Part shown: positions 1-63,805 of the stretch, one piece after another
Numbering within the stretch: the stretch's first letter is position 1
How the letters are laid out: every line of letters begins with the position of its first letter
Made by a program: the position numbers and the translations under genes
Source of the DNA: Myxococcales bacterium
Lineage (GTDB): Bacteria; Myxococcota_A; Polyangia; Polyangiales; Houyiibacteriaceae
Length of the DNA stretch: 63,805 nucleotides
Assembly: GCA_019637115.1 (NCBI GenBank)
Contig: JAHBWH010000026.1
Location: 1-63,805 of the forward strand
Reading direction: 5' to 3'
The notes under the pieces: model-generated
The model's input: only the letters and a program-made list of their open reading frames with translations
What the model was told of the DNA's origin: nothing
Databases searched by the model: none

Positions 1-3000
1 CCAGGCAGCCAGGTGCGCCACGAGCTCGTCGCGCGCGAGCGCCCCTCCGTTTGGCTCGACGTCCGGCTCGACGTAGGCGCAGAGCCGCTTGTCGGCGCCA
101 GCTCCAGGCCAGGCGCGTACCACCGCGCGGCGCACCCGCGGGTGGCGGCAGAGCGCGACCTCGATCTCGCCCAGCTCCACGCGGTAGCCGCGGACCTTCA
201 CCTGGTCGTCGTTGCGGCCGATGAAGCAGAGCTGACCGCGCTCGTCGCAATACGCAAAATCTCCGGTGCGGTAGACGCGGCCGGCGCGCGCGAAGGGATC
301 CGCGGTGAAGCGCGCCGTGGTGAGCTCGGCCTGCCCCCGGCCCCCGTCCGAGAGGTACCCCTCCGCGAGCCCCGCGCCGCCGATCCAGAGCTCGCCGACG
401 AGCCCCTGAGGGCGCGGCTCCCCCGCGGAGTCGACGACGTAGGCATAGGTGCCCGGGAGCGGCCGCCCGATGGGCACGGGATGAACGGGCTCGTCGCCCT
501 CGTGCTCGTACACGGTCGAGGTGACGGCGGCCTCCGTCAGGCCGTAGGCGTTGAACCACCGCGGCCGCCTGCTCGCGCACCTCCCGAGGAAGAGCTCGAG
601 GTGGCGACGCGTCGCGACGTCCGTCCCTACGACGAGCCCCCTCAGCGCCGCTGGCAGCGGCGCGTCCAGACGCGCGAGGTGCTCCATGAAGCCGCCGAAG
701 AACGCCGTCGGCAAGTTCAGGAACGTCAGCTCGCGCTCCTCGACGAAGCGGCGAAAACCTTCGTAGGACTGGAGCAGGTTCGGCGGTGCGAGCACGACGG
801 TGGCGCCGACCGCGAGGGGGGCGAAGAGCTCCTCGATCGCGAGATCGAAGCAAGGGCTCGCGACCTGGAGCGCGCGATCGCTCGGTCCGAGGCCGTAGCG
901 CGCCGCGACCGCGGTCGCCTGCGTCGCGATCGCGCGGTGGGGGACGAGCACGCCCTTCGGGACGCCCGTGGAGCCCGAGGTGAAGATGAGGTAGGCGCCG
1001 CCCTCGCTCGTGGCGAGCACCTCGGCGCGAGGGCCTGCGACCGGTTCGCACCACGAAGCCTCGACGACACGCTCCTCGGCCTTCAACAGGCGCGCGGTCG
1101 CCTCGCATGCGCGAGACGTGAGCAGCAAACGGAGGCCCGCGGCGTCGACGACGTGCTGCAGCCGCTCGAGCGGCAGCGTCGGATCGAGCGCGACGAAGGT
1201 CGCACCCACGTCGAGGATCGCGAGCGAGGCGATGGTCGAGAGGAGGCCTCGCTCCATCGCGACGCCGACTCGATCGCCAGGCCCTACCCCCTCGCTCGAG
1301 AGGCGCGCGGCGAAGGCCGCGGTGCGCTCGGCGAGCTCCGCGTACGAGAGGGCCCCCTCGGCGTCTTCGAGCGCGCGGCCGCTCGGGTGCGCGTCGACGC
1401 TCGCCCGCCACAGCGCGGCCAGCGTCGGCGGGGCGCCCGGGGTCGCTGACGTGGGGTCGGAGAGGCCCGCCAACGAGAGCGAGCGGGCGCGCTCGCGCGC
1501 GTCCAGGATGGGCGCCACGGCGGCCTCGACGTCATGCGGGCCCGCAGCGACCACCTCGATCATCCGGCCGAGCCGCGAGAGCGCGTCGGACGAGATCCTG
1601 CCCTCGTCGGCGAGGAGGCTCGCCCGCCCATCCTCGGCGAGGTGCAGGAGCAGCTCCGCCTCGCCGGGCAAACCCTCGGGGCGCGGCCCTCCGAGCTGGA
1701 CACGCACCGGGAGCGCCGGCAGGTCGAGACCGAAGCGCAAGGGCAAGTCGCGCATCATCCCCCGACGCGCCTGCACGGCCGCGCGCTCATCCGCGACCGC
1801 GGCGAAGAAGAGCGCGACGTCTCGACGGGCGCCCGTCGGCAACGCGAAGGGCGCGTAGGGCAAATGGAGGCGCGCATCCCACGTCGAGTGCTCGGGCGTG
1901 TGCAATCCGAGCAGCGCTGGCTCGTCGGAGTCCATCGCGCGACGGAGGACGAGCGCGAACGCACCGAGCGGATCGACGAGCTCGGGCAGGACGAGCGTCC
2001 GCGCGCGACCCGCCCGCGACCCGCGCCCGAAGGGCGCGGGTGCGCCCGCGCCCTCTCGAAGGCGCGTGACGAAGAAGCGCTCGTGCGGCGCGAGCGCCGC
2101 GGATAGCCCGAGCGCGATCTGCAGGGGACTCGTGGCGAGTCGCGCGCCCACGGGCGGTAGGTCGGTCGGACGCCCATCGAGCGTGCGCGGCTCGCGGAGC
2201 ACGAGCGCCCCCTCGCCTGTCGCGACCGTCCAGCTCGCGCCGTCACGCCCGACGATCTCTCCCGGCACAGCACGTCCATCCGCGGCCACGTACCCGCCGC
2301 CGCGCACGACGAGCACCTCCCCCTCGGCCAGCGCGACCTTGGGCAGACAGAGCGTGTTGACCGACGGCCCGAAGTCGAGCGCGCGCAGCGTGCGATCGAG
2401 GTCACGCGCCGCGCGCGAGAAGTCCAGGGCGCCAAGTCCCAGCTCTGGCGCCGCGACGAGCGGCGAGGCGCTCGGCGAGAGCGCGCCACACGATACGCCG
2501 ACGTCGAGGGGCGCGGCGGTGTCGTCCAGCAGCCTGGGCAAGAGCGCCTCGAAGGCGGCGACCCCGACCTCGAAGCATTTGGCGTTCAGCGTGCCGGTCG
2601 TCTCGTCCTCGGCGATCTCGACCGGCCGCGTCGCGAGCACGGCCCGCGGCTCCCCGTCCACGCCCAGCTCGACCAAGCCCACGTGGTGCTGACGCGCGCC
2701 CGCCAGGATGGCCCGCGTGGTGGCGTGGTCGCCCACGTCCGGGCCGTCGTGATAGGCGATCGCCCGCCGAACGCGCGCGAGCTCCTGGCGCCCGAGCCCC
2801 CAGCGCCCGCTGAAGTCGAAGAGGAGGTCGACCCCCTCGTCGAGCCATTCGCGGAGCTGCTCGCGGCTCGACCCGATCTCGACGCCGAGCGGGTCGGCCC
2901 ACCGAGCGAGCCCCCCGTCGGCGCAGAGCACGCCACGAACGCGCAGGAGGCCGCGTGAGATCGCGACGACGCGTCGGCCGAACCCGCCTTCCCCCAACAC

Positions 3001-3015
3001 CACGCAGGAGCGCAA
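1..3015 (-). CDS. NRPS, formyltransferase-like + C-lobe + adenylation domain (3' end outside window)
   Basis: The frame is open to the left edge, with 1005 residues visible. Residues 1 to about 260 resemble a 10-formyl-THF formyltransferase (N- and C-terminal parts, with HDGP at 89-92). Next comes about 200 residues resembling only the C-terminal lobe of a condensation domain, with no HHxxxDG. The adenylation domain follows, with A3 FTSGSTGVPKG near 675 and A8 GRNDDQVKVRGYR near 940. The window cuts it before A10, so any carrier or later domain is outside. The domain order matches the NRPS at 15709-20274, so the two are paralogues, but the catalytic Asn of the formyltransferase (N90 there) is Ala here, which suggests a weak or lost formyl-transfer activity. 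I chose TTG 3015 because GGTGGAGGG lies just upstream and the homology begins at once. GTG 3003 or 3000 are alternatives. An in-frame stop at 3069-3067 bounds the gene. Amino acid specificity cannot be read safely. Confidence 0.85.
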   Translation of the reverse strand, partial: MRSCVVLGEGGFGRRVVAISRGLLRVRGVLCADGGLARWADPLGVEIGSSREQLREWLDEGVDLLFDFSGRWGLGRQELARVRRAIAYHDGPDVGDHATTRAILAGARQHHVGLVELGVDGEPRAVLATRPVEIAEDETTGTLNAKCFEVGVAAFEALLPRLLDDTAAPLDVGVSCGALSPSASPLVAAPELGLGALDFSRAARDLDRTLRALDFGPSVNTLCLPKVALAEGEVLVVRGGGYVAADGRAVPGEIVGRDGASWTVATGEGALVLREPRTLDGRPTDLPPVGARLATSPLQIALGLSAALAPHERFFVTRLREGAGAPAPFGRGSRAGRARTLVLPELVDPLGAFALVLRRAMDSDEPALLGLHTPEHSTWDARLHLPYAPFALPTGARRDVALFFAAVADERAAVQARRGMMRDLPLRFGLDLPALPVRVQLGGPRPEGLPGEAELLLHLAEDGRASLLADEGRISSDALSRLGRMIEVVAAGPHDVEAAVAPILDARERARSLSLAGLSDPTSATPGAPPTLAALWRASVDAHPSGRALEDAEGALSYAELAERTAAFAARLSSEGVGPGDRVGVAMERGLLSTIASLAILDVGATFVALDPTLPLERLQHVVDAAGLRLLLTSRACEATARLLKAEERVVEASWCEPVAGPRAEVLATSEGGAYLIFTSGSTGVPKGVLVPHRAIATQATAVAARYGLGPSDRALQVASPCFDLAIEELFAPLAVGATVVLAPPNLLQSYEGFRRFVEERELTFLNLPTAFFGGFMEHLARLDAPLPAALRGLVVGTDVATRRHLELFLGRCASRRPRWFNAYGLTEAAVTSTVYEHEGDEPVHPVPIGRPLPGTYAYVVDSAGEPRPQGLVGELWIGGAGLAEGYLSDGGRGQAELTTARFTADPFARAGRVYRTGDFAYCDERGQLCFIGRNDDQVKVRGYRVELGEIEVALCRHPRVRRAVVRAWPGAGADKRLCAYVEPDVEPNGGALARDELVAHLAAW

Positions 3016-3241
3016 CTTCCCTCCACCGCGCCCACGGCTCACCGACCTTGTACGCGCGAACTGTGCTCACAGGCAAGCAACATTTTTCCATCCGAAGCGG
3101 TCAGGCCGAGGTCCGACGCGCGGGGCCGACGTCGAGGTCGAGGACCGCGATCAACCGGTCGAGATACCTGTGGCGAGGCACGAGCCGTCCGCGGGAGCCC
3201 GTGACTGGCGATCGCGCGAGCGCTCGGTGTACAAGGCCCGC

Positions 3242-3766
3242 ATGCGAAAGGCGCGACTTCTCCTCTTCTTGGCGGCCTGCGGCGGCGCCGGCCCTTACGG
3301 ATTCGCGGAGACCTACGCTCCGCTCCGCGACGAGCGCGACCACCACCGTGACGCGTCGAACCTCAACTACGAGGAGATCCGGGGCGACGCGCGCGGCCAC
3401 CGCAGCACGTTGGTGGGCTGGTTCGGGACCGTCCAGCACATCGACGTGCAGGGCGATCGCGCGACCGTTCGGCTCGCGCACCGCACGCTGGCGCCGCGAA
3501 ACCTCTGCGCCGACGAGCGGACCTCCTCGTGTCGCGTCACGGTGAGCGAGCGCGAGGGAGGGACGTTCACGGCGACGATCCACCTCCGCCCCAGCGAGCG
3601 CGAGGGCGAAGAAAAGATCTGGGTGGGGTCGCTCCTGCGCGTCTTCGGTCACCCCACGGGCGACGTGAGCGACGAGGATGGCGTCGTCCTCTCGCCCGTC
3701 TACCACCGGCACTGGCCGCGCGGCTCCTTCGTCACGACCGCCGCGCGCGGCCAGATGCGACGCTGA
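3242..3766 (+). CDS. Predicted lipoprotein of unknown function
   Basis: This 174-residue protein begins with a lipoprotein signal (two basic residues, a short hydrophobic stretch, lipobox LAAC with Cys at about residue 12), so it is probably anchored in an envelope membrane. The mature part is hydrophilic and rich in Arg and Glu, with no catalytic motif I recognise. A longer frame upstream to 3170 exists, but ATG 3242 gives a proper signal peptide. The gene is divergent from the NRPS at the left edge, 226 bases away, and is followed by tandem intergenic repeats, so it looks monocistronic. Envelope location is well supported; the role is unknown. Confidence 0.7.
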   Translation: MRKARLLLFLAACGGAGPYGFAETYAPLRDERDHHRDASNLNYEEIRGDARGHRSTLVGWFGTVQHIDVQGDRATVRLAHRTLAPRNLCADERTSSCRVTVSEREGGTFTATIHLRPSEREGEEKIWVGSLLRVFGHPTGDVSDEDGVVLSPVYHRHWPRGSFVTTAARGQMRR

Positions 3767-3771
3767 CCGCT

Positions 3772-3907
3772 CAGCTTCCTTTGAGGGGCTGTCGCCAGGT
3801 CGCCAGCCCCTCCCCCACGGGGCATGACGCCCCCACGAGCCTACGCTCGCTCCGCTCGCTGCGCGCCGTCCGGTAGGGCGGCTTGCCAAAACGGCTGAGC
3901 TTCTCTT
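3772..3907 (+). repeat. Intergenic repeat, copy A
   Basis: This is the first of two head-to-tail copies. Each contains, in order, TTGAGGGGCTGTCGCCAG, a CCCCTCCCCCACGGGGCATG block, a segment reading CCTACGCTCGCTCCGCTCGC up to GTCCGGTAGG, and ACGGCTGAGCTTCTCTTCAG. The CCTAC/GTAGG ends are self-complementary. Copy A carries a short extra GGTCGCCA duplication absent from copy B. The repeat lies only between genes. Open frames across it are the repeat translated and are not genes. Confidence 0.85.
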
Positions 3908-4052
3908 CAGCTTCTTTGAGGGGCTGTCGCCAGCCCCTCCCCCACGGGGCATGACGCCCCGAGGGGCCCCCTCCCACGAGCCTACGCTCGCTCCGCTCGC
4001 TGCGCGCCGTCCGGTAGGACGGCTTGCAAACACGGCTGAGCTTCTCTTCAGC
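3908..4052 (+). repeat. Intergenic repeat, copy B (tandem with copy A)
   Basis: The second direct copy begins again at CAGCTTCTTTGAGGGGCT and keeps all blocks of copy A in the same order. It is about nine bases longer through an extra GAGGGGCCCCCTCC segment, and its right end touches the stop codon of the small reading frame at 4048-4122. A third, inverted and interrupted copy lies at 11272-11505. The 437 bases between the genes ending at 3766 and 4204 hold only these two repeats and that small frame. Confidence 0.85.
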
Positions 4053-4122
4053 GCCCGTTCCGCACTAGCTGCACCGCGAAGAACGCCCCGAACACCACGC
4101 TACCCAAGACGACGTACACCAT
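4048..4122 (-). CDS. Possible 24-residue single-span membrane peptide
   Basis: ATG 4122 is preceded by GGGAGGG seven bases upstream, a good ribosome binding site. The frame encodes 24 residues: a hydrophobic span (about residues 2-19, starting MVYVVLGSVV) followed by RNGR, as in small membrane proteins with positive-inside topology. The stop overlaps the end of repeat copy B. It lies downstream of, and on the same strand as, the gene at 4204-5289. There is no homology evidence, and a frame this short can arise by chance. The binding site and the composition are the only support. Confidence 0.35.
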   Translation of the reverse strand: MVYVVLGSVVFGAFFAVQLVRNGR

Positions 4123-4203
4123 CCCCGAACCCTCCCGACTCGCCCACGAGAAGAAGGCTCACCCGGATCGTGCGCGCTGCGCCATCCCCCGAACGGGGGA
4201 TGG

Positions 4204-5289
4204 TCACTCGGGCAGGATCACCATCGCGCGCAGGTTCGCACGGCCCTCCGCCTCCCTCAGATCGAGGTCAGGGATGACCACGACACGCTCCCCCCAGCGC
4301 GCCTGCGCGGCGTCGCGCACCCCCTCGAGCCACGCGTTGGCCGCGCCTCGCTCGAACGCGCCGGTCGGCGCCGCGGGCACCCCGCGCGCCCACGCCTCGA
4401 GCTCCTCGTCCTCCTCCGGTGAGGTCTCGTCCTCCCCTTGGCGAACGCGGATCGACGCGCGCCCGAAGGTGAACGCCGGCCCCTCGCGGATCTCGACGCG
4501 AGGGCTCGTCAGCCCCTCGGGCGAGGGCCCCGTCACGCGCGCCGCGAGGTGGCCCCGGTCGAGGTAGGCGCCGCGCCACGCCTCGATGACACGCATCGGC
4601 ACGTGGCCGTCGGGCCCGAGCGGGAGGACCTCCGCGCCCATCGCCTCGCGCGCGACCGTCCGCAGCGTCGCGTCGTCGATCTGCGCGTTGCCCTCGAAGC
4701 CGAGCGACGCGAGCGAGACCGTCGGCCAGGCCTCGACGCAGCGCCCGTCGCGCTCTTCGACGTGCACCTCGCGAAGCCGCTCGGCCGCGCCTGCGAGGAA
4801 GCGCTCGACGTCGCGCTCCTCGATCGCCTCGGGATCGCGGCCCTCGACGTTGCCGAGGCCTGCGGCGAAGACCTTCGTCGACAAGATCTGGCGCTTCAGC
4901 ACCCCGCGGAAGCTGGTGAGATCGAGGCCCTGCGCGAAGAGGGCCTCGCGCATCTGCTCGGGCGAGAGCCCGTTCGAGCGGCGAATGTGCTCGACCGCCG
5001 CGTCGACCTCCTCGTCCTCGACCGAGACCTCGTACCACTGGGCGAGCGCGTCGACGACGAGCCCGAGCATCACGTGCTGCTTCTTCTCGCGCAGCGAGCC
5101 GTCGCCGGGGATCCGTCGGGCCTCGCGCTCGACCTCGTCCTCGTCGACCCGCAGGCAGCCGAGGCGCACCTCGCGGCCGCTCTCTCCGCCGCTGCTCGCC
5201 GCCCCCTCGCGCGGGGTCTCCACGTCGCGCTCACGACCACCCGCGCACGCGAGCGAGAGGAGCAAGCTGAGGCTCAAAACCGTCTTCAT
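4204..5289 (-). CDS. Lipoprotein with SurA_N-like and POTRA-like domains
   Basis: The protein has 361 residues. The N-terminus (MKTVLSLSLLLSLACAGG) is a lipoprotein signal with Cys at 15, and this fixes the ATG at 5289 rather than the longer frame upstream. Residues of about 45-160 form a charged helical region like the SurA N-terminal chaperone domain (VEDEEVDAAVEHIRRSNG, then MREALFAQGLDLTSFRGVLK). From about 195 to 290 the sequence resembles a POTRA repeat of BamA/TamA proteins: a SLGFEGN strand, a Gly/Asp-turn helix, and VEIREGPAFTFG. I infer a periplasmic helper in outer-membrane protein handling. It is downstream of smc on the same strand (127 bases), but nothing shows cotranscription. 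Confidence 0.75.
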   Translation of the reverse strand: MKTVLSLSLLLSLACAGGRERDVETPREGAASSGGESGREVRLGCLRVDEDEVEREARRIPGDGSLREKKQHVMLGLVVDALAQWYEVSVEDEEVDAAVEHIRRSNGLSPEQMREALFAQGLDLTSFRGVLKRQILSTKVFAAGLGNVEGRDPEAIEERDVERFLAGAAERLREVHVEERDGRCVEAWPTVSLASLGFEGNAQIDDATLRTVAREAMGAEVLPLGPDGHVPMRVIEAWRGAYLDRGHLAARVTGPSPEGLTSPRVEIREGPAFTFGRASIRVRQGEDETSPEEDEELEAWARGVPAAPTGAFERGAANAWLEGVRDAAQARWGERVVVIPDLDLREAEGRANLRAMVILPE

Positions 5290-5416
5290 CTGCGTCCCAA
5301 CCCCGAGCCGGGCTCGCGCATTCCGTGCGCGCCCAGCTGCCCTTCGAGCAAGCGGAGTGCTTGCCACCCCCTCGCACGGCGTCAAGCCCGCGCGAAGAGG
5401 CGGAGCGAGCTGCGCC

Positions 5417-8400
5417 TCAGGCCACCGCCACGCTGCGATCGGTGCCCGGCACGGGACGATGCTCGCCGCGGAGCTCGACCGCGACCGTCTTCGAGATGCC
5501 CGGCTCCTCCATCGTCACACCGTAGAGCACGTCGGTGAACTCCATCGTGCGCTTCGAGTGGGTGATGACGATGAACTGGCTCCGGTCGGTCATCTGCCGG
5601 ATCGCCTGCGCGAACCGGCTGATGTTCGCCTCGTCGAGCGGCGCGTCGACCTCGTCGAGCAGACAGAAGGGGCTCGGCCGGTATTGGAAGAGCGCGAAGA
5701 TCAGCGCGACCGCCGTCAGCGCCTTCTCACCGCCGCTCATCAGCTCGAGCGACCCGAGCTTCTTGCCCGGCGGCTGCGCGATGATCTCGATGCCGCTCTC
5801 GAGCATGTCGTTCGGATCCGTGAGCTTCAGCTCGGCCTTTCCGCCGCGGAAGAGCTCGGGGAAGATGCGCTTGAAGCGCTCGTTCACCGCGACGAAGGCG
5901 TCCTTGAACATGCGACGGCTCTCGCGATTCATCTCGCGGATCGCCTTGTCGAGCTTGCGGAGCGCGTCCTCGAGGTCGTCCTTCTGGCCCTTGAGGTGAT
6001 CGTAGCGCTGCGACTTCTCCTCGTACTCTTCGATGGCCGTCAGGTTGATCGGCCCCATGCGCTCGATGAGGCGGAGCAGCTCCGCGACGCGCTCGCGCAC
6101 CTCGGCGGTCGGTAGCTCGCGGGCGTGGTAGTCGACGAGCGCGGTGCGCAGGTCGAGTCGGTGGCGCTCGTCGATCTGCTCGAGCAGATGCTCGAGCTCC
6201 ATCGAGAGCTCGCGGTCGCGGAGCGTCAGCTCCCCCACCCGGCCCGACACCTCGTCGATGCGTGCGCGGACCTGCCGCAGTCCCGCCTCCCCTGCCTGGA
6301 GCGACGTCCGCGCGGCGTCGTAGCGCGCGCGCACGCCGCCGAGCTCCTCGTGGGCGCGCATCGCCTCGCCGACGCGCTCGTGCAGCTCGCCGCGCGCGAG
6401 GTAGAGCTCCGCCGCCAGCCGCCCCTGCTCGGCGGCCCCCGCCGCGACGTCTCCGCGCAGGCGACCCTCGCGCGCGTCGAGGTCGTCGATGCTGCGCCCG
6501 AGCCGCTCGAGCGCGCCGCGATCGCTCTCGGCCCGCTCCCGCGCCTGCGCCGCCCGCACGCGCACCTCGGTGACGCGCGCCGACTGCTCCTCGACCGATC
6601 GCTGCCGCTGCGCGTGGACCTCCTGCGCCGCCTCGAGCTCGGCCGCCGCCTCGTCCCGGAGCGTCCGCGCGCTCTCGATCTCGCTCATGGCCGCGGCCTC
6701 TTCTTCGTCCGCCTCCACGAGCTGCCCCTCGAGGGCGGCCTGCTCGTCCGCGAGGCGCGACGCGCGGCGCTCGGTCTGCTGCGCGTCGTCCTCGGCGCGG
6801 CGCAGATCCTTCTCTGCCGTGACGATCGCGATCTCGTTCGCGTGCGCCTCGCTGCGCGCGCCGTCGATCTCGGCTTGCCGCGCCGCGATGGTCCGCCGCA
6901 GCTCGCCGTGCTCCTCGACCATCGCGTTCAACCGCTGGTCGAGGTCCGCGACGACGACCTCGAGCTCGCGCATCTCGCGCTTCATCTCGAGCATGTGCGC
7001 GCCGCTCTCGTCGCCTCGCCCACCCGTGAGCGTTCCGTCGGGCGCGAGCCGATCCCCCTCGAGCGTGACGAGCGTCTCTTCCAGCTGTCCCGAGCGATGG
7101 ACCCGCAACGCCGCGTCGAGGTCCTCGACGACGACGAAGTCGCCGAGGAGGTGGCGCACGAGAGAGTCGTCCTCCGGCTGGCGCCCGACGAGATCACAGA
7201 GCCGCCCGACGACGCCGTCGATCGCGGGGAGCGGACGCCGCCCGCCGACCGCGCGGCGGGGGTGGCGGGGCACGAGCGTCGCCCGCCCCTTCGCCTGCTC
7301 GCGGAGGAGCTGGAGCGCGCCGACGCCCGCCTCGACGTGGTCGACGACGACGTGCTGCAGCGCCTCGCCGAGCGCGCCCGCGAGCGCGGGCGTGAGCTCG
7401 GACGGGCACTCGAGCCGATCGGCGACGAGGCCCACGATGCCGCGCGCGCGCCGCGACGCCTCGCGCTCCTCGTTCGACGCCTTGGCGTGGCCGCCCGTCA
7501 TCAGCGCGCGGACGCCGCCCCCGACGCCCTCGAAGCGGGCGGCGATCTCCCGCAGCGAGCGCAGCCGCGAGCGCTTCTGCGCGAGCTCGTCGCGCAGCTT
7601 CTCGAGCTCCTGGTCCCGCTCGCGGATCCGCTGGCGCAGCGTGACGAGCTCCGCCTCCATCTCGGCCTTTCGCTCGGCCGTCGCCTGCTTGCCGCTCCGC
7701 AGACCGTCGAGCCGCGCCGCGAGCTCCTCGCGCTGCTGCGCCAGCTCCACCTGGCGGGCCTCGAGCTGCTCGCGCTCGGCGCGCATCCGATCGACACGCG
7801 CGCGCGCCTCTTGTCGGCGACGCTCGAAGCCGGCCAGCACCGCCTCGGCCCGCGCCTGCCGCTTCTCGGCCTCGGCCACGCGCCCCCGCGTCGTCGAGAC
7901 GACGCGCTCGGCTTCGGCCACGCCGAGCCGACGGCGCTCGAGCTCGCTCTGCTCGCGCTCGAAGATCGACGCGGCCTCGGCCTCGGCCTTCTCGAGATCC
8001 TCGAGCGCCGTGGCGAGGTGGTCGCGCTCCTCGACGAGCGCGCGGCGCTGGCCGATGAGCTCGCCGAGCTCGCGCTCGGCCAGCTGCTCGCGCTCCGCCA
8101 GCGAGCGGAGGCGCTCGACGAGCTGCTGGATGCGCCCCTCGAGCACGCGCACGGCGTTGTCCAGCTCGTAGGCGCGCGTCTGCGCGCGCTCGACCTGACC
8201 GCCGAGGACCTCGACGTCCGTGCGCTCGGCTTCGAGCTCTGCCTCGCGAACGCGGAACGCGAGGCGAGCGCCCTCCTCGGCCGCGCTCGCGGTGGTGAGC
8301 CCGTCACGGACCAGCCGGGTCTCGTTGAAGAGCTCGAGGTAGCGGAAGCTGGCGACGTAGAGCTCGAGGTCGCGCACCTCGTCGCGGTACTTCTTGTAGC

Positions 8401-9049
8401 GCTCGGCCTTCTGGGCCTGGCGCTGGAGCGAGCTCAGGCTCTTCTCGAGCTCCCCGAGGATGTCACCGACGCGCTGCAGGTTGGCGCGCGTCTGCTCCAT
8501 CTTCTTCTCGGCGGCCCGCTTGCGGACCTTGAATTTCGTGATGCCCGCGGCCTCCTCGATCATCGAGCGCCGGTCCTCGGGCTTGGACGAGACGATGAAG
8601 CCGATCCGTCCCTGCTCGATGATGGAGTAGGCCCGCCGCCCGACGCCCGTGCCGAGGAAGAGGTTCGTGATGTCCATCAGCCGGACCGGCGTCCGGTTGA
8701 TGAAGTAGTCGGAGCGACCCTGCCGATCGAGGCGTCGGGTGACCATGATCTCCGGGTAGTCCCGGTACTCGGGCGGGGCGAGTCCGTCGAGGTTCTCGAA
8801 GGTGATCGAGACCTCCGCGAAGCCGTGCGGCCCGCGGCTCTCCGAGCCGTTGAAGATCACGTCCTCCATCCCCTTGCCGCGGAGGCGGGAGGGGGACTGC
8901 TCGCCCATGACCCATTTGATGGCGTCGACGACGTTGGACTTGCCGCAGCCGTTCGGGCCGACGATGCCCGTCACGTCGTGGTCGAAGTGCAGCACCGTTT
9001 TGTCCACGAAGGACTTGAAGCCGATGATTTCGAGCTTGCGGATCTTCAC
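5417..9049 (-). CDS. smc: Chromosome segregation protein SMC
   Basis: This 1210-residue protein is the usual length for a bacterial SMC ATPase, which organises and segregates the chromosome as part of condensin with ScpA and ScpB. Visible features are Walker A GPNGCGKSN near residue 32-40, a long coiled coil (about 170-500), a hinge (about 505-680, with FEGVGGGVRALM at its start), a second coiled coil, the signature MSGGEKAL, and Walker B CLLDEVDAPLD near the C-terminus. The start is GTG 9049, with GGGAG a few bases upstream, and the protein opens with the typical KIRKLEIIGFKSF. No scpA or scpB is next to it. Confidence 0.98.
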   Translation of the reverse strand: MKIRKLEIIGFKSFVDKTVLHFDHDVTGIVGPNGCGKSNVVDAIKWVMGEQSPSRLRGKGMEDVIFNGSESRGPHGFAEVSITFENLDGLAPPEYRDYPEIMVTRRLDRQGRSDYFINRTPVRLMDITNLFLGTGVGRRAYSIIEQGRIGFIVSSKPEDRRSMIEEAAGITKFKVRKRAAEKKMEQTRANLQRVGDILGELEKSLSSLQRQAQKAERYKKYRDEVRDLELYVASFRYLELFNETRLVRDGLTTASAAEEGARLAFRVREAELEAERTDVEVLGGQVERAQTRAYELDNAVRVLEGRIQQLVERLRSLAEREQLAERELGELIGQRRALVEERDHLATALEDLEKAEAEAASIFEREQSELERRRLGVAEAERVVSTTRGRVAEAEKRQARAEAVLAGFERRRQEARARVDRMRAEREQLEARQVELAQQREELAARLDGLRSGKQATAERKAEMEAELVTLRQRIRERDQELEKLRDELAQKRSRLRSLREIAARFEGVGGGVRALMTGGHAKASNEEREASRRARGIVGLVADRLECPSELTPALAGALGEALQHVVVDHVEAGVGALQLLREQAKGRATLVPRHPRRAVGGRRPLPAIDGVVGRLCDLVGRQPEDDSLVRHLLGDFVVVEDLDAALRVHRSGQLEETLVTLEGDRLAPDGTLTGGRGDESGAHMLEMKREMRELEVVVADLDQRLNAMVEEHGELRRTIAARQAEIDGARSEAHANEIAIVTAEKDLRRAEDDAQQTERRASRLADEQAALEGQLVEADEEEAAAMSEIESARTLRDEAAAELEAAQEVHAQRQRSVEEQSARVTEVRVRAAQARERAESDRGALERLGRSIDDLDAREGRLRGDVAAGAAEQGRLAAELYLARGELHERVGEAMRAHEELGGVRARYDAARTSLQAGEAGLRQVRARIDEVSGRVGELTLRDRELSMELEHLLEQIDERHRLDLRTALVDYHARELPTAEVRERVAELLRLIERMGPINLTAIEEYEEKSQRYDHLKGQKDDLEDALRKLDKAIREMNRESRRMFKDAFVAVNERFKRIFPELFRGGKAELKLTDPNDMLESGIEIIAQPPGKKLGSLELMSGGEKALTAVALIFALFQYRPSPFCLLDEVDAPLDEANISRFAQAIRQMTDRSQFIVITHSKRTMEFTDVLYGVTMEEPGISKTVAVELRGEHRPVPGTDRSVAVA

Positions 9050-9187
9050 GGTCGCTCCCGGGCTGCGGCGCCCCCCTCACGGCGGCGGATCTGCCCCCCA
9101 GCGAGAGCAAGAGCGCCGCGTCGTCGAGCGCCATCCGTATCCCTTCGAGATCTCCACTGCAAGCATGGACGCGAGGAGCGGTGGCCG

Positions 9188-9793
9188 TCACCGAGTGACA
9201 ACCACTACATCTTGTGGTGTACCGAGTTCGACACGCATATCGCAGGTGGCCAGCTCCAGATCGCTGTGCTCCCAACGAGGATCTTCCACGCGGCGCAAGG
9301 CGATCGCCCCGAAGCCCTGGTCGCTGAGGACGAAGGTCCCCTCCACCCACGCGGCGAGCTGGCGCCCCCCCGGGCGAGTCCCTGCCACCAACGCCCGCTC
9401 GAAGGTCCACGCGCGCGCCCGCAGGCCGTGGGCGCCCGTCTCTCCGCCTCCTTGGATGCAGAGGCTCGTGGGCGCCGCGTCGGCGAGCACCGCCAGACGC
9501 GCGGGCTCGAGGCCGAGCGGCGCCGAGCGGAGCGCCCGCGCCTGTGTGGCTGCCTCGGGCTCCAGGAGCTCACCGAGGGCGCGATCGTCGTACACGACCA
9601 CCTCCGGTGTCCCTGCCGCGAGGGCCTGGTAGAGCCGCTGGCCGAACTCGCGGAGGACCTCCTGTCGAACGTCGGCCGCCGCGGGGATGGTGCGCGGTGT
9701 GGCCGGGACGTGGCTCCCCCCGCAAGCCAAGGCGCCGAGCCACGAGCAGAGCACACCGAGCACGCCGAGCACCCTGGGTCGTCCGATCTGCAT
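9188..9793 (-). CDS. Predicted lipoprotein of unknown function
   Basis: This frame encodes 201 residues from ATG 9793; ATG 9805 would add four. The N-terminus has basic residues, a hydrophobic stretch and lipobox LGALAC, so it is an envelope lipoprotein. The mature part is alpha/beta-like, with a central VVVYDDRALGELLEPEAA helix and two Cys residues (SLCIQ and ATCDM) that could form a disulfide. I recognise no family. It is upstream of smc on the same strand (138 bases) and divergent from the AgmX-like gene at 10017. Confidence 0.65.
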   Translation of the reverse strand: MQIGRPRVLGVLGVLCSWLGALACGGSHVPATPRTIPAAADVRQEVLREFGQRLYQALAAGTPEVVVYDDRALGELLEPEAATQARALRSAPLGLEPARLAVLADAAPTSLCIQGGGETGAHGLRARAWTFERALVAGTRPGGRQLAAWVEGTFVLSDQGFGAIALRRVEDPRWEHSDLELATCDMRVELGTPQDVVVVTR

Positions 9794-10016
9794 GAGCCGC
9801 AGCATAGTCGCGACTCCACGCGCCGAGCACCCAAGCTCGCCCCCCGCGCGCGGTTCGAACGGAGCGGGCCGTCGCCGGTTGGCGTCCTCGTTGGAGCCCG
9901 TGCTAGCTTCGTTCGCTTTGGCCGGCCGTGCGCCCCGTGCACGACCGCGTCTCGTATCCGTTCGGTCCCCTTCCATCCCGGCCCCGCCCGGTCGGGCAGC
10001 ATGCTTCGAGGTCGCC

Positions 10017-11237
10017 GTGAGCGAAAAACGTCCTGACGATGAGTTCGATCCCGACGCGCTGTCGGCGCTGCTTCGCACCTCCGCGACCTCGGTGCCGCCG
10101 CCCGCGCACGACGACGAGCCCGACGAGGACGAGGACGAGGACGAGGGCAAGCTCGACCTTCGCGCGCTCGCGAGCTCGATGGCCCCCCCGCCCCCGGAGG
10201 ACGATACGGTCGACGAGGCCGCGGCGACGGTCGCCGCCGTCCCGGTCGCCGCCGCCCCGGAGCCCGCGCCCGTCTCCAAGCCAGTCGTGAAGACCGTCGA
10301 GGCCCCGCGGCCGACGGGCGGCGCGAGCCAGACCGGCGCACCCGTGCCCGCCCAAGCGGCGCCGAGCGGCGGCGGCGCGAAGGTCGTCGTCGGCTTCTTG
10401 GTCGGGCTCGCGGTCATCGGCGGGGGCCTCTTGCTGATGCGCGGCGACGCCACGACCACGGCGGCGAACGTGCCCCCCGCGCCGGGACCGAGCGCGAGCG
10501 AGCCAGCCCTCGGCACCTCGGCGCCCGAGGCGCCCTCGCTCGAGGCGGCCGCCCGCGTCGAGGAGGCGCCGAGCGCCGAGGCGCCGGCCGAGGAGCCCGA
10601 GCGCGCTGCCGAACTCGACACGGAGAACGTCGCCGACGAGCCCGCCGACGAGCCCGCCGTCGCGGCGGCGACCGCGTCGGACGAGCCCCGGCGCCGGGCC
10701 TTGGCGCGCTCCACCATGGAGGCTGTGAGCGCGATGGCCGAGGCCACGACCGCGATGGTCGAGGCGACCGCAATGGTCGAGGCGACCGCGATGGCCGAGG
10801 CCCCCGCGATGGTCGAGGCGATCGCGATGGCCGAGGCCCCCGCCGCGACCGCGATGTCGTCCGTGGAGGATCTCCTCGATCGCGCGCTTGGCGGGATGGC
10901 GCCCGCGCCCACGATGGAGGCGGCGGCCCCCGCGGCCGCCGAGGCGAGCCCCGCGTCCCTGCCCGAGGTGCCCGACCAAGCCGCCGTCCGCCGCGCGCTC
11001 GGCGGCATGATGCCGCGCATCCGTCAGTGCGCGGGTGACCAGGTGGGCGTAGCGACCGCGCGCCTGCGCGTCTCGAACGACGGCACCGTCGCGTCGGCGA
11101 GCATCGCGGGCTCCCCCTTTGGCGGCACCCCGCAGGGCGCGTGCATGGAGGAGGTCGTCAAGACGGCGCGCTTCCCGCGCTTCCGACAGAGCCACTTCGA
11201 CGTGACCTACCCCTTCGCGGTCCGCCCGGCGGGCTGA
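10017..11237 (+). CDS. AgmX/PglI-like TonB-type energy transducer
   Basis: The protein has 406 residues. Residues 1 to about 120 are acidic and Pro/Ala-rich and probably cytoplasmic. One membrane span follows (VVVGFLVGLAVIGGGLLLM, about 124-142). A long Ala/Glu/Pro linker then holds a run of MVEAT/MAEAP repeats (about 240-280). The last 85 residues form a compact domain with RIRQCAGDQVG and an Ala-rich TonB-like strand pattern ending VTYPFAVRPA, as in the AgmX/PglI C-terminal domain common in myxobacterial gliding and envelope proteins. Two Cys (RQCAG, GACME) may pair. The start is GTG 10017, with GAGG at 10008-10011. A link to motility is only by family. Confidence 0.75.
   Translation: MSEKRPDDEFDPDALSALLRTSATSVPPPAHDDEPDEDEDEDEGKLDLRALASSMAPPPPEDDTVDEAAATVAAVPVAAAPEPAPVSKPVVKTVEAPRPTGGASQTGAPVPAQAAPSGGGAKVVVGFLVGLAVIGGGLLLMRGDATTTAANVPPAPGPSASEPALGTSAPEAPSLEAAARVEEAPSAEAPAEEPERAAELDTENVADEPADEPAVAAATASDEPRRRALARSTMEAVSAMAEATTAMVEATAMVEATAMAEAPAMVEAIAMAEAPAATAMSSVEDLLDRALGGMAPAPTMEAAAPAAAEASPASLPEVPDQAAVRRALGGMMPRIRQCAGDQVGVATARLRVSNDGTVASASIAGSPFGGTPQGACMEEVVKTARFPRFRQSHFDVTYPFAVRPAG
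10733..10850 (+). repeat. In-gene microrepeat (Ala-Met-Val-Glu units)
   Basis: The linker of the AgmX-like protein is encoded by 12-18 base units of the type GCGATGGTCGAGGCGACC and GCGATGGCCGAGGCC, repeated about seven times with one- or two-base changes. Such arrays change length easily by slippage in multiples of three, which would lengthen or shorten the periplasm-spanning linker without breaking the frame. Confidence 0.7.
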
Positions 11238-11271
11238 GCGCGGCACGGACGCCGCCACCCTCGAAGAGCGG

Positions 11272-11505
11272 AAGCTCAGCCGTTCTCGCAAGCCGCCCTA
11301 CCGGACGGCGCGCAGCGAGCGGAGCGAGCGTAGGCTCGTGGGAGGGGGCCTCGCGGGGCTTCGTCGCACCGCGCGGTCGCGCGGTTGCGACTGTCTCGCG
11401 GAATCGTGCAGCTTCGCGGACTACGTCCGCTTCGCCTCGCACGATTCCGCTTCGAACCATGCCCCGTGGGAGAGGGGCTGGCGACAGCCCCTCATAGGAA
11501 GCTGG
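11272..11505 (-). repeat. Intergenic repeat, copy C, inverted and interrupted
   Basis: Read on the minus strand this has the same blocks as copies A and B at 3772-4052: AGGGGCTGTCGCCAGCCCCT and CCCACGGGGCATG, then CCTACGCTCGCTCCGCTCGC to GTCCGGTAGG, and ACGGCTGAGCTTC. The middle is interrupted by roughly 95 unrelated bases (about 11358-11456) that contain a nested hairpin. It fills most of the 319-base gap between 11237 and 11557; the rest shows no gene. Confidence 0.8.
11398..11450. other. Nested hairpin inside repeat copy C
   Basis: Perfect 12-base arms GCGGAATCGTGC (11398-11409) and GCACGATTCCGC (11439-11450) enclose a second perfect hairpin, GCGGAC (11416-11421) and GTCCGC (11425-11430) with a three-base loop. 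It occupies the segment that interrupts the repeat and is absent from copies A and B. No T-run follows, so it is not a classical terminator. Confidence 0.7.
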
Positions 11506-11556
11506 AAGGAGCCTTGCGACGGCACGCCGTCGAAGTAGGCTCGCGGTCGGAGAACC

Positions 11557-12801
11557 ATGTACGTGATCCCCATCCGCGTGCCTCTCTTCGTGGAGGGCTC
11601 GCGGACCCTCATCCAGACCGACTGGCGGCGCGCGGTCGAGCTGCTCCGCGACTCCCTCGGCGGGCGCTACGGTGACCTCCTGCTGGTCTCTCCGTGGCTG
11701 CCGACCGACGACCCGGGCGCCGCCGAGCAGCGGCTCGAGCCGCTCGACGCCGTCGCAGGGGTCCGCGCCGTCACCGTCTACGATGCCCGCGTGCGCGCCC
11801 GCCAGTTCTGGGCGCGAGAGCTCCGCCTGCTTCGGCGGACCTTCGACGACGCGCTGCCTACGGCGCAGGTGGTACACACGGGGCTCGACGAGCTCTTCCG
11901 TCCGATGATGGGGCTCGGCTTCGCGATGGCGAGCGCGCGTGGTGTGCCGACGGTCTTCGTGCAGGACACCGACGAGGTGGTCCAGGTGCCGCAGCTCGCG
12001 GGCGCGGGCGCCGTCGATCAGGCGAGGGCCCGCGCCTACGTCCTCGCGTACGAACGCCTCTGCCGGGAGAGCGTGCGGCGGGCCGACCTCTCGCTGCTGA
12101 AGAGCGGCACGTTGGAGCGTCGCTACGCGCCCTTCGCGAAGAACATGATGGTCTTCGAGGACACCTCGTACCTCTCGAGCGAGATCGCGCCGAGCGACCT
12201 GGTCGAGGGTCGCCTGGCCACGTTGGCGAGCGATAGGCCGCTTCGCTTCGTGTATTGCGGCCGCCTCATCGCGCGCAAGGGCGTCGACGTCTCGGTTCGC
12301 ATCCTGGCGCGAGCGCGCGCGAGGGGAGCTCGAGTCGAGCTCGAGGTCATCGGCTCGGGCCCCGAAGAGGCCGCGATCGCCAAGCTCGCTCAGGAGCTCG
12401 GCGTCGCCGACGCGGTGCATCTCACCGGCACCGCGACCTACGGGCCCGCGCTGATCGCGCGCCTCGCGACCTTCGACGGCCTGCTCTTCACGCCGACGGC
12501 CGAGGACACTCCGCGGATGATCTTCGACGGCTACGCGGCCAGCCTGCCGCTCGTCGCGTCGCCGGTGCCCTACGTCGAGGAGCGCGCCCGCGCCGAGCGA
12601 GCCACCGAGCTGCTCCCGGCCGATCTGGACCAAGCCGCGGACGTGCTCCTCGGGCTCGATCGCGATCGCGGCCGCCTCGCCGAGCTCGCGCGCCGGGCGG
12701 GAGAGGCCGCCCTCTATCACGCCGCGGACGCTTGGTACGCGCGCCGCGCGGCCCGAACCCACGAGGCCGTCGACCGGCGCCGACGCGAGGTCCGCCGATG
12801 A
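11557..12801 (+). CDS. Glycosyltransferase family 4-like
   Basis: The 414-residue product has the two-lobe GT-B layout. The N-terminal half probably binds the acceptor. The C-terminal lobe starts at FVYCGRLIARKGVDV (about 230) and has the donor-binding region VELEVIGSGPEEAAIAKLAQELG, followed by TPTAEDTPRMIFDGYAASLPLVAS near 310-335. It probably transfers a sugar from a nucleotide donor at the cytoplasmic membrane face. ATG 11557 has GGAG five bases upstream. Its stop overlaps the start of the next glycosyltransferase in the sequence ATGA, so the two are translationally coupled. The sugar is unknown. Confidence 0.85.
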   Translation: MYVIPIRVPLFVEGSRTLIQTDWRRAVELLRDSLGGRYGDLLLVSPWLPTDDPGAAEQRLEPLDAVAGVRAVTVYDARVRARQFWARELRLLRRTFDDALPTAQVVHTGLDELFRPMMGLGFAMASARGVPTVFVQDTDEVVQVPQLAGAGAVDQARARAYVLAYERLCRESVRRADLSLLKSGTLERRYAPFAKNMMVFEDTSYLSSEIAPSDLVEGRLATLASDRPLRFVYCGRLIARKGVDVSVRILARARARGARVELEVIGSGPEEAAIAKLAQELGVADAVHLTGTATYGPALIARLATFDGLLFTPTAEDTPRMIFDGYAASLPLVASPVPYVEERARAERATELLPADLDQAADVLLGLDRDRGRLAELARRAGEAALYHAADAWYARRAARTHEAVDRRRREVRR

Positions 12802-13787
12802 GGGCCGGCGACGTCGGCCTCGTCGCGATCGGCCGCAACGAGGGGGAACGCCTCGTCCGATGCCTCGAGTCGGTCCGGGGGGTCGTCGCCCACGTCGTGT
12901 ACGTGGACTCGAGCTCGACGGACGGGAGCCGCGAGCGGGCGCGCGAGCTGGGCGCCGAGGTGGTCGACCTCGACATGTCTCGGCCCTTCACCGCCGCGCG
13001 CGCGCGAAACGAAGGCTTCGAGCGGCTCTTGCAGCTCGCGCCGGATCTTCGGTACGTGCAGTTCGTCGACGGCGACTGCGAGGTGGTGGAGGGTTGGGTG
13101 GGGCGCGCGCGCGCGCGGCTCGAGGCCGACCCCGGCCTCGGCGTCGTCTGTGGTCGCCGGCGGGAGCGACACCCCGAGGCGAGCATCTGGAACCGCATCA
13201 TCGACGTGGAGTGGGACACGCCCGTGGGCGAAGCGCTCGCGTGCGGAGGGGATGCGCTGATGCGGACCGAGGCCTTCCGCGAGGTCGGCGGCTTCGATCC
13301 CACGGTGATCGCTGGCGAGGAGCCCGAGCTCTGCGTTCGCCTGCGGCAGCGCGGCTGGCGCATCGAGCGCATCGACGCGGAGATGACCCTGCACGACGCC
13401 GCGATGACGCACCCGCGGCAGTGGTGGCTGCGCGCCGTGCGCGCGGGCCACGCCTTCGCCGAGGGGGCGGCGATGCACGGCGCGCCGCCAGAGCGGCATT
13501 GGGTCCGAGAGACCCGGCGCGTCGTCCTCTGGGGCGCCGTCGTCCCGGCTGTCGCGGTTGGCGGGGCGATCCCGACGTTGGGGCTCAGCCTCGGTTTGCT
13601 TGCCGCCTACCCCGCGCAGGCGGCGCGCATCTATCGGCACGTCCGAGCGCGCGGACGCGACCGAGTCGACTCCGCCGCGTACGCGGCGGCCGTCACGGTC
13701 GGGCGGTTGGCCGAGGCGCAGGGCGCGTTGAGGTTCCACCGGGCGCGGCTCCGCGGCCGCAAGAACCGGCTCATCGAATACAAATAG
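12798..13787 (+). CDS. Glycosyltransferase family 2
   Basis: This 329-residue protein has the GT-A fold signs of family 2: GLVAIGRNEGERLVRCLESV at the start, VYVDSSSTDGSRE, the metal-binding motif FVDGDCEVV (about 82-90), CGGDALMRTEAFREVGGFDP and the acidic EEPELCVRLRQRGW. A hydrophobic C-terminal stretch (about 245-275) suggests membrane association. It starts at ATG 12798 inside the stop of the preceding glycosyltransferase. A large hairpin region follows. I infer a role in building a cell-surface glycan with its partner; the donor is unknown. Confidence 0.88.
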   Translation: MRAGDVGLVAIGRNEGERLVRCLESVRGVVAHVVYVDSSSTDGSRERARELGAEVVDLDMSRPFTAARARNEGFERLLQLAPDLRYVQFVDGDCEVVEGWVGRARARLEADPGLGVVCGRRRERHPEASIWNRIIDVEWDTPVGEALACGGDALMRTEAFREVGGFDPTVIAGEEPELCVRLRQRGWRIERIDAEMTLHDAAMTHPRQWWLRAVRAGHAFAEGAAMHGAPPERHWVRETRRVVLWGAVVPAVAVGGAIPTLGLSLGLLAAYPAQAARIYRHVRARGRDRVDSAAYAAAVTVGRLAEAQGALRFHRARLRGRKNRLIEYK

Positions 13788-13799
13788 CGCGACGGGCGA

Positions 13800-13949
13800 G
13801 CAGCCCGTTGAAGACTCTTCGAGTCCCTCAACGGACTGCCTCTTCTTTCTGGGGTCTTTCGAAAAGACCCCCTCCAGTGGGCAAAGCCCACCGGAGCCTC
13901 CCCCAAAACACGCGGCTCCGTTGAAGAACTAGGTTCTTCAACGGGCTGC
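13800..13949. terminator. Multi-hairpin region between convergent genes, likely bidirectional terminator
   Basis: The 161-base gap between the plus gene ending at 13787 and the minus gene ending at 13949 is almost all inverted repeat. Outer arms of 15 bases, GCAGCCCGTTGAAGA (13800-13814) and its complement (13935-13949), enclose GGGGTCTTT/AAAGACCCC (13851-13871, three-base loop) and GTGGGC/GCCCAC (13878-13892). A perfect 12-base stem, CCGTTGAAGAAC/GTTCTTCAACGG with a three-base loop (13918-13944), competes with the outer arm. Its position fits transcription termination from both sides. Confidence 0.7.
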
Positions 13950-14350
13950 TAACGGAGCCAACCGTCGAAGCGGGTGGGCCCTGGGCCCGGGTCGAGCCAC
14001 CGCTTCGCGGGCGCGTAGACCCGGAAGAAGATCTCGACGAGCGCGCGCGTGCCGGGGCCCCAGGCGTTCCCGACGACGAGCTTCGGGTCGGACAGGCCGT
14101 GGTCGACGAAGTCGACGACCCCGAGCACGGTGCCCTCGAGCTCCGTCCCGCGGGCCACGCGAGCCCCGAGGACGAGCGCGTCGAGCGGGTCGCCGTCCTC
14201 GGACGAGGTGTCGGGCACGCTCCCGTAGTTGAAGAGCGTCGGAAAGGGCGCGACGAAGTGCACCCGGCCGTCGGGTCGCCGCTTCACGAACGAGAAGCGC
14301 GGCACCTCGATGCGTACCCTCACGCGCGCGCCGATCGCTGGGAGCTTCAT
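13949..14350 (-). CDS. Small inorganic pyrophosphatase (family I-like)
   Basis: The 133-residue protein matches the core of soluble family I pyrophosphatases, which hydrolyse PPi to phosphate. It keeps the first-strand Glu (RIEVP), a Lys (SFVKRR), Tyr in FNYGSV, the triple-Asp signature EDGDPLDALVLG, and the Asp/Asp/Lys set in VDFVDHGLSDPKLVV. The Arg and second Glu usual between strands 2 and 3 look replaced. It is shorter than the usual 170-180 residues, mainly at the C-terminus. It is the last gene of the strand that carries the NRPS and PPTase genes, so it may remove PPi released by adenylation domains (inference). ATG 14350 fits the family start. Confidence 0.8.
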   Translation of the reverse strand: MKLPAIGARVRVRIEVPRFSFVKRRPDGRVHFVAPFPTLFNYGSVPDTSSEDGDPLDALVLGARVARGTELEGTVLGVVDFVDHGLSDPKLVVGNAWGPGTRALVEIFFRVYAPAKRWLDPGPGPTRFDGWLR

Positions 14351-14455
14351 CGGGCTGAAGAAGCACGCGCGCGCGTCGACGGCAATCGCGATTCGCAGCC
14401 AGTACCGCGCCAGAGGAGTCTCGACCGGCTGTTCGCGGTCCTCGACCTCGATCTG

Positions 14456-15118
14456 TCAGGGGAGCGTGGTCGCGGTGAGCACGACGTCCCGCTCCCACCG
14501 GACGCTCCCTTCGATCACGTCGCCGACGGCGAACGAGGCCCCGCTCGGCTGCTCGAAGGTCGCCCGCCACGTCCCGCGCAGAGGATCGACCTCGACGCTC
14601 ATCGCCATGAACCCGAGGAACTGCTGGGTCACCAGGTATTGCGCCTTGTACGCGCACTCCTTTGCGCTGAAGATCGCCTTGGCGAGCCGGCCGCGCTCGT
14701 CCGAGGCGCGGGCGGCAAGCCACGCGAGATCCCGCGGCGTGCAGATGCTCTCCCAGAGCTTCGGCGCGAGGGGCTCCGCGTTCTCGACGTCGATCCCGAC
14801 GGCGCGCACCTGCCGAGCCGGCGCGACCGCGGCGGCGCACCACGTCTTCGTGTGCGTGATCGACCCGACGATCCCCGCCGGCCAGACCGGCGCGCGATCC
14901 GCGCCCATCGGGATCTCCAGCGGGCCGACGCCGAGCGTCCCCATCGCCCGACGAGCGAGCGCACGGCCGAGCGCGAACTCCCGCTGACGCGAGACGATCG
15001 CCTTCGCCATCCGCTCGGCTTCGCCCGGATAGAGCGCGTCGAGGTCGACGTCCGCCGTGCGCGGGTCGTCCTCTTCGACCCGCACGACCTCGGGGAGGAT
15101 CGCGCGGAACGGCGTCAT
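14456..15118 (-). CDS. 4'-phosphopantetheinyl transferase (Sfp/EntD type)
   Basis: The 220-residue product transfers phosphopantetheine from CoA to carrier-protein serines. Diagnostic motifs are present: SITHTKTWCAAAV (about 86-98), VGIDVE (about 107-112) with the Mg-binding acidic pair, and FSAKECAYKAQY (about 150-161). Length and motif spacing fit the EntD/Sfp branch that serves secondary metabolism. Its ATG overlaps the stop of the upstream gene by four bases (ATGA), and the NRPS is one gene further upstream. It is therefore very likely the activator of the NRPS and PKS carrier domains in this window. Confidence 0.93.
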   Translation of the reverse strand: MTPFRAILPEVVRVEEDDPRTADVDLDALYPGEAERMAKAIVSRQREFALGRALARRAMGTLGVGPLEIPMGADRAPVWPAGIVGSITHTKTWCAAAVAPARQVRAVGIDVENAEPLAPKLWESICTPRDLAWLAARASDERGRLAKAIFSAKECAYKAQYLVTQQFLGFMAMSVEVDPLRGTWRATFEQPSGASFAVGDVIEGSVRWERDVVLTATTLP

Positions 15119-15702
15119 CGCGGGACCATCGACTCACGCGGCGTCGGCGTCCACGAGACGCGGAGCTCGAGGAAAGGCGCGTCGCCGCCCCCGTGGACGT
15201 CCGTGACCACGACGTCGTCCGCGCCGGTCGCCTCGACCACGCCGTGGAGCCCGCCGCGGAAGTGGTCCCAGACGACGGCAGGGATCGGCGTGGCCGCGTC
15301 GTAGCGGCGGTGCTGGTGCGCCTCTCCGCGATCGACCAGGCGACACGAGAGACCCTCGAAGCTGCTCGGCAAGAGGGCGACGGAGCGTCCGAGCACCTCG
15401 TGCGGTCGCAAGAGACGCGGAGAGACGCTCGCGTCCCGGGCGAGGCGCCGGAACGCGAGGTCGGAGGTCGCGCGCGCGAGCTCGCGCACGGCCTCGGGCC
15501 GACCGCTCACGTCGATGATGGCCTCGTCGACCAGCGCCAACCAGAGCACGGGGTACCAGCCGCCCGCGACCACTTGCGCGAGCGCCTTGGCGACGCCTTG
15601 GCTCCGCGCAGCGAGCGCCTCGCGGACGGGCTCGATCCCGTGGGCGGCGCTCGCTTCGCGGAAGAAACCCGCGAGCAGCTGTCCCGAGACCTGAACGTGC
15701 AC
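15115..15702 (-). CDS. Unknown protein between NRPS and PPTase (DUF2378-like layout, uncertain)
   Basis: The 195-residue protein starts at GTG 15702, seven bases after the NRPS stop, and ends inside the start of the PPTase gene, so it belongs to the operon. It is mainly helical in the first half (an Ala-rich LALVDEAIIDVSGRPE region), with a C-terminal beta part (VWDHFRGGLHGVVEAT, then FLELRVSW). This resembles the layout of the TIGR02265/DUF2378 family that is expanded in myxobacteria, but I cannot confirm membership. It has no signal peptide or membrane span and no catalytic motif I recognise. A regulatory or accessory role in the operon is only inference. Confidence 0.7.
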   Translation of the reverse strand: MHVQVSGQLLAGFFREASAAHGIEPVREALAARSQGVAKALAQVVAGGWYPVLWLALVDEAIIDVSGRPEAVRELARATSDLAFRRLARDASVSPRLLRPHEVLGRSVALLPSSFEGLSCRLVDRGEAHQHRRYDAATPIPAVVWDHFRGGLHGVVEATGADDVVVTDVHGGGDAPFLELRVSWTPTPRESMVPR

Positions 15703-15708
15703 GCCCGC

Positions 15709-18700
15709 TCAGCTCCCGCGTCGCCGCCGCATCAGGTCACGCCGGGCAGCAGCGCGCGCCGCCGCCTTGCCGAGCTCCTGGTGATCGTCGCCCTCCCCTT
15801 CGAGATGACGCGCGAGGTCGCCGAGCACGGGGAAGCGGAAGATGTCGGTGATCGCGAGGCTGGCCCCCGCGAACGCCGCCTTGAGCTCGCGGTGCGCCTG
15901 CACGGCCAGCAGCGAGTGCCCGCCGAGGTCGAAGAAATGATCCTTCGAGCCCACCTGCGAGACGCCGAGGACCTTCTGCCAGACCTCGGCGATCTTGCGC
16001 TCCGAGTCGCTCTCGGGCGCGACGTGCTCGGCCGCTCGCGCGACCTTCACCTCGTCGGGCCTCGGGAGCTTCTTGCGGTCCACCTTCGCGTTCGGCGTGA
16101 GCGGGAAGCTGTCCAAGGTGACGAAGTGGCTCGGGACCATGTACTCGGGCAGCGAGGACGCGAGGTGACGCTTGAGCGCCTCCTCGTCGACCTCCGCGTG
16201 TGTCGTCAGATAGGCGACGAGGCGCTTGTCCCCCGGCGTGTCCTCCCGGGCGATCACGACCGCCTCGCGCACCTCCGGCAGCTCGTTGAGCCGCGACTCG
16301 ATCTCGCCGAGCTCGATCCGGTAACCACGCAGCTTCACCTGGTGGTCGACGCGCCCGAGGAAGTCGAGGACGCCGTCCGCGCGCCATCGGACGAGATCCC
16401 CCGTCCGATACATCCGCCCCCCCTTCACGAAGGGGTTGGCGACGAAGCGCTCCTTCGTGAGCTCGTCCCGGAAGAGGTAGCCGCGCGTCACGCCCGCGCC
16501 GCCGATGTAGAGCTCGCCCGGGACGCCGACCGGCACGGGCTCGAGGTTCGCGTCGAGCACGTAGAGCTGCGTGTTCGCGATCGGGGTGCCGATCGGCGTG
16601 ATGCCGTCACCCGGCTCGGCCGTGTGTGTCGACGACCAGATCGTCGTCTCCGTCGGCCCGTACATGTTCTCGATGCGCGCCCCGGTCAGCGAGCCGAGCT
16701 CCTTGACGAGCGCGCCCGGCAGCGCCTCGCCGCCGATCATGAAGCAGCGCAGGCCTCGGAGCGCCCCGCGCGCGCGATCGTCGAGCGTGAGCAAGCGGGC
16801 CATCGAGGGCGTGCACTGGAGGTGCGTGACTCGCTCACGGTCGAGCTGCGCCGGAACGCTGAAGTCCTCCGAGGGGAGCGTGCTGACCCGGACCGGCTCG
16901 GAGGTCTCGCGGATCACCTCGCCGACCCGCCGGATGCTCTCGAGGACCTTGGGCGTCGGCACGCCATAGTCCACGAGGCACGCGATCTCGTCGACGCCGA
17001 TGGCCTTGAGCTGATTGACCCGACGGACGGCGTCCTCGACGGTCCCGAAGAAGCCGCTGTCCTCGAAGTAGCGGAGGAACGCGAAGTCGAGGATCGCCTC
17101 CATCTCCTCCTCGTCGAGCGAGCGAAGATCGAGGTCGAAGGGGTTCTCCACCCCCTTGGGCTTCTTGAAGGCGGGGAAGGCCCACGCGTATTGCTTGATG
17201 AGCCCCGCGGCGCTGCGGAGGTAGCCCTTCATCGGCTCCCGCGCGACCTCGCGCGCCTTCTCGCGCGTCTCGTCGAGGTAGGTGTGGAGCATCAGCGTGA
17301 CCTTGTAGTCCGCCGGGTTCTTCCCCTGAGCCACCAGCTCTTCGCGGTAGATGCGGATCTTGTCGGCGACCTCGTCGATCGACTGGCCGAGCAGGTGGGT
17401 CAGCACGTTCGAGCCCGCGCGCGCGGCGTCGCGGTAGGTCTCGGGGTTGCCCGCGGTGGTCACCCAGACGTCGAGCTCGCGGCTGACCGGGCGAGGCTGC
17501 GTGACGACCGAGAGCACCGACCCGTCGGCCCGCCCCGTCGGGAAGTCGACCGCCTCGCCGCGCCAGAGCCGCCGCACGACGTCGATCGAGTCGAGCATCG
17601 CCTGCTTGTTGTTCGGTGGCGCGTTCTCGGGCCGCAGGACGAAGTCGTCGGGCTGCCAACCGGACGCGAAGGCCAGGCCGACGCGGCCGTTCGAGAGGTT
17701 GTCGATGATCGCCCACTCCTCGGCGATCCGGATCGGGTGGTGGAGCGGCGCGACGCAAGAGCCCGCGCGGATGTCGAGGTTCTGCGTGACGGCAGCCACC
17801 GCCGCGCCGGTCACGCTCGGGTTCGGGTACGGGCCGCCGAACGCGTGGAAGTGGCGCTCGGGGGTCCAGACGCTGGTGAAGCCGATGCGGTCACCGAGCT
17901 TAGCGCCCTCGAGGAGCACCTCGTACTTCTTCGGGCCCTGCCCGTCGTCGTTGCCCCAATACATCAGGCCGAACGCCATGGGCTTGGCGGCGATCTCGGG
18001 GTCGACCCCGGCCGGCTTCACGCGCTCGCGCTCGCGATGGACGACCACCTTGAACCCGCGGGCGAGCGTCCAGAAGAGCTCGAGCACGGAGATGTCGAAC
18101 GAGAGGCTCGTCACCGCCAAGAGCACGTCCTGGCTTCCGTCCTCGGCGCGCGGGACGCGGGCGTCCATCCCCGTGAAGAAGTTCGAGGCGTTGCGGTGCT
18201 CGACCATCACGCCCTTCGGGCGCCCCGTGGAGCCCGACGTGTAGATCACGTAGGCGAGGTGTTCGGGTCGCGACGTCTCGCCGACGCGATGCGCGGGGGC
18301 GCGCGGGATGTGCGGATCGGCGTCGACGACGATCACCGTCGCGTCCGTGTGCAGGCGCGCCTTCGCCTCCTGGTGGGTGACGACGATCTTCGCGCGGCTG
18401 TCCTCGAGCATCAGCTCGATGCGGTCGGCGGGGTACTCGGGATCCAGCGGCAGGTACGCCCCGCCCGCCTTCAAGATGCCGAGCGCGCCCGTGACGAGCT
18501 CGAGCGAGCGCTGGCAGTAGAGCCCGACGACGGCGTCCGGCCCCACGCCGTGCTGCCGGAGCACGTGGGCGACGCGGTTCGCGCGCTGATCGAGCTCGCG
18601 ATAGGTGAGCTCGAGGCCCTCGAAGACGAGCGCGACCGCGTCTGGGGTGCGATCGACCTGCTCTTCGAAGAGCTGATGCATGGTGGCGTCGGCGCGGTAG

Positions 18701-20274
18701 GGCGTGCCCGTCGCGTTCCACTCGTGGAGGATGCGGCGCCGCTCGACGTCGGTGAGCAGCGGCAATTTGGCGACGAGCGTCTCGTCCTCACCCGTCGCCG
18801 CGAGCAGCACCGAGAGCCGACGCACGAGCGCCTCGACCTCGTCCGTGGAGATCCGTCGCGCGTCGTAGTGGACGGCCGCCTCGGCGAGGGTGAGCGCCGA
18901 GCCCTCCACGAGCGCCGTCGCGGCAGGCGCGATCACGACGTCGAAGCGGGCGGTCGTGGCGGCGGGCCTCCGCGCGACGAGGTCCCGCGGGAAGGTGAAG
19001 CGCTCGTGGACCCGCGCCAGCTCCTTGTCGAGGAGCGCCTGCGCGTCTCCGACCGTCCCCGACACGTCGACGAGGAGCGGCACGGCCGGCGCGAAGAAGT
19101 CCTCGACGCCCACGACGGCGTCGCCGAGGCGCGCGCCGCGATACCCGACGTGGAAGTGGGTCTTGCCACCGACCCGCCCGAGGAACGCGGCGACGCCCGT
19201 GACCCACGCGGGCCCCTCGAGGCCGCTCGGCGCGAGCTCGAGCTGGGCCGGCTCCGCGCCGGCGCCCGCCGTGACGCCTGGCACCTCGACGACGTCGAGC
19301 TCCTCGAGGCGCTTGGCCCAGAAGTCCTCGTGCTTCGCCGCCTCGGCGTTCTTCTCGGTCAAGGTCGCGCGGAGCGCAGCGTCCGGGGTGGGCAGCGTCA
19401 GCCCGACGAGCGTCGAAGGGCAGCGCGGCTTGCCCTCGAGATCGCTGAGCGCGAGCAGCTTGACCGCCCCCGTGCCGCACGCGACGACCGCGCCCTCGGG
19501 GGTGGCCTCGAGCACCTTGCCGATGGGTCCGCTCGCCGAGCTGGGCTCCGCCGCCCGGATCAGCACGACATCGCCGGGCCCGACGAGGACCTTCGGCAGC
19601 CCGAGCGGGTTGGGGTACTTCGGGCCGTAGTCGAGCGCGCGAACGGGGACGACGATCGACTCGGCGTCCTGGGCCCAGTCGACGAGCGCCATCGCCTCGG
19701 GGCGATCGTTCTTCGCGAAGTAGGTGCGGCGCGAGAGATCTTGCGGGACCCCCTTGCCCTCACCCCGCTCGATCTTCTCGAGCACTTCGGGAAACGACTC
19801 GATGGCCGCCTCGTAGCAGCGCTGGTTGAGCTCGAGCGCGGTCGCGAGCTTCGGGACCTCGAAGAAGCGCTGGGCGAGCACGGCGCCCTCGTCGACGCCG
19901 CCCTCGATGCGGTGCCAGGTCACGCCGTGCTGGGGCTCGCGGTTCAGCAGCGCCCAGTTCGGCGCGTTGAGCCCGGCGTACTTCGGCAGCGGGCCATCGT
20001 GGAAGTTCACCGCGCCCTGGCGCGCGCGCGCGAGGATCGCGTCGGGGACGATGCGGAGGTTCGCGATGGAGAAGAACCAGTCGAACTCCTCGCTGAGCCG
20101 CTCCGCGAGCCCCTTGCCGGGCTCGAGCACCGGGATGCCCCGACCGCGCGCCCACGAAGCGATGTCGCGGTTGTCGGTGATGACCCCCCGCACGGTGTGC
20201 CCGCGCTGCAGGAGGATCTCGGCGCACTGCACGAGCAGCGACTCGGCGCCCATCAGGTAGGAGCTGAAGCTCAT
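15709..20274 (-). CDS. NRPS: formyltransferase / C-lobe / A domain with inserted luciferase-like monooxygenase / PCP
   Basis: This 1521-residue protein opens with a 10-formyl-THF formyltransferase domain keeping the catalytic Asn90, His92 (NFHDGPLPKYAG) and Asp128 (EGGVDEG), with its C-terminal part to about 285. A stretch at about 320-480 resembles only the C-terminal lobe of a condensation domain, without HHxxxDG. The A domain follows, with A3 YTSGSTGRPKG at 678. Between A4 (FDISVLELFW) and A5 (YGPTE at 1205) sits a luciferase-like monooxygenase of about 355 residues (766-1120) of the MupA/Atu3671 type. A8 is near 1318, A10 has NAKVDRKK, and the carrier Ser is 1454 in LGGHSL. There is no thioesterase. 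I infer it loads an amino acid, N-formylates it and oxidises it on the carrier. ATG 20274 has AAAGG upstream; the longer frame upstream lacks homology. Confidence 0.95.
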   Translation of the reverse strand: MSFSSYLMGAESLLVQCAEILLQRGHTVRGVITDNRDIASWARGRGIPVLEPGKGLAERLSEEFDWFFSIANLRIVPDAILARARQGAVNFHDGPLPKYAGLNAPNWALLNREPQHGVTWHRIEGGVDEGAVLAQRFFEVPKLATALELNQRCYEAAIESFPEVLEKIERGEGKGVPQDLSRRTYFAKNDRPEAMALVDWAQDAESIVVPVRALDYGPKYPNPLGLPKVLVGPGDVVLIRAAEPSSASGPIGKVLEATPEGAVVACGTGAVKLLALSDLEGKPRCPSTLVGLTLPTPDAALRATLTEKNAEAAKHEDFWAKRLEELDVVEVPGVTAGAGAEPAQLELAPSGLEGPAWVTGVAAFLGRVGGKTHFHVGYRGARLGDAVVGVEDFFAPAVPLLVDVSGTVGDAQALLDKELARVHERFTFPRDLVARRPAATTARFDVVIAPAATALVEGSALTLAEAAVHYDARRISTDEVEALVRRLSVLLAATGEDETLVAKLPLLTDVERRRILHEWNATGTPYRADATMHQLFEEQVDRTPDAVALVFEGLELTYRELDQRANRVAHVLRQHGVGPDAVVGLYCQRSLELVTGALGILKAGGAYLPLDPEYPADRIELMLEDSRAKIVVTHQEAKARLHTDATVIVVDADPHIPRAPAHRVGETSRPEHLAYVIYTSGSTGRPKGVMVEHRNASNFFTGMDARVPRAEDGSQDVLLAVTSLSFDISVLELFWTLARGFKVVVHRERERVKPAGVDPEIAAKPMAFGLMYWGNDDGQGPKKYEVLLEGAKLGDRIGFTSVWTPERHFHAFGGPYPNPSVTGAAVAAVTQNLDIRAGSCVAPLHHPIRIAEEWAIIDNLSNGRVGLAFASGWQPDDFVLRPENAPPNNKQAMLDSIDVVRRLWRGEAVDFPTGRADGSVLSVVTQPRPVSRELDVWVTTAGNPETYRDAARAGSNVLTHLLGQSIDEVADKIRIYREELVAQGKNPADYKVTLMLHTYLDETREKAREVAREPMKGYLRSAAGLIKQYAWAFPAFKKPKGVENPFDLDLRSLDEEEMEAILDFAFLRYFEDSGFFGTVEDAVRRVNQLKAIGVDEIACLVDYGVPTPKVLESIRRVGEVIRETSEPVRVSTLPSEDFSVPAQLDRERVTHLQCTPSMARLLTLDDRARGALRGLRCFMIGGEALPGALVKELGSLTGARIENMYGPTETTIWSSTHTAEPGDGITPIGTPIANTQLYVLDANLEPVPVGVPGELYIGGAGVTRGYLFRDELTKERFVANPFVKGGRMYRTGDLVRWRADGVLDFLGRVDHQVKLRGYRIELGEIESRLNELPEVREAVVIAREDTPGDKRLVAYLTTHAEVDEEALKRHLASSLPEYMVPSHFVTLDSFPLTPNAKVDRKKLPRPDEVKVARAAEHVAPESDSERKIAEVWQKVLGVSQVGSKDHFFDLGGHSLLAVQAHRELKAAFAGASLAITDIFRFPVLGDLARHLEGEGDDHQELGKAAARAAARRDLMRRRRGS

Positions 20275-20422
20275 CGTTTCGCGACCTTTCCCTCGTCGTG
20301 GTCCGTCGCAGCGGGAGGTACCCCATTCGGCGACGATGTCGGATATGCCATTCGCGCAGGAAGCCAGCAAAGCCCCCGCTGGGTCACGTCACGGGATCGT
20401 GACCCAGCGTCACGTCCCCCCT

Positions 20423-21433
20423 TCACTCTCCGGTGATGCTGAGGAGCAGGGCGGCCGTGAGCGCGATGTTCGCCGGGTCGGTGATGATGGAGCTGACGCG
20501 ACCCAGCACCTCGCCGACGTGGGCGGTCCACTCCTCGGTGACGTAGAGGATGTCGCCGGACGCCAGCAAGACGTCGCTCCGGTTGCCGTTGACGATCGCG
20601 CGGAGGCTGGCGCGGTAGACGAGCGGCCGGTCGAGCGAGCCTCGGACGATGTGGATGTCCGTCCGGTCGCCGCGCTCGTTCAAGCCTCCGGACCGGGCGA
20701 GCGCCTCCGTCAAGCGCATCCCGTCACGATAGGCGAGCACGCGCGGCGTGCCCACCGCGCCGAGGACCACGATGGCGCGATCCCGAGCCGTCGGGACGTA
20801 GAGGTGGTCTCCTGGGAGAACCCGGACGTTGTGGCGCGGGTCCCCCTCGAGCGCGAGAGACATGGAGATGGGCAGGGTCCGGCCGCGCCTGACGATCCGA
20901 GCGCTGCCGAGGTCCGCGATGGGCCCCGTCGACGGCCCCGAGGGCTCGACGGTGTCCGCCGGCCCCTCGACGGCCGCGATGAGATCCGCCACCCGCATGC
21001 CTGGCGTCACCAGGACGCGGCCGGGGGAGCGCACGGCGCCCACGACGGTCGCCCGGTGCCCCACGGGGTCCGAGATCGAGAGCGCGACCTGCACGACGCG
21101 GTCGATCCGCCGCATCGCGTCCCGAATGATCACCTCGGCCTCCGAGAGCGGTCGCCCGCCGACGTCGACCGCGCCGACGAGCGGCAGGTGCGCGTTGCCC
21201 TGCTCGTCGACGACGATTCCCTCGTGCACGGTCACCTCGGCCGAGAACGCCCGGATCGTGAGCACGTCACCCGGGAGCACCATCATCGGCACCGGCGGGG
21301 TGTCGTCCATCCCCTCTTGTGCCGCGACGGGCGGCGCGGTGAACGCGCCATCGTCCGTCGGAAGCGTGGGTGCGTCCGGAAGGCGCACGCACGCGCACGT
21401 GAGGATCCATCCCACGACGAGCCCCTGCCTCAT
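20423..21433 (-). CDS. Outer-membrane polysaccharide export protein (Wza/OPX family)
   Basis: The 336-residue protein begins with a hydrophobic signal (MRQGLVVGWILTCAC) and a Pro-rich linker. The polysaccharide-export domain follows (MMVLPGDVLTIRAFSAEVTVHEGIVVDEQGNAHLPLVG), then two SLBB-type segments: VVGAVRSPGRVLVTPGMRVADLI, and VLGAVGTPRVLAYRDGMRLTEALARSGGL. The C-terminus carries a moderately hydrophobic segment. OPX proteins form the outer-membrane exit for Wzx/Wzy glycans with a Wzc/Wzz partner, here probably the protein at 31494. ATG 21433 was chosen for the signal peptide; ATG 21475 is possible. It is divergent from the initiating sugar transferase (167-base gap). Confidence 0.9.
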   Translation of the reverse strand: MRQGLVVGWILTCACVRLPDAPTLPTDDGAFTAPPVAAQEGMDDTPPVPMMVLPGDVLTIRAFSAEVTVHEGIVVDEQGNAHLPLVGAVDVGGRPLSEAEVIIRDAMRRIDRVVQVALSISDPVGHRATVVGAVRSPGRVLVTPGMRVADLIAAVEGPADTVEPSGPSTGPIADLGSARIVRRGRTLPISMSLALEGDPRHNVRVLPGDHLYVPTARDRAIVVLGAVGTPRVLAYRDGMRLTEALARSGGLNERGDRTDIHIVRGSLDRPLVYRASLRAIVNGNRSDVLLASGDILYVTEEWTAHVGEVLGRVSSIITDPANIALTAALLLSITGE

Positions 21434-21600
21434 GGGTGCGTTTAGTACCAGGGTCGCGCGGGCCAATCCAGCCATTCTCGAACCTTGCACCCCGTCGACG
21501 GGCCCGGTAAGTACCGGCTCGGGCGCATGTCGAACGAGCCAACGAGGGGGACGAGAGGGCGAGCGCCCGAGGCCCCCGGCCCCACAACCAGATTTCTCCG

Positions 21601-23004
21601 ATGGCGGGTTGGGTGAGAGAGCATTCGCCGGTCCTGAACGTGGCCATGCGCCTCGTGGACGCAGCCCTGATCGCCGCCGTGCACTTCGTGGCGGTCACGC
21701 TCATCGCCAAGGAGGATTGGCGCGACCTCCACACCGAGGCCACCATCGTGGCGCTCGTGCTCTTCTACTTCGTAGGTCAGAGCATGGGCCTCTACGTCGC
21801 GTGGCGTGGCGGCACGACCACCCGCGAGACGGGGCGCGTGTTCGCGGCGTGGGCGCTGACGGCGGGCGTGCTCCTCATGCTCGGCTTCGTCTCGAAGCGC
21901 TCGGCGGAGTACTCGCGGCTCATCACGATCCTCTGGGCGTCGGGCTCGCCGCTCGCGCTCGCGCTCTGGCGCGGGTGCCTGCGCTTCGGCCTACGACAAG
22001 CGCGGATCCGGGGCCGCAACACCCGAACGGTCGCGATCGCCGGGCTCACCGAGCTCGGCGAGCGTGTCGCGCGGACGATCCACGACAGCCCGTGGCTCGG
22101 GATGCGCATCGTCGGCTTCTTCGACGACCGCTTCGAGGAGCGCTGCCACCCGATCCCCTCCGAGCTCGGCAAGCGCGAGGGCAACCTCGACGACGTGATC
22201 GACCTGGCGCGCAAGAACGAGGTCGACATCGTCTACATCGCGCTCCCGCTCCGCGCCGAGACGCGCGTCACCGACCTCGTGCGCCGGCTCGCGGACAGCA
22301 CCGCCAGCGTCTACATGGCGGCGGACTTCGACGCCTTCGATCTGCTCAGCGCGCGCTGGGGTCAGCTCGGCGGCGTCCCGGTCGTCAGCATCCACGAGAC
22401 ACCGTTCTACGGCGTCTCCGGCTGGCTCAAGCGGCTCGAGGACATCGTCGTCGGCTCGATGATCCTCGCCCTCATCGCCGTGCCGATGCTCTTCATCGCG
22501 CTCGGCGTGAAGCTCACCTCCAAGGGCCCCGTGTTCTTCCGGCAGCGGCGCTACGGGCTGAACGGCGAGGTCATCCACGTCCTCAAGTTCCGCTCGATGA
22601 CGGTGGCGGAGGACGGAGCCGACGTGAAGCAGGCGACGAAGAACGACCAACGCATCACGAAGTTCGGGGGCTTCTTGCGGCGGACCTCGCTCGACGAGCT
22701 CCCGCAGTTCCTGCACGTCATCACGGGCACGATGAGCATCGTCGGTCCGCGGCCGCACGCCGTCTCGCACAACGAGCAGTACCGCAAGCAGATCGAGGGC
22801 TACATGCTCCGCCACAAGGTCAAGCCGGGCATCACGGGCTGGGCCCAGGTCAACGGCTGGCGCGGCGAGACGGACACGCTCGAGAAGATGGAGCAGCGCA
22901 TCGCGCACGACCTCGCGTACATCCGCAACTGGTCGCTGCTCTGGGACCTGCAGATCATCTTCCTGACGGTCTTCGGCCGGAAGGTCCGCAAGAACGCCTA
23001 TTGA
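21601..23004 (+). CDS. Initiating undecaprenyl-phosphate sugar phosphotransferase (WcaJ/EpsZ-like)
   Basis: This 467-residue polytopic protein has four N-terminal membrane spans, a CoA-binding-like Rossmann domain (VAIAGLTELGERVARTIHD), a fifth span (about 285-310) and the C-terminal bacterial sugar transferase domain. That domain has GPVFFRQRRYGLNGE, LKFRSMTV, RRTSLDELPQFLHVITGTMSIVGPRP and KPGITGWAQVNGWRGET. Such enzymes place the first hexose-1-phosphate on undecaprenyl phosphate at the inner membrane and start each repeat unit. Of the proteins in this window it is the clearest start point of an exopolysaccharide pathway. The sugar (Glc or Gal) cannot be read. Confidence 0.95.
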   Translation: MAGWVREHSPVLNVAMRLVDAALIAAVHFVAVTLIAKEDWRDLHTEATIVALVLFYFVGQSMGLYVAWRGGTTTRETGRVFAAWALTAGVLLMLGFVSKRSAEYSRLITILWASGSPLALALWRGCLRFGLRQARIRGRNTRTVAIAGLTELGERVARTIHDSPWLGMRIVGFFDDRFEERCHPIPSELGKREGNLDDVIDLARKNEVDIVYIALPLRAETRVTDLVRRLADSTASVYMAADFDAFDLLSARWGQLGGVPVVSIHETPFYGVSGWLKRLEDIVVGSMILALIAVPMLFIALGVKLTSKGPVFFRQRRYGLNGEVIHVLKFRSMTVAEDGADVKQATKNDQRITKFGGFLRRTSLDELPQFLHVITGTMSIVGPRPHAVSHNEQYRKQIEGYMLRHKVKPGITGWAQVNGWRGETDTLEKMEQRIAHDLAYIRNWSLLWDLQIIFLTVFGRKVRKNAY

Positions 23005-23042
23005 ATGGCCACAGCCCCCTCGTGAGCAGCTGACGCCCGGCC

Positions 23043-23813
23043 TCAGCGGCGACGCAGCAGGCGCTGGCGCAGCGCGTCGGCGAAGAGCACCGCCGCGAAG
23101 GGCAGGTCGTCGATCAGGTAGCGCCGCACGAGGCGGTCGGGCTCTTGCACCATCCGGTGCACCCACTCGGTGCCGGTCCGCTGCATCCACGCGGGCGCGC
23201 GCTCGACCTGCCCCGCCAGGAAGCTGAAGGTGATGCCGACACCGATCATCCATGCCTGGGGATAGAGCGGCCGCAGGGCCGCGATGACCTCCTCCTGTTT
23301 CGGCGAGCCCATCCCCACGAAGAGGATGTCGGGAGCCTCCTCGCCGATCGCCTCTCGGAGCTCCTCGAGGTCACTGGGGGTCGGGGGGTTCGCGACGAAG
23401 GGGCTGGCCGTGCCGAGCACGCGGAGCTCGGGGTGCGCGCGCTCGAGGGCCGCCCGCGCGCCCTGCGCCGCCCCCTCGGCCCCCCCGAGGAGGAAGAGGC
23501 TCCGCCCCTCGCGCGCCGCCCGGCGGGCGATCTCCCCCGTCAACGTCGACCCCGCCACGCGCTCGGGGAGCGGCCGCCCCATCAGCTGCGACGCCCACAC
23601 GAGCGGCATCCCGTCGGCCACCCGCAGGTCGGCCGCGCCGTAGAGCCCGCGCGCGTGGGGATCGAGCGCCGCCCGGCGCACGATGTCGAGGTTGGCCGTC
23701 ACGAGCCACCCCCCTTCCCCGCGGCCGAGCGAGGCGAAGAGGTGCTCGAGGAGGTCCTCGGAGCCGCAGGACGCGAGGCGCATGCCCAAGAGCTCGATGT
23801 CCGGGAAGTTCAT
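23043..23813 (-). CDS. WecG/TagA/CpsF family glycosyltransferase
   Basis: The 256-residue length is typical of the family that adds the second sugar, often ManNAc or ManNAcA, to a lipid-linked first sugar. Motifs are clear: WLVTANLDIVRRA (about 36-48), ADGMPLVWASQLMG, FLLGGAEGAAQGA, GMGSPKQEEVI, GVGITFSFLAG and APAWMQRTGTEWVHRM followed by RRYL, which marks the membrane-binding C-terminus. It is convergent with the initiating transferase (38 bases apart) and divergent from the PKS. It is probably the second step of repeat-unit assembly. Confidence 0.92.
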   Translation of the reverse strand: MNFPDIELLGMRLASCGSEDLLEHLFASLGRGEGGWLVTANLDIVRRAALDPHARGLYGAADLRVADGMPLVWASQLMGRPLPERVAGSTLTGEIARRAAREGRSLFLLGGAEGAAQGARAALERAHPELRVLGTASPFVANPPTPSDLEELREAIGEEAPDILFVGMGSPKQEEVIAALRPLYPQAWMIGVGITFSFLAGQVERAPAWMQRTGTEWVHRMVQEPDRLVRRYLIDDLPFAAVLFADALRQRLLRRR

Positions 23814-23933
23814 GCGCCTTTCGTACTACGGCCGGCGCGCCTCGCAGGCCGAAATGACGCGGCACACCTCACGCACCTCGCGTGCGTGCTGGACGCCGCG
23901 CCTGTGGTATGTCGCCCGGTGGAGGGTCACGAC

Positions 23934-30491
<6,558 letters not shown>

Positions 30492-30496
30492 GACCG

Positions 30497-31453
30497 ATGA
30501 AGCTCGTGACGATCCTCCTCAACTGGCGCACCCCCGACATGACCCTCGACGCGCTCGCCTCCGGGCTCCGCGCGCTCCAGGCGGTCGACGGGGAGTGGCG
30601 CGTCACCGTCGTCGACAACGACTCCCAGGACGGCAGCGAGGCGCGGCTGCGCGAGGCGGTCGACGCGGCGCGCGCGGCGGGAACGCCGGGCTACGACCGC
30701 GTCGAGGTCGTGCAGAGCGGGCGCAACGGCGGCTTCGGCGCCGGCAACAACGTCGGCATCCGCCGCGCGCTCGGCTCGGGCGATCCCCCCGAGTACGTCT
30801 ACATCCTCAACTCCGACGCCTTCCCGGCCGAGGACGCGATCCGTCGCCTCGTCGCGCACCTCGACGCTCACCCCGAGGTCGGCATCGTCGGCAGCTACAT
30901 CCACGGGACGGACGGGGAGCCCCACGTCACGGCGTTTCGGTTCCCGAGCATCGGCTCGGAGATCGAAGGCAGCCTGCGCCTCGGCGTCGTCACGAAGCTG
31001 CTGCGCGAGCACACCGTGCCGATGGGGATCCCCGAGCGCACGACCGAGGTCGACTGGCTCGCGGGCGCGAGCATGATGATGCGGGCGTCGATGCTCCGTC
31101 AGATCGACCTCTTCGACGAGACCTTCTTCCTCTACTTCGAGGAGACCGACCTCTGCCGCCGCGCCCAGGACGCGGGCTGGAAGGTCGTCTACGTGCGCGA
31201 CAGCCACGTCGCGCACATCGGCTCGGCGTCGACCGGCATGAAGACCTGGAGCCGAGTCCCCGGCTATTGGTTCGACTCGCGGCGGCACTACTTCGCGAAG
31301 AACCACGGCCGCGCATATCTCTCGCTCGCGACCGCGGCGCTGGCCGCGGGGACCGCGGTCTGGCAGGTGCGACGCCGCCTGCAGGGCAAACCCGACGAGG
31401 CGCCGCCGGGCTTCTTGACGGATCTGATCCGCCACGCGCTGCCGCGACGCTGA
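30497..31453 (+). CDS. Glycosyltransferase family 2, rhamnosyltransferase-like
   Basis: The 318-residue protein resembles WbbL-type rhamnosyltransferases: MKLVTILLNWRTPDMTLDAL, VVDNDSQDGSE, QSGRNGGFGAGNNVGIRRAL, the metal motif ILNSDAF (about 96-102), DWLAGASMMMRASMLRQIDLFDE, FFLYFEETDLCRRAQDAGWKV, and the conserved HIGSAST. It starts six bases after the PKS stop on the same strand, so the two are probably cotranscribed. That places an acyl-making enzyme and a sugar-transfer enzyme in one unit. GTG 30488, overlapping the PKS stop, is an alternative start. Confidence 0.9.
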   Translation: MKLVTILLNWRTPDMTLDALASGLRALQAVDGEWRVTVVDNDSQDGSEARLREAVDAARAAGTPGYDRVEVVQSGRNGGFGAGNNVGIRRALGSGDPPEYVYILNSDAFPAEDAIRRLVAHLDAHPEVGIVGSYIHGTDGEPHVTAFRFPSIGSEIEGSLRLGVVTKLLREHTVPMGIPERTTEVDWLAGASMMMRASMLRQIDLFDETFFLYFEETDLCRRAQDAGWKVVYVRDSHVAHIGSASTGMKTWSRVPGYWFDSRRHYFAKNHGRAYLSLATAALAAGTAVWQVRRRLQGKPDEAPPGFLTDLIRHALPRR

Positions 31454-31493
31454 GCGCGCCCCGGATCGCCTTGCTCGAGCCCTTCCTGCCCGC

Positions 31494-33458
31494 TCACTCG
31501 CGGACGCAAGCCCAGAACGCCTCGACGGGGCCAACCCGGTCGTCTTGCTCGGCGTATTCGTCGGCGACGTCGATCAAGACGTAGCCGACCCCGCGGGTGC
31601 GGCCGAGGCGCGTCTTCACGTCCTTCAGCTCGAGCGCGGAGGTGACGTTGGCCGGGACGATCACGCAGACGCGGTCGGCAAGCCGCGCGGCTCGGCGCAG
31701 CGCCGGCCCAGAGTCCGCGCCCTCCCACGCCTCGACTTGGAGCTCCGGCGCGACCAGCTGGTCGACGTGGTGCGTCCGACCCGCGAGGGCGATCGCGTGG
31801 TGGTGCCCATACCCCCCGGCGTCGGGCGGCAACGACGGCGCCCGAAGGTCAGGCTCGTCGAAGGGCGACCCCCCCACCACGGTCGTGTCCACCCAGTCGT
31901 TGCTCAGGCGGCTCGCGAAGCGCATCGCGAGCTCGGGGGCTCCCTCGCCGAGCCCGACCACGAGCATCTTGCCCGCCGCGGTCGGGACGAAGTCGTCCAG
32001 ATCGGCGACGAGATCGTCGATCGCGTCGGGCACGCGCGGCCAGGTGCTGGTGCCGACGACGGGGCCCCGCCCCCAGAACGCGGCCTCCTTTGCGGTCCGG
32101 ATCTTCAGGCCGCGGAGCTCGCGGGCGAGCACGACCCCGAGCACGATGAACAGGAAGCCGAGCGGGAACGCCGCCGCGACGATGTACTTCTTCTTGGAGG
32201 CCTCGGGGAGCTCGGGCGGCGTCGCCTCGCTCATCGGCTGAAACCCGTGGTCCGGGTTCCTGAGCGCGTCCTCGAGCCTCGCCTTGCGGCCCTGCAGCTC
32301 CTGCATCAGCTGCTCGTTGACGCGCACCTCGGCCAGGAGCTGGCTGGCGTCGCCCTCGATGCTCGAGAACTGCTCGACGCGCTGCTGCGCCTCGCGGGCC
32401 AAGCGGGTCAGACCCTCGAGACGCTGACGCGCCGCCTCGAGGTCCGCCTGGCTCTGGCTCAAGGCAGCCTGCAGCGACATGTACTGCGTGCTCGCCGTCG
32501 CCGTCGCCGAGCGTGTCTTCTCGGCCTGGCCGGAGCGGATGCGCTCGTCCAGCGCGGCGATCTGCTGGCGGAGCGCCTGGACCCGAGGGTGATCGTCCGA
32601 GAGGCTCGAGCGCGCGCTGGCCAGCTCGGCCTGCAGCCGCCCTCGCTCGGTCTCCTCTGCGCTCGCCCCGACGGAAGCGCTCGCGAGCGCGGTGCGCGGC
32701 GTGCTGCGGAGGTCGCGGCGGAGCTGCTCGACGCGGGCCTCGAGGGCGTCGATCTCGGAAGCGGTCCGGTCCCGCGTCGCGCGGAGCTCCGCCGCCTGCT
32801 CGATGGCCGTCTCTTGTTCCGTCGTCAGGTCGGCGATGCCGTGTCGGTTCCGGAAGGTGTCGTAGGAGGTCCGCGCGGCGGTCACCGCGGCCTGCGCCGC
32901 CGTCAGGCGCTCCTCGATCGAGCCGATCGCCTCACGGATGCGCTCACGCTGCGCCTCGGTCTGGCGCTCCAGGAAGACCTGGACGACGGTGTTGGCGAAC
33001 CGGGCCGCCTCGTCGGCCTCCGTGGCCGTCGCGCTGATGCGAACGACCTGCGCGGGGTCCGCCTCGGCCTGGATCCACGTCCCGAGCACGTAGGTCGGGA
33101 CCTCGAGGCCCGTGCGCGAACCGATCTCGCGCAGGGAGCCCTCGACGAAGATGCCCTGCAGGAGCCCTCCGAGGGTCTGCGTGGCGTCCGAGGGCGCTCC
33201 GAGCCCCTCGATCGTCGGCAGGCCGCCAAAGCGGAGCATCGCGGTCGCGGTGTACGAACGCTTGATGGCGAACTTGGCGGTCGGGAGCCCGATCGCGGCG
33301 CCGACGATGAACGCGCCGAGCAGCCACCAACGGGCCGCGAGCAGGCAACGGACCACCCGCGTCAAATCGACGGGCGCGCCGTACTTCTCGTCGTCCTCCG
33401 TCGCCGGGGCCGGCGAATGGCCCTCCCCTGGGCCCAATCGACGAGGATCCGTTTCCAC
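31494..33458 (-). CDS. Wzz/Wzc-type chain-length protein without a functional kinase P-loop
   Basis: The 654-residue protein has the Wzz/Wzc layout: a first membrane span (WWLLGAFIVGAAIGLPTA, about 45-62), a Wzz head, about 200 residues of coiled coil (about 180-410), and a second span (YIVAAAFPLGFLFIVLGVVLA, about 435-455) preceded by a Pro-containing stretch. A cytoplasmic region follows where bacterial tyrosine kinases carry a Walker A motif. Here that place reads LVVGLGEGAPELAMRF, with no GKS/T, and no Tyr-rich tail is present. It probably controls chain length and couples to the OPX protein at 20423 without its own kinase activity. Confidence 0.88.
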   Translation of the reverse strand: METDPRRLGPGEGHSPAPATEDDEKYGAPVDLTRVVRCLLAARWWLLGAFIVGAAIGLPTAKFAIKRSYTATAMLRFGGLPTIEGLGAPSDATQTLGGLLQGIFVEGSLREIGSRTGLEVPTYVLGTWIQAEADPAQVVRISATATEADEAARFANTVVQVFLERQTEAQRERIREAIGSIEERLTAAQAAVTAARTSYDTFRNRHGIADLTTEQETAIEQAAELRATRDRTASEIDALEARVEQLRRDLRSTPRTALASASVGASAEETERGRLQAELASARSSLSDDHPRVQALRQQIAALDERIRSGQAEKTRSATATASTQYMSLQAALSQSQADLEAARQRLEGLTRLAREAQQRVEQFSSIEGDASQLLAEVRVNEQLMQELQGRKARLEDALRNPDHGFQPMSEATPPELPEASKKKYIVAAAFPLGFLFIVLGVVLARELRGLKIRTAKEAAFWGRGPVVGTSTWPRVPDAIDDLVADLDDFVPTAAGKMLVVGLGEGAPELAMRFASRLSNDWVDTTVVGGSPFDEPDLRAPSLPPDAGGYGHHHAIALAGRTHHVDQLVAPELQVEAWEGADSGPALRRAARLADRVCVIVPANVTSALELKDVKTRLGRTRGVGYVLIDVADEYAEQDDRVGPVEAFWACVRE

Positions 33459-33566
33459 GTTTCGACCTAAGGCTACTCCTTACTCGCCAGCCGCGTCCCA
33501 CGCAATTGTTTGTGCGGGCTCGACCGACGTGCGATGGGTGCTATCCGTCGGCCCGAGGGCAGGGGA

Positions 33567-35177
33567 GTGAGCGACCGAAGCGCCAACGCAGACGCCAACG
33601 CAGCGCCGTCCACGGATCCCACATCCACGGGGATGGCCTTGCGAATCTTCTTCGGTGTCCTCGTCGTGGTCGGCACCCTCTGGCGTGCCGCTCCGCTCGC
33701 GGACGCGGGCGGCCGCATGATGGCTCAGTGGCCGACGGAAGACGGCTACTTCATGCTCACGATGGGGCGCAACGTCGCCCTCGGGCGCGGGCTGAGCGTC
33801 GCGGGCGGGGAGACCCCGACGAATGGGACGCAGCCCCTCACCACCTTCGTGTGGGCAGCCGGCTACCAGCTGGTCGGAAGCGAGCGCGAGGCAGGGGTCT
33901 TCTTCGCCCTGATCCTTCAGCTCCTCGCGTCGCTCGCCACCGCCTTCGTGATCCACCGCCTCGCGCGGAAGGTCTTCCACGCGCGCCCCGATCGCGATGC
34001 GCGCGCGCTATTGGCCGCGGGCCTGTGGATCGCGAGCCCGGTCGCGATGCCGCACACGATGAACTGCCTCGAGACGGGCTTCTATGGGTTGGTCGCGGCT
34101 TGCGTCGGGCTGGCGTTCGTCGAGACGGAGGAGCGCCCCACGCTGTGGAGCTGGAAGCGGACCCTCGGCTTCGGAGCCCTCTTGGGGCTGGCGTTCTGGG
34201 TCCGGAACGACTCGACCTTCCTCATCGCCGCGGCGTGCGTCGGGTATCTCTGGCCAGGGCTTCGGGTGCGGCGCGACGAGCTCCGCGGTCGCCTGCTGCG
34301 GGTGCTCGCGTTCGGCGCGACCAGCGTCGTCGTGGCCTCGCCGTGGCTCGTCTACAACTACGTCGGCTTCGGCCACGTGATGCCCGTGAGCGGGCGCGCC
34401 GAGGCGCTGACGGGTCACTTCGCCGGCAACCTCTCCGGGCTCCCGATCGTGCTGACCGAGTACCTCGCCGGGGTCGTCCCCATCCCGCACGCGATCTCCT
34501 CTCACCCAGCGGTGGTCGCGCTGGCGTGCGTGCCGCTCGTCGGACTCGGCGCGTGGTGCTGGCGCGCGTGGCCGAGCCTCGCGCCCGCGGAGCGTCGGCT
34601 CATCGGGCTCGTCGGGATCTACCTGACGGGGCTCTGCGCGTTCTACGGGCTCTACTTCGGCGCCGCGTGGTTCCTCCCGAGATACTTCCTGCCGACGAGC
34701 CCCTTCCTCATCCTCGTCACCGTGAGCCTCATCGCGTGGCTCTACGCGAAGGCGGGTCAGCTCGGCCCCCGCCTCGCGCCGGTCGCGGCCGTCCTGACGC
34801 TCGGGGTCATGACGTTCCTCTCCTGGCGCCAGTACCGGCAGGGGGACCAGCACGCCCACTTCCAGGTCGTCGAGTGGGTCCGTGAGAACGTCCCCGAGGA
34901 GGTCTGGGTGGGGGCCATCCAGACGGGGACCTTGGGGTTCTTCCACGACCGCACGGTCAACCTCGACGGCAAGGTCAACGTCGCGGCCTACGAGGCCTTG
35001 GTCGCCGGCCGAGAGGGGGAGTACGTGGTGGAGGACACGGAGATCCAATACCTCGCGGACTGGGTCGGGATGCGCGATTGGCTGACCAAACCCGCGATCG
35101 CGGCAAACTTCGAGCTGATCGTCCTCGACGAGGACGCCAACCTTGCCGTCCTCCGACGGCGGTCGGACGTCCAATGA
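33567..35177 (+). CDS. GT-C family multi-span membrane glycosyltransferase
   Basis: The 536-residue protein has about ten predicted hydrophobic spans, a first-loop region with an acidic motif (EDGYFMLTMGRNVALGRG, then GGETPTNGTQPLTTFVW) and a soluble C-terminal part (about 420-536). This is the layout of GT-C enzymes such as AftB-like and ArnT-like transferases, which use polyprenyl-phosphate sugars outside the membrane. The acidic residues of the first loop are the likely catalytic site. GTG 33567 has GAGGGCAGGGG upstream; ATG 33633 is an alternative. It is divergent from the Wzz-like gene, and an SGNH-like gene follows after 30 bases. Confidence 0.8.
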   Translation: MSDRSANADANAAPSTDPTSTGMALRIFFGVLVVVGTLWRAAPLADAGGRMMAQWPTEDGYFMLTMGRNVALGRGLSVAGGETPTNGTQPLTTFVWAAGYQLVGSEREAGVFFALILQLLASLATAFVIHRLARKVFHARPDRDARALLAAGLWIASPVAMPHTMNCLETGFYGLVAACVGLAFVETEERPTLWSWKRTLGFGALLGLAFWVRNDSTFLIAAACVGYLWPGLRVRRDELRGRLLRVLAFGATSVVVASPWLVYNYVGFGHVMPVSGRAEALTGHFAGNLSGLPIVLTEYLAGVVPIPHAISSHPAVVALACVPLVGLGAWCWRAWPSLAPAERRLIGLVGIYLTGLCAFYGLYFGAAWFLPRYFLPTSPFLILVTVSLIAWLYAKAGQLGPRLAPVAAVLTLGVMTFLSWRQYRQGDQHAHFQVVEWVRENVPEEVWVGAIQTGTLGFFHDRTVNLDGKVNVAAYEALVAGREGEYVVEDTEIQYLADWVGMRDWLTKPAIAANFELIVLDEDANLAVLRRRSDVQ

Positions 35178-35207
35178 TCGCGGGGCGGCGCGCCGCGCCA
35201 TGCGGGG

Positions 35208-36344
35208 ATGAGGTCTGACGTGCGGCGGCGTCTCGTCGGAGGCGGCATGGCCCTGCTCCTCGTCGGCGCCCTCGCGGCGGCGCTCTGGCCACCGCCGATG
35301 CCCGAGCCCCGCGTCGTCGATTGGGAGGCGCAAGCCGGGGGCCCCGTCGACGCGCGCAGCGTCATCTGGGTCGGCCACTCCCTGGTCAACCAGCGCGACC
35401 CCCACGTCACCGACGGGTTCGACCTGATGGAGGCGGTCGGCGAGCTCGCCCGCTCGGCGGGCCTCTCTTACCGCTCGCTGGACCACACGCTCTTCGGCTC
35501 CCCGCTCTCGCTCCTCTGGCGCGGACGCCCACACTCGTACGACCGCCCCGAGCCCGCGATCCTCGATCGCCTCGAGGCGCTTCGCCGGGACGTCGAGCGC
35601 TTCGACACGATGGTGCTCACCGAGGGGCTCCCCGTCGAGCGGAGCATGCACGTCGAGCACAGCGCCTTCTACGCGCAGCGTTTCTACTGCGAGCTCGTGC
35701 GCCGGAGCCCCGACGCGCGCGTATACGTCTACGAGACGTGGAGCCACCTCCACGCCTCCGATCCGGAGGGCGACTACCCCGCCCCCAGCACCTTCGACTG
35801 GTCGGATCGTCTCCAGGCGGATCGCGCCCACTGGGAGCGCATCGCCGACCTCGCCGGGACGGGAGAGGTCCCCAAGCCGGGGCTCTTCGGGGCCTTGCGC
35901 ACGCGCTTCGGAGAGCCCGCCGGGTGCGAGCCCCGCGCGCCTATCTTCCTCGTCCCGGTCGGCACCTTCATGCGGACCCTGAGCGAGCAGCTCGCCGCCG
36001 ACCCGCTCCCGTACGGCGACACGCAGCTCTCGATGAGCCACCTCTTCGCGAACGCCTACGAGTCCTGGCCTCCGGGGTGGCCGCTCGACGTGGCGCTCCC
36101 TCCGGCGGCCGAGCGCGCGGCGCTGGAAGCGCTTCGCTTGCACCATCCGGACGAGCCGCTCGACGACATCCACTCGAGCGGCCTCGGCATCTACCTCACC
36201 GCCCTCGTCCACTACGCGGTGCTCTACCGCCGCTCCCCCGTGGGGCTCCCCGCCCCCCTTCCCCTCCCGGACGTCACGAACCGACGCCTCCAAGAGCTGG
36301 TGTGGGAGGTGGTTCAGTCGGAGCCGCGGACCGGCGTGCGCTGA
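35208..36344 (+). CDS. Membrane-anchored SGNH-hydrolase-like protein (paralogue 1)
   Basis: The 378-residue protein has one N-terminal signal anchor (MALLLVGALAAALW) and an extracytoplasmic domain with SGNH-like blocks: VIWVGHSLVN carries the block I Ser (about 52-61) and DDIHSSGLGIYLTALVHYA the block V Asp-x-x-His (about 322-340). Blocks II and III are not clear. It shares GHSLVN, the TEGLP segment, the YVYETW motif and the C-terminal RRSPVGL region with the protein at 42735, so they are paralogues. SGNH proteins beside exopolysaccharide genes often add or remove acyl or acetyl groups on the glycan. That role is inferred. Confidence 0.75.
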   Translation: MRSDVRRRLVGGGMALLLVGALAAALWPPPMPEPRVVDWEAQAGGPVDARSVIWVGHSLVNQRDPHVTDGFDLMEAVGELARSAGLSYRSLDHTLFGSPLSLLWRGRPHSYDRPEPAILDRLEALRRDVERFDTMVLTEGLPVERSMHVEHSAFYAQRFYCELVRRSPDARVYVYETWSHLHASDPEGDYPAPSTFDWSDRLQADRAHWERIADLAGTGEVPKPGLFGALRTRFGEPAGCEPRAPIFLVPVGTFMRTLSEQLAADPLPYGDTQLSMSHLFANAYESWPPGWPLDVALPPAAERAALEALRLHHPDEPLDDIHSSGLGIYLTALVHYAVLYRRSPVGLPAPLPLPDVTNRRLQELVWEVVQSEPRTGVR

Positions 36345-36365
36345 ACGTGACGGGTCCGCCCGGCG

Positions 36366-37793
36366 CTACGCTCGCGCGCGGCGCCGAGCGCGCGTAGCTT
36401 CCGCGGGCGGGAGGCTCCAAGCGCCGTCCGCGCGACGCGCTTCCTGCAGCGCGCCGAGGAGCCCGCCCGCGAAGAGGAAGGGGTACGTCGCCCAGAGGCC
36501 ATTGGGGACGAGGTCGAGGGTGAGCATCGCGCAGATGAGGCCGAACCCGAGCAGCAGCGTGCGGTCTCGCTCGTAGGGGAACGCGAGGACGCGCCGCCGG
36601 AGCACGAAGAGCGGCACGAGCAGGAAGCCGAAGCAGGTGATCATGCCGATCACGCCGTGCAGGCCGAGCACGATGATCCAGTGTCCATCCGCGATCGTGA
36701 TCTCCTTGCCCATCTCGTCGTCGTAGACGCTGTTCCGACCCATCCCGCCCCAGCCGAACCACAGCCGCTCGCGTGCCTTGTCGAGGAGCAGCTTCTCGTT
36801 GTCGAAGCGGAACTCGAGCGACTGCGCGCGCTCCTCACCGAACGCCGCCTGAGCCTGCTCCACCAGCGCCTCGGCGGGGAAGAGGTCGAACGCGCGCAGC
36901 GCGGGGTAGATCGCGACGAAGAGCGCGATCGCCATCACGACGCGCGCCTGCAGCTTGTGCGAGCCGCGCGCGAGCAGCGGCCCGAAGACGACGGCGTAGA
37001 GGATCGCGCCCGTGCTCTTGCAGAGGATCAGCACGACGAAGAGCACCCACGAGACCCGCTTCGCGCTCCACTTCCGGATGGGCTCACCGAGCTTGGCGAG
37101 CGTGATGGCCGCGAGCAGCACCGCCGTCATGAAGAGCGCGAGCGCGAGGCCGTGCGCCATGAAATTCATCGGGCGGAAGCCGCCCCAACGCATCGTCTGC
37201 AAAAAATCCGAGTGCGCCCCGTAGCCGTAGACCCAGACGTGCCACTGCGGGCTCATGCGGATCTCCACGAGGAGCAGCGCCGTCTGCACGAACCCAGCGA
37301 TCACCAAGAAGTGAAGCAGGTCGAGCAGATCGCGCCGCGTGCGGAAGAGCGCCCGGCCGAGGACGAAGGGGATGCCATAGGACAGGAGCGCGACGAAGCC
37401 GTATTGGAAGCCGTCGTTGAACTGGAGACCGGGGATCATCGTGACGCGCCAGCTGCCGTACCGGAGAGCGTCCGTGTTGGTCTGCCAAGTGACGAAGCCC
37501 GCGATGATGGCGACGACGACGAGCAGGTCGATGCCACGCCACGCCTTCGCTCGGCGGAGCGCCGCGCGCCATCGCACGATCGCGATGGCGAATAGGACCA
37601 CGTAAGGGATGTTGTTCTTGTCGAGCGGCGGGACCATGGGCAGCTTGATGAACGCCCCCTCCGGCCCGAAGAGGGTCCCGAAGAAGACCACGTAGAGCGC
37701 CGCGATCTGGGGCCGCTTGGACCACGTGACGTAGGCCGCGAGCGGGATGATCGAGAGGAGCGCGAGGAGCGCGAGCGGGGTCCATTCACCCAC
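36366..37793 (-). CDS. O-antigen polymerase/ligase-like membrane protein (Wzy/WaaL family)
   Basis: The 475-residue protein has about ten to twelve hydrophobic spans and a large loop before the last spans (about 325-385) with RFDNEKLLLDKARERLWFGWGGMGRNSV. The pattern of an acidic/basic loop with an E-rich start and a FGWGGMGRN segment is typical of Wzy_C/WaaL proteins. In a Wzx/Wzy pathway it would polymerise flipped repeat units in the periplasm. Polymerase and ligase activity cannot be told apart from sequence. With Wzx, Wzz and OPX genes close by and no lipid A-core genes visible, polymerase is more likely. It is convergent with the SGNH-like gene. Confidence 0.85.
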   Translation of the reverse strand: MGEWTPLALLALLSIIPLAAYVTWSKRPQIAALYVVFFGTLFGPEGAFIKLPMVPPLDKNNIPYVVLFAIAIVRWRAALRRAKAWRGIDLLVVVAIIAGFVTWQTNTDALRYGSWRVTMIPGLQFNDGFQYGFVALLSYGIPFVLGRALFRTRRDLLDLLHFLVIAGFVQTALLLVEIRMSPQWHVWVYGYGAHSDFLQTMRWGGFRPMNFMAHGLALALFMTAVLLAAITLAKLGEPIRKWSAKRVSWVLFVVLILCKSTGAILYAVVFGPLLARGSHKLQARVVMAIALFVAIYPALRAFDLFPAEALVEQAQAAFGEERAQSLEFRFDNEKLLLDKARERLWFGWGGMGRNSVYDDEMGKEITIADGHWIIVLGLHGVIGMITCFGFLLVPLFVLRRRVLAFPYERDRTLLLGFGLICAMLTLDLVPNGLWATYPFLFAGGLLGALQEARRADGAWSLPPAEATRARRRARA

Positions 37794-37879
37794 GCGCGCA
37801 TCCTCTCGTGGGTGGCGGGAGCGTCGTCACCCTCGTCCGTGGCTCGAGTCGCATCGTCGGCTCGACACTAATACACCGG

Positions 37880-37898
37880 CCCGGAAGTTCGAGCCGGG
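37880..37898. other. Short inverted repeat between divergent Wzy-like and GT genes
   Basis: CCCGGAAGTTCGAGCCGGG has five-base arms and a nine-base loop. A near copy (ACCCGAAGTTCG, then CCGGGTT) is at 63761-63781 at the end of the window. It lies in the 241-base divergent gap 37794-38034, about 86 bases upstream of the Wzy-like gene and 136 upstream of the glycosyltransferase. It could be an operator or a small dispersed repeat; no promoter can be assigned with confidence. I see no gene in this gap. Confidence 0.3.
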
Positions 37899-38034
37899 TT
37901 CGTACGCCCGCCGCGATTGACGACGGGGGCGCCGCTCGCCAGACTCCGGCCTCGCTCCGGCCCGCTCGTACGAGCCGACTCGTCGCGAGGCACGCACCCA
38001 GAGGGCGCGGTGGGGAGAGCGTCCGGGAGAGGCC

Positions 38035-39258
38035 ATGAAGCTCGCGTACCTGGTCAACCAATATCCGAAGATCAGCCACAGCTTCATCCGTCGGGAGATC
38101 CTCTCGATCGAATCGGCGGAAGGTACCCCCGTCGCGCGCATGTCGGTGCGCCGCGTCGACGAGCCGCTCGTCGATCCGGAAGACCAGCTCGAAGCGGAGC
38201 GAACGCGCGTCGTCCTCGACGTTGGCGCGGCGGCGCTGCTCCGCGACACCGCGATGGTCGCCGCGCGGCGTCCGGCACGGTTCCTCCGCGCGCTCAAGGC
38301 GACGGTGAAGCTCGGTGCGCGCTCCGACCGCGGGGTCCTGCGACACCTCGCGTACCTCGCGGAGGCCTGCACGACCGCGCGCTGGTCCGAGGCCGAAGGG
38401 GTCGATCACCTCCACGCTCACTTCGGGAGCAATTCGGCGGCGGTCGCGATGCTGACCCACGAGCTCGGCGGACCGAGCTACAGCTTCACTGCGCATGGCA
38501 CCGAGACGTTCGACTACCCCCCGTTCATCGGGATCGCGGACAAGGTCGCCAACGCGGCGTTCGTCGTCGCGGTGAGCGAGTACGGCCGAAGCCAGCTCTG
38601 CCGGTGGTCGGAGCAGGAGCATTGGGACAAGATCCACGTCGTCCGGTGCGGCGCCGACGAGGCCTTCTTGGCGGAGGAGCCGACGCCCTTGCCCGACGAG
38701 CCTCGCCTCGTGTGCGTGGGCCGGCTGAGCGGCGAGAAGGGTCACCTCGTCCTGATGCAGGCGGCGGCCGCGCTCGCGCGGCGCGGCGTCGACTTCCAGC
38801 TCGACCTGGTCGGGGATGGCGACCTGCGTGCCCCCATCGAGCGCTTCATCGCAGACCACGGCCTCGAAGATCGAGTGCGCCTGCTCGGATGGGGCAGCGC
38901 GGAGCAGGTCCGCGACGCGATCCGCGCCTCGCGCGCGCTGGTCCTTCCGAGCTTCATGGAGGGGCTCCCCGTCGTGCTGATGGAGGCGTTCGCGCTCGGC
39001 CGCCCCGCGATCGCGACGCACGTCTCCGGGATCCCGGAGCTCGTCGTCCCCGGCGCGAGCGGCTGGCTCGTCCCCGCCGGGGCCGCCGAGCCGCTCGCCG
39101 ACGCGATGCAAGAGGTCGTGCAGGCGAGCGTGCCCCGCCTCACCGAGATGGGCATGCGTGGGCGCGAGGCGGTGCGCGAGCGCCACGACGCGGACCGTGA
39201 GGCGCGACGCTTGCTCGACCTCTTCCACCGCTACGCCGCGTCGCCCCAGGCGACCTGA
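38035..39258 (+). CDS. Glycosyltransferase family 4 (WcaL/ExoL-like)
   Basis: The 407-residue GT-B enzyme has an N-terminal motif characteristic of exopolysaccharide transferases (YLVNQYPKISHSFIRREI, about 5-22), HLHAHFGSNSAAVAML, and YSFTAHGTETFDYPP. Its donor lobe has LVCVGRLSGEKGHLVLM, LLGWGSAEQVRDAIRASRALVLPSFMEGLPVVLMEAFALG and GIPELVVPGASG, the E-x7-E region of family 4. It probably adds a sugar to the lipid-linked repeat unit at the cytoplasmic face. It is the first of five genes on this strand, with the Wzx gene 31 bases downstream. Confidence 0.93.
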   Translation: MKLAYLVNQYPKISHSFIRREILSIESAEGTPVARMSVRRVDEPLVDPEDQLEAERTRVVLDVGAAALLRDTAMVAARRPARFLRALKATVKLGARSDRGVLRHLAYLAEACTTARWSEAEGVDHLHAHFGSNSAAVAMLTHELGGPSYSFTAHGTETFDYPPFIGIADKVANAAFVVAVSEYGRSQLCRWSEQEHWDKIHVVRCGADEAFLAEEPTPLPDEPRLVCVGRLSGEKGHLVLMQAAAALARRGVDFQLDLVGDGDLRAPIERFIADHGLEDRVRLLGWGSAEQVRDAIRASRALVLPSFMEGLPVVLMEAFALGRPAIATHVSGIPELVVPGASGWLVPAGAAEPLADAMQEVVQASVPRLTEMGMRGREAVRERHDADREARRLLDLFHRYAASPQAT

Positions 39259-39289
39259 TCCTCTCCCGACGCGCACGCCCGAGCCTGTC

Positions 39290-40669
39290 ATGGCCGACTC
39301 CCACGACACCGAGCCCGCGAACGACGAGATGCGCGAGCGCCACTCGCGCCTGAAGCGACTCGCGGTGCGCGGGTCGCTCTTCGAGATGCTCGCGTACGTG
39401 CTCGGGCAGGTCCTCCGCCTCGGCGGCAACCTGATCCTCACGCGCCTCCTCTTCCCCGAGGCGTTCGGCCTGATGACGACGCTGACGGTGTTCAACACCG
39501 GCCTCATCATGCTCTCGGACGTCGGCATCGAGCAGTCCGTCATCCAGAACGAGCGCGGCGACGAGCCCGTCTTCGCGAACACCGCGTGGACGCTGCAGAT
39601 CGTGCGAGGCCTCTCCCTCTACGGCGTCGCGCTGGCCCTCACGTGGCCGATGGCGCAGCTCGAAGGAGTCCCCGAGCTCCTCTGGCTCATCCCGGTCGGC
39701 GCGCTCTCGGTCCCCATCGCGGCCCTGAGCAGCACCGCCGAGTTTGCGCTCCGCCGACAGGTGAGGGTCGGACGCCTCGTCGGCCTGGAGCTCGCCTCTC
39801 AGGCCGTGGCGCTCGGCGTGATGCTCGCGTGGGCGTGGGTGCACCCGAGCATCTGGGCCCTCATCGTCGGCAACATCGCCCGCGAGATCTTCCGGACGAT
39901 CGCGTCTCACCTCGTGCTCGTCCCCGGGTACCGCAACCGGCTCTCTTGGGACGCCGCGGCGCGAGCGGAGATCATCGCCTTCGGACGCTGGATCCTCGGC
40001 TCCTCGGCGGTCTTCTTCTTGGCCGGCTTCGCCGATCGCCTCCTGCTGCTCCCCTTCCTCCAGGCGGGCGGGCTTGGCATCTACTCCATCGCCGCGCTCC
40101 TCACGGAGTCCGCCTTCACGGTGATCGGGAAGATCACCCACGGCGTGCTCTTCCCGATCTTCAGCCGCATCCGGCTCGACGGCGTCGACCGGCTCCAAGA
40201 GGTCTACTATCAGGCCCGGCTGCGCCTCGATCTGCTCGCCCTCGGCGGCGTGGGCGCCCTCTTCATGGTCGGGCCGCGGCTCATCGACTTCCTCTGGGAC
40301 GACCGGTACCACGAGGCCGGATGGATGCTGCAGATCCTCTGCGTGAAGGCCGCCACCCGGAGCGTCTTCGACCCCGCCGACAAATGCCTGGTCGCGCTCG
40401 GTCGGGTCCGCACGAGCTTCATCAACAACGCCGCGCGCACGGTCTTCCTCTTCGCGGGCGTGCCCATCGGCTGGCACTTCCTCGGGGAGGAGGGCGTGGT
40501 GTGGGGGGTCGTCGCCTCCGATCTCCCGTGCGCGTTCATCCTCTGGACCGCGCTCTGGCGCGAAAAGGTGCTCCGCGTCGATCGCGAGCTGCTCGCGTGG
40601 GTCTTCTTCGGCGCGGGCCTCGGGGTCGGCTTCGGGGTCGACGCGCTGCTCGCGCTCCTGCTCCCTTGA
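39290..40669 (+). CDS. Polysaccharide flippase (Wzx-like, PST family)
   Basis: The 459-residue protein has about twelve hydrophobic segments and no soluble catalytic domain. The first helix region reads LAVRGSLFEMLAYVLGQVLRLGGNLILTRLL and is followed by FPEAFGLMTTL, typical of the oligosaccharide flippase family that moves undecaprenyl-linked repeat units across the inner membrane. The loop IEQSVIQNERGDEPVFANTAW is common in this family. ATG 39290 was chosen as the first Met after the preceding stop. With the Wzy-like, Wzz-like and OPX proteins it completes a Wzx/Wzy export set. Confidence 0.9.
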   Translation: MADSHDTEPANDEMRERHSRLKRLAVRGSLFEMLAYVLGQVLRLGGNLILTRLLFPEAFGLMTTLTVFNTGLIMLSDVGIEQSVIQNERGDEPVFANTAWTLQIVRGLSLYGVALALTWPMAQLEGVPELLWLIPVGALSVPIAALSSTAEFALRRQVRVGRLVGLELASQAVALGVMLAWAWVHPSIWALIVGNIAREIFRTIASHLVLVPGYRNRLSWDAAARAEIIAFGRWILGSSAVFFLAGFADRLLLLPFLQAGGLGIYSIAALLTESAFTVIGKITHGVLFPIFSRIRLDGVDRLQEVYYQARLRLDLLALGGVGALFMVGPRLIDFLWDDRYHEAGWMLQILCVKAATRSVFDPADKCLVALGRVRTSFINNAARTVFLFAGVPIGWHFLGEEGVVWGVVASDLPCAFILWTALWREKVLRVDRELLAWVFFGAGLGVGFGVDALLALLLP

Positions 40670-40783
40670 GCCGCCACGGGACGCGCACGTGCCGCAACGC
40701 GGCGGCGCCGACGCGGGTCCACGTCCTCACGTCCGCGGGGTGGGAGCGTTTACCCGAGCCTCGCTGCGTGCCATGTGAGACCC

Positions 40784-42658
40784 ATGACTCCTCGCGACCC
40801 CACGACCTCGAGCGGAGCGCTTCGCACCGGGCGAGCCACGATCCTCGCGACCAGCCTGATGCTCTTCGGTTGCGGCACCGGCTGTGGCGCGAACGGCGCA
40901 TCCTCCGCGACGACGCAGCCGAGCACCGCGCGCGCTCCGGACCCCGTCGAGATCGAGGGGCCGACGGCGCCTCCGCCCGGCCGCACGCACACCCCGCCGC
41001 CTCGACGACGGCCAGTCGGCACGAACCTCGCGCCCCCGAGCTATTGGGGCGGCGCCTTCCCATTCGTCGATCTGATGAAGCACTCCGACGGCTGGATCTC
41101 CGGCTCGGAGGGCACGTGGAACGACGGCCGCTCGTTCGAGACCGACCCGCACGGGTGGCTGCGGCGGCTCGCGCCCGGACGGATCGCGCGGGTCTTCATC
41201 TTGGGGGGCGAGCACTGGCACCCCACGGGACGCTTCACCGTGCTCTACGAGGGCCGCGGCACCATCGAATACCGAGGCCGCGTCGAGGCGCTCCGGCGCG
41301 AGCCTGGTCGTGACACCTTCGTGCTCGCGGGCACCGACGGCCTCTACCTCGAGATCACCGCGGTCGACGCGAACGACCCGCTCCGCAACATCCGCGTCAT
41401 CGCGCCCGGCGGGCGATGCGATGACGACGTCACGTCCTATTGCACCGCCGACGCGGGCTGCGCGGGGCGCTGCGTCCCCTTCACCGAGAACTACGCCGAG
41501 CAACCCTTCCACCCGACCTTCTTGGAAGAGACGCAAGCGTTCTCGGTCGTGCGCTTCATGGACTGGCAGAACACCAACCGGGAGCGCACGCTCGACGACG
41601 CCGACGAGCTCCCGTCGCCTCGGCGATGGTCGGATCTGCCGACGCGCGAGAGCATGTCGTGGCGGCCAGTCCCCGTCGACGTGATGGTCGACCTCGCCAA
41701 CCAGCTCGGCGTCGACCCCTGGTTCGCGATGCCACACACGGCCGAGGACGAGCTCGTGGCCACCTTCGCCAGTCGCGTCGCCGCGCGGCTCGCGTCGGAC
41801 CGGAAGGTCTACGTCGAGTATACGAACGAGTACTGGAACGACATCTTCGACCAGCACCAGTGGATCAACGGTGAGGGGTGCAGGCGGCACTCGCGCAACC
41901 CCGGGCGCGACTGCGACCCAGACGGCAACGGCACGCTCTGCGAATACACGTCATGGAACGCGACCCAGGAGCGCTGCCTCGACTTCGGCCGGCGCTACTA
42001 CGCCGAGCGCACGGTCGAGATCGGGCGGATCTGGCGGGAGGCGTTCCGCAACGCGACCCCGGAGCGCGTGCGCCGCGTGATGGCCGGCCAGATCGGCGGG
42101 GCCGACTGGTGGATGCCGGAGTACCTCGAGCGCCAGGTCGACGGATCCCCCGCGCACACGCAGGTCGACGTCATGGCCGTAGCGCCCTATTTCGGCGGCG
42201 GCGAGCGCCGCGAACGGTCCGTGGACGAGATCTTCCGACGCATCCCGAACCGACGCCGCGACGGCGCGCCCGAGAACTTCTTCGAGATCCTCGTCGGTCC
42301 CGCGGACGCCCCGTACGGGGATGTCTTCCACTGGATTCAGAAGGACGTCGCGGCGCTGCGCGCGCGCGCTCCGAACGTCGAGTACGTGGCCTACGAAGGT
42401 GGCCAACACCTCCACAGCCACGACGAAGCGCAGATGGCGATGTTCACCCGCGCCAACCGCGATCCTCGGATGGAGGAGCTCTACTTCCAATACCTGACGA
42501 TGTGGAGAGTGCTGACGGACGACGCCCTCTTCGTGCACTTCAGGTCACCGAGCACTTGGGGAGCCTTCGGGACCTGGGGCTCGAAGGAGCGTCAAGGCCA
42601 GCCCTTGGCCGAGGCTCCCAAGCACCGCGCCCTCCTCCGCTACATCGAGACGGAGTGA
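40784..42658 (+). CDS. Lipoprotein with glycosidase-like (TIM-barrel) domain
   Basis: The protein has 624 residues. A lipobox (MLFGC) near residue 30 is followed by a Pro/Thr-rich linker. The large domain contains VYVEYTNEYWND (about 345-356) and YVAYEGGQHLH (about 535-545). A Glu after Asn-Glu and a second Glu about 190 residues later resemble the acid/base and nucleophile of clan A glycoside hydrolases, so I infer a glycan-degrading or trimming enzyme facing outward. Several Cys (CDDDVTSYC, CAGRC) suggest disulfides. Many exopolysaccharide loci carry such a hydrolase. The family number is not certain. GTG 40775 is an alternative start. Confidence 0.72.
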   Translation: MTPRDPTTSSGALRTGRATILATSLMLFGCGTGCGANGASSATTQPSTARAPDPVEIEGPTAPPPGRTHTPPPRRRPVGTNLAPPSYWGGAFPFVDLMKHSDGWISGSEGTWNDGRSFETDPHGWLRRLAPGRIARVFILGGEHWHPTGRFTVLYEGRGTIEYRGRVEALRREPGRDTFVLAGTDGLYLEITAVDANDPLRNIRVIAPGGRCDDDVTSYCTADAGCAGRCVPFTENYAEQPFHPTFLEETQAFSVVRFMDWQNTNRERTLDDADELPSPRRWSDLPTRESMSWRPVPVDVMVDLANQLGVDPWFAMPHTAEDELVATFASRVAARLASDRKVYVEYTNEYWNDIFDQHQWINGEGCRRHSRNPGRDCDPDGNGTLCEYTSWNATQERCLDFGRRYYAERTVEIGRIWREAFRNATPERVRRVMAGQIGGADWWMPEYLERQVDGSPAHTQVDVMAVAPYFGGGERRERSVDEIFRRIPNRRRDGAPENFFEILVGPADAPYGDVFHWIQKDVAALRARAPNVEYVAYEGGQHLHSHDEAQMAMFTRANRDPRMEELYFQYLTMWRVLTDDALFVHFRSPSTWGAFGTWGSKERQGQPLAEAPKHRALLRYIETE

Positions 42659-42734
42659 GGCGAGGCGGGGTCACACACGACCCCGCCGAGGTCGATCGAC
42701 TCGACCCGAGCGCAGGGCGTAGTACGCTCGTCTC

Positions 42735-43739
42735 GTGACTCGAGCCCGATTCCTCATGCTGCTCGGGGCGGTGGTCGCCTGCTCCTCCGCCCTCCCGCCC
42801 GGCCCCAGCGAGCCCGTCGACGACGCCGCTCCCGCCGGTGACGACGACGCGAGCGCGCCGCCTCCGCCGAGCGACGCGGGACCTCCGCCCGCGCTCTCGG
42901 GCCCGCTGGACCGCGCCCGGGTGTTCTTCATCGGCCACAGCCTGGTCAACCACGAGATGCCCGCGATGGTGGCGGGCCTCGCCCGCTCGGCGGGGCTCGA
43001 CTTCGACTACCAGACGCAGGTCATCAACGGCGCTCCGCTCCGCTGGAACTGGGACAACGCGCACCAAGGCGAGGGACGCCAGAGCCGGATCGGCAACGCG
43101 CGCGCCGAGCTCCCGAGCGGCCGCTTCGACGTCGTGATCATGACCGAGGGGATCCCCCTCGACGTCGACACCGTCCGCGCGGGTGGGAACTTCTTCCGGC
43201 TCGCCGTGGAGTCGAACCCGCAGACCCGCGTCTTCATGTACGAGACCTGGCACTCCCTCGTCTGGGAGGACGTCTACGACGTCTACAACCGCTACGAGCC
43301 GGACCGCGCCCTCCACATCCCCGGCCGCAACAGCTACGACTGGCGCGCGCTGCTCGACGATCTCCGGCCCGCGTGGACGCGGCGGATCGACGGGATCAAC
43401 ACCGAGAACCCGGCGGGTCTCCGCATGGCGATGGTCCCAGCCGGGAGCGCCGTCGCGCGCTTGGTGGACGAGATCGAGGCGGGGCGAGTGCCCGGAATCA
43501 GGTCTCGGCGCGACCTCTTCACCGACGACATCCACCTGAGCGATCTCGGCAACTACTTCGTCGCGCTCGTACAGTTCGCCACGATCTTCCGGCGCAGCCC
43601 CGAGGGGCTCACGACGAACCTCCAGGATCAGTGGGGCCGCGCGTTCCGCGCGCCGACCGCCGAACAAGCCGCGATCTTCCAGCGGGTCGCGTGGGAGCAC
43701 GTCTCGCGCGACCCTCGGGCCGGCGTCCGCGCCGACTGA
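42735..43739 (+). CDS. SGNH-hydrolase-like lipoprotein (paralogue 2)
   Basis: The 334-residue protein has a lipoprotein signal (LGAVVAC) and a Pro/Asp linker. The SGNH-like core has FFIGHSLVN (about 65-73) with the block I Ser and DDIHLSDLGNYFVALVQF (about 259-276) with the Asp-x-x-His pair. Relatedness to the protein at 35208 is clear from GHSLVN, TEGIP, FMYETWHS and FRRSPEGL. It probably acts on an ester-linked group of the exported glycan, but the substrate is not shown. GTG 42735 is the start, 77 bases after the glycosidase-like gene on the same strand. Confidence 0.75.
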   Translation: MTRARFLMLLGAVVACSSALPPGPSEPVDDAAPAGDDDASAPPPPSDAGPPPALSGPLDRARVFFIGHSLVNHEMPAMVAGLARSAGLDFDYQTQVINGAPLRWNWDNAHQGEGRQSRIGNARAELPSGRFDVVIMTEGIPLDVDTVRAGGNFFRLAVESNPQTRVFMYETWHSLVWEDVYDVYNRYEPDRALHIPGRNSYDWRALLDDLRPAWTRRIDGINTENPAGLRMAMVPAGSAVARLVDEIEAGRVPGIRSRRDLFTDDIHLSDLGNYFVALVQFATIFRRSPEGLTTNLQDQWGRAFRAPTAEQAAIFQRVAWEHVSRDPRAGVRAD

Positions 43740-43833
43740 CACGCACGCGCCCGGCAATTGATCTCCGGAACCAATCCGCGGTACCAAGCTCGGCGCCGCG
43801 ACACCACGCGTCCCCCGATCCCCCGAGAACCCC

Positions 43834-44691
43834 GTGGACCTCGCGAAAGTACGTGATGAATTTCCTCGCCTCCTCCGGCTCCTCGGGGGCGAGCACGGTG
43901 CCGAGGCGATGGAGTGGATGCGCACCCTGAGCGAGGGCCACCACGCGACCGCGTCCCCCCGCGTCGTCGCCGAAGCGACACGGCTCGGTTGGGTGGAGGG
44001 GAGCCCGCCGCGGGTGACGCCCCTCGGCCAACGGATCGGAGACTCGCTCCGCGAGTACCTCTACTGGGAAGAGCGCAACCGGCACCTCCCGCGGCGCGAC
44101 GACGTGCCCGAGCTCCGCGCCGAGACCTACCGCGGGGCGCGCGTCCTCGAGATCGGGAGCGGCTTCGGGTGCAACCTGATGCGCCTGCAGGAGTTCGCCG
44201 ACGAGGTCGTCGGCGTGGACATCGACCCGATCTACCTCGCGCTCGGGCCGGTGCTCGCGAACCTCGCAGGGGTGGAGGCACCGCGGACGCTGTGCGCGAG
44301 GGCCGAGAACCTCCCGTTCCCCGACGATCGCTTCGACGCCGTCCTCGTCATCGGCGCGCTCCAGTACATGGAGATCCCGGTCGCGCTGCGAGAGATCGCG
44401 CGGGTGCTCCGCCCGGGCGGCCAAGGCGTCTTCGTGCTCGGTCACCTGACGGGCTACCTGCACAGCGCGTTCGTCCCGAACGCGCGGCGCTCCCCGCGCG
44501 CGTTCGCGCGCGAGACGCGAGACCTGCTCGCGATGCTGACCTACCCGAAGCTCGGCCGACGGCTCTCGAAGCCCGGCTCGCCGGTCTACCCGACCCGGCG
44601 GCGCGCGACGCGCTACTTCGAAGAGGCGGGGCTCCGGCTCGAGGCGCTCCGCGACCTCCGAGACGAGACCGCGTACATCGTCCGCCGCTGA
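43834..44691 (+). CDS. SAM-dependent methyltransferase, class I
   Basis: The 285-residue protein has motif I ARVLEIGSGFGCNLM (about 103-117), the acidic residue of motif II in VVGVDIDPIYLAL, and the later FDAVLVIGALQYMEI and LRPGGQGVFVLGHL of Rossmann-fold methyltransferases. About 100 N-terminal residues precede the fold. The start is GTG 43834. It follows the glycan-modifying genes on the same strand and could methylate a sugar precursor or a repeat unit. The substrate is not visible from sequence. Confidence 0.85.
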   Translation: MDLAKVRDEFPRLLRLLGGEHGAEAMEWMRTLSEGHHATASPRVVAEATRLGWVEGSPPRVTPLGQRIGDSLREYLYWEERNRHLPRRDDVPELRAETYRGARVLEIGSGFGCNLMRLQEFADEVVGVDIDPIYLALGPVLANLAGVEAPRTLCARAENLPFPDDRFDAVLVIGALQYMEIPVALREIARVLRPGGQGVFVLGHLTGYLHSAFVPNARRSPRAFARETRDLLAMLTYPKLGRRLSKPGSPVYPTRRRATRYFEEAGLRLEALRDLRDETAYIVRR

Positions 44692-44697
44692 GCCCGC

Positions 44698-45723
44698 TCA
44701 GCCCGCGCGCCCCGTCAAGCCCGGCTGAAGGCCCGAGAAGCGGAGCGCCAACCGGGCGCGAGACAGCCTGCCGTCACGCCCGCGCGACGTCTCTGATTGA
44801 ATGTCGAAGCGCCGCAGCTCGTAGGCGCCGACGCTCGGCGGGTTTCGCCCCCAATCCGTCGTGACGCCGAGCACGTACCCCGCCCGTCGGACCACGTCAC
44901 GGACCCGCACGTCGTGATCGCCGTTCGGGTAGCAGAAGGTGTCCACGGCCGCGCCGAGCTCCTCGCGCAGCCGCGCTCGCGAACCGACGATCTCCGTCTC
45001 GAGGCGTGCGTCGTCGCACCGCGGCAAGATGGGATGCGTGCGCGTATGCGAGCCGATCTCGTGCCCCTCGGCGTGCAGCGTGCGCAGCTGATCCCACGAC
45101 ATCATCCCGTCCCAGGAGGGGCGCGCTCGACCCGCCTCCGACTCGACACGCTCGACCCACGCCTCTCGCTCGGAGGTCGACATCCGCTTCGCCTCCTCGA
45201 GCGCCACAGGCAGCGGTCGGTTCGCGAGCAGCGCGGCCGCTCGGGATGGATCACGGCGCCTCAACCCCTCGATCGCGAACCCGACGCGGTCGTGCCAGAG
45301 GGGGGCGTCCGCCTCGGTCGCGTCGACCGTCACGTAGAACGACGCCTTCACGCCGTGCTCGTCGAGCACGGGCTTGCCATACTCGAAGTTGTCTCGCTGA
45401 CCGTCGTCGAAAGTCACCGCCAGGAGCGGCCGCGCGGGGCGCTCGCCGAGGCGCATCCGACGGTGCGCGTCGCCGAGCGTGGTGACCGTGAAGTGCTCTC
45501 GGAAGAAGCGCAGGAAGAACGCGAGCTCCTCCGGCGTCACCACCAGCTCGGGGAAGGCGTATTGCGCGCGGAGCTCGGCGGGGAGCACGCGATGAAACGT
45601 CGCGATGACGAGCTCGCCGCGGCACGTACGCGAGGGCGCCGACACGCCGACGCGCCAAGCGACCTCCGCCAAGGTGTCTCGAACGATCGCTTTGGAGGCC
45701 CTCGTCAGTGCGCGCACGCTCAC
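44698..45723 (-). CDS. Polysaccharide deacetylase (NodB/CE4 family)
   Basis: The 341-residue protein contains the CE4 motifs: [17 protein letters not shown] (motif 1, metal-binding Asp), [14 protein letters not shown] (motif 2, His-x3-His) and FCYPNGDHD (motif 3). It probably removes N-acetyl groups from amino sugars of a glycan. No signal peptide is clear with the start used, GTG 45723, which overlaps the stop of the glutathione peroxidase gene (GTGA). It converges with the methyltransferase only seven bases away. It is the last polysaccharide-related gene of the central block. Confidence 0.9.
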
Positions 45724-46211
45724 CCCCGCGACAGGAGCTTCTCGACGTCCTCGGCGATCGCCTCGGGCTTCGTGGTCGGCGCGTAGCGCTTGACCACTCG
45801 GCCCTCTCCGTCGACGAGGAACTTCGTGAAGTTCCACTTGATGCGCTCGCTGCCGAGCAGCCCGGGCGCCGACTTCTTCAGCTGGACGAAGAGCGGATGC
45901 GCCGTCTCCCCGTTCACGTCGACCTTCGCGTGCATCGGGAAGGTCACGCCGTAGTTCTTCTGGCAGAAGCCCGCGATCTCGTCGTTCGAGCCCGGGTCTT
46001 GGGCGCCGAACTGGTTGCACGGGAAGCCGAGGACGACGAAGCCCCGATCCTTGTAGCGCTGGTAGAGCTTCTCGAGCCCGTCGAGCTGGGGCGTGAACCC
46101 ACACTGGCTCGCGGTGTTCACGATCAGCGCCACCTTCCCCTCGAGGTGCTGGAGCGACGTCCTGTCCCCGTCGATCGTCTCGACCTCGGTGTCGTAGAGC
46201 GTGTTCGGCAT
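45720..46211 (-). CDS. Glutathione peroxidase family protein (Cys type)
   Basis: The 163-residue protein is a standard thiol peroxidase of the BtuE/BsaA type. It has [16 protein letters not shown] with the peroxidatic Cys (about 37), the second motif [12 protein letters not shown], and WNFTKFLVD near 127-135 with the Trp and Asn of the catalytic site. It reduces hydroperoxides, probably with thioredoxin rather than glutathione (family knowledge). Its stop overlaps the deacetylase start, so the two are coupled, though a functional link is not obvious. Confidence 0.95.
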
Positions 46212-46288
46212 GGCCAGACTCTTGAGGCTCCTTCGCTCGAGCGCAAGCGCCCGCGAGCGCCCCTCCCAAGGGTTCGTGCGCCTGGAGC

Positions 46289-46314
46289 GCGCGCTCGGAT
46301 CGCGCGCTCGGATC
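46289..46314 (+). repeat. Two tandem copies of a 13-base unit
   Basis: GCGCGCTCGGATC occurs twice head to tail in the 105-base gap between the glutathione peroxidase and sulfatase-like genes. No function is apparent. Confidence 0.6.
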
Positions 46315-46316
46315 GT

Positions 46317-48710
46317 TCAGATCGCGCCAGGAAACTGGTTCGTGCAGTCCATGTACCCGAGCGCCACGAGCTGCTGGCAGAGCTCGAGGTTCATCTCGGC
46401 GTCCTCGGCGACCATCCCCGGCCCGGCGCCGCCGTCCCCCTCGAGCCAGCGAGCGCGGTCGCGCGCGCCGAGCTGCTGGCCCGCGAGGACGCGGAGGTAG
46501 CGCATGGCGATGGGGTGCCGCGTGACGTCGAGGCGGTCGTTCCGCTCCCCCGGATCGCGCTCGAGGTCGAAGAGCACGTGCGTCAAGCTCGAGCGCAGCA
46601 CGAGCTTCCAGTCCATCCCGCGGATGACCCGCCGGTTCTCCTGGAAGTCGCTGAACGCGACCCAAGGGCCCGCGGGGGGCACGCCGCGCAAGAAGCCCAT
46701 CATCGAGCGCCCCTCGAAGACCGCCGGCACCGGCAGGCCGGCCGCCTCGAGCACCGTCGGGCCGACGTTCATCGTGCTGACCACCTGCGGCACCCGATGC
46801 CCCGCGCGCGCGCCGGCGGGCCAGCGCACGAGGAGCGGCACCCGGATGAGCTCCTGGAAGATCGAGTGCCCATGCCCCCAGCTGCCGTGATCCTCGAACT
46901 CCTCGCCGTGGTCGGAGGTGATGACGAAGATTGTGTCGTCGAGCATCTCGAGCTCGCGCAGGCGCTCGAGGAAGCGCCCGAAGTGCTCGTCGTGGTCGCT
47001 GATCTCGCCGTCGTAGAGCGCGCGCAGGCGGGTCTTGTCGCTGTCGGTGAAGACGATCCGCGGCGGGTTTCGCTTGGCGTCTTCGAGGAGCTGCGCGCTG
47101 CGTCGCTTGTTGCGCAGCGGTCCGTCGTAGTCCGGCCGCGCGTCGTAGCGGCGCAGGTGCTCGTCGGGTGGATCGTAGGGGACGTGCGGGTCGATCGTCT
47201 GCACGTAGAGGAAGAGGCGCTGGTCCGGATCCGCTTCGCGTTGCGCGGCGATCCAGGCGCCGGCCTCGCGGAAGACGTTGCTCGCGTCCGTGTTCCGCTG
47301 CTCGCGGATGTAGTTCGTGTAGTGGTCCCACCCCTGATCGAAGCCGAAGGCGCGCGAGACGTAGCCGTTCGCGATGAAGCTCCCCGTGCGAAAGCCGTGC
47401 TGCTGGAAGACCTCGCCGAGCGTGAGCGCGCTCTGCGGCAGCCGCGACGAGTCGTTCTTCGCGCCGTGCGTCGCCGGAAAGAGGCTCGTCAAGATCGAGG
47501 CGCAGGCGGGCTTGGTCCAGTTCTCGGGCGACTGCGCGCGCTCGAAGACGACGCCTTCGCGGGCGAAGCGCTCGAGCGCGGGTGTCTCGACCCGCGAGCG
47601 AGGCGCGTACGGGCGAAGCGCGTCCGCCCGCAGCGTGTCGATGACGAGCACGACGACGTGCTTCGCGTGCGGCACCTCCGCCGATCCGATCGCGGCGAGC
47701 TCGACCTCGGGCAGCGTCACGCGCAATTCGGAGAGACCCACCTCGCCCCCCTCGCTCTCGACGTCGAGCCGCACCAGCTTGCCCGCGACGCGGCCGAGGT
47801 CGAGCGCGGCTCGTTGCCACCCGCTGGTCGCCGGCTCGTCGAGCAGCTCGAGCGGCTCGCCGCCCTCCGCGGTCACCCGCACCCGCACCCGGGGCTCGCC
47901 GGCCAACGCGACGCGCCCGAAACGCAAGCGCACCTCCCCGAGATCGCTCGGGGGCACCTCGAGGTACCACGAGGCGCGTGTACCCGCGGGCAACCTCAGC
48001 CCCTCTCGCGCCGCGCCCGCGCTCACGATGGGGCCCGGGCGGAGGTCGGGCGGCGCCCACCCGGCCGCGCGCTCTCCGCGCTGCAGGTGGATCGAGGCGA
48101 CCTCGAAGGACACCTCCTCGCCCTCGTGCGAGCGCGTCGACGGCGCCCGGAGCAGGATCTGGTTGTCCCCTCGCCGCACCCGCTCGGCCGGCACGCTCAC
48201 GCGCCACTCGCCGAACCCACCCGAGGGCTCGCCGACCGGCGCCAGCTCCCCGAGTGCCTCACCGCCGTAGAACGCGAGGAGCGCCCCGCCCCCGACGTTT
48301 CGCGCGCGCACCCGGAGCGTGAGCGCGCTCGGCTCGCGGACGTCGAAGAAGAGCCTCCCGGAGCCGCTCAGGCGGGTGAAAGGCACGGCGTCAGCGCCCT
48401 CCCCTGCCACCCCGTCGCTCCCCCAGCCGCTGTTCCAGGTCCCGCTCGTGTGCTTGTGGTGGGCCCCGACCCCGAAGGGGATGAAGACTCCGTCGCGGTC
48501 GACGTCCGCGAGATGCGCGAGCCGGAGCAGGTCGAGGTGGGTGCGCCCCTCGAGGGGCGGCGGCTCCTCCGGCGCAGCCTCGGGAACGGCAGGCGCCTCC
48601 GCCGTGGCGGCGGCCTCGGGCTCCACCGTCGGCTCCTCGCGCGCGCTCGGCGCCTCCGAGCCGCAGGCCGCGCCGAGGAGCGCGAGGGCGAGCGGGATGC
48701 GGGCGTTCAT
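46317..48710 (-). CDS. Sulfatase-fold lipoprotein with N-terminal beta domains
   Basis: The protein has 797 residues. A lipobox (LALLGAAC) and an Ala/Glu/Pro linker precede about 300 residues that look like two carbohydrate-binding-type beta domains. The alkaline-phosphatase-superfamily domain starts at VVVLVIDTLRADAL (about 355) and ends with SDHGEEFEDHGSWGHGHS and its metal residues. At the position where sulfatases carry the Cys or Ser that becomes formylglycine (CxPxR), this protein reads TKPACAS, so Thr fills that place and Arg is missing. A formylglycine sulfatase is therefore unlikely; a Thr-using phosphotransferase or hydrolase is more plausible. ATG 48710 has AAGGAG upstream. Confidence 0.82.
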   Translation of the reverse strand: MNARIPLALALLGAACGSEAPSAREEPTVEPEAAATAEAPAVPEAAPEEPPPLEGRTHLDLLRLAHLADVDRDGVFIPFGVGAHHKHTSGTWNSGWGSDGVAGEGADAVPFTRLSGSGRLFFDVREPSALTLRVRARNVGGGALLAFYGGEALGELAPVGEPSGGFGEWRVSVPAERVRRGDNQILLRAPSTRSHEGEEVSFEVASIHLQRGERAAGWAPPDLRPGPIVSAGAAREGLRLPAGTRASWYLEVPPSDLGEVRLRFGRVALAGEPRVRVRVTAEGGEPLELLDEPATSGWQRAALDLGRVAGKLVRLDVESEGGEVGLSELRVTLPEVELAAIGSAEVPHAKHVVVLVIDTLRADALRPYAPRSRVETPALERFAREGVVFERAQSPENWTKPACASILTSLFPATHGAKNDSSRLPQSALTLGEVFQQHGFRTGSFIANGYVSRAFGFDQGWDHYTNYIREQRNTDASNVFREAGAWIAAQREADPDQRLFLYVQTIDPHVPYDPPDEHLRRYDARPDYDGPLRNKRRSAQLLEDAKRNPPRIVFTDSDKTRLRALYDGEISDHDEHFGRFLERLRELEMLDDTIFVITSDHGEEFEDHGSWGHGHSIFQELIRVPLLVRWPAGARAGHRVPQVVSTMNVGPTVLEAAGLPVPAVFEGRSMMGFLRGVPPAGPWVAFSDFQENRRVIRGMDWKLVLRSSLTHVLFDLERDPGERNDRLDVTRHPIAMRYLRVLAGQQLGARDRARWLEGDGGAGPGMVAEDAEMNLELCQQLVALGYMDCTNQFPGAI

Positions 48711-48936
48711 GGGACTCCTTCTCCGAGACATGCGGCCGATGGCGGCGGGACGATGAGCACTCTTCCGTGACGAGCGTGACACCCCGTCGGACCGGGGGGC
48801 AGTGTGCCGCATTCTCGAGGGGGGGGGACGAGGTGACGCTCGCGACCCGCAGGAACGACGCTCGCAACGCCCGCGCTTCCGAGCCGTTCGTCGTCGCGCC
48901 GAGAGCCTGCTACCGTGCCGCCCCGAGGTGTGGACG

Positions 48937-50766
48937 ATGGTGTGGACGATGGCGCGTAAGACGACTCGAACCTGGACACTGCTCGGCTTGCTCTCGCTCG
49001 CCGCGTGCGTGGCCGAGCCCCCGGCCGCCTCCACCTCGCCCATCATCAACGGCGCCGCCACCACGGGGGATCCCTGGGTCGTCGCGGTCGTGAACCTCGG
49101 CGTCACCGGCTCGCCGGGGCTTTGCACGGGCTCGCTCGTCGGCCCCTTCGGGGTCCTCACCGCCAAGCACTGCGTCTATCGCGAGGCGCCCGGCGGCTGG
49201 GTGCCGATCCCCGTCGACGAGCTCCGCGTCATCGTGGGCACGGACATCAACCGACCTGGCGGGATCCAGCAGATCGCGACGGTGCACTCGTACGAGTCGA
49301 CGCCCGGCGTTTACCGCGACGCCGACCTCGGCAACGGGGACGACATCGCCATCGTGCTGATGCGCACCTCGTTCGGCGGCGTCACCCCGATGCCCTTCGG
49401 TCGCACCGTCCCCGCGGTCGGCAGCCCCGCCCGCATCATCGGCTTCGGCCGCACGAGCCCAACGACCGACGAGAGCGGCGTGAAGTTCATGGGCGACACC
49501 ACCGTCGTCGGCGCCGGCGCGCGCCTCATCGAAGCCGGCGGAGGCTCGTGGACCTGCCAAGGCGACAGCGGCGGCCCCCTCCTGGTCGACGGCCGCGTCG
49601 TCGGCGTGACGAGCTTCGGCGTCGGCGGCTGCGGATCGCGGAGCCGCCACTACTTCGTGTCGGTGCCGCGACACGCCGCGCTCGTCGAGCGCGCCGTCAC
49701 CTTCGAGCCGCCGTGCGAGCCACAGCCCGAGGTCTGTAACGGCATCGACGACGACTGCGACGGGGTCATCGACCCTGGGTGCGCGTTCCTCGGCCAGCCC
49801 TGCGAGACCGCCGCCGACTGCCGCGACATGGCGTGCGAGTCGATCGACGGCAGCCGCATCTGCGTGCGCCCTTGCGACCCGCGACAGCCCATCCCCTTCT
49901 GCCCCCTCGGCTTCCACTGCTCGGTGGCGGGCTGCGGCGAGGGGTTCTGCGCGCCGGGCGAGGGACACCTCGTCGACGGGGAGGCCTGCACGCGTGACAG
50001 CGAGTGCACCTCGGGCCAGTGCACGTCGATCGGCGGCGCGATGCGCTGCGGCCGCCAGTGCACGGCCGGCACCGAGGACTGCGTCACGGGCACGGTCTGC
50101 GAGCCCTCGGCCGACGGTTGCGGCGTCTGCACGCCCTACGAGGAGGCCACCGCCCCGAGGCCGGCCGGCGCGCCCTGCGAGACCGGCGCGGACTGCTCGA
50201 GCGGCCAATGCGCCCCCGGCGAAGGCGCCGGCCCGAGCTTCTGCACCCGCCCGTGCGGCGAGGAGGCCTCCTGTCCGAGCGGCATGCGTTGCCGTGACGG
50301 CCTCTGCGCCCGCGGCGACGTGCGCGCCCCCGGCACGAGCTGCGCCCACCCGGACGATTGCGCCGCCGGGAGCGAGTGCCTCGCGGTCGGAGACGACCTG
50401 CTCTGCCTCGAGCCCTGCGACGAAGGTTGCCGCGCGGGCTCGACCTGCGCGGAGACGAGCGAGGGCAGCCGCTGTGTCCCCGACGGGATCGACCTCGGTG
50501 AGCCCTGCGCCGCCAACGGCGACTGTCGCAGCGGGATCTGCGCGGGGGTGTGCACGCGGCTGTGCGAAGACCTCGTCTGCCCCGAGGGCTACGATTGTCG
50601 CCCCGCGGGCCCGCTCAGCGGCTGCTTCCCTCTGGCCGAGGAGCCGACGCCGCCAGCCGAGTCCGGAGGGTGCTCCGTGCCCGTGGGCAGCGTCGGCGGT
50701 CTCGCGCCGCTGTGGATCGCGGGCGGCCTCGCCCTCGCGCTGGCCCGCCGGCGTCGGCGGTCGTGA
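48937..50766 (+). CDS. Secreted trypsin-like serine protease with Cys-rich repeats and MYXO-CTERM-like tail
   Basis: The protein has 609 residues. A lipoprotein-type signal (LLSLAAC) is followed by a chymotrypsin-fold domain (about 30-255) with N-terminal IINGAA and a complete triad: His in LTAKHCV, Asp in DDIAIVL, Ser in CQGDSGGPLL. Next comes VCNGIDDDCDGVIDPGC, the MopE-type motif common in myxobacteria, then many Cys-rich segments of the C-x(5)-C-x(6)-C type to about 570. The end is one Cys, a hydrophobic stretch and RRRRR, as in MYXO-CTERM sorting tails, although that signal usually has two Cys. It is probably displayed on the surface. The start is ATG 48937 (GAGG upstream); ATG 48949 is possible. 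Confidence 0.88.
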   Translation: MVWTMARKTTRTWTLLGLLSLAACVAEPPAASTSPIINGAATTGDPWVVAVVNLGVTGSPGLCTGSLVGPFGVLTAKHCVYREAPGGWVPIPVDELRVIVGTDINRPGGIQQIATVHSYESTPGVYRDADLGNGDDIAIVLMRTSFGGVTPMPFGRTVPAVGSPARIIGFGRTSPTTDESGVKFMGDTTVVGAGARLIEAGGGSWTCQGDSGGPLLVDGRVVGVTSFGVGGCGSRSRHYFVSVPRHAALVERAVTFEPPCEPQPEVCNGIDDDCDGVIDPGCAFLGQPCETAADCRDMACESIDGSRICVRPCDPRQPIPFCPLGFHCSVAGCGEGFCAPGEGHLVDGEACTRDSECTSGQCTSIGGAMRCGRQCTAGTEDCVTGTVCEPSADGCGVCTPYEEATAPRPAGAPCETGADCSSGQCAPGEGAGPSFCTRPCGEEASCPSGMRCRDGLCARGDVRAPGTSCAHPDDCAAGSECLAVGDDLLCLEPCDEGCRAGSTCAETSEGSRCVPDGIDLGEPCAANGDCRSGICAGVCTRLCEDLVCPEGYDCRPAGPLSGCFPLAEEPTPPAESGGCSVPVGSVGGLAPLWIAGGLALALARRRRRS

Positions 50767-50820
50767 GCCCGCTTCCTCATTCCGCTTGAACGCGGCGCGC
50801 GCACCCCTCACAAAGAGCAA

Positions 50821-53745
50821 ATGCACGAGGCGGAGCTCCCACTCACGCCGACGCAGGAGGGGATGTTGTTCAACGGGCTCGCGGAGGCGGGCGCCGAGGT
50901 GCAACAGCTCGTCGTGCAGCCGCCGCGTTCCTTCGACGACGTCGAGCAAATGCGGCTCGCCTGGGGGGCGGCGCTCGCTCGCCACCCGATGCTCCGCGCT
51001 TCGTTCCGCTGGCGAGGCGTCACCGCGCCCTGCCAGCGGGTGCACGAGGCGGTCGAGCTCCCCTGGGAGGTACTTCACCAGGAGCTCGATCGCGAGGCCG
51101 CCTTGCGGCTCTTCCTCCGCCTCGACCGGCTGACGCCGCTCCCGCTCGAGAGAGCGCCCGCGTTTCGGCTCACGCTGCTCCGCGCGCGGGACGGCGACGC
51201 GCTCGTGTGGACACACCACCACGCGCAGCTCGACGGGCGCTCGCTCGAGCTCGTCCTGCTCGACGTGCTGGGCGCGCTCGCGGGCGCGCCGCCTCCCGCC
51301 GCGCCCTCTCCGTCCGTCGAGCCCCACCTTCGCGCCATCGAGGCCGGCCGCGGCCCGCGCCAGGACGAGTTCTTCGCGTCGCGCTTCGCCGACCTCTGGG
51401 AGCCGACCCCGCTGCCGGGACCCCGGCCAGCAGCCTCGGCCGAGGCAGAAGCCGACGAACGACACCTCGAGCACGAGTACATGGCGTGCGGGGAGTGGCT
51501 CGACGCGCTCGAGCGGCAGGGCGAGGCGGAGGGCTTCACCCTCGCGACCGCGATCCAGGCGGCGTGGGCCACCGTGCTGGCGCGCTACGCCGGCACGTCC
51601 GACGTCACCTTCTGCGTCACGCGCGCCTGCCGGCACGTCACGTCGGAGAGCGCGGCGATGGTCGGCTGCCTCATCAACACGGTGCCGCTGCGGGTCGACG
51701 TCGACGCCAGCCCCTCGGCGCGGGCGCTCGCGAGGTCGCTCCGCGCCGAGAGCCTCGCCCTCCGTGAGCACGAGACGGTCGCGCTACGCCGCGTCGCCGA
51801 GCTCTCGCCCCTCACGTCCGCGGCAGACCTCGCCCGGTCGGTGGTGGTCGTCGAGGGGCATGGCCTCGAAGACCGCGTCCGCGCGAGCTTCCCCGAGCTC
51901 GCGTCCTGGCGGCTGTCGCTCCGCGGGCGGAGCGCCGCGCCGCTCACGTTGGCCGCGTACCGGCGCCCGGACGGTCTGCAGCTCGTCGTCGAGCACGACC
52001 GACGTCGGGTCGCCGCCTCCATCGCGTCGACGCTCGGCCGGCGGGTGGAGCGCGCGCTGCGGGCGTTCGCCACCGATCTGGATCGCGCGCCCGCCGAGGC
52101 GCCGCTGACGTTCTCGACCGAGCACGCGCCGCTGCGCGGCGAGGACGTCGCGATCGACACGAGCCCGCCGACCTTCCCCGCGCGCTTCGTGGCGGCCGCG
52201 GAGCGCTCGCCCCACAAGGTGGCCCTCGTGGACGAAGCCACGGGGCGCGAGGTCTCCTACGCCGAGCTGCTCGCGCAGGCGCGTGCCTGCGTCGAGCGTC
52301 TCCGCGCCGACGGCGCGAAGGCGGGGGACGTCGTCGCGGTCTGGGCCGGCCGCCGCGTCGAGACGATCGAGGCGATGGTCGCGTGCGCGCTCGGAGGCCT
52401 GGTCTACTTCCCGCTCGATCCCGCGTATCCCCCCGACCGTACCGCCTTCGTCCTCCGAGACTCCGGCGCGCGCTGGTACCTCGCCCCCTCGTATGTCCCC
52501 GCGACGGACCTCCCCCCGCTCGACGACGTGACGCTGGTGCGCCTCGAGCCGCCCGCGGCCCCGCGACCGCCGGAGCTCGCCGACGCCCCGCGCGTGGTCG
52601 GCCTCGGCGACGGCCCGCACACGGCCGCGCGGCGCGACCGAGGCCCCGCGGACCACGCAGACGCGACGACGCCCGCCGCGGGTGAGGCCGCATACCTCAT
52701 CTACACCTCGGGAAGCACCGGCACCCCCAAAGGCGTGCTCGTCTCCCATGGGAACCTCGCGGCGCATACGTCCGCCGCGCTCGAGACCTACGCGCTCAGC
52801 GACTCAGATCGGGGGATGCTCTTCGCGTCGCCGAGCTTCGACGTCTCGCTCGAGGAGGTCGTCCCGCTCCTCTCCGTCGGCGGCTCGCTCGTCATCCGCT
52901 CGGACGCCACCGCGAGCTCACCCGACCGCTTGCTGAGCACGGTCGCGAGCCACGGCGTGACCGTGCTCCAGCTCCCGACGGCGTTCTTCCACGAGCTCGC
53001 GCGGCACATGGAGCGGCGCCGCGCGTCGCTTCCAGCGAGCGTTCGGCTCGTCGTGATCGGGGGCGAGCGGGCGAGCGCGTCGGCCTGTCGGCGCTTCCGG
53101 TCCGTCGCCCCCGACGTCCGCCTCGTGAACGCCTACGGGCCGACCGAGGTCACGATCACCGCCACCAGCTACGACGTGCCACGCGAGGTGCCCAGCACCA
53201 TCCCGATCGGGCGCCCCTTCGGCCGCTGCCACGCCTACGTGCTCGACGCGCGAGGTGCCCCCGTCCCCACCGGCGCGCGGGGCGAGCTCGCCCTCGGCGG
53301 GCCCCAGGTCGCGATCGGCTATCACGATCGCCCCGAGCCGACCGCGGCGCGGTTCGTCGCCGATCCGGTCGACCCTTCGCGTGGGCGCGTGTACCTGACG
53401 GGCGATCTGGTGCAGCTCGGCGCGGGGGGCGAGCTCGAGTTCCTCGGGCGCCGCGACGGCCAGGTGAAGGTCCGAGGGTTTCGCATCGAGCTCGCGGAGG
53501 TCGAGGCCGCGCTCGAGCAGGACGACGACGTCGCCGAGGCGGTCGCCACGGTGCTGGACGCGCCGAGCGGCGAGCCCACGCTCGTCGCGTTCGTCGTGGG
53601 GCGGACCCCGCGCCTCGACCTCGTCGCCATCGACCGCCGCTTGCGCCAGCGGCTGCCGCCGCAGCACGTCCCCGCGCGGATCGCGTCGCTCGACGCCCTG
53701 CCCCGCGCGCCCGGCGGCAAGCTCGACCGACGCGCGCTGCAGTGA
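50821..53745 (+). CDS. NRPS condensation-adenylation protein; PCP-TE continues in frame after TGA
   Basis: The 974-residue product has a condensation domain (about 5-430) with an intact HHAQLDG at 133-139 (HHxxxDG), and an adenylation domain (about 460-970). The latter has A3 IYTSGSTGTPKG near 625, A4 PSFDVSLEEVV, A5 NAYGPTEVTI near 771, A7 YLTGDLV, A8 GRRDGQVKVRGFRIEL and A10 PGGKLDRR. The stop TGA (53743-53745) follows A10 directly. The next codons continue without a frame change into a carrier and thioesterase, so the natural gene was probably C-A-PCP-TE. Alternatives are a base error, a nonsense mutation, readthrough, or a real split. The gene follows the protease after 54 bases and is the only visible protein here with a full C domain. 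Confidence 0.92.
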   Translation: MHEAELPLTPTQEGMLFNGLAEAGAEVQQLVVQPPRSFDDVEQMRLAWGAALARHPMLRASFRWRGVTAPCQRVHEAVELPWEVLHQELDREAALRLFLRLDRLTPLPLERAPAFRLTLLRARDGDALVWTHHHAQLDGRSLELVLLDVLGALAGAPPPAAPSPSVEPHLRAIEAGRGPRQDEFFASRFADLWEPTPLPGPRPAASAEAEADERHLEHEYMACGEWLDALERQGEAEGFTLATAIQAAWATVLARYAGTSDVTFCVTRACRHVTSESAAMVGCLINTVPLRVDVDASPSARALARSLRAESLALREHETVALRRVAELSPLTSAADLARSVVVVEGHGLEDRVRASFPELASWRLSLRGRSAAPLTLAAYRRPDGLQLVVEHDRRRVAASIASTLGRRVERALRAFATDLDRAPAEAPLTFSTEHAPLRGEDVAIDTSPPTFPARFVAAAERSPHKVALVDEATGREVSYAELLAQARACVERLRADGAKAGDVVAVWAGRRVETIEAMVACALGGLVYFPLDPAYPPDRTAFVLRDSGARWYLAPSYVPATDLPPLDDVTLVRLEPPAAPRPPELADAPRVVGLGDGPHTAARRDRGPADHADATTPAAGEAAYLIYTSGSTGTPKGVLVSHGNLAAHTSAALETYALSDSDRGMLFASPSFDVSLEEVVPLLSVGGSLVIRSDATASSPDRLLSTVASHGVTVLQLPTAFFHELARHMERRRASLPASVRLVVIGGERASASACRRFRSVAPDVRLVNAYGPTEVTITATSYDVPREVPSTIPIGRPFGRCHAYVLDARGAPVPTGARGELALGGPQVAIGYHDRPEPTAARFVADPVDPSRGRVYLTGDLVQLGAGGELEFLGRRDGQVKVRGFRIELAEVEAALEQDDDVAEAVATVLDAPSGEPTLVAFVVGRTPRLDLVAIDRRLRQRLPPQHVPARIASLDALPRAPGGKLDRRALQ

Positions 53746-53826
53746 CCCGCTGCGGCTGCCGCCTCGGCCACGACGGAGCCTGTCTCCGCCGACGAGGCGC
53801 GGCTGCTCGACCTGTTCCGGGAGGTC

Positions 53827-54804
53827 TTGGAGAGCCCCGAGATGGGGGTCGACGACCGCTTCTTCGACCGAGGCGGCAGCTCGATCCGCGCCGTCCGCTT
53901 GATCTCGCGGATCGAGGAGGAGCTCCAAGGCGCGCCCACGGTGGCGACGATCCTGACGCACCAGACCCCGCGCGCGATCGCCGCCTGGCTGCGAGAGCAT
54001 GGGCAATCCACGCCCTCCGAGTCGCTCGTCCTCCTCAACGGCGACCACTCGAAGCGCACCCCGCTCTACTGTCTGCTCGGGCTGCACCTCTACGAAGAGA
54101 TGGCGCGCTCGTTCCGCCGACCCGTCTACGGCGTGTACGTGGAAGAAGATCTCGAGGCGATGAGCCGCGCGGTGCGCACGCCCGATCTCGCGGCGGCGTA
54201 CCTCCGCGCCATCGAGCGACAGGCGGGGCAGCCGCCGAAGCTGCTGCTCGGCTTCTCGTACGGGGCGCTCGTCGCGTTCGAGGCGGCGCAACAGCTCACC
54301 CGTCGCGGCACGCCGCCCGATCTGCTCGTGATGCTCGACCCCCTCTTGCCGAGCATGCTCGAAGAGGGCCCACTCGACCGAGCCTACAACCTCGCCGCGC
54401 GCCTGCTCCGCGATCCGGCGAGCATCGCGCCGCGGCTGGCGCGGAGGGTCGCGGCGCGCGTCCGCGCGCTCGACGTCGTCCCGACGCGGGCGACCGGAGA
54501 CGACCTCGTCTGGCAGATCCGAGAGCGCGCCTACATGCGCGCGTCCGAGGACTACGAGGCCAACGAGCTCGCGCCCTATCCGGGCCGCTGCCAGGTCTAC
54601 GTCGCGCAGGACCGCTCCCCCGCGCACACGCCCCGGGTCGTCGCCGGGTGGCGCTCGCTGATCCGGCAGTGCGAGATCCACGTCGTCCCGGGCGACCACG
54701 GCACCCTGCTCCAGCCCCCGTACGTGGACGAGATCGCCGAGCGCCTCGGCAGCGCCCTCCGGGCGCGGACCTCGATGCGGATGTTGGCGGTCGACGGGGA
54801 GTAG
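53827..54804 (+). CDS. NRPS PCP-thioesterase part (homology begins at 53746, same frame as the gene upstream)
   Basis: From TTG 53827 this gives 325 residues. The frame is open back to the TGA at 53743-53745 and reads like a normal carrier N-terminus (SADEARLLDLFREVLE), but it has no ATG or GTG there. TTG 53827 would cut off much of carrier helix 1, and ATG 53842 more. The carrier has GGSS with the modified Ser at 53881-53883. The thioesterase has GFSYG (Ser at 54256-54258), Asp in VMLDPLLPS and His in PGDHGTLLQPP. It should release the chain made on the upstream C-A protein. Whether it is made as a separate protein is doubtful. Confidence 0.75.
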   Translation: MESPEMGVDDRFFDRGGSSIRAVRLISRIEEELQGAPTVATILTHQTPRAIAAWLREHGQSTPSESLVLLNGDHSKRTPLYCLLGLHLYEEMARSFRRPVYGVYVEEDLEAMSRAVRTPDLAAAYLRAIERQAGQPPKLLLGFSYGALVAFEAAQQLTRRGTPPDLLVMLDPLLPSMLEEGPLDRAYNLAARLLRDPASIAPRLARRVAARVRALDVVPTRATGDDLVWQIRERAYMRASEDYEANELAPYPGRCQVYVAQDRSPAHTPRVVAGWRSLIRQCEIHVVPGDHGTLLQPPYVDEIAERLGSALRARTSMRMLAVDGE

Positions 54805-54849
54805 TCGCGGGCAGTAGTCGCGGCGCGCGGCCTCGGGTATGACGCCCCC

Positions 54850-56034
54850 ATGCTCTCCACGCTCCTCGGCCTCGGCGGCGCCGCCGCGACGCTCCCCGGC
54901 ACCCTCGAGCTCGCGCTCCTCACGGCGGCGGGCGCCCTGCCGCCGACCGAGCCCGGCGCACCCACGCGGCCCGTTCGGAGGCTCGCCGTGGTCGTCCCCG
55001 CGCACGACGAAGAAGGCGGCATCGCGTCGTGCGTGAAGAGCCTCCTCGGCTGCGCGCGCCCGCAAGCCCCCGTCGAGGTCCTCGTCGTCGCCGACAATTG
55101 CAGCGACGGCACCGCGGCGCGGGCACGCGAAGCGGGCGCGACCGTGCTCGAGCGCCACGACACCGAGCGGCGCGGCAAGGGCTACGCGCTCGAGCTCGCG
55201 TTCGACACCTTGCTCGAGCGCTTCCCCGACCTCGACGGCGTCTTGGTCGTCGACGCGGACACCGAGGTCGACCCGGACTTCCTCGTCTGCGCCGAGCGAT
55301 GGTTCGCGGCCGGCGCCGACGCGGTGCAGGCCCGCTACCTCGTGCGCAACGCGGACGAGTCGACCCGCACGGCGCTCATGAACGCGGCCTTCATGGCGTT
55401 CAACGTGCTCCGCCCGCGCGGCCGCGCCCGCCTCGGGCTCTCCGCTGGCATCCTCGGCAACGGCTTCGGGCTCAGCCGCCGCTCCCTCGAGGCGGTGCCC
55501 TACACCGCGCGCTCCGTCGTGGAGGATCTCGAGCACCACCTCCACCTCGTCCGCGCGGGTTTCAAGGTCGAGTTCATGGACGAGACCGCCGTCCGCGCCG
55601 ACTTTCCCGTCGGCGAGAGAGGCGCCGACACGCAGCGCGCGCGCTGGGAGGGCGGGCGCCTGCGGATGCTCCGCGAGCACGCGCCTCCGCTCGCCAAAGA
55701 GGTCTTGGCCGGAGACCTCCGGCTCGCCGAGCCCCTGCTCGAGCTCCTGCTGCTGCCGCTCGCGACCCACGTCGGCCTCCTCGGGGCCCTCGCCCTCGTG
55801 CCCTTCCCGCCGACGCAGCTCTACGCGGCGACCGCGCTCGGCGTCGTGGGCGCCCACGTCGCGACGGCGATGAAGGTCGGCGGCGCGGGCCGGACCGAGC
55901 TCGCCGCGCTCGCGCGCGCGCCGCTCTACGTGCTCTGGAAGGCGCGCGTGCTGCCGAAGATCCTGCAAGCGGCGTCCCGCGATCAGGCGTGGGTGCGGAC
56001 CGCTCGCGCGACCGAAGAGACGCCGGCGGGCTGA
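54850..56034 (+). CDS. Glycosyltransferase family 2, membrane type
   Basis: The 394-residue protein shows the family 2 motifs AVVVPAHDEEGGIASCVKSLL (about 46-66), VVADNCSDGTAARARE, the metal motif GVLVVDADTEVDPDF and the late QRARWEGGR, the Q-x2-RW type seen in processive or lipid-linked transferases. A weakly hydrophobic N-terminus and two hydrophobic segments near the end indicate membrane association. It follows the PCP-TE reading frame by 46 bases on the same strand, so a peptide-making and a sugar-adding enzyme are paired again, as in the PKS-GT2 pair at 23934-31453. Confidence 0.9.
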   Translation: MLSTLLGLGGAAATLPGTLELALLTAAGALPPTEPGAPTRPVRRLAVVVPAHDEEGGIASCVKSLLGCARPQAPVEVLVVADNCSDGTAARAREAGATVLERHDTERRGKGYALELAFDTLLERFPDLDGVLVVDADTEVDPDFLVCAERWFAAGADAVQARYLVRNADESTRTALMNAAFMAFNVLRPRGRARLGLSAGILGNGFGLSRRSLEAVPYTARSVVEDLEHHLHLVRAGFKVEFMDETAVRADFPVGERGADTQRARWEGGRLRMLREHAPPLAKEVLAGDLRLAEPLLELLLLPLATHVGLLGALALVPFPPTQLYAATALGVVGAHVATAMKVGGAGRTELAALARAPLYVLWKARVLPKILQAASRDQAWVRTARATEETPAG

Positions 56035-56057
56035 GCCCCGCGTCCGAACGAGGTCGG

Positions 56058-58193
<2,136 letters not shown>

Positions 58194-58209
58194 CTAGCGT
58201 CGCGCCACC

Positions 58210-58395
58210 ATGGCTGATCACCACGCGCCCGGGCTCCCGGAGATCCACGACGAAGCCGCCGACACCCCGATGTGGCTCCCGCTGCTCGGCCTCGGCCTGC
58301 TGATCGTCGCGTCGCTCTTCTTCATCATCCGCGCGGCGACCGCCGACGAGGCCCCCGTCGTCGACGGCGTCGGCGTCGTCGACGACTTCGAGTGA
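58210..58395 (+). CDS. Small single-span membrane protein
   Basis: The 61-residue protein has a hydrophilic N-terminus, one strong hydrophobic span (MWLPLLGLGLLIVASLFFII, about 21-40) and an acidic Val/Asp-rich tail. I recognise no family. It is divergent from ligA (91 bases). The 168 bases after it, to 58563, contain no gene or repeat that I can see. Confidence 0.6.
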   Translation: MADHHAPGLPEIHDEAADTPMWLPLLGLGLLIVASLFFIIRAATADEAPVVDGVGVVDDFE

Positions 58396-58563
58396 GCCGA
58401 TACCACTCGGTCAGAGCCCGGAGCTCAGTGCGGCGCGAGAGGGGTGGTCCGCGCCACGAAGCGGTAGACCAAAGCGGTCACCTCGAGGCAGATCCGCTGC
58501 CTCGACGATCACCCGCACGGGCCAGGGGGCTTCCGCTTCGGGTCGCCAAAGGGACCGCGTAGC

Positions 58564-59154
58564 TCAGGCCGTGGGGTCGTCCTTCGGCTCGACCTTGGCG
58601 TCTTCCTTGGGGTCGCGCCGCAAGACGCTCGCGAGGCGGGCCTCGAGCTCCTCGATGCGACCCTGCAGCCGCTTCACCTCGCCCTGGAGCTGCTGGACGT
58701 GGCCCATCGCGACGCCGATGACCGCCTTCACGCGATCGTCGGCGCTCGCGCGGAGCTCCTCGATCGGACCAGGCTTCTTCTTCGGCTCCTCGGGCTCCGC
58801 GGCGCCCTCCGCGTCCTCGCTCACCTCGCGCTGCAGCAGCTTCGAGAGCGACGCCGGCAGCGAGCCCACCAGACGGTGACGCCCCTCCTCGATCATCGAC
58901 TTCAACGTCGAGCGCCGGACGTCGCCTTCGCCCTTCTTCTCTTCCTCGTAGATGATCTGCGCGAGCGTGACGTTGGTGAGGTCCTCTTTCGACTTGTTGT
59001 CGATGATGCGGACGTCCTCGCCCTCGCGGACGTACTCCGCGATCTGCTGCAGCGTCACGTAGCGGCTGTCGCGGGTGTCGTAGAGCTTACGATTCGCGTA
59101 GCGCTTGATGATGCGCGCTTCCGGCGCGGGTCGGTCGGCTCTGGGCTGCTCCAC
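58564..59154 (-). CDS. PhaR-like polyhydroxyalkanoate synthesis regulator
   Basis: The 196-residue protein has the PHB/PHA accumulation regulator DNA-binding domain at about 15-75: RIIKRYANRKLYDTRDSRYV, then YVREGEDVRIIDNKSKEDLTNVTLAQIIYEEEKK. The C-terminal half is a coiled coil (GHVQQLQGEVKRLQGRIEELEARL), probably for oligomerisation. In other bacteria PhaR represses phasin and PHA synthesis genes. No PHA gene is in this window, so the target here is unknown. GTG 59154 has GGAG seven bases upstream. Confidence 0.88.
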   Translation of the reverse strand: MEQPRADRPAPEARIIKRYANRKLYDTRDSRYVTLQQIAEYVREGEDVRIIDNKSKEDLTNVTLAQIIYEEEKKGEGDVRRSTLKSMIEEGRHRLVGSLPASLSKLLQREVSEDAEGAAEPEEPKKKPGPIEELRASADDRVKAVIGVAMGHVQQLQGEVKRLQGRIEELEARLASVLRRDPKEDAKVEPKDDPTA

Positions 59155-59218
59155 CCTCAATCTCCGTCTGGTCCGTTCAAATAGCCCGGAGCGACGCGCT
59201 GCGTCAAGAGCAGGTGCG

Positions 59219-59932
59219 TCAGTGCAGGGTCCCGCCGGCGCCCAGCTGGCGGGCGACCTCGAGGATGGCCGGCCTGAGATCCGGCGCCGCTTCGAGCGCG
59301 GCCAGGTCGGGCGTCGTGACGTGCGGGAGGAGGAGCAGCGCCACGTCGAGCGGGCACGCGGGGTTCTGGATGGCGGCCAGGCGTACCCGATAGCGGACTG
59401 CCCACCGCGGCGCGCGGATGATCTCGACGAGGGCGCTCGGGTCGATGGGCCGACGCGACGCCAGCTGGACCACGTCGGCCTCGACGAGGGAGGGGTTGCC
59501 GAGGAGGATCTCGACCACGCTCGGGTCGGGGTCGCGGAGGACGCGCGCGATGACCCCCCGGTCCCTGCGGCGCGCGAGGCTCTTTCGCTCGCCGAGGGTG
59601 AGCGGCCGACCGGCGCCAAAGTCGGGGACCCGAAGGGCGGGCGACGCGAGCGCCACCTCGCGGACCCGCAGGAGCTCGGCGAGCAGGAGCAGGCCGCGCT
59701 CGGCCGCCAGAGACGCCGCCGCCGCCCGGACCTCGAGGAGCGCCTCGTCGCAGAGGGCGAGCGAGAGCGCGAGGCCGAACGGATCCTTCGGCCCGACGAG
59801 GAGCCCGAACGAGGCGTCCACGACGAGGGCCGGCCCCCCCTCGAGGAGCGCGTGCCGAAGGAACGCGAGGCGCATGGGGGTGTCGCGGAGGTTCGCGCAG
59901 CGCTGGACGAGCGCCTCGGGCGGAGAGGCCAC
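59219..59932 (-). CDS. Leu/Ala-rich HEAT-like repeat protein, function unknown
   Basis: The 237-residue protein is nearly all amphipathic helices in repeating units, such as [40 protein letters not shown] and [20 protein letters not shown], spaced about 30-40 residues with recurring NP and DP turns. This is the pattern of HEAT-like or DUF2336-like scaffolds that bind other proteins. There is no signal or membrane span. The gene is upstream of phaR-like on the same strand (64 bases) and divergent from tatA. The start (GTG 59932) is uncertain because no clear binding site precedes it. Confidence 0.65.
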
Positions 59933-60041
59933 GGCGTCATCGTGGCGCCATCGCCGACGCGAGGGAAGCCGTTGCGGCGGGTCGGCTGCGGGCGTAGTGT
60001 TGAGGGTGGCCTCGTGGTTCGGGGCCCGGACCGGAGCAGAT

Positions 60042-60299
60042 ATGCCTATCCCCGCAATCGGTGGTCTCGGAATGGGCGAGTTGATCGTCATTCTCGTGAT
60101 CGTCCTCTTGGTGTTCGGCGCCAGCCGGCTCCCGCAGATCGGCGAGGGCGTGGGCAAGGCCATCCGCAACCTCAAGCGAGGCCTGAACACGGACGACGAG
60201 ATCGACGTCACCCCGAAGGACAAGCAGGTCTCGAGTCGCTCGGGTGCGCCCGCGGCCAAGGACGAGATCAGCGACGCCGAGGTGGTCGAGCGCCGCTGA
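60042..60299 (+). CDS. tatA: Sec-independent protein translocase TatA
   Basis: The 85-residue protein has one membrane helix, an amphipathic helix and a polar tail. The sequence [20 protein letters not shown] is followed by [19 protein letters not shown], with the FG hinge (about 28-29) of TatA. It is the pore-forming subunit of twin-arginine export. Its length and the lack of a longer tail favour TatA over TatB. No tatB or tatC is adjacent. ATG 60042 has GGAG five bases upstream. Confidence 0.95.
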
Positions 60300-60387
60300 G
60301 CCGGCTCCCGCCTCCGAGCCCCCACGAGCCCGCCGCGCCCCGCGCTCGGCGGGCGATTGCACGAGAGCCTGCTCCAGGTGAGCCCCG

Positions 60388-61566
60388 ATGGGCACCGTCA
60401 TCCTCCGACCCGGCCACGTCCAGCCCGTCCACGCAGGTCACCCGTGGGTCTACGCCCAGGCGGTCGCGCGCGTCGACGGCGCCCCTGGCGCGGGCGATCC
60501 GGTCCGCGTCCTGGACCCGCACGGCAACTACCTCGGCTCCGGCTTCTGGTCGCCGAAGAGCGCGATCCCCGTCCGCATCGTCACCCGCGCGCCCGAAGAA
60601 CGCCTCGACGAGGCGGCCATCCTCCGTCGCATCGAGCGCGGCGCCAATTTTCGCCGGGCGGCGCTCGACCTCCCCTCGAGCGCCACCGACGGCTACCGGC
60701 TCATCAACGCCGAGGGCGACGATCTGCCGGGGCTCGTCGTCGACGTCTACGGCTCGGTTGCGGTGGCGCAATTCCGGACCGCCGGGATGAAGCGCCGCGA
60801 GGAGATCATCGCGGCCGAGATCCGGCGCGTCAGCGGCGCGCAGACCGTGATCGCGGCGGCCGCCAAGGTGCCCGCCGAGGGGCTCGCCGACGAGGAGCGC
60901 GTGCTCCGCGGCGACCCGCCCGACGCGCTCATCTTCCGCGAGCGCGGCCTCGAGTGGCGCATCCCGCGGAGCGTGACGCAGAAGACGGGGTACTACTTCG
61001 ACCAACGCGACAACCGCGCGTCGCTCGAGAAGTGGGCGTCCGGGCGCGTGCTCGACGTCTACAGCTTCGTCGGAGGCATGGGCCTCGCCGCGGCCCGCGG
61101 GCGGGCGGACGAGGTCACCTGCATCGACAGCTCCGCGCTCGCGATCGCGACGGGCGCCGCCGTCGCCGAGCACAACGGCCTCGCGGCGAAGGTGCGCTTC
61201 GAGAAGTTCGATGCGAAGCGGCGCCTCCCCGAGCTCGTCGCGCGTGGCGACCGCTACGACGTCGTGGTGCTCGACCCGCCCAAGCTGGCGCCGACCCGCA
61301 AGCACTTCGACTCCGCGCGGCGCGCCTACGTGCAGCTCAACCGCCTCGGCGCGCAGCTCGTCGCCCGAGGCGGCCTGCTCGTCACGTGCTCGTGCTCGGC
61401 CGCGATGCGCCCCTCGGACTTCGTGCGCGCCGTGAACGAGGGCGTGCGCGCCGCGCGCCGCGACGCGATCCTCGTCGCCCTCGGCGGCCAGGCGCCCGAC
61501 CACGCGACCCCGCTCGCGTTCAGCGAGGGCCGCTACCTCAAGACCCTCTTCCTCCGCGTGGAGTGA
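60388..61566 (+). CDS. rlmI: Class I SAM-dependent rRNA methyltransferase, RlmI-like
   Basis: The 392-residue protein has an N-terminal PUA domain (about 1-75, starting VILRPGHVQPVHAGHPWVYA), a central RlmI-type domain (GYRLINAEGDDLPGLVVDVY) and a Rossmann methyltransferase domain with TGYYFDQRDNR, VLDVYSFVGGMGLAA (SAM motif), VVLDPPKLAPT and LVTCSCSAAM, whose Cys is the expected catalytic residue. The family makes 5-methylcytosine 1962 of 23S rRNA. An AGGTGAG site lies upstream of ATG 60388. The next gene starts five bases after its stop. Confidence 0.93.
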   Translation: MGTVILRPGHVQPVHAGHPWVYAQAVARVDGAPGAGDPVRVLDPHGNYLGSGFWSPKSAIPVRIVTRAPEERLDEAAILRRIERGANFRRAALDLPSSATDGYRLINAEGDDLPGLVVDVYGSVAVAQFRTAGMKRREEIIAAEIRRVSGAQTVIAAAAKVPAEGLADEERVLRGDPPDALIFRERGLEWRIPRSVTQKTGYYFDQRDNRASLEKWASGRVLDVYSFVGGMGLAAARGRADEVTCIDSSALAIATGAAVAEHNGLAAKVRFEKFDAKRRLPELVARGDRYDVVVLDPPKLAPTRKHFDSARRAYVQLNRLGAQLVARGGLLVTCSCSAAMRPSDFVRAVNEGVRAARRDAILVALGGQAPDHATPLAFSEGRYLKTLFLRVE

Positions 61567-61570
61567 TCGC

Positions 61571-62377
61571 GTGAGCGCCGCCGAAGGAGCCACGGCTCGT
61601 CCTCGACCGCTCGGGGAGCTCCCCGACGCGGCGCTCGTCGACCTCGAGGGCCTGGCCTTCGACGTCGACGACACGATCACGCGCGACGGCCGGCTCGAAG
61701 CGGTCGCCTACGAGGCCCTCTGGGCGCTCCACGACGCGGGCGTCGCGCTGGTCGCGGTCACCGGCCGCCCGCTCGGCTGGGCGGAGGTCTACGCCCGCCA
61801 ATGGCCGGTGCGGGCGGCCGTCGGCGAAAACGGCGCGGGCTGGTTCTGGCTCGAGGGTCAGGTCCTCCGGACGGGCCATTTCTCGTCCGAGGCGGAGCGC
61901 GCCGATGAGCGCGCGCGCCTCGAGCGCGTCCGGGCGCGCGTCGCGGCGGCGCTCCCCACGCTCCCCCTCGCGAGCGACGTGCTTGGCCGACGCTGCGACC
62001 TCGCGTGGGACATCGGCGAAGCGCACACCGCCAGCGCCGACGAGCTCGAGCGCTTCCGCGCGATCGCCGCGGCCGAGGGGGCGCGCGTCACCACGAGCTC
62101 GGTGCACGCCCACGCCGTGCCCGGCCGGTGGGACAAGGCCCTCGGGCTCGCGGCCGCCATCGACGCCGCGCTCGGGCGGCCCCTCGACGTCGCGCGCTGG
62201 CTCTACGTCGGCGACAGCGCCAACGACGAGCCCGCGTTCGCCCACTTCGGACCGCGCGCGATCGGGGTCGCCAACCTGCGCCTCGAGGGCCTCGTGCACC
62301 CGCCCGCGTACCTCACCACCGCCCCGCGCGGCGAGGGCTTCGCCGAGCTGGCGGCCCGGATCCTGGCAGCCCGCTGA
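61571..62377 (+). CDS. HAD-superfamily hydrolase, type IIB-like
   Basis: The 268-residue phosphatase-like protein has the nucleophile motif FDVDDTITRDG (about 30-40), motif II in VAVTGRP, the Lys of motif III in WDKALGLAAAID and motif IV GDSANDEPAFAHFG. An inserted cap between motifs II and III marks type IIB, which contains sugar phosphatases and phosphomannomutase-like enzymes. It probably dephosphorylates a small sugar phosphate. The start is GTG 61571. It may be cotranscribed with rlmI and the next two genes. Confidence 0.88.
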   Translation: MSAAEGATARPRPLGELPDAALVDLEGLAFDVDDTITRDGRLEAVAYEALWALHDAGVALVAVTGRPLGWAEVYARQWPVRAAVGENGAGWFWLEGQVLRTGHFSSEAERADERARLERVRARVAAALPTLPLASDVLGRRCDLAWDIGEAHTASADELERFRAIAAAEGARVTTSSVHAHAVPGRWDKALGLAAAIDAALGRPLDVARWLYVGDSANDEPAFAHFGPRAIGVANLRLEGLVHPPAYLTTAPRGEGFAELAARILAAR

Positions 62378-62387
62378 AAGAGCACCG

Positions 62388-62927
62388 ATGGCCTCGCCCC
62401 GCCTCTCCACTCCGCTGGTGCTCGCCGTCGCGAGCGCGATGATCTGCGTCGGCCTCGTCGGCTTCCTCTGGCGCGGCGGCGCGACCGAGCCCGCGCCGGA
62501 GCGCCCCGCGCTCCTCGTCGACGACTCGAGCCCCGAGCGCGCCGCCGAGTCCTTCCTCGACGCCTGGCGCAAACGCGCCCACGACGCCGCCCTCGCGCTC
62601 TCGACGGGCGACGCCCGTGAGCGGGTGCTCGCCCGTCAGCGCGCCGACGCGCAGCTCGGCGAGCACGAGCGGGCGCTCGAGGCCGAGGTCTGGCAGACGC
62701 TCGCCTCGAGCCGGCTCGGCCTGCAGCTCCGCGAGAGCGAGCGCCTCCCCGACGAGCGGCTCGCGCTGCGCGGCATCGCGTCGGGAGAGTTCCTGGGCGA
62801 GCCCTACGAGCGCGAGGTCGAGATGGTCGTCGCGCCGGCCGACGAGGGTCGCTGGCGCGTCGAGCGCTTCGACTTCGGCGACATCCTCACCGAGCCCCCG
62901 CGGGTGCTCCAGAAGGCGGATCGATGA
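62388..62927 (+). CDS. Signal-anchored protein with NTF2-like domain, function unknown
   Basis: The 179-residue protein has an N-terminal span (LVLAVASAMICVGLVGFLW, about 10-28) and an extracytoplasmic alpha/beta domain that starts SPERAAESFLDAWRKRAHDAALAL and ends with a beta sheet (REVEMVVAPADEGRWRVERFDF). This is the pattern of DUF4878/NTF2-like domains. ATG 62388 follows the HAD gene by ten bases, and its stop overlaps the start of the methyltransferase gene. Confidence 0.7.
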   Translation: MASPRLSTPLVLAVASAMICVGLVGFLWRGGATEPAPERPALLVDDSSPERAAESFLDAWRKRAHDAALALSTGDARERVLARQRADAQLGEHERALEAEVWQTLASSRLGLQLRESERLPDERLALRGIASGEFLGEPYEREVEMVVAPADEGRWRVERFDFGDILTEPPRVLQKADR

Positions 62928-63730
62928 CCGACGGGATCTTCGACGAGGAGCAGCTGCGCTCTGGCACGGAGGCGCACTACGAGGACGCCGCCTACTACGA
63001 CCAAGCGTACCGGCGCCGCAAAGAAGACCTCCGCTTCTACGCGGACTTCGCCGAGCTCGTCGGCGGCCCCGTGCTCGAGCTCGGCTGCGGCACCGGCCGC
63101 GTCGCCCTCGCGATGGCGGAGCGCGGGGTGGCGGTCGTCGGCGTCGACCCGATGCCCACCATGCTCGCGCGCGCCGAGGAGCGTGTCTCGAAGGCGAAGC
63201 GCGAGGTCCGCGAGCGCGTCGAGCTCGTCCGCGCGGACATGCGACGCGTCCGCCTGCGGCGCCGCTTCCCGCTGGTCGTCTCCCCCTTCAACGTCTTCAT
63301 GCACCTCTACGAGCGGCGCGACGTCGAGCGCGCGCTCGCGACGGTGCGCGCGCACCTGCGCCGCGGCGGTCGCTTCCTCTTCGACGTCCGGGTGCCCCAG
63401 GTCGCCGAGCTCGCCCGGCGCAGTGACAAGATCTACTCCGGCGGCACGCTGACGATCCCCTCGAAGGGCGGGCGCTACCACTATCGAGAGCGCTTCGAGT
63501 GGGACCCCATCGCGCAGGTCCAGATGATCGACCTAGCCTTCGTCGGCGTCGACGACCCCGCCGACTTCGAGCTCACCCCGCTCGCCCACCGCCAGTTCTT
63601 CCCGGCCGAGCTCGAGGCCCTGCTGCACTACAACGGCTTCGAGGTGCTCGAGCGCTTCGGCGACTTCGAGGGTGGTCCGCTCGGCCCCGACAGCGAGAGC
63701 CAGATCGTGCTCTGCAAGGCGAGGCGCTGA
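62924..63730 (+). CDS. SAM-dependent methyltransferase
   Basis: The 268-residue class I methyltransferase has motif I GPVLELGCGTGRVALAMAE (about 48-66), VGVDPMPTMLARAEE, the post-I acidic region LVRADMRRVRL, FPLVVSPFNVFMHL and LRRGGRFLFDV. Its C-terminal half is typical of small-molecule methyltransferases. It starts at ATG 62924 inside the upstream stop (ATGA), so it is coupled to the NTF2-like protein gene. The substrate is unknown. Confidence 0.85.
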   Translation: MTDGIFDEEQLRSGTEAHYEDAAYYDQAYRRRKEDLRFYADFAELVGGPVLELGCGTGRVALAMAERGVAVVGVDPMPTMLARAEERVSKAKREVRERVELVRADMRRVRLRRRFPLVVSPFNVFMHLYERRDVERALATVRAHLRRGGRFLFDVRVPQVAELARRSDKIYSGGTLTIPSKGGRYHYRERFEWDPIAQVQMIDLAFVGVDDPADFELTPLAHRQFFPAELEALLHYNGFEVLERFGDFEGGPLGPDSESQIVLCKARR

Positions 63731-63743
63731 GGGAGCACCTGCA

Positions 63744-63782
63744 GGGCACTAGTGCCCCCAACCCGAAGTTCGTTCCGGGTTG
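63744..63782. other. Palindrome and hairpin after the last gene, possible terminator
   Basis: A perfect 14-base palindrome GGGCACTAGTGCCC (63744-63757) is followed by CAACCCG/CGGGTTG arms (63759-63782) with a ten-base loop. There is no T-run. The position just after the gene ending at 63730 suggests transcription termination. The second hairpin resembles the one at 37880-37898. Confidence 0.45.
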
Positions 63783-63805
63783 CCGTGGATGATCGGCGTG
63801 GAGGT

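What the first reader, a model, noticed from the sequence alone, without database searches (positions are those of the whole stretch)
13949..56034. NRPS and PKS genes interleaved with a nearly complete Wzx/Wzy exopolysaccharide pathway
Seen: an initiating sugar transferase, WecG-like, Wzx, Wzy-like, Wzz-like and OPX genes share about 25 kb with a one-module PKS. NRPS genes flank both sides, and the PPTase sits between a glycosyltransferase pair and the export gene. Twice a thioesterase-ending assembly-line gene is followed directly by a family 2 glycosyltransferase (23934-31453 and 50821-56034). Inference: the peptide/polyketide product is attached to, or exported with, the glycan, giving a lipopeptide- or acyl-decorated exopolysaccharide. 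I know of no described pathway with this combination, but I cannot search.
Basis: partly seen in the sequence, partly recalled or inferred. Interest (0 to 1): 0.8.

Follow-up and report, generated by a model that had tools for sequence, protein, structure and literature searches.

The report
Assembly-line cassette inside sugar-polymer gene clusters
A small antibiotic-style assembly line (a formyl-glycine-type loading enzyme plus a one-step polyketide enzyme, usually with its own sugar-transferring enzyme) sits again and again inside gene clusters for bacterial surface sugars, which suggests that these bacteria use it to build an unusual chemical group that is attached to their sugar coat.

Summary
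Observation largely confirmed. The window (myxobacterial draft contig) holds a near-complete Wzx/Wzy locus interleaved with two assembly-line genes that belong together: formyltransferase-adenylation(glycine-type)-luciferase-like monooxygenase-carrier (15709-20274), and KS-AT-KR-DH-ACP-TE (about 23934-30491) followed by a GT2. They form a recurrent cassette. Of the 80 best loci for the loading module, 57 have PKS-GT2-loading module contiguous on one strand; 49 of these, and 58 of the 80, carry at least one of six polysaccharide markers within about 10 kb, against 2 of 32 control NRPS loci. PKS and loading-module distances correlate (r=0.93). In another family of the order the same two modules start ordinary NRPS lines, which gives the order: loading, then PKS.
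The second NRPS (50821-54804, in-frame stop) is not part of it; in the same genus its intact homologue lies near the DNA ligase gene, without the EpsU-like GT2.
Best reading: the cassette makes one small formyl-glycine-derived acyl group that is attached to a sugar of the exported polysaccharide. The pathway link is well supported, the chemistry inferred. Polysaccharide loci without the cassette exist, so it is accessory. Ten literature searches found no description.

The parts
15709..20274 (-). FT-A(LLM insert)-T loading module (ORF open to 20370; ATG at 20274 fits the homologues): formyltransferase, about 230 residues without Pfam match, A domain with glycine-type code DILQMGMIWK split by a TIGR04020 luciferase-like monooxygenase, carrier domain
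23934..30491 (+). One-module PKS, KS-AT-KR-DH-ACP-TE, catalytic motifs conserved
30488..31453 (+). GT2a, GT-A family 2 glycosyltransferase of the cassette, weak match to rhamnosyltransferases; start GTG overlapping the PKS stop, or ATG at 30500
14456..15118 (-). Sfp-type 4'-phosphopantetheinyl transferase
   Evidence: downstream of the FT gene in 53 of 57 contiguous cassettes
15115..15702 (-). Unknown small protein between PPTase and FT gene; homologue in the same place in G001 and G006
13949..14350 (-). Inorganic pyrophosphatase-like protein
11557..12801 (+). GT4/GT1-type glycosyltransferase
12813..13787 (+). GT2-type glycosyltransferase (GTx); next to PKS-GT2a in G001, G034 and G180
20423..21490 (-). 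OPX outer-membrane polysaccharide export protein, 148 bp upstream of the FT gene
21601..23004 (+). WcaJ-type undecaprenyl-phosphate hexose-1-phosphate transferase
23043..23813 (-). WecG/TagA/CpsF glycosyltransferase
31494..33458 (-). Wzz/PCP-like chain-length protein
33510..35177 (+). PMT_2 family membrane glycosyltransferase
35208..36344 (+). SGNH-like protein a (36% identical to the one at 42735)
36366..37793 (-). Wzy-like polymerase (weak PF04932)
38035..39258 (+). GT4 glycosyltransferase, EpsE-like (below the equivalog cut-off)
39158..40669 (+). Wzx flippase (true start probably near 39260)
40775..42658 (+). Unknown protein (labelled GH? in my scripts; no Pfam match below E 0.05); homologues in 10 of 57 contiguous cassette loci
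42735..43739 (+). SGNH hydrolase or acyltransferase fold (DUF4886-like, PatB-like)
43834..44691 (+). SAM methyltransferase
50821..53745 (+). NRPS C-A, not part of the cassette; ends at an in-frame TGA
53746..54804 (+). NRPS T-TE in the same frame behind the TGA, not part of the cassette
54850..56034 (+). EpsU-like GT2 (below the equivalog cut-off), perhaps of the polysaccharide pathway but not a conserved partner of the NRPS before it

Best explanation
The locus makes a Wzx/Wzy-dependent exopolysaccharide, and the FT-A-LLM-T plus PKS pair is a two-module assembly line that supplies one small acyl group for it. Shown here: the two proteins recur as a cassette, usually with GT2a and a PPTase, mostly near polysaccharide genes, and keep their catalytic motifs and a glycine-type code. 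Inferred steps: (1) the PPTase activates both carriers; (2) the A domain loads glycine, the FT domain formylates its amine, and the monooxygenase oxidises the bound residue, most likely at the alpha carbon; (3) the KS takes this starter, adds one malonyl-type unit, and KR and DH reduce and dehydrate it (for example 4-formamido-3-hydroxybutanoyl or the 2-enoyl derivative, with or without oxidation at C4); (4) the TE passes the acyl group to a sugar, either lipid-linked or nucleotide-bound, and GT2a adds that sugar or the next one to the undecaprenyl-linked repeat; (5) Wzx flips, Wzy and Wzz polymerise, OPX exports. The cassette is an accessory decoration module of a variable polysaccharide locus.
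For: Gene order PKS-GT2a-FT on one strand in 57 of 80 loci, PPTase behind it in 53 of 57; the homologous starts lie within 30 bases of the preceding stop in 54 of 57 (PKS to GT2a) and 48 of 57 (GT2a to FT). At least one of six polysaccharide markers in 58 of 80 loci and 49 of 57 contiguous cassettes, against 2 of 32 control NRPS loci of the order; with Wzx, Wzy, WcaJ and OPX alone 52 of 80, 44 of 57 and 2 of 32; with Wzx and Wzy alone 41, 38 and 1. In the window's family f1 and in f3, FT stands with OPX upstream (45 bp to 4.3 kb) in 15 of the 19 genomes that have FT, window included (read). FT and long KR-DH matches: 26 and 33 of 183 genomes, 23 shared, hypergeometric 2e-18 without correction for kinship. 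Distance matrices: PKS-FT r=0.934 (n=79), PKS-GT2a 0.838 (n=66), PKS-Wzx 0.906 (n=33), none of 2000 permutations as high. Same A-domain code type in 98 of 99 rows. In G120, G123 and G176 FT-A-LLM-T is followed directly by a PKS whose match stops before the TE, and then by NRPS domains, which gives the order loading-then-PKS. Named plasmids of Ruegeria (two), Parasedimentitalea, Aminobacter and Paracoccus show the cassette among sugar transferases, flippases, WecB/TagA or OPX genes and, in R. conchae, dTDP-rhamnose genes.
Against: No chemistry was seen; context does not prove attachment. 22 of 80 loci show none of the six markers. Some are short contigs, and one (L187, Aminobacter) belongs to a species whose plasmid has O-antigen ligase and OPX genes just beyond the stretch, but Anaerolineae, Rhodothermota and the myxobacterial line G123 may be free natural-product clusters. 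8 of 57 contiguous cassettes lack a marker within the stretch. Marker profiles were seeded from window proteins. All 57 contiguous cassettes are Pseudomonadota, 50 of them Rhodobacterales, so they are not independent; of the 58 loci with a marker 54 are Pseudomonadota, 3 Myxococcota, 1 Verrucomicrobiota. Correlated distances also reflect shared host ancestry; FT-OPX is weak (r=0.42, n=14, 3 of 2000). At least 12 genomes of the window's family hold Wzz homologues without FT or PKS. Control loci come from one order and are on average shorter (16.3 against 19.5 kb). Of the 19 f1/f3 genomes with FT, PKS and FT share a contig in 9: within about 10 kb in G000, G001, G004 and G012, 20-32 kb apart in G043, G181 and G177, about 50 kb apart in G009 and G015; in the other 10 they lie on different contigs of drafts. 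G001, G011 and G012 have no OPX near FT. A TE usually hydrolyses or cyclises; transfer to a sugar is assumed.
Confidence: 0.62

Rival explanations
1. The cassette makes a free, diffusible small molecule (signal, metallophore or antibiotic), perhaps glycosylated once by GT2a, and only shares a locus and regulation with matrix polysaccharide genes.
For: Same modules occur at the start of NRPS lines in G120, G123 and G176; TE domain at the end; 22 of 80 loci without a polysaccharide marker; polysaccharide loci without the cassette. Earlier authors treat such clusters as secondary metabolism (passages of PMC4062626 and PMC8273931).
Against: 58 of 80 against 2 of 32 context counts; a glycosyltransferase gene between PKS and loading module in 57 of 80. 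Among the window ORFs scanned with Pfam and in the five annotated plasmid stretches I saw no obvious small-molecule exporter beside the cassette, apart from a TolC family gene in Aminobacter; the plasmid gene tables are incomplete.
Confidence: 0.2
2. The PKS product is an anchor or primer (a small acyl or lipid terminus) of the polysaccharide, comparable to what may hold for RkpA/WcbR in capsule clusters, rather than a substituent of every repeat.
For: Type I PKS genes wcbR/rkpA lie in capsule biosynthesis clusters (passages of PMC3908369).
Against: Loading is by a glycine-type FT-A module, not by a fatty-acyl module; one KS module with a TE; the window has WcaJ, Wzx, Wzy-like, Wzz-like and OPX genes, and no ABC exporter among the ORFs scanned.
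Confidence: 0.1
3. Coincidental neighbours: secondary-metabolite genes that happened to land in a variable polysaccharide island.
For: The C-A/T-TE gene with the EpsU-like GT2 at 50821-56034 appears to be such a case.
Against: The cassette association recurs in 23 named genera of contiguous loci and across families f1 and f3.
Confidence: 0.05

Closest known systems
F-A-T glycine loading modules of oxazolomycin (OzmO) and conglobatin (CongA), and the F-A-T start of linear gramicidin synthetase (LgrA)
   Same: Formyltransferase fused to A and carrier; glycine-specific A domain before a PKS as in CongA (passages of PMC4504003); LgrA gives the best matches among solved structures by sequence.
   Different: Monooxygenase inserted in the A domain; product released after one PKS module; located in polysaccharide loci.
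Monooxygenase-in-A-domain modules (MtaG/MelG of myxothiazol and melithiazol; recalled, not read here) and TIGR04020 LLM domains
   Same: LLM of the MupA/Atu3671 family inside a glycine-type A domain between A4 and A5; PuwE is the LLM match among the 60 solved chains shown.
   Different: Here at the loading position with an FT domain, not at chain end; activity untested.
RkpA/WcbR type I PKS of capsule clusters
   Same: A type I PKS among polysaccharide genes (passages of PMC3908369).
   Different: Here an NRPS loading module, TE, cassette GT2 and Wzx/Wzy genes; sequence relation to RkpA/WcbR not tested.
Myxococcus EPS (eps) Wzx/Wzy locus
   Same: GTs resemble EpsA, EpsE and EpsU models, all below the curated cut-offs; PHPT, OPX and Wzz functions.
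   Different: No NRPS/PKS in the M. xanthus eps cluster, as recalled.
Unassigned PKS/NRPS genes of Phaeobacter inhibens (Inhi_1972, Inhi_1974) and the HSL-PKS-NRPS hybrid cluster of Paracoccus marcusii CP157
   Same: PKS and NRPS separated by one gene number in Phaeobacter (passage of PMC4062626); the Paracoccus paper says its hybrid cluster also occurs in Paracoccus sp. Arc7-R13 (passage of PMC8273931), whose plasmid carries the cassette.
   Different: The passages read treat them as secondary metabolism without a polysaccharide link; identity with the cassette is my inference.

Membership tests
Wzx/Wzy-dependent polysaccharide pathway | Initiating phosphohexose transferase | tested here: met
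   TIGR03023 533.5 bits, cut-off 410.75
Wzx/Wzy-dependent polysaccharide pathway | Wzx flippase | tested here: met
   PF13440 150.9 bits, cut-off 23
Wzx/Wzy-dependent polysaccharide pathway | Wzy polymerase | tested here: inconclusive
   PF04932 21.2 bits under a cut-off of 31.7; homologues in polysaccharide loci
Wzx/Wzy-dependent polysaccharide pathway | Wzz/PCP and OPX | tested here: inconclusive
   OPX met (PF02563 and SLBB above cut-off); Wzz PF02706 20.4 bits under 25.5, TIGR03007 79.3 under 278.85
NRPS formyl-loading module (LgrA/CongA type) | FT with N, H, D active-site positions (positions recalled from Fmt), fused to A and T | tested here: met
   NFHDGPLP and the D of GGVDEG conserved over 21 rows and over 99 rows, nearly invariant
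NRPS formyl-loading module (LgrA/CongA type) | Glycine-type adenylation code | tested here: met
   DILQ[MLFYH]GM[IV]WK in 98 of 99; the glycine code itself (DILQLGLIWK) is recalled
NRPS formyl-loading module (LgrA/CongA type) | Formylation of the bound amino acid | not testable with these tools
   needs enzyme assay
Complete type I PKS module with release | KS C-H-H, AT serine, KR S-Y-N, DH H and D, ACP serine, TE triad (motifs recalled) | tested here: met
   motif residues conserved in over 90% of 89 PKS rows
RkpA/WcbR capsule PKS | Sequence clade of RkpA/WcbR ketosynthases | not tested
   no RkpA/WcbR sequence was at hand
RkpA/WcbR capsule PKS | ABC-transporter (Kps-type) capsule export genes nearby (criterion recalled) | tested here: not met
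   no ABC exporter among the ORFs scanned; Wzx, Wzz-like and OPX instead
Alpha-hydroxylating monooxygenase-in-A domain (MtaG/MelG type, recalled) | LLM inserted in a glycine A domain | tested here: met
   TIGR04020 457 bits, residues 800-1151 between the A-domain halves; code
Alpha-hydroxylating monooxygenase-in-A domain (MtaG/MelG type, recalled) | Alpha-hydroxylation of glycyl | not testable with these tools
   needs enzyme assay

The most novel reading that the evidence does not exclude
A widespread, undescribed class of assembly-line-decorated exopolysaccharides: a PKS-GT2-(FT-A-MOX-T)-PPTase cassette, partly plasmid-borne, builds one conserved formyl-glycine-derived acyl group and places it on a deoxysugar (perhaps rhamnose) of Wzx/Wzy glycans in Myxococcota, Rhodobacterales, Burkholderiales and others, so that NRPS/PKS chemistry is part of the structural surface polymer rather than of a free metabolite.
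Probability: 0.5. Interest if true: 0.88.

Novelty: new variant of a known kind. Interest (0 to 1): 0.77.

Why it matters
NRPS/PKS clusters are usually annotated as makers of free metabolites. If this cassette decorates exopolysaccharide, many PKS-NRPS hybrid clusters of Rhodobacterales and myxobacteria with unknown product would be glycan-modifying systems, their products would have been sought in the wrong fraction, and surface properties (adhesion, phage or predator recognition, charge) would be open to a new kind of chemistry. Culturable hosts (Ruegeria, Shimia, Hydrogenophaga, Paracoccus) make it directly testable.

Tried and rejected
Rejected: lipopeptide attached to the glycan (no fatty-acyl loading or complete C domain found in the cassette). 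Rejected: the C-A/T-TE gene with the EpsU-like GT2 as a second glycan-linked unit. A C-domain search of 37 relatives matched 7 genomes, G000 itself included, at 14 places. In G001, the same genus, the homologue is one open frame of 1289 aa about 5 kb from the LigA gene, with no EpsU hit in 18.5 kb. Of the 12 places outside the window and G001, 8 lie in my control stretches; no control stretch has an EpsU hit. Rejected: PPTase position as evidence for the cassette, since G002 has OPX-PPTase-PPase without NRPS/PKS in the 40 kb fetched.

Led nowhere: sequence search of GT2a in the PDB gave no match; fold search gave the general GT-A fold. The SGNH protein resembles SGNH esterases and PatB O-acetyltransferase, which does not tell transfer from hydrolysis. 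Ten literature searches listed no paper that I could see to describe NRPS/PKS cassettes in Wzx/Wzy loci. I judged by listings and, for seven papers, by passages found by term; no paper was read whole, and most subscription papers are not in that library. The Mantel value for PKS against WcaJ was undefined. Comparison with RkpA/WcbR sequences was not done.

In one search the frame of GT2a relative to the PKS stop fits a 4-base overlap in 40 of 57 (about 19 expected by chance).

Rows dropped before counts: loading-module ORFs outside 1400-1800 aa, PKS ORFs of 1900 aa or less, hits under stated bit and coverage limits and five loci that duplicate genomes already counted. may hold a few genomes twice.

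Full report
What is there. The window is one whole contig (63,805 bases) of an 8.88 Mb draft genome in 434 contigs. Profile searches give the gene list under 'parts'. Housekeeping genes flank the region: SMC 5417-9049 and NAD-dependent DNA ligase 56058-58178.

The two assembly-line genes. The gene at 15709-20274 reads formyltransferase, a stretch of about 230 residues that Pfam does not name (to my eye the C-terminal half of a condensation domain; one search gave no match), an A domain split by a TIGR04020 luciferase-like monooxygenase, and a carrier domain. Over 99 rows the active-site stretches of the formyltransferase are kept, and the ten specificity positions read DILQMGMIWK (63), DILQLGMIWK (15), DILQFGMIWK (14) or near variants, 98 of 99 in all; I recall DILQLGLIWK as a glycine code. 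The gene at about 23934-30491 reads KS-AT-KR-DH-ACP-TE; catalytic motif residues are kept over 89 rows, with an unusual AT motif AAHS.

They are one pathway. In 183 genomes of the order the formyltransferase part occurs in 26 and a long KR-DH match in 33; 23 genomes have both (hypergeometric 2e-18, not corrected for kinship). In the window's own family the same 11 genomes have each. In family f12 (G120, G123, G176) the two genes are adjacent, the PKS match stops before the TE, and NRPS domains follow: there they look like the first two modules of an ordinary line. In G068 (f9) they are adjacent, with TE. So I take the FT gene as loading module and the PKS as first extension module; in the window's group the line ends after that step with a TE.

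They sit in polysaccharide loci. In families f1 and f3 the FT gene has OPX upstream in 15 of the 19 genomes that have FT, window included (read): 45 to 173 bp away in 12, and 2 to 4.3 kb away in G006, G009 and G015. Of the other four, the G013 contig is only 3.1 kb, G001 has OPX on another contig, G011 has none in the 8 kb upstream, and G012 has another arrangement. PKS and FT share a contig in 9 of the 19 (adjacent to about 50 kb apart) and lie on different contigs in 10.

A PKS match over 400 bits lies near the FT gene in 70 of 80, a GT2a match over 200 bits in 59, a PPTase match in 61. PKS-GT2a-FT are contiguous and on one strand in 57 of 80, with PPTase behind in 53; starts lie within 30 bases of the preceding stop in 54 of 57 and 48 of 57. 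With profiles for Wzx, Wzy, WcaJ, OPX, Wzz and WecG, 58 of 80 loci and 49 of 57 contiguous cassettes hold at least one, against 2 of 32 control loci around condensation domains of the same order (Fisher 6e-11 and 4e-14). Without Wzz and WecG the counts are 52 of 80 against 2 of 32; with Wzx and Wzy alone 41 of 80 against 1 of 32. Limits: profiles seeded from the window, shorter control stretches from one order, and 50 of 57 cassettes from Rhodobacterales (23 named genera in all, 14 loci without a genus name).

Five annotated plasmid stretches agree (Ruegeria sp. SCSIO 43209, R. conchae, Parasedimentitalea marina, Aminobacter niigataensis, Paracoccus sp. Arc7-R13): type I PKS, a GT2 behind it (not in Aminobacter, where PKS and FT are divergent) and 'MupA/Atu3671 family' protein, with sugar transferase genes in four, flippase genes in three, WecB/TagA in two, O-antigen ligase and OPX in Aminobacter, and dTDP-rhamnose genes in R. 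conchae.

Co-inheritance. Pairwise protein distances correlate for PKS-FT (r=0.934, n=79), PKS-GT2a (0.838, n=66), GT2a-FT (0.828, n=71), PKS-Wzx (0.906, n=33), FT-Wzz (0.698, n=13) and PKS-PPTase (0.508, n=59), each with none of 2000 permutations as high; FT-OPX is weaker (0.42, n=14, 3 of 2000). In a FastTree of 88 PKSs all 66 rows with GT2a fall in one branch of 77 rows (support 98); outside it are eleven rows without GT2a, among them the assembly-line PKSs of G120, G123 and G176. The GT2a label needs 5 changes against 19.6 in shuffles. The root is only a midpoint, and several long rows are unsure.

What does not belong. The NRPS at 50821-54804 is interrupted by an in-frame TGA at 53743-53745 between A and carrier domain. 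In G001, the same genus, the homologue is one open frame of 1289 aa on a contig that also holds LigA (81% identical, about 5 kb away), with no EpsU hit and no hit to a polysaccharide gene in the 18.5 kb fetched. So this NRPS is a neighbour of LigA, intact elsewhere, and in the window either decaying, split, or hit by a sequencing error.

Results against the glycan link. Polysaccharide loci without the cassette are common: G002 has PPase-PPTase-OPX-WcaJ-Wzz-Wzx-Wzy with no NRPS/PKS in 40 kb, and 12 listed genomes of the family have Wzz homologues at E 1e-60 or better but no FT or PKS match at 1e-30. So the glycan machinery works without the cassette, as expected of an accessory decoration, but also as expected of an unrelated neighbour. 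22 of 80 loci show no marker.

Mechanism. GT2a is a confident GT-A model (pLDDT 92) with a weak match to rhamnosyltransferases (TIGR01556, 41 bits under a cut-off of 200). I propose: glycine loading, formylation, oxidation by the inserted monooxygenase, one ketide extension, TE-mediated transfer to a sugar, GT2a adding that sugar or its neighbour, then flipping, polymerisation and export. Only gene content, motifs and association are shown; each chemical step is inferred. The SGNH protein 42735-43739 (lipoprotein-like N-terminus by eye; SGNH fold) is a second candidate for adding or removing acyl groups.

Known relatives. Formyl-glycine loading before a PKS is known from conglobatin and oxazolomycin (passages of PMC4504003). 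Type I PKS genes in capsule clusters are known as rkpA/wcbR (passages of PMC3908369). Phaeobacter inhibens T5 has a PKS (Inhi_1972) and an NRPS (Inhi_1974) that may be this cassette; the passage read lists them as secondary metabolism (PMC4062626). A hybrid cluster of Paracoccus marcusii CP157, said to occur also in Paracoccus sp. Arc7-R13, may be it as well and is treated as a maker of bioactive compounds (passages of PMC8273931; compare). The searches listed under Tried and rejected showed no description of the combination.

Noticed in passing
window 53743-53745: In-frame TGA splits a C-A-T-TE NRPS; no ATG precedes the carrier domain behind it. The homologue in the same genus (G001:C161) is one open frame. 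Nonsense mutation, gene split or assembly error.
   Followed up: partly
window 40775-42658: Protein without Pfam family whose homologues recur in Rhodobacterales cassette loci (10 of 57).
   Followed up: partly
window 35208-36344 and 42735-43739: Two related SGNH proteins (36% identity) in one locus; tandem pairs also occur in Rhodobacterales cassette loci (L121, L126, L149, L176).
   Followed up: partly
window 31494-33458: Wzz-like protein with a C-terminal part that looks like a degenerate tyrosine-kinase domain (by eye).
   Followed up: no
window 46317-49166: 949-residue ORF with a C-terminal sulfatase domain; homologue (71%) between PKS and FT in G001:C532.
   Followed up: no
window 58564-59940: ORF with a PHB/PHA accumulation regulator domain next to the DNA ligase gene.
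   Followed up: no
G012:C39 (L067, L068): FT-A-LLM-T matches in two pieces (31-364 and 535-1527) with a gap between them, in a second polysaccharide locus: possible split, deletion or frameshift.
   Followed up: no
plasmids of Rhizobium, Bradyrhizobium, Sinorhizobium, Mycetohabitans: More distant FT-NRPS genes (about 30-36% identity), some annotated as NRPS/PKS, possibly other natural-product lines with the same loading logic.
   Followed up: no

Follow-up and report, generated by a model that had tools for sequence, protein, structure and literature searches.

The window analysed here (63,805 nucleotides, contig JAHBWH010000026.1 of a Myxococcales bacterium) encodes a 1521-residue protein which, judged by its sequence, is best read as a stand-alone NRPS starter module, combining a formyltransferase (FT), half a condensation (C) domain, an A domain interrupted by a luciferase-like monooxygenase, and a peptidyl carrier domain (PCP) (Table 1). 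This architecture is that of a conserved family and not of one lone protein, and its gene is found in most relatives near those for a partner PKS, a GT2 glycosyltransferase, a 4'-phosphopantetheinyl transferase (PPTase) and exopolysaccharide production. We consider the chances slightly better than even that the protein supplies a formylated, oxidised glycine starter to the PKS and that the extended unit ends in a secreted polysaccharide.

Table 1. Features located in the window, with the evidence for each
Feature	Position	Strand	Evidence
NRPS starter protein, FT - C-lobe - A(N) - monooxygenase - A(C) - PCP	15709..20274	-	ORF, domain searches, structure models
FT, ArnA/Fmt-type with C-terminal subdomain, residues 1-296	19387..20274	-	Pfam; model pLDDT 94.8; ArnA Z 26.9
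C-domain C-lobe without N-lobe or HHxxxDG, residues 297-520	18715..19386	-	hhalign; profile alignment
A domain first part, A1-A4, residues 530-755	18010..18687	-	Pfam; structural alignment
MupA/Atu3671-type luciferase-like FMN monooxygenase (TIGR04020), residues 768-1119, between A4 and A5	16918..17973	-	457 bits
A domain remainder, A5-A10, residues 1139-1410, code DILQMGMIWK	16045..16860	-	code reading; structural alignment
Peptidyl carrier domain, residues 1427-1491, serine in GGHS	15802..15996	-	Pfam; family alignment
4'-phosphopantetheinyl transferase	14456..15118	-	domain search; homologues in relatives
Short protein without family; homologue at same place in close relative G206	15115..15702	-	homology
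Partner PKS, KS-AT-KR-DH-ACP-TE	23900..30491, start estimated	+	domain search; homologues in relatives
GT2 glycosyltransferase overlapping PKS stop	30488..31453	+	domain search; homologues in relatives
Wza-type polysaccharide export protein	20423..21490	-	domain search
Polyprenyl-phosphate sugar transferase (initiating)	21601..23004	+	domain search
WecG/TagA/CpsF glycosyltransferase	23043..23813	-	domain search
Wzz-like chain-length protein (weak)	31494..33458	-	domain search
Wzy/O-antigen ligase-like polymerase (weak)	36366..37793	-	Pfam Wzy_C 21.2 bits vs cut-off 31.7
GT4 glycosyltransferase	38035..39258	+	domain search
Wzx-type oligosaccharide flippase	39158..40669	+	domain search
Second NRPS, C-A, HHxxxDG present, code DVEQVGAITK	50821..53745	+	domain search; code reading
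PCP-TE, in frame with 50821-53745	53746..54804	+	domain search
Paralogue, FT - C-lobe - A without monooxygenase, cut by window/contig start	1..3042	-	domain search

The starter protein opens with an ATG at 20274, which aligns with M1 of six other relatives, and its GC content by codon position (0.72/0.46/0.94) supports the reading frame as coding. Pfam places Formyl_trans_N at residues 73–165, Formyl_trans_C at 194–282, AMP-binding in two stretches (best 536–752, the remainder beyond the insert; 1139–1340 by TIGR01733), AMP-binding_C at 1324–1397 and PP-binding at 1427–1491, and domain searches of the 1521 residues returned no thioesterase. These calls agree with a preliminary description of the locus, which had reported a single protein with FT, split A domain with monooxygenase, and carrier but no thioesterase.

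The FT is of the complete ArnA/Fmt kind with its C-terminal subdomain, since residues 3–295 of a model of residues 1–540 (mean pLDDT 94.8) superpose on ArnA 1z7e over 282 residues (Z 26.9, 2.8 Å); ArnA with bound N5-formyl-THF (2bln) is matched with Z 26.6. The catalytic residues N90, H92 and D128, already noted as intact in the preliminary description, are identical in all 74 family members. In sequence the domain resembles formyltransferases for sugars and for methionyl-tRNA more than the FT of LgrA (among solved structures, ArnA 69 bits versus LgrA 29 bits), which counts against our preferred explanation, and sugar N-formyltransferases make up a large share of the fold-search list. Together with the polysaccharide locus, this would fit an FT whose substrate is a polysaccharide amino sugar and not PCP-bound glycine, its fusion serving co-regulation only. 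We regard that as very improbable, as the FT is fused to an A-PCP module in every full-length relative, and the same FT/C-lobe/A(N) arrangement occurs in NRPS or NRPS/PKS proteins from rhizobia and Streptomyces, with polysaccharide genes at none of the three loci read.

Between the FT and the A domain, residues 297–520 align to positions 172–454 of full C domains (hhalign probability 97.4%), a stretch that begins downstream of the HHxxxDG site, and so the C-lobe without HHxxxDG that had been described earlier is borne out. Profile alignment also places these residues in the C domains of Txo1 and McyB; as the VIA-align of residues 1–540 covered chiefly the FT part, the assignment comes from profile alignment and not from a fold search. 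The sequence of the C-lobe is poorly conserved, and it is probably a scaffold.

The insert in the A domain matches TIGR04020 with 457 bits against a curated cut-off of 244.45, over model positions 1–339 of 341. At 352 residues it is close to the 355 or so estimated previously, and it does lie between A4 (FDIS, 726–729) and A5 (NMYGPTE, 1203–1209). The nearest solved monooxygenase by sequence is 6ket (PuwE; 343 bits), on which the model superposes as a luciferase-like fold (TM 0.87 of target, 44% identity). Judged at the level of the fold, the models give no sign of the blocked THF or FMN site that the preliminary description had allowed for, the FT model matching 2bln and the monooxygenase model 6ket. 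The model of residues 525–1521 is weaker (pLDDT 82.6, pTM 0.52); in it 397 residues of the A core around the insert superpose on solved A domains (1.4 Å, Z 52.2), and on this model the A domain is otherwise complete.

Its substrate is very probably glycine, a prediction from the ten-residue code, DILQMGMIWK, which is one position off the DILQLGMIWK reported as common to four monooxygenase-bearing A domains that activate glycine (PMC12283262). Among 74 full-length members (the window protein and 73 relatives) the code reads DILQMGMIWK in 50, DILQLGMIWK in 13, DILQFGMIWK in 10 and DILQLGLIWK in one, so that eight of ten positions are invariant, position 299 is M, L or F, and position 322 is L once. 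The carrier serine, the glycine-type code and the FT Asn, His and Asp are kept in all 74, and in view of this invariance of catalytic residues we reject the reading of an inactive scaffold.

Embedded monooxygenases of this kind sit in glycine-recruiting A domains and hydroxylate Cα (PMC11342130), and MupA, the namesake of the family, alpha-hydroxylates a carrier-bound thioester in vitro (PMC10952193). MupA, however, was active only on a beta-keto ACP substrate (PMC10952193), and for the related LLMs CalD and MndB chain shortening has been proposed (PMC8739492). The insert could by that token carry out a Baeyer–Villiger reaction or rearrangement, or act in trans on a later beta-keto intermediate of the PKS as MupA does. 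We think this improbable, since the reported target of copies embedded in glycine A domains is the glycine Cα (PMC11342130) and the code here belongs to the monooxygenase-bearing glycine class; the beta-keto requirement of MupA nevertheless counts against hydroxylation of an N-formylglycyl unit, which has no beta-keto group.

Identity across the whole protein is about 48–75% in several phyla, which excludes a chance origin of the architecture; complete relatives within the taxonomic family of the window fall at 48 to 75%, and the best match in a plasmid collection has 54% identity over 98% of the length. Of 282 genomes sampled from the phylum of the window, 25 have a TIGR04020 match above the cut-off, and almost all of these matches lie in frames of about 1400–1700 residues. 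Named genomes were scanned as well and yielded 80 loci, in Rhodobacterales, Hydrogenophaga and other Burkholderiales, Myxococcota and Hyphomicrobium, and in single MAGs labelled Chloroflexota or Verrucomicrobiales.

The surroundings of the gene were compared at 67 loci with at least 18 kb of sequence, where homologues of the window genes were sought within about 10 kb. A homologue of the KS-AT-KR-DH-ACP-TE PKS was found at 65 of these, and GT2 and PPTase homologues at 61 each; at one locus without a nearby PKS (L036, on a contig of G182) the PKS and GT2 genes lie about 55 kb off in the same region. The commonest order is PKS, GT2, NRPS, PPTase on one strand. In the window itself the NRPS (minus strand) and PKS (plus strand) are on opposite strands with other genes intervening, and the PKS frame formally opens at 23145, with homology beginning near 23960. 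Across 73 PKS proteins the catalytic residues (KS Cys/His/His, AT Ser, KR Tyr, DH His/Asp, ACP Ser and TE Ser/His) are conserved with few exceptions. The window copy has a few extra residues between the catalytic His of the dehydratase and its Gly/Pro motif, absent from the other relatives printed, and its DH activity may therefore differ or be weak; this and the opposite strands count against the preferred pathway. The earlier reading of the protein held up in its domains and intact catalytic residues, and its proposal that the product is handed to another protein gains support from the conserved partner PKS with thioesterase, to which the unit would be passed; it had overlooked the predicted preference for glycine, the cassette of PKS, GT2 and PPTase genes, the surrounding exopolysaccharide genes and the existence of a family.

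An initiating sugar transferase, a Wza-type export protein and a flippase are all present at the window locus. Exopolysaccharide marker genes lie near the NRPS at 63 of the 67 loci, which were picked by similarity to the window protein and are mostly from Rhodobacterales. As a control, 39 other 20-kb regions from 16 of the same genomes were searched with identical queries and thresholds; an exopolysaccharide marker turned up in one of them, and a match to the PKS, GT2 or PPTase in none. With the marker set narrowed to Wza, Wzx, Wzy, WecG and the sugar transferase, 54 of the 67 cassette loci are positive (Fisher p 2e-16 versus the control regions, a value that overstates the evidence because related loci are not independent, although the direction is clear). 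Annotated loci of Ruegeria, Parasedimentitalea, Paracoccus, Aminobacter and Shinella have the cassette amid sugar transferases, flippases, O-antigen ligases or export proteins. It is this gene neighbourhood that suggests a link between cassette and polysaccharide.

It is also conceivable that the starter chemistry is as we propose while the product is a free small molecule, such as a siderophore, a signalling compound or an antibiotic, to which the GT2 enzyme may add a sugar; the exopolysaccharide genes would then only happen to share an accessory region or a plasmid with the cassette. Free products are the rule for thioesterase-containing NRPS-PKS cassettes, and many relatives are on plasmids rich in accessory genes. 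We nevertheless rate this as somewhat unlikely, given the contrast between cassette loci and random regions and the recurrence of the exopolysaccharide pattern in Rhodobacterales, Burkholderiales and Myxococcota; moreover, the GT2 gene lies between the PKS and NRPS genes in most relatives, and no siderophore receptor is annotated in the polysaccharide-linked regions read.

The same locus encodes two related proteins (35208–36344 and 42735–43739, plus strand) in which the motifs GHSLV and DxIH are invariant, a pattern like that of SGNH esterases; homologues of the two directly follow the PPTase in many relatives. They had no Pfam match and nothing significant in a PDB profile search, and are candidates for acyl transfer to, or removal from, the polysaccharide. 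A trypsin-like protease with a MopE-type metal-binding motif (48802–50766) and a large sulfatase-family protein (46317–49166) are also encoded there.

In the pathway that we favour, the A domain would adenylate glycine and load it on the carrier, the N-terminal domain would transfer a formyl group from 10-formyl-THF to the glycyl amine, and the embedded FMNH2-dependent monooxygenase would then hydroxylate Cα of the N-formylglycyl thioester. What passes from PCP to KS would be an N-formyl-alpha-hydroxyglycyl unit or, if formamide is lost first, a glyoxylyl thioester, two forms to which we give about even odds. The partner PKS would carry out one extension, ketoreduction and perhaps dehydration, its thioesterase would release or transfer the extended unit, and the GT2 and Wza/Wzx/Wzy gene products would couple it to a secreted polysaccharide or incorporate it in one.

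A special case of this pathway would make the first two enzymes a deamination device, in which N-formylation supplies the N-acyl group that this type of oxygenase acts on and formamide is expelled upon Cα hydroxylation, leaving glyoxylyl-PCP as the real starter. In myxothiazol and melithiazol assembly, Cα hydroxylation of an N-acylglycyl thioester cleaves the N–Cα bond, yielding an amide and glyoxylate that stays on the carrier (PMC11342130), and by analogy such a cleavage here would expel formamide and leave glyoxylyl-PCP. This would explain why an FT always accompanies the monooxygenase in the family (74 of 74 full-length members, a co-occurrence that is partly a selection effect as relatives were gathered by their FT domain). 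In the precedent, however, it is the completed chain that serves as acyl group while the glyoxylate is discarded, and we know of no KS for which acceptance of a glyoxylyl unit has been shown; we consider this special case unlikely.

Returning to the favoured pathway, the individual domains all have known relatives, while their combination (an FT, half of a C domain, and a glycine A domain interrupted by a monooxygenase) is undescribed as far as we found, no description of the starter protein or the cassette having been found in the open-licence literature. MtaG and MelG (myxothiazol and melithiazol) and proteins of corallorazine-like clusters likewise carry a monooxygenase inside a glycine A domain (PMC11342130), and the code class DILQ-GMIWK is common to these monooxygenase-bearing glycine domains and the window protein (PMC12283262). 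MtaG/MelG-type modules, however, perform elongation or termination on a finished chain, with a full C domain and an upstream acyl partner, whereas the window protein has a C-lobe only and an FT in starter position. Such inserts have been placed between A8 and A9 (PMC12283262); the A4/A5 position given here was checked in the window protein. MupA (mupirocin) and PuwE (6ket) share the monooxygenase family of the insert, the former acting in trans on beta-ketoacyl-ACP and the latter being described as the OX domain of a hybrid PKS/NRPS, and in the sources read neither is joined to an FT.

LgrA (linear gramicidin) likewise begins with an FT on a starter A-PCP, and its FT is joined directly to an A domain that loads valine. 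The window protein differs in its ArnA/Fmt-type FT with C-terminal subdomain, its 220-residue C-lobe spacer, its glycine code and its monooxygenase, and thus has neither the direct fusion nor the LgrA-like FT. FT-bearing NRPS of rhizobial and Mycetohabitans plasmids align with it end to end over FT, C-lobe and A start (30–35% identity), the alignment ending at A4 with no monooxygenase after it (L012–L014), and no exopolysaccharide genes were found near them at these loci. The same start opens large monooxygenase-free NRPS/PKS proteins on rhizobial, Mycetohabitans and Streptomyces plasmids, and represents a widespread kind of NRPS initiation module that has received little notice. In rhizobial capsule loci, RkpA-type PKS are type I PKS/FAS-like proteins serving a polysaccharide locus; to our knowledge these loci have no NRPS starter, FT or monooxygenase.

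Other candidate precedents were rejected. For althiomycin, N-oxidation by a separate Alb2 is proposed and no formyl step is named (PMC3445576); the palmerolide LLM lies in a PKS module without FT; that of ichizinone is stand-alone only; and the text on the Lysinibacillus ice-nucleation PKS/NRPS has neither LLM nor FT. For fabrubactin, passing mentions only were found, with nothing on an FT-C-lobe-A-monooxygenase architecture.

Two further NRPS loci lie in the window. The C-A protein at 50821..53745 has the sole full-length condensation domain found in the genome and is separated from the in-frame PCP-TE by a single stop (53743–53745), which may reflect a pseudogene, a real split or a sequencing error. 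The truncated paralogue at 1–3042 has lost the catalytic Asn of its FT (N90 to Ala; His and Asp kept), has the partial code DLENVGAVT and is probably degenerate.

The starter protein offers a compact system for learning how embedded monooxygenases act on glycine. The constant company of PKS, GT2, PPTase and exopolysaccharide genes suggests that in many marine and soil bacteria assembly-line enzymes modify polysaccharides of the cell surface, and points to slime or capsule being chemically decorated in a way not described before; culturable hosts (Ruegeria, Leisingera, Salipiger and Hydrogenophaga) provide scope for testing this. We tentatively propose, as a possibility that falls short of an even chance, that this widespread NRPS-PKS-glycosyltransferase cassette would place a glycine-derived acyl unit (N-formyl-hydroxyglycyl or glyoxylyl) covalently in exopolysaccharides, where it may decorate or prime a surface glycan.

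Follow-up and report, generated by a model that had tools for sequence, protein, structure and literature searches.

A TGA codon in frame between the adenylation and carrier domains of a Myxococcales peptide synthetase gene, probably arising from a recent nonsense change

Introduction

How should a peptide synthetase gene be read when a stop codon closes its frame between two domains of a module, and the same frame then carries on into the remaining domains? The question is raised by contig JAHBWH010000026.1 of a Myxococcales bacterium (assembly GCA_019637115.1), of which we analysed a stretch of 63,805 nucleotides (positions 1 to 63,805), hereafter called the window. We consider it probable that a single monomodular non-ribosomal peptide synthetase (NRPS) gene, with condensation, adenylation, carrier and thioesterase domains in that order (C-A-PCP-TE), underwent a recent nonsense change in this strain. 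This reading is weighed below against a base error, a two-gene design and readthrough of the UGA; the confidence given to each of the four is a judgement and was not computed.

Organization of the interrupted synthetase gene

The gene lies on the forward strand (50821-54804) and its translation follows one reading frame from an ATG at 50821 through a TGA at 53743-53745 to a TAG at 54802-54804. The TGA-ended upstream part (C-A, 50821-53745, 974 amino acids) contains an HHxxxDG motif (as HHAQLDG) and the A10 motif GGKLDR, and was matched in Pfam by the condensation domain PF00668 (1.3e-37), the adenylation domain PF00501 (3e-78) and the adenylation C-terminal domain PF13193. The TGA falls directly after A10, the junction reading GGKLDRRALQ, stop, PAAAAASATTEPVSADEARLLDLF. 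No insertion follows, and the frame continues for 352 amino acids up to the TAG (53746-54804), encoding a carrier (PP-binding, PF00550, 1.6e-12) and a type-I thioesterase (PF00975, 5e-17). The initial annotation had described a stop right after A10 and a continuation without insertion into a complete carrier and thioesterase, and both the translation and the two downstream Pfam matches agree with it.

The downstream part keeps the carrier serine S46 (in FFxxGGSS) and, in the thioesterase, GFSYG at residues 169-173 (S171), D198 and H318. Its AlphaFold2 model has a mean pLDDT of 89 and places carrier helix 1 at residues 15-28; in a fold search this model matched the PCP-TE or termination-module structures 4zxh, 3tej, 8w2d and 5ja1, and the fold is complete. 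GC3 is about 0.92 both upstream and downstream of the TGA. The locus has the domain order of an NRPS termination module in one frame (Pfam, the two halves run separately), together with the carrier serine and the thioesterase Ser/Asp/His residues, and what sets it apart is that the TGA at 53743-53745 keeps these domains from lying on a single translatable chain. Matching the two halves by sequence or fold brought up, among others, the termination modules of AB3403 (4zxh), EntF (5ja1) and SrfA-C (2vsq); these share the C-A-PCP-TE order but are uninterrupted single chains, about 20% identical in their PCP-TE part.

Homologues and their junctions

By far the best match was found in one other genome of the same genus, G001 (G001:C161:27673-31527; L036:5674-9528), where the homologue is one unbroken C-A-PCP-TE ORF of 1,284 amino acids. 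It aligns with the focal gene without a gap through the TGA, which stands opposite a sense codon, at an identity of 62% over the A core and 47% over the PCP-TE part. The same contig carries ligA (about 80% identical) and a trypsin/MYXO-CTERM gene (57-62%), both no more than about 12 kb from the synthetase gene, as well as, further from it, a short match to the region of a probable phaR gene; all are neighbours of the focal gene in the window. Since these neighbours are shared, the G001 gene is probably an ortholog, a call based on one same-genus genome with a rearranged neighbourhood. The two loci thus have in common the domain order, the ungapped junction and the neighbours ligA and trypsin/MYXO-CTERM gene, and differ in that the 1,284 codons of the homologue are open without a stop and in the order and orientation of the surrounding genes. 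The clustering of ligA, the trypsin/MYXO-CTERM gene and the NRPS gene in both same-genus genomes (L074 and L036, against 48757-59112 of the window), in differing order and orientation, points to local rearrangement.

Within the class, a PCP-TE match reached E <= 1e-15 in 60 of the 318 genomes. Thirty-seven junctions were displayed. In 26 of these loci an A10-type motif precedes the carrier, and none of the 26 has a stop in the A-carrier linker; the remaining junctions have another upstream domain (e.g. PKS) or a contig edge. Internal stops had been flagged in the matches of three homologues (L045, L053 and G243:C26); those of L045 and L053 were rejected as junction stops, being the terminal stops of the genes themselves. 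A TGA flagged in an adenylation gene of the family (G020) was likewise rejected, as it sits upstream of a FadD-like frame and not within it. Six matches from plasmid and genome collections were distant (about 25-31% identity) and uninformative on the junction.

As in a young pseudogene, intact relatives do not share the stop. It had been proposed at the outset that homologues split at the same place, with a conserved start and binding site for the carrier-thioesterase protein, would reveal a true two-gene design; when the comparison was run, the homologues proved to be fused and had no such start or site. Judged from these alignments, the comparison favours a nonsense change or a base error and speaks against a two-gene design. 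The initial annotation had left three options, and two of them, the nonsense change and the base error, are favoured by the intact same-genus gene, the lack of a stop in the homologues displayed and the lack of a downstream start, while the third, programmed readthrough, is left unsupported.

Initiation of the downstream half

Were the C-A and PCP-TE parts separate proteins, the second would have to be started by coupling or from an internal start. As the initial annotation had stated, no in-frame ATG or GTG lies between the TGA and the carrier, and the first in-frame start-type codon after the TGA is, again as stated there, a TTG inside carrier helix 1 (53827-53829, forward strand); it encodes Leu 28, the last residue of that helix in the AlphaFold2 model. 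This leucine is nearly invariant among 31 aligned relatives, and several relatives likewise have TTG at codon 28, inside a fused gene. A GGGAGGT just 5′ of the TTG speaks for a start at this point, but the spacing from GGAGG to TTG is only 2 nt, and initiation there would cut away nearly all of helix 1. Because it codes for the nearly invariant residue that closes the helix, the TTG is not a credible start. Two further codons were absent from the initial annotation: an in-frame ATG at 53842, deeper inside the carrier, and a GTG on the forward strand (53742-53744) that overlaps the TGA as GTGA. The overlap would suit a coupled start, but the GTG lies in the -1 frame, and the 366-codon frame that starts from it has a G+C pattern (0.92/0.75/0.50) unlike that of coding sequence.

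As the TTG, the ATG and the GTG are each unsuitable, the carrier-thioesterase half cannot plausibly have an independent start. No promoter- or terminator-like site was found between the two halves. A split NRPS module would have a start and a ribosome-binding site of its own for the PCP-TE protein, common to homologues; we found no conserved start or ribosome-binding site for this half in the focal sequence and its homologues, which are fused, and we regard two separate proteins as extremely unlikely.

Under the nonsense change that we prefer, there was formerly one gene of about 1,327 codons, and the TGA would be a recent replacement of a sense codon in the A-carrier linker, a stretch that is not conserved. 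Translation would end behind the adenylation domain and yield the C-A protein, which may still activate an amino acid but would do so without a carrier or thioesterase in cis. The carrier-thioesterase half would not be made in useful amounts, since no usable start lies ahead of it and ribosomes that restarted at the overlapping GTG would read the wrong frame. What is left would then be a young pseudogene, its product lost.

Condition of the downstream half

In a relative-rate comparison, the mean identity to 35 outgroups was 0.282 for the PCP-TE part in the window and 0.283 for the intact G001 copy. Conserved positions, defined as those that are the same in at least 75% of the 35 outgroups, were kept at 38 of 49 in the window copy and at 38 of 49 in the intact one. 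By these measures neither decay nor lost constraint is apparent in the downstream half. When 352 codons were evolved in a simple neutral simulation, 25% of the runs were still free of stops at 0.05 substitutions per site and just 8% at 0.1, so that any break would be young. Taken together, the undecayed downstream half and the simulation imply that the TGA is recent, absent in life, or read through, and the state of this half is equally expected under a base error or readthrough.

Should the TGA have arisen by mistake in the consensus or the assembly, the organism itself would carry an intact gene, and the downstream half of that gene would look fully constrained, as it does. The TGA is known from one genome of the species, and the draft state of that assembly (434 contigs) also lends itself to such an error. 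Against it, none of the window's other genes with a Pfam match was seen split by a stop, and the matches listed for this genome were free of internal stops in the searches for adenylation, for carrier and for SelB/EF-Tu-type sequences. This absence of other broken genes argues against a poor assembly, yet it cannot vouch for a single base. Where coverage is good, an assembly seldom has a wrong base in its consensus. On balance we hold a base error to be unlikely, although its chance is appreciable.

Readthrough of the UGA

The intact frame on either side of the TGA, the lack of an insertion and the conserved downstream half would also suit programmed or tolerated readthrough, in which some ribosomes decode the UGA and a full-length synthetase is made beside the C-A form. 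Readthrough-favouring tRNA-Trp variants have been reported as relatively prominent in Myxococcota, among them genes whose anticodon stem has 4 bp and which increased readthrough of UGA in E. coli (2026, PMC13092985), and this lends the idea some weight. The MYXO-CTERM-like protein and the gene content of the window point to a myxobacterial origin. However, the one tRNA-Trp gene found in this genome, a tRNA-Trp(CCA) adjoining secE, has a full 5-bp anticodon stem, A9 and G24, and therefore lacks the features tied to readthrough in that study (a 4-bp stem, or A9C or G24A). The TGA is absent from every homologue displayed, and TGA is the usual stop in the window, terminating 29 of 33 ORFs. The RNA downstream of the TGA folds no differently from shuffled sequences (z -1.26), and no Rfam element after the stop was supported. 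Neither tRNA-Sec (RF01852) nor SelB (TIGR00475) gave a match over the cut-off in this genome; selenocysteine recoding, which requires both, was rejected. The titles and abstract openings searched describe no recoded NRPS. We consider readthrough improbable, and more doubtful still the proposal that, at the A-carrier junction, it would yield a carrier-less C-A protein along with the full synthetase and so fix how much loading enzyme is made relative to the complete module.

Implications and other biosynthetic loci

If the nonsense change is real, one substitution would have cost this strain a small peptide product, and the former synthetase would appear in pipeline annotations as two genes, C-A and TE, that look unrelated. 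The finding is that of an ordinary interrupted gene and changes little beyond it.

The window holds other biosynthetic genes. A single-module NRPS on the reverse strand (15712-20388) has an N-terminal formyltransferase (PF00551), a luciferase-like monooxygenase (PF00296) set inside the adenylation domain (PF00501 in two stretches) and then a carrier, and is adjoined by a phosphopantetheinyl transferase gene (14459-15133). On the forward strand, a one-module PKS (23034-30488) comprising KS, AT, KR, DH, carrier and thioesterase adjoins sugar-transferase and polysaccharide-export genes. An adenylation-domain protein on the reverse strand (1-3066) is cut by the contig end, and the roughly 550 residues ahead of its A domain have no Pfam match (E 1e-4). 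Elsewhere in the same genome there is a second carrier-thioesterase frame (L012:5-1057, on G000:C143), 32% identical to the focal one; because it is cut at the contig end, its upstream domains lie off that contig.
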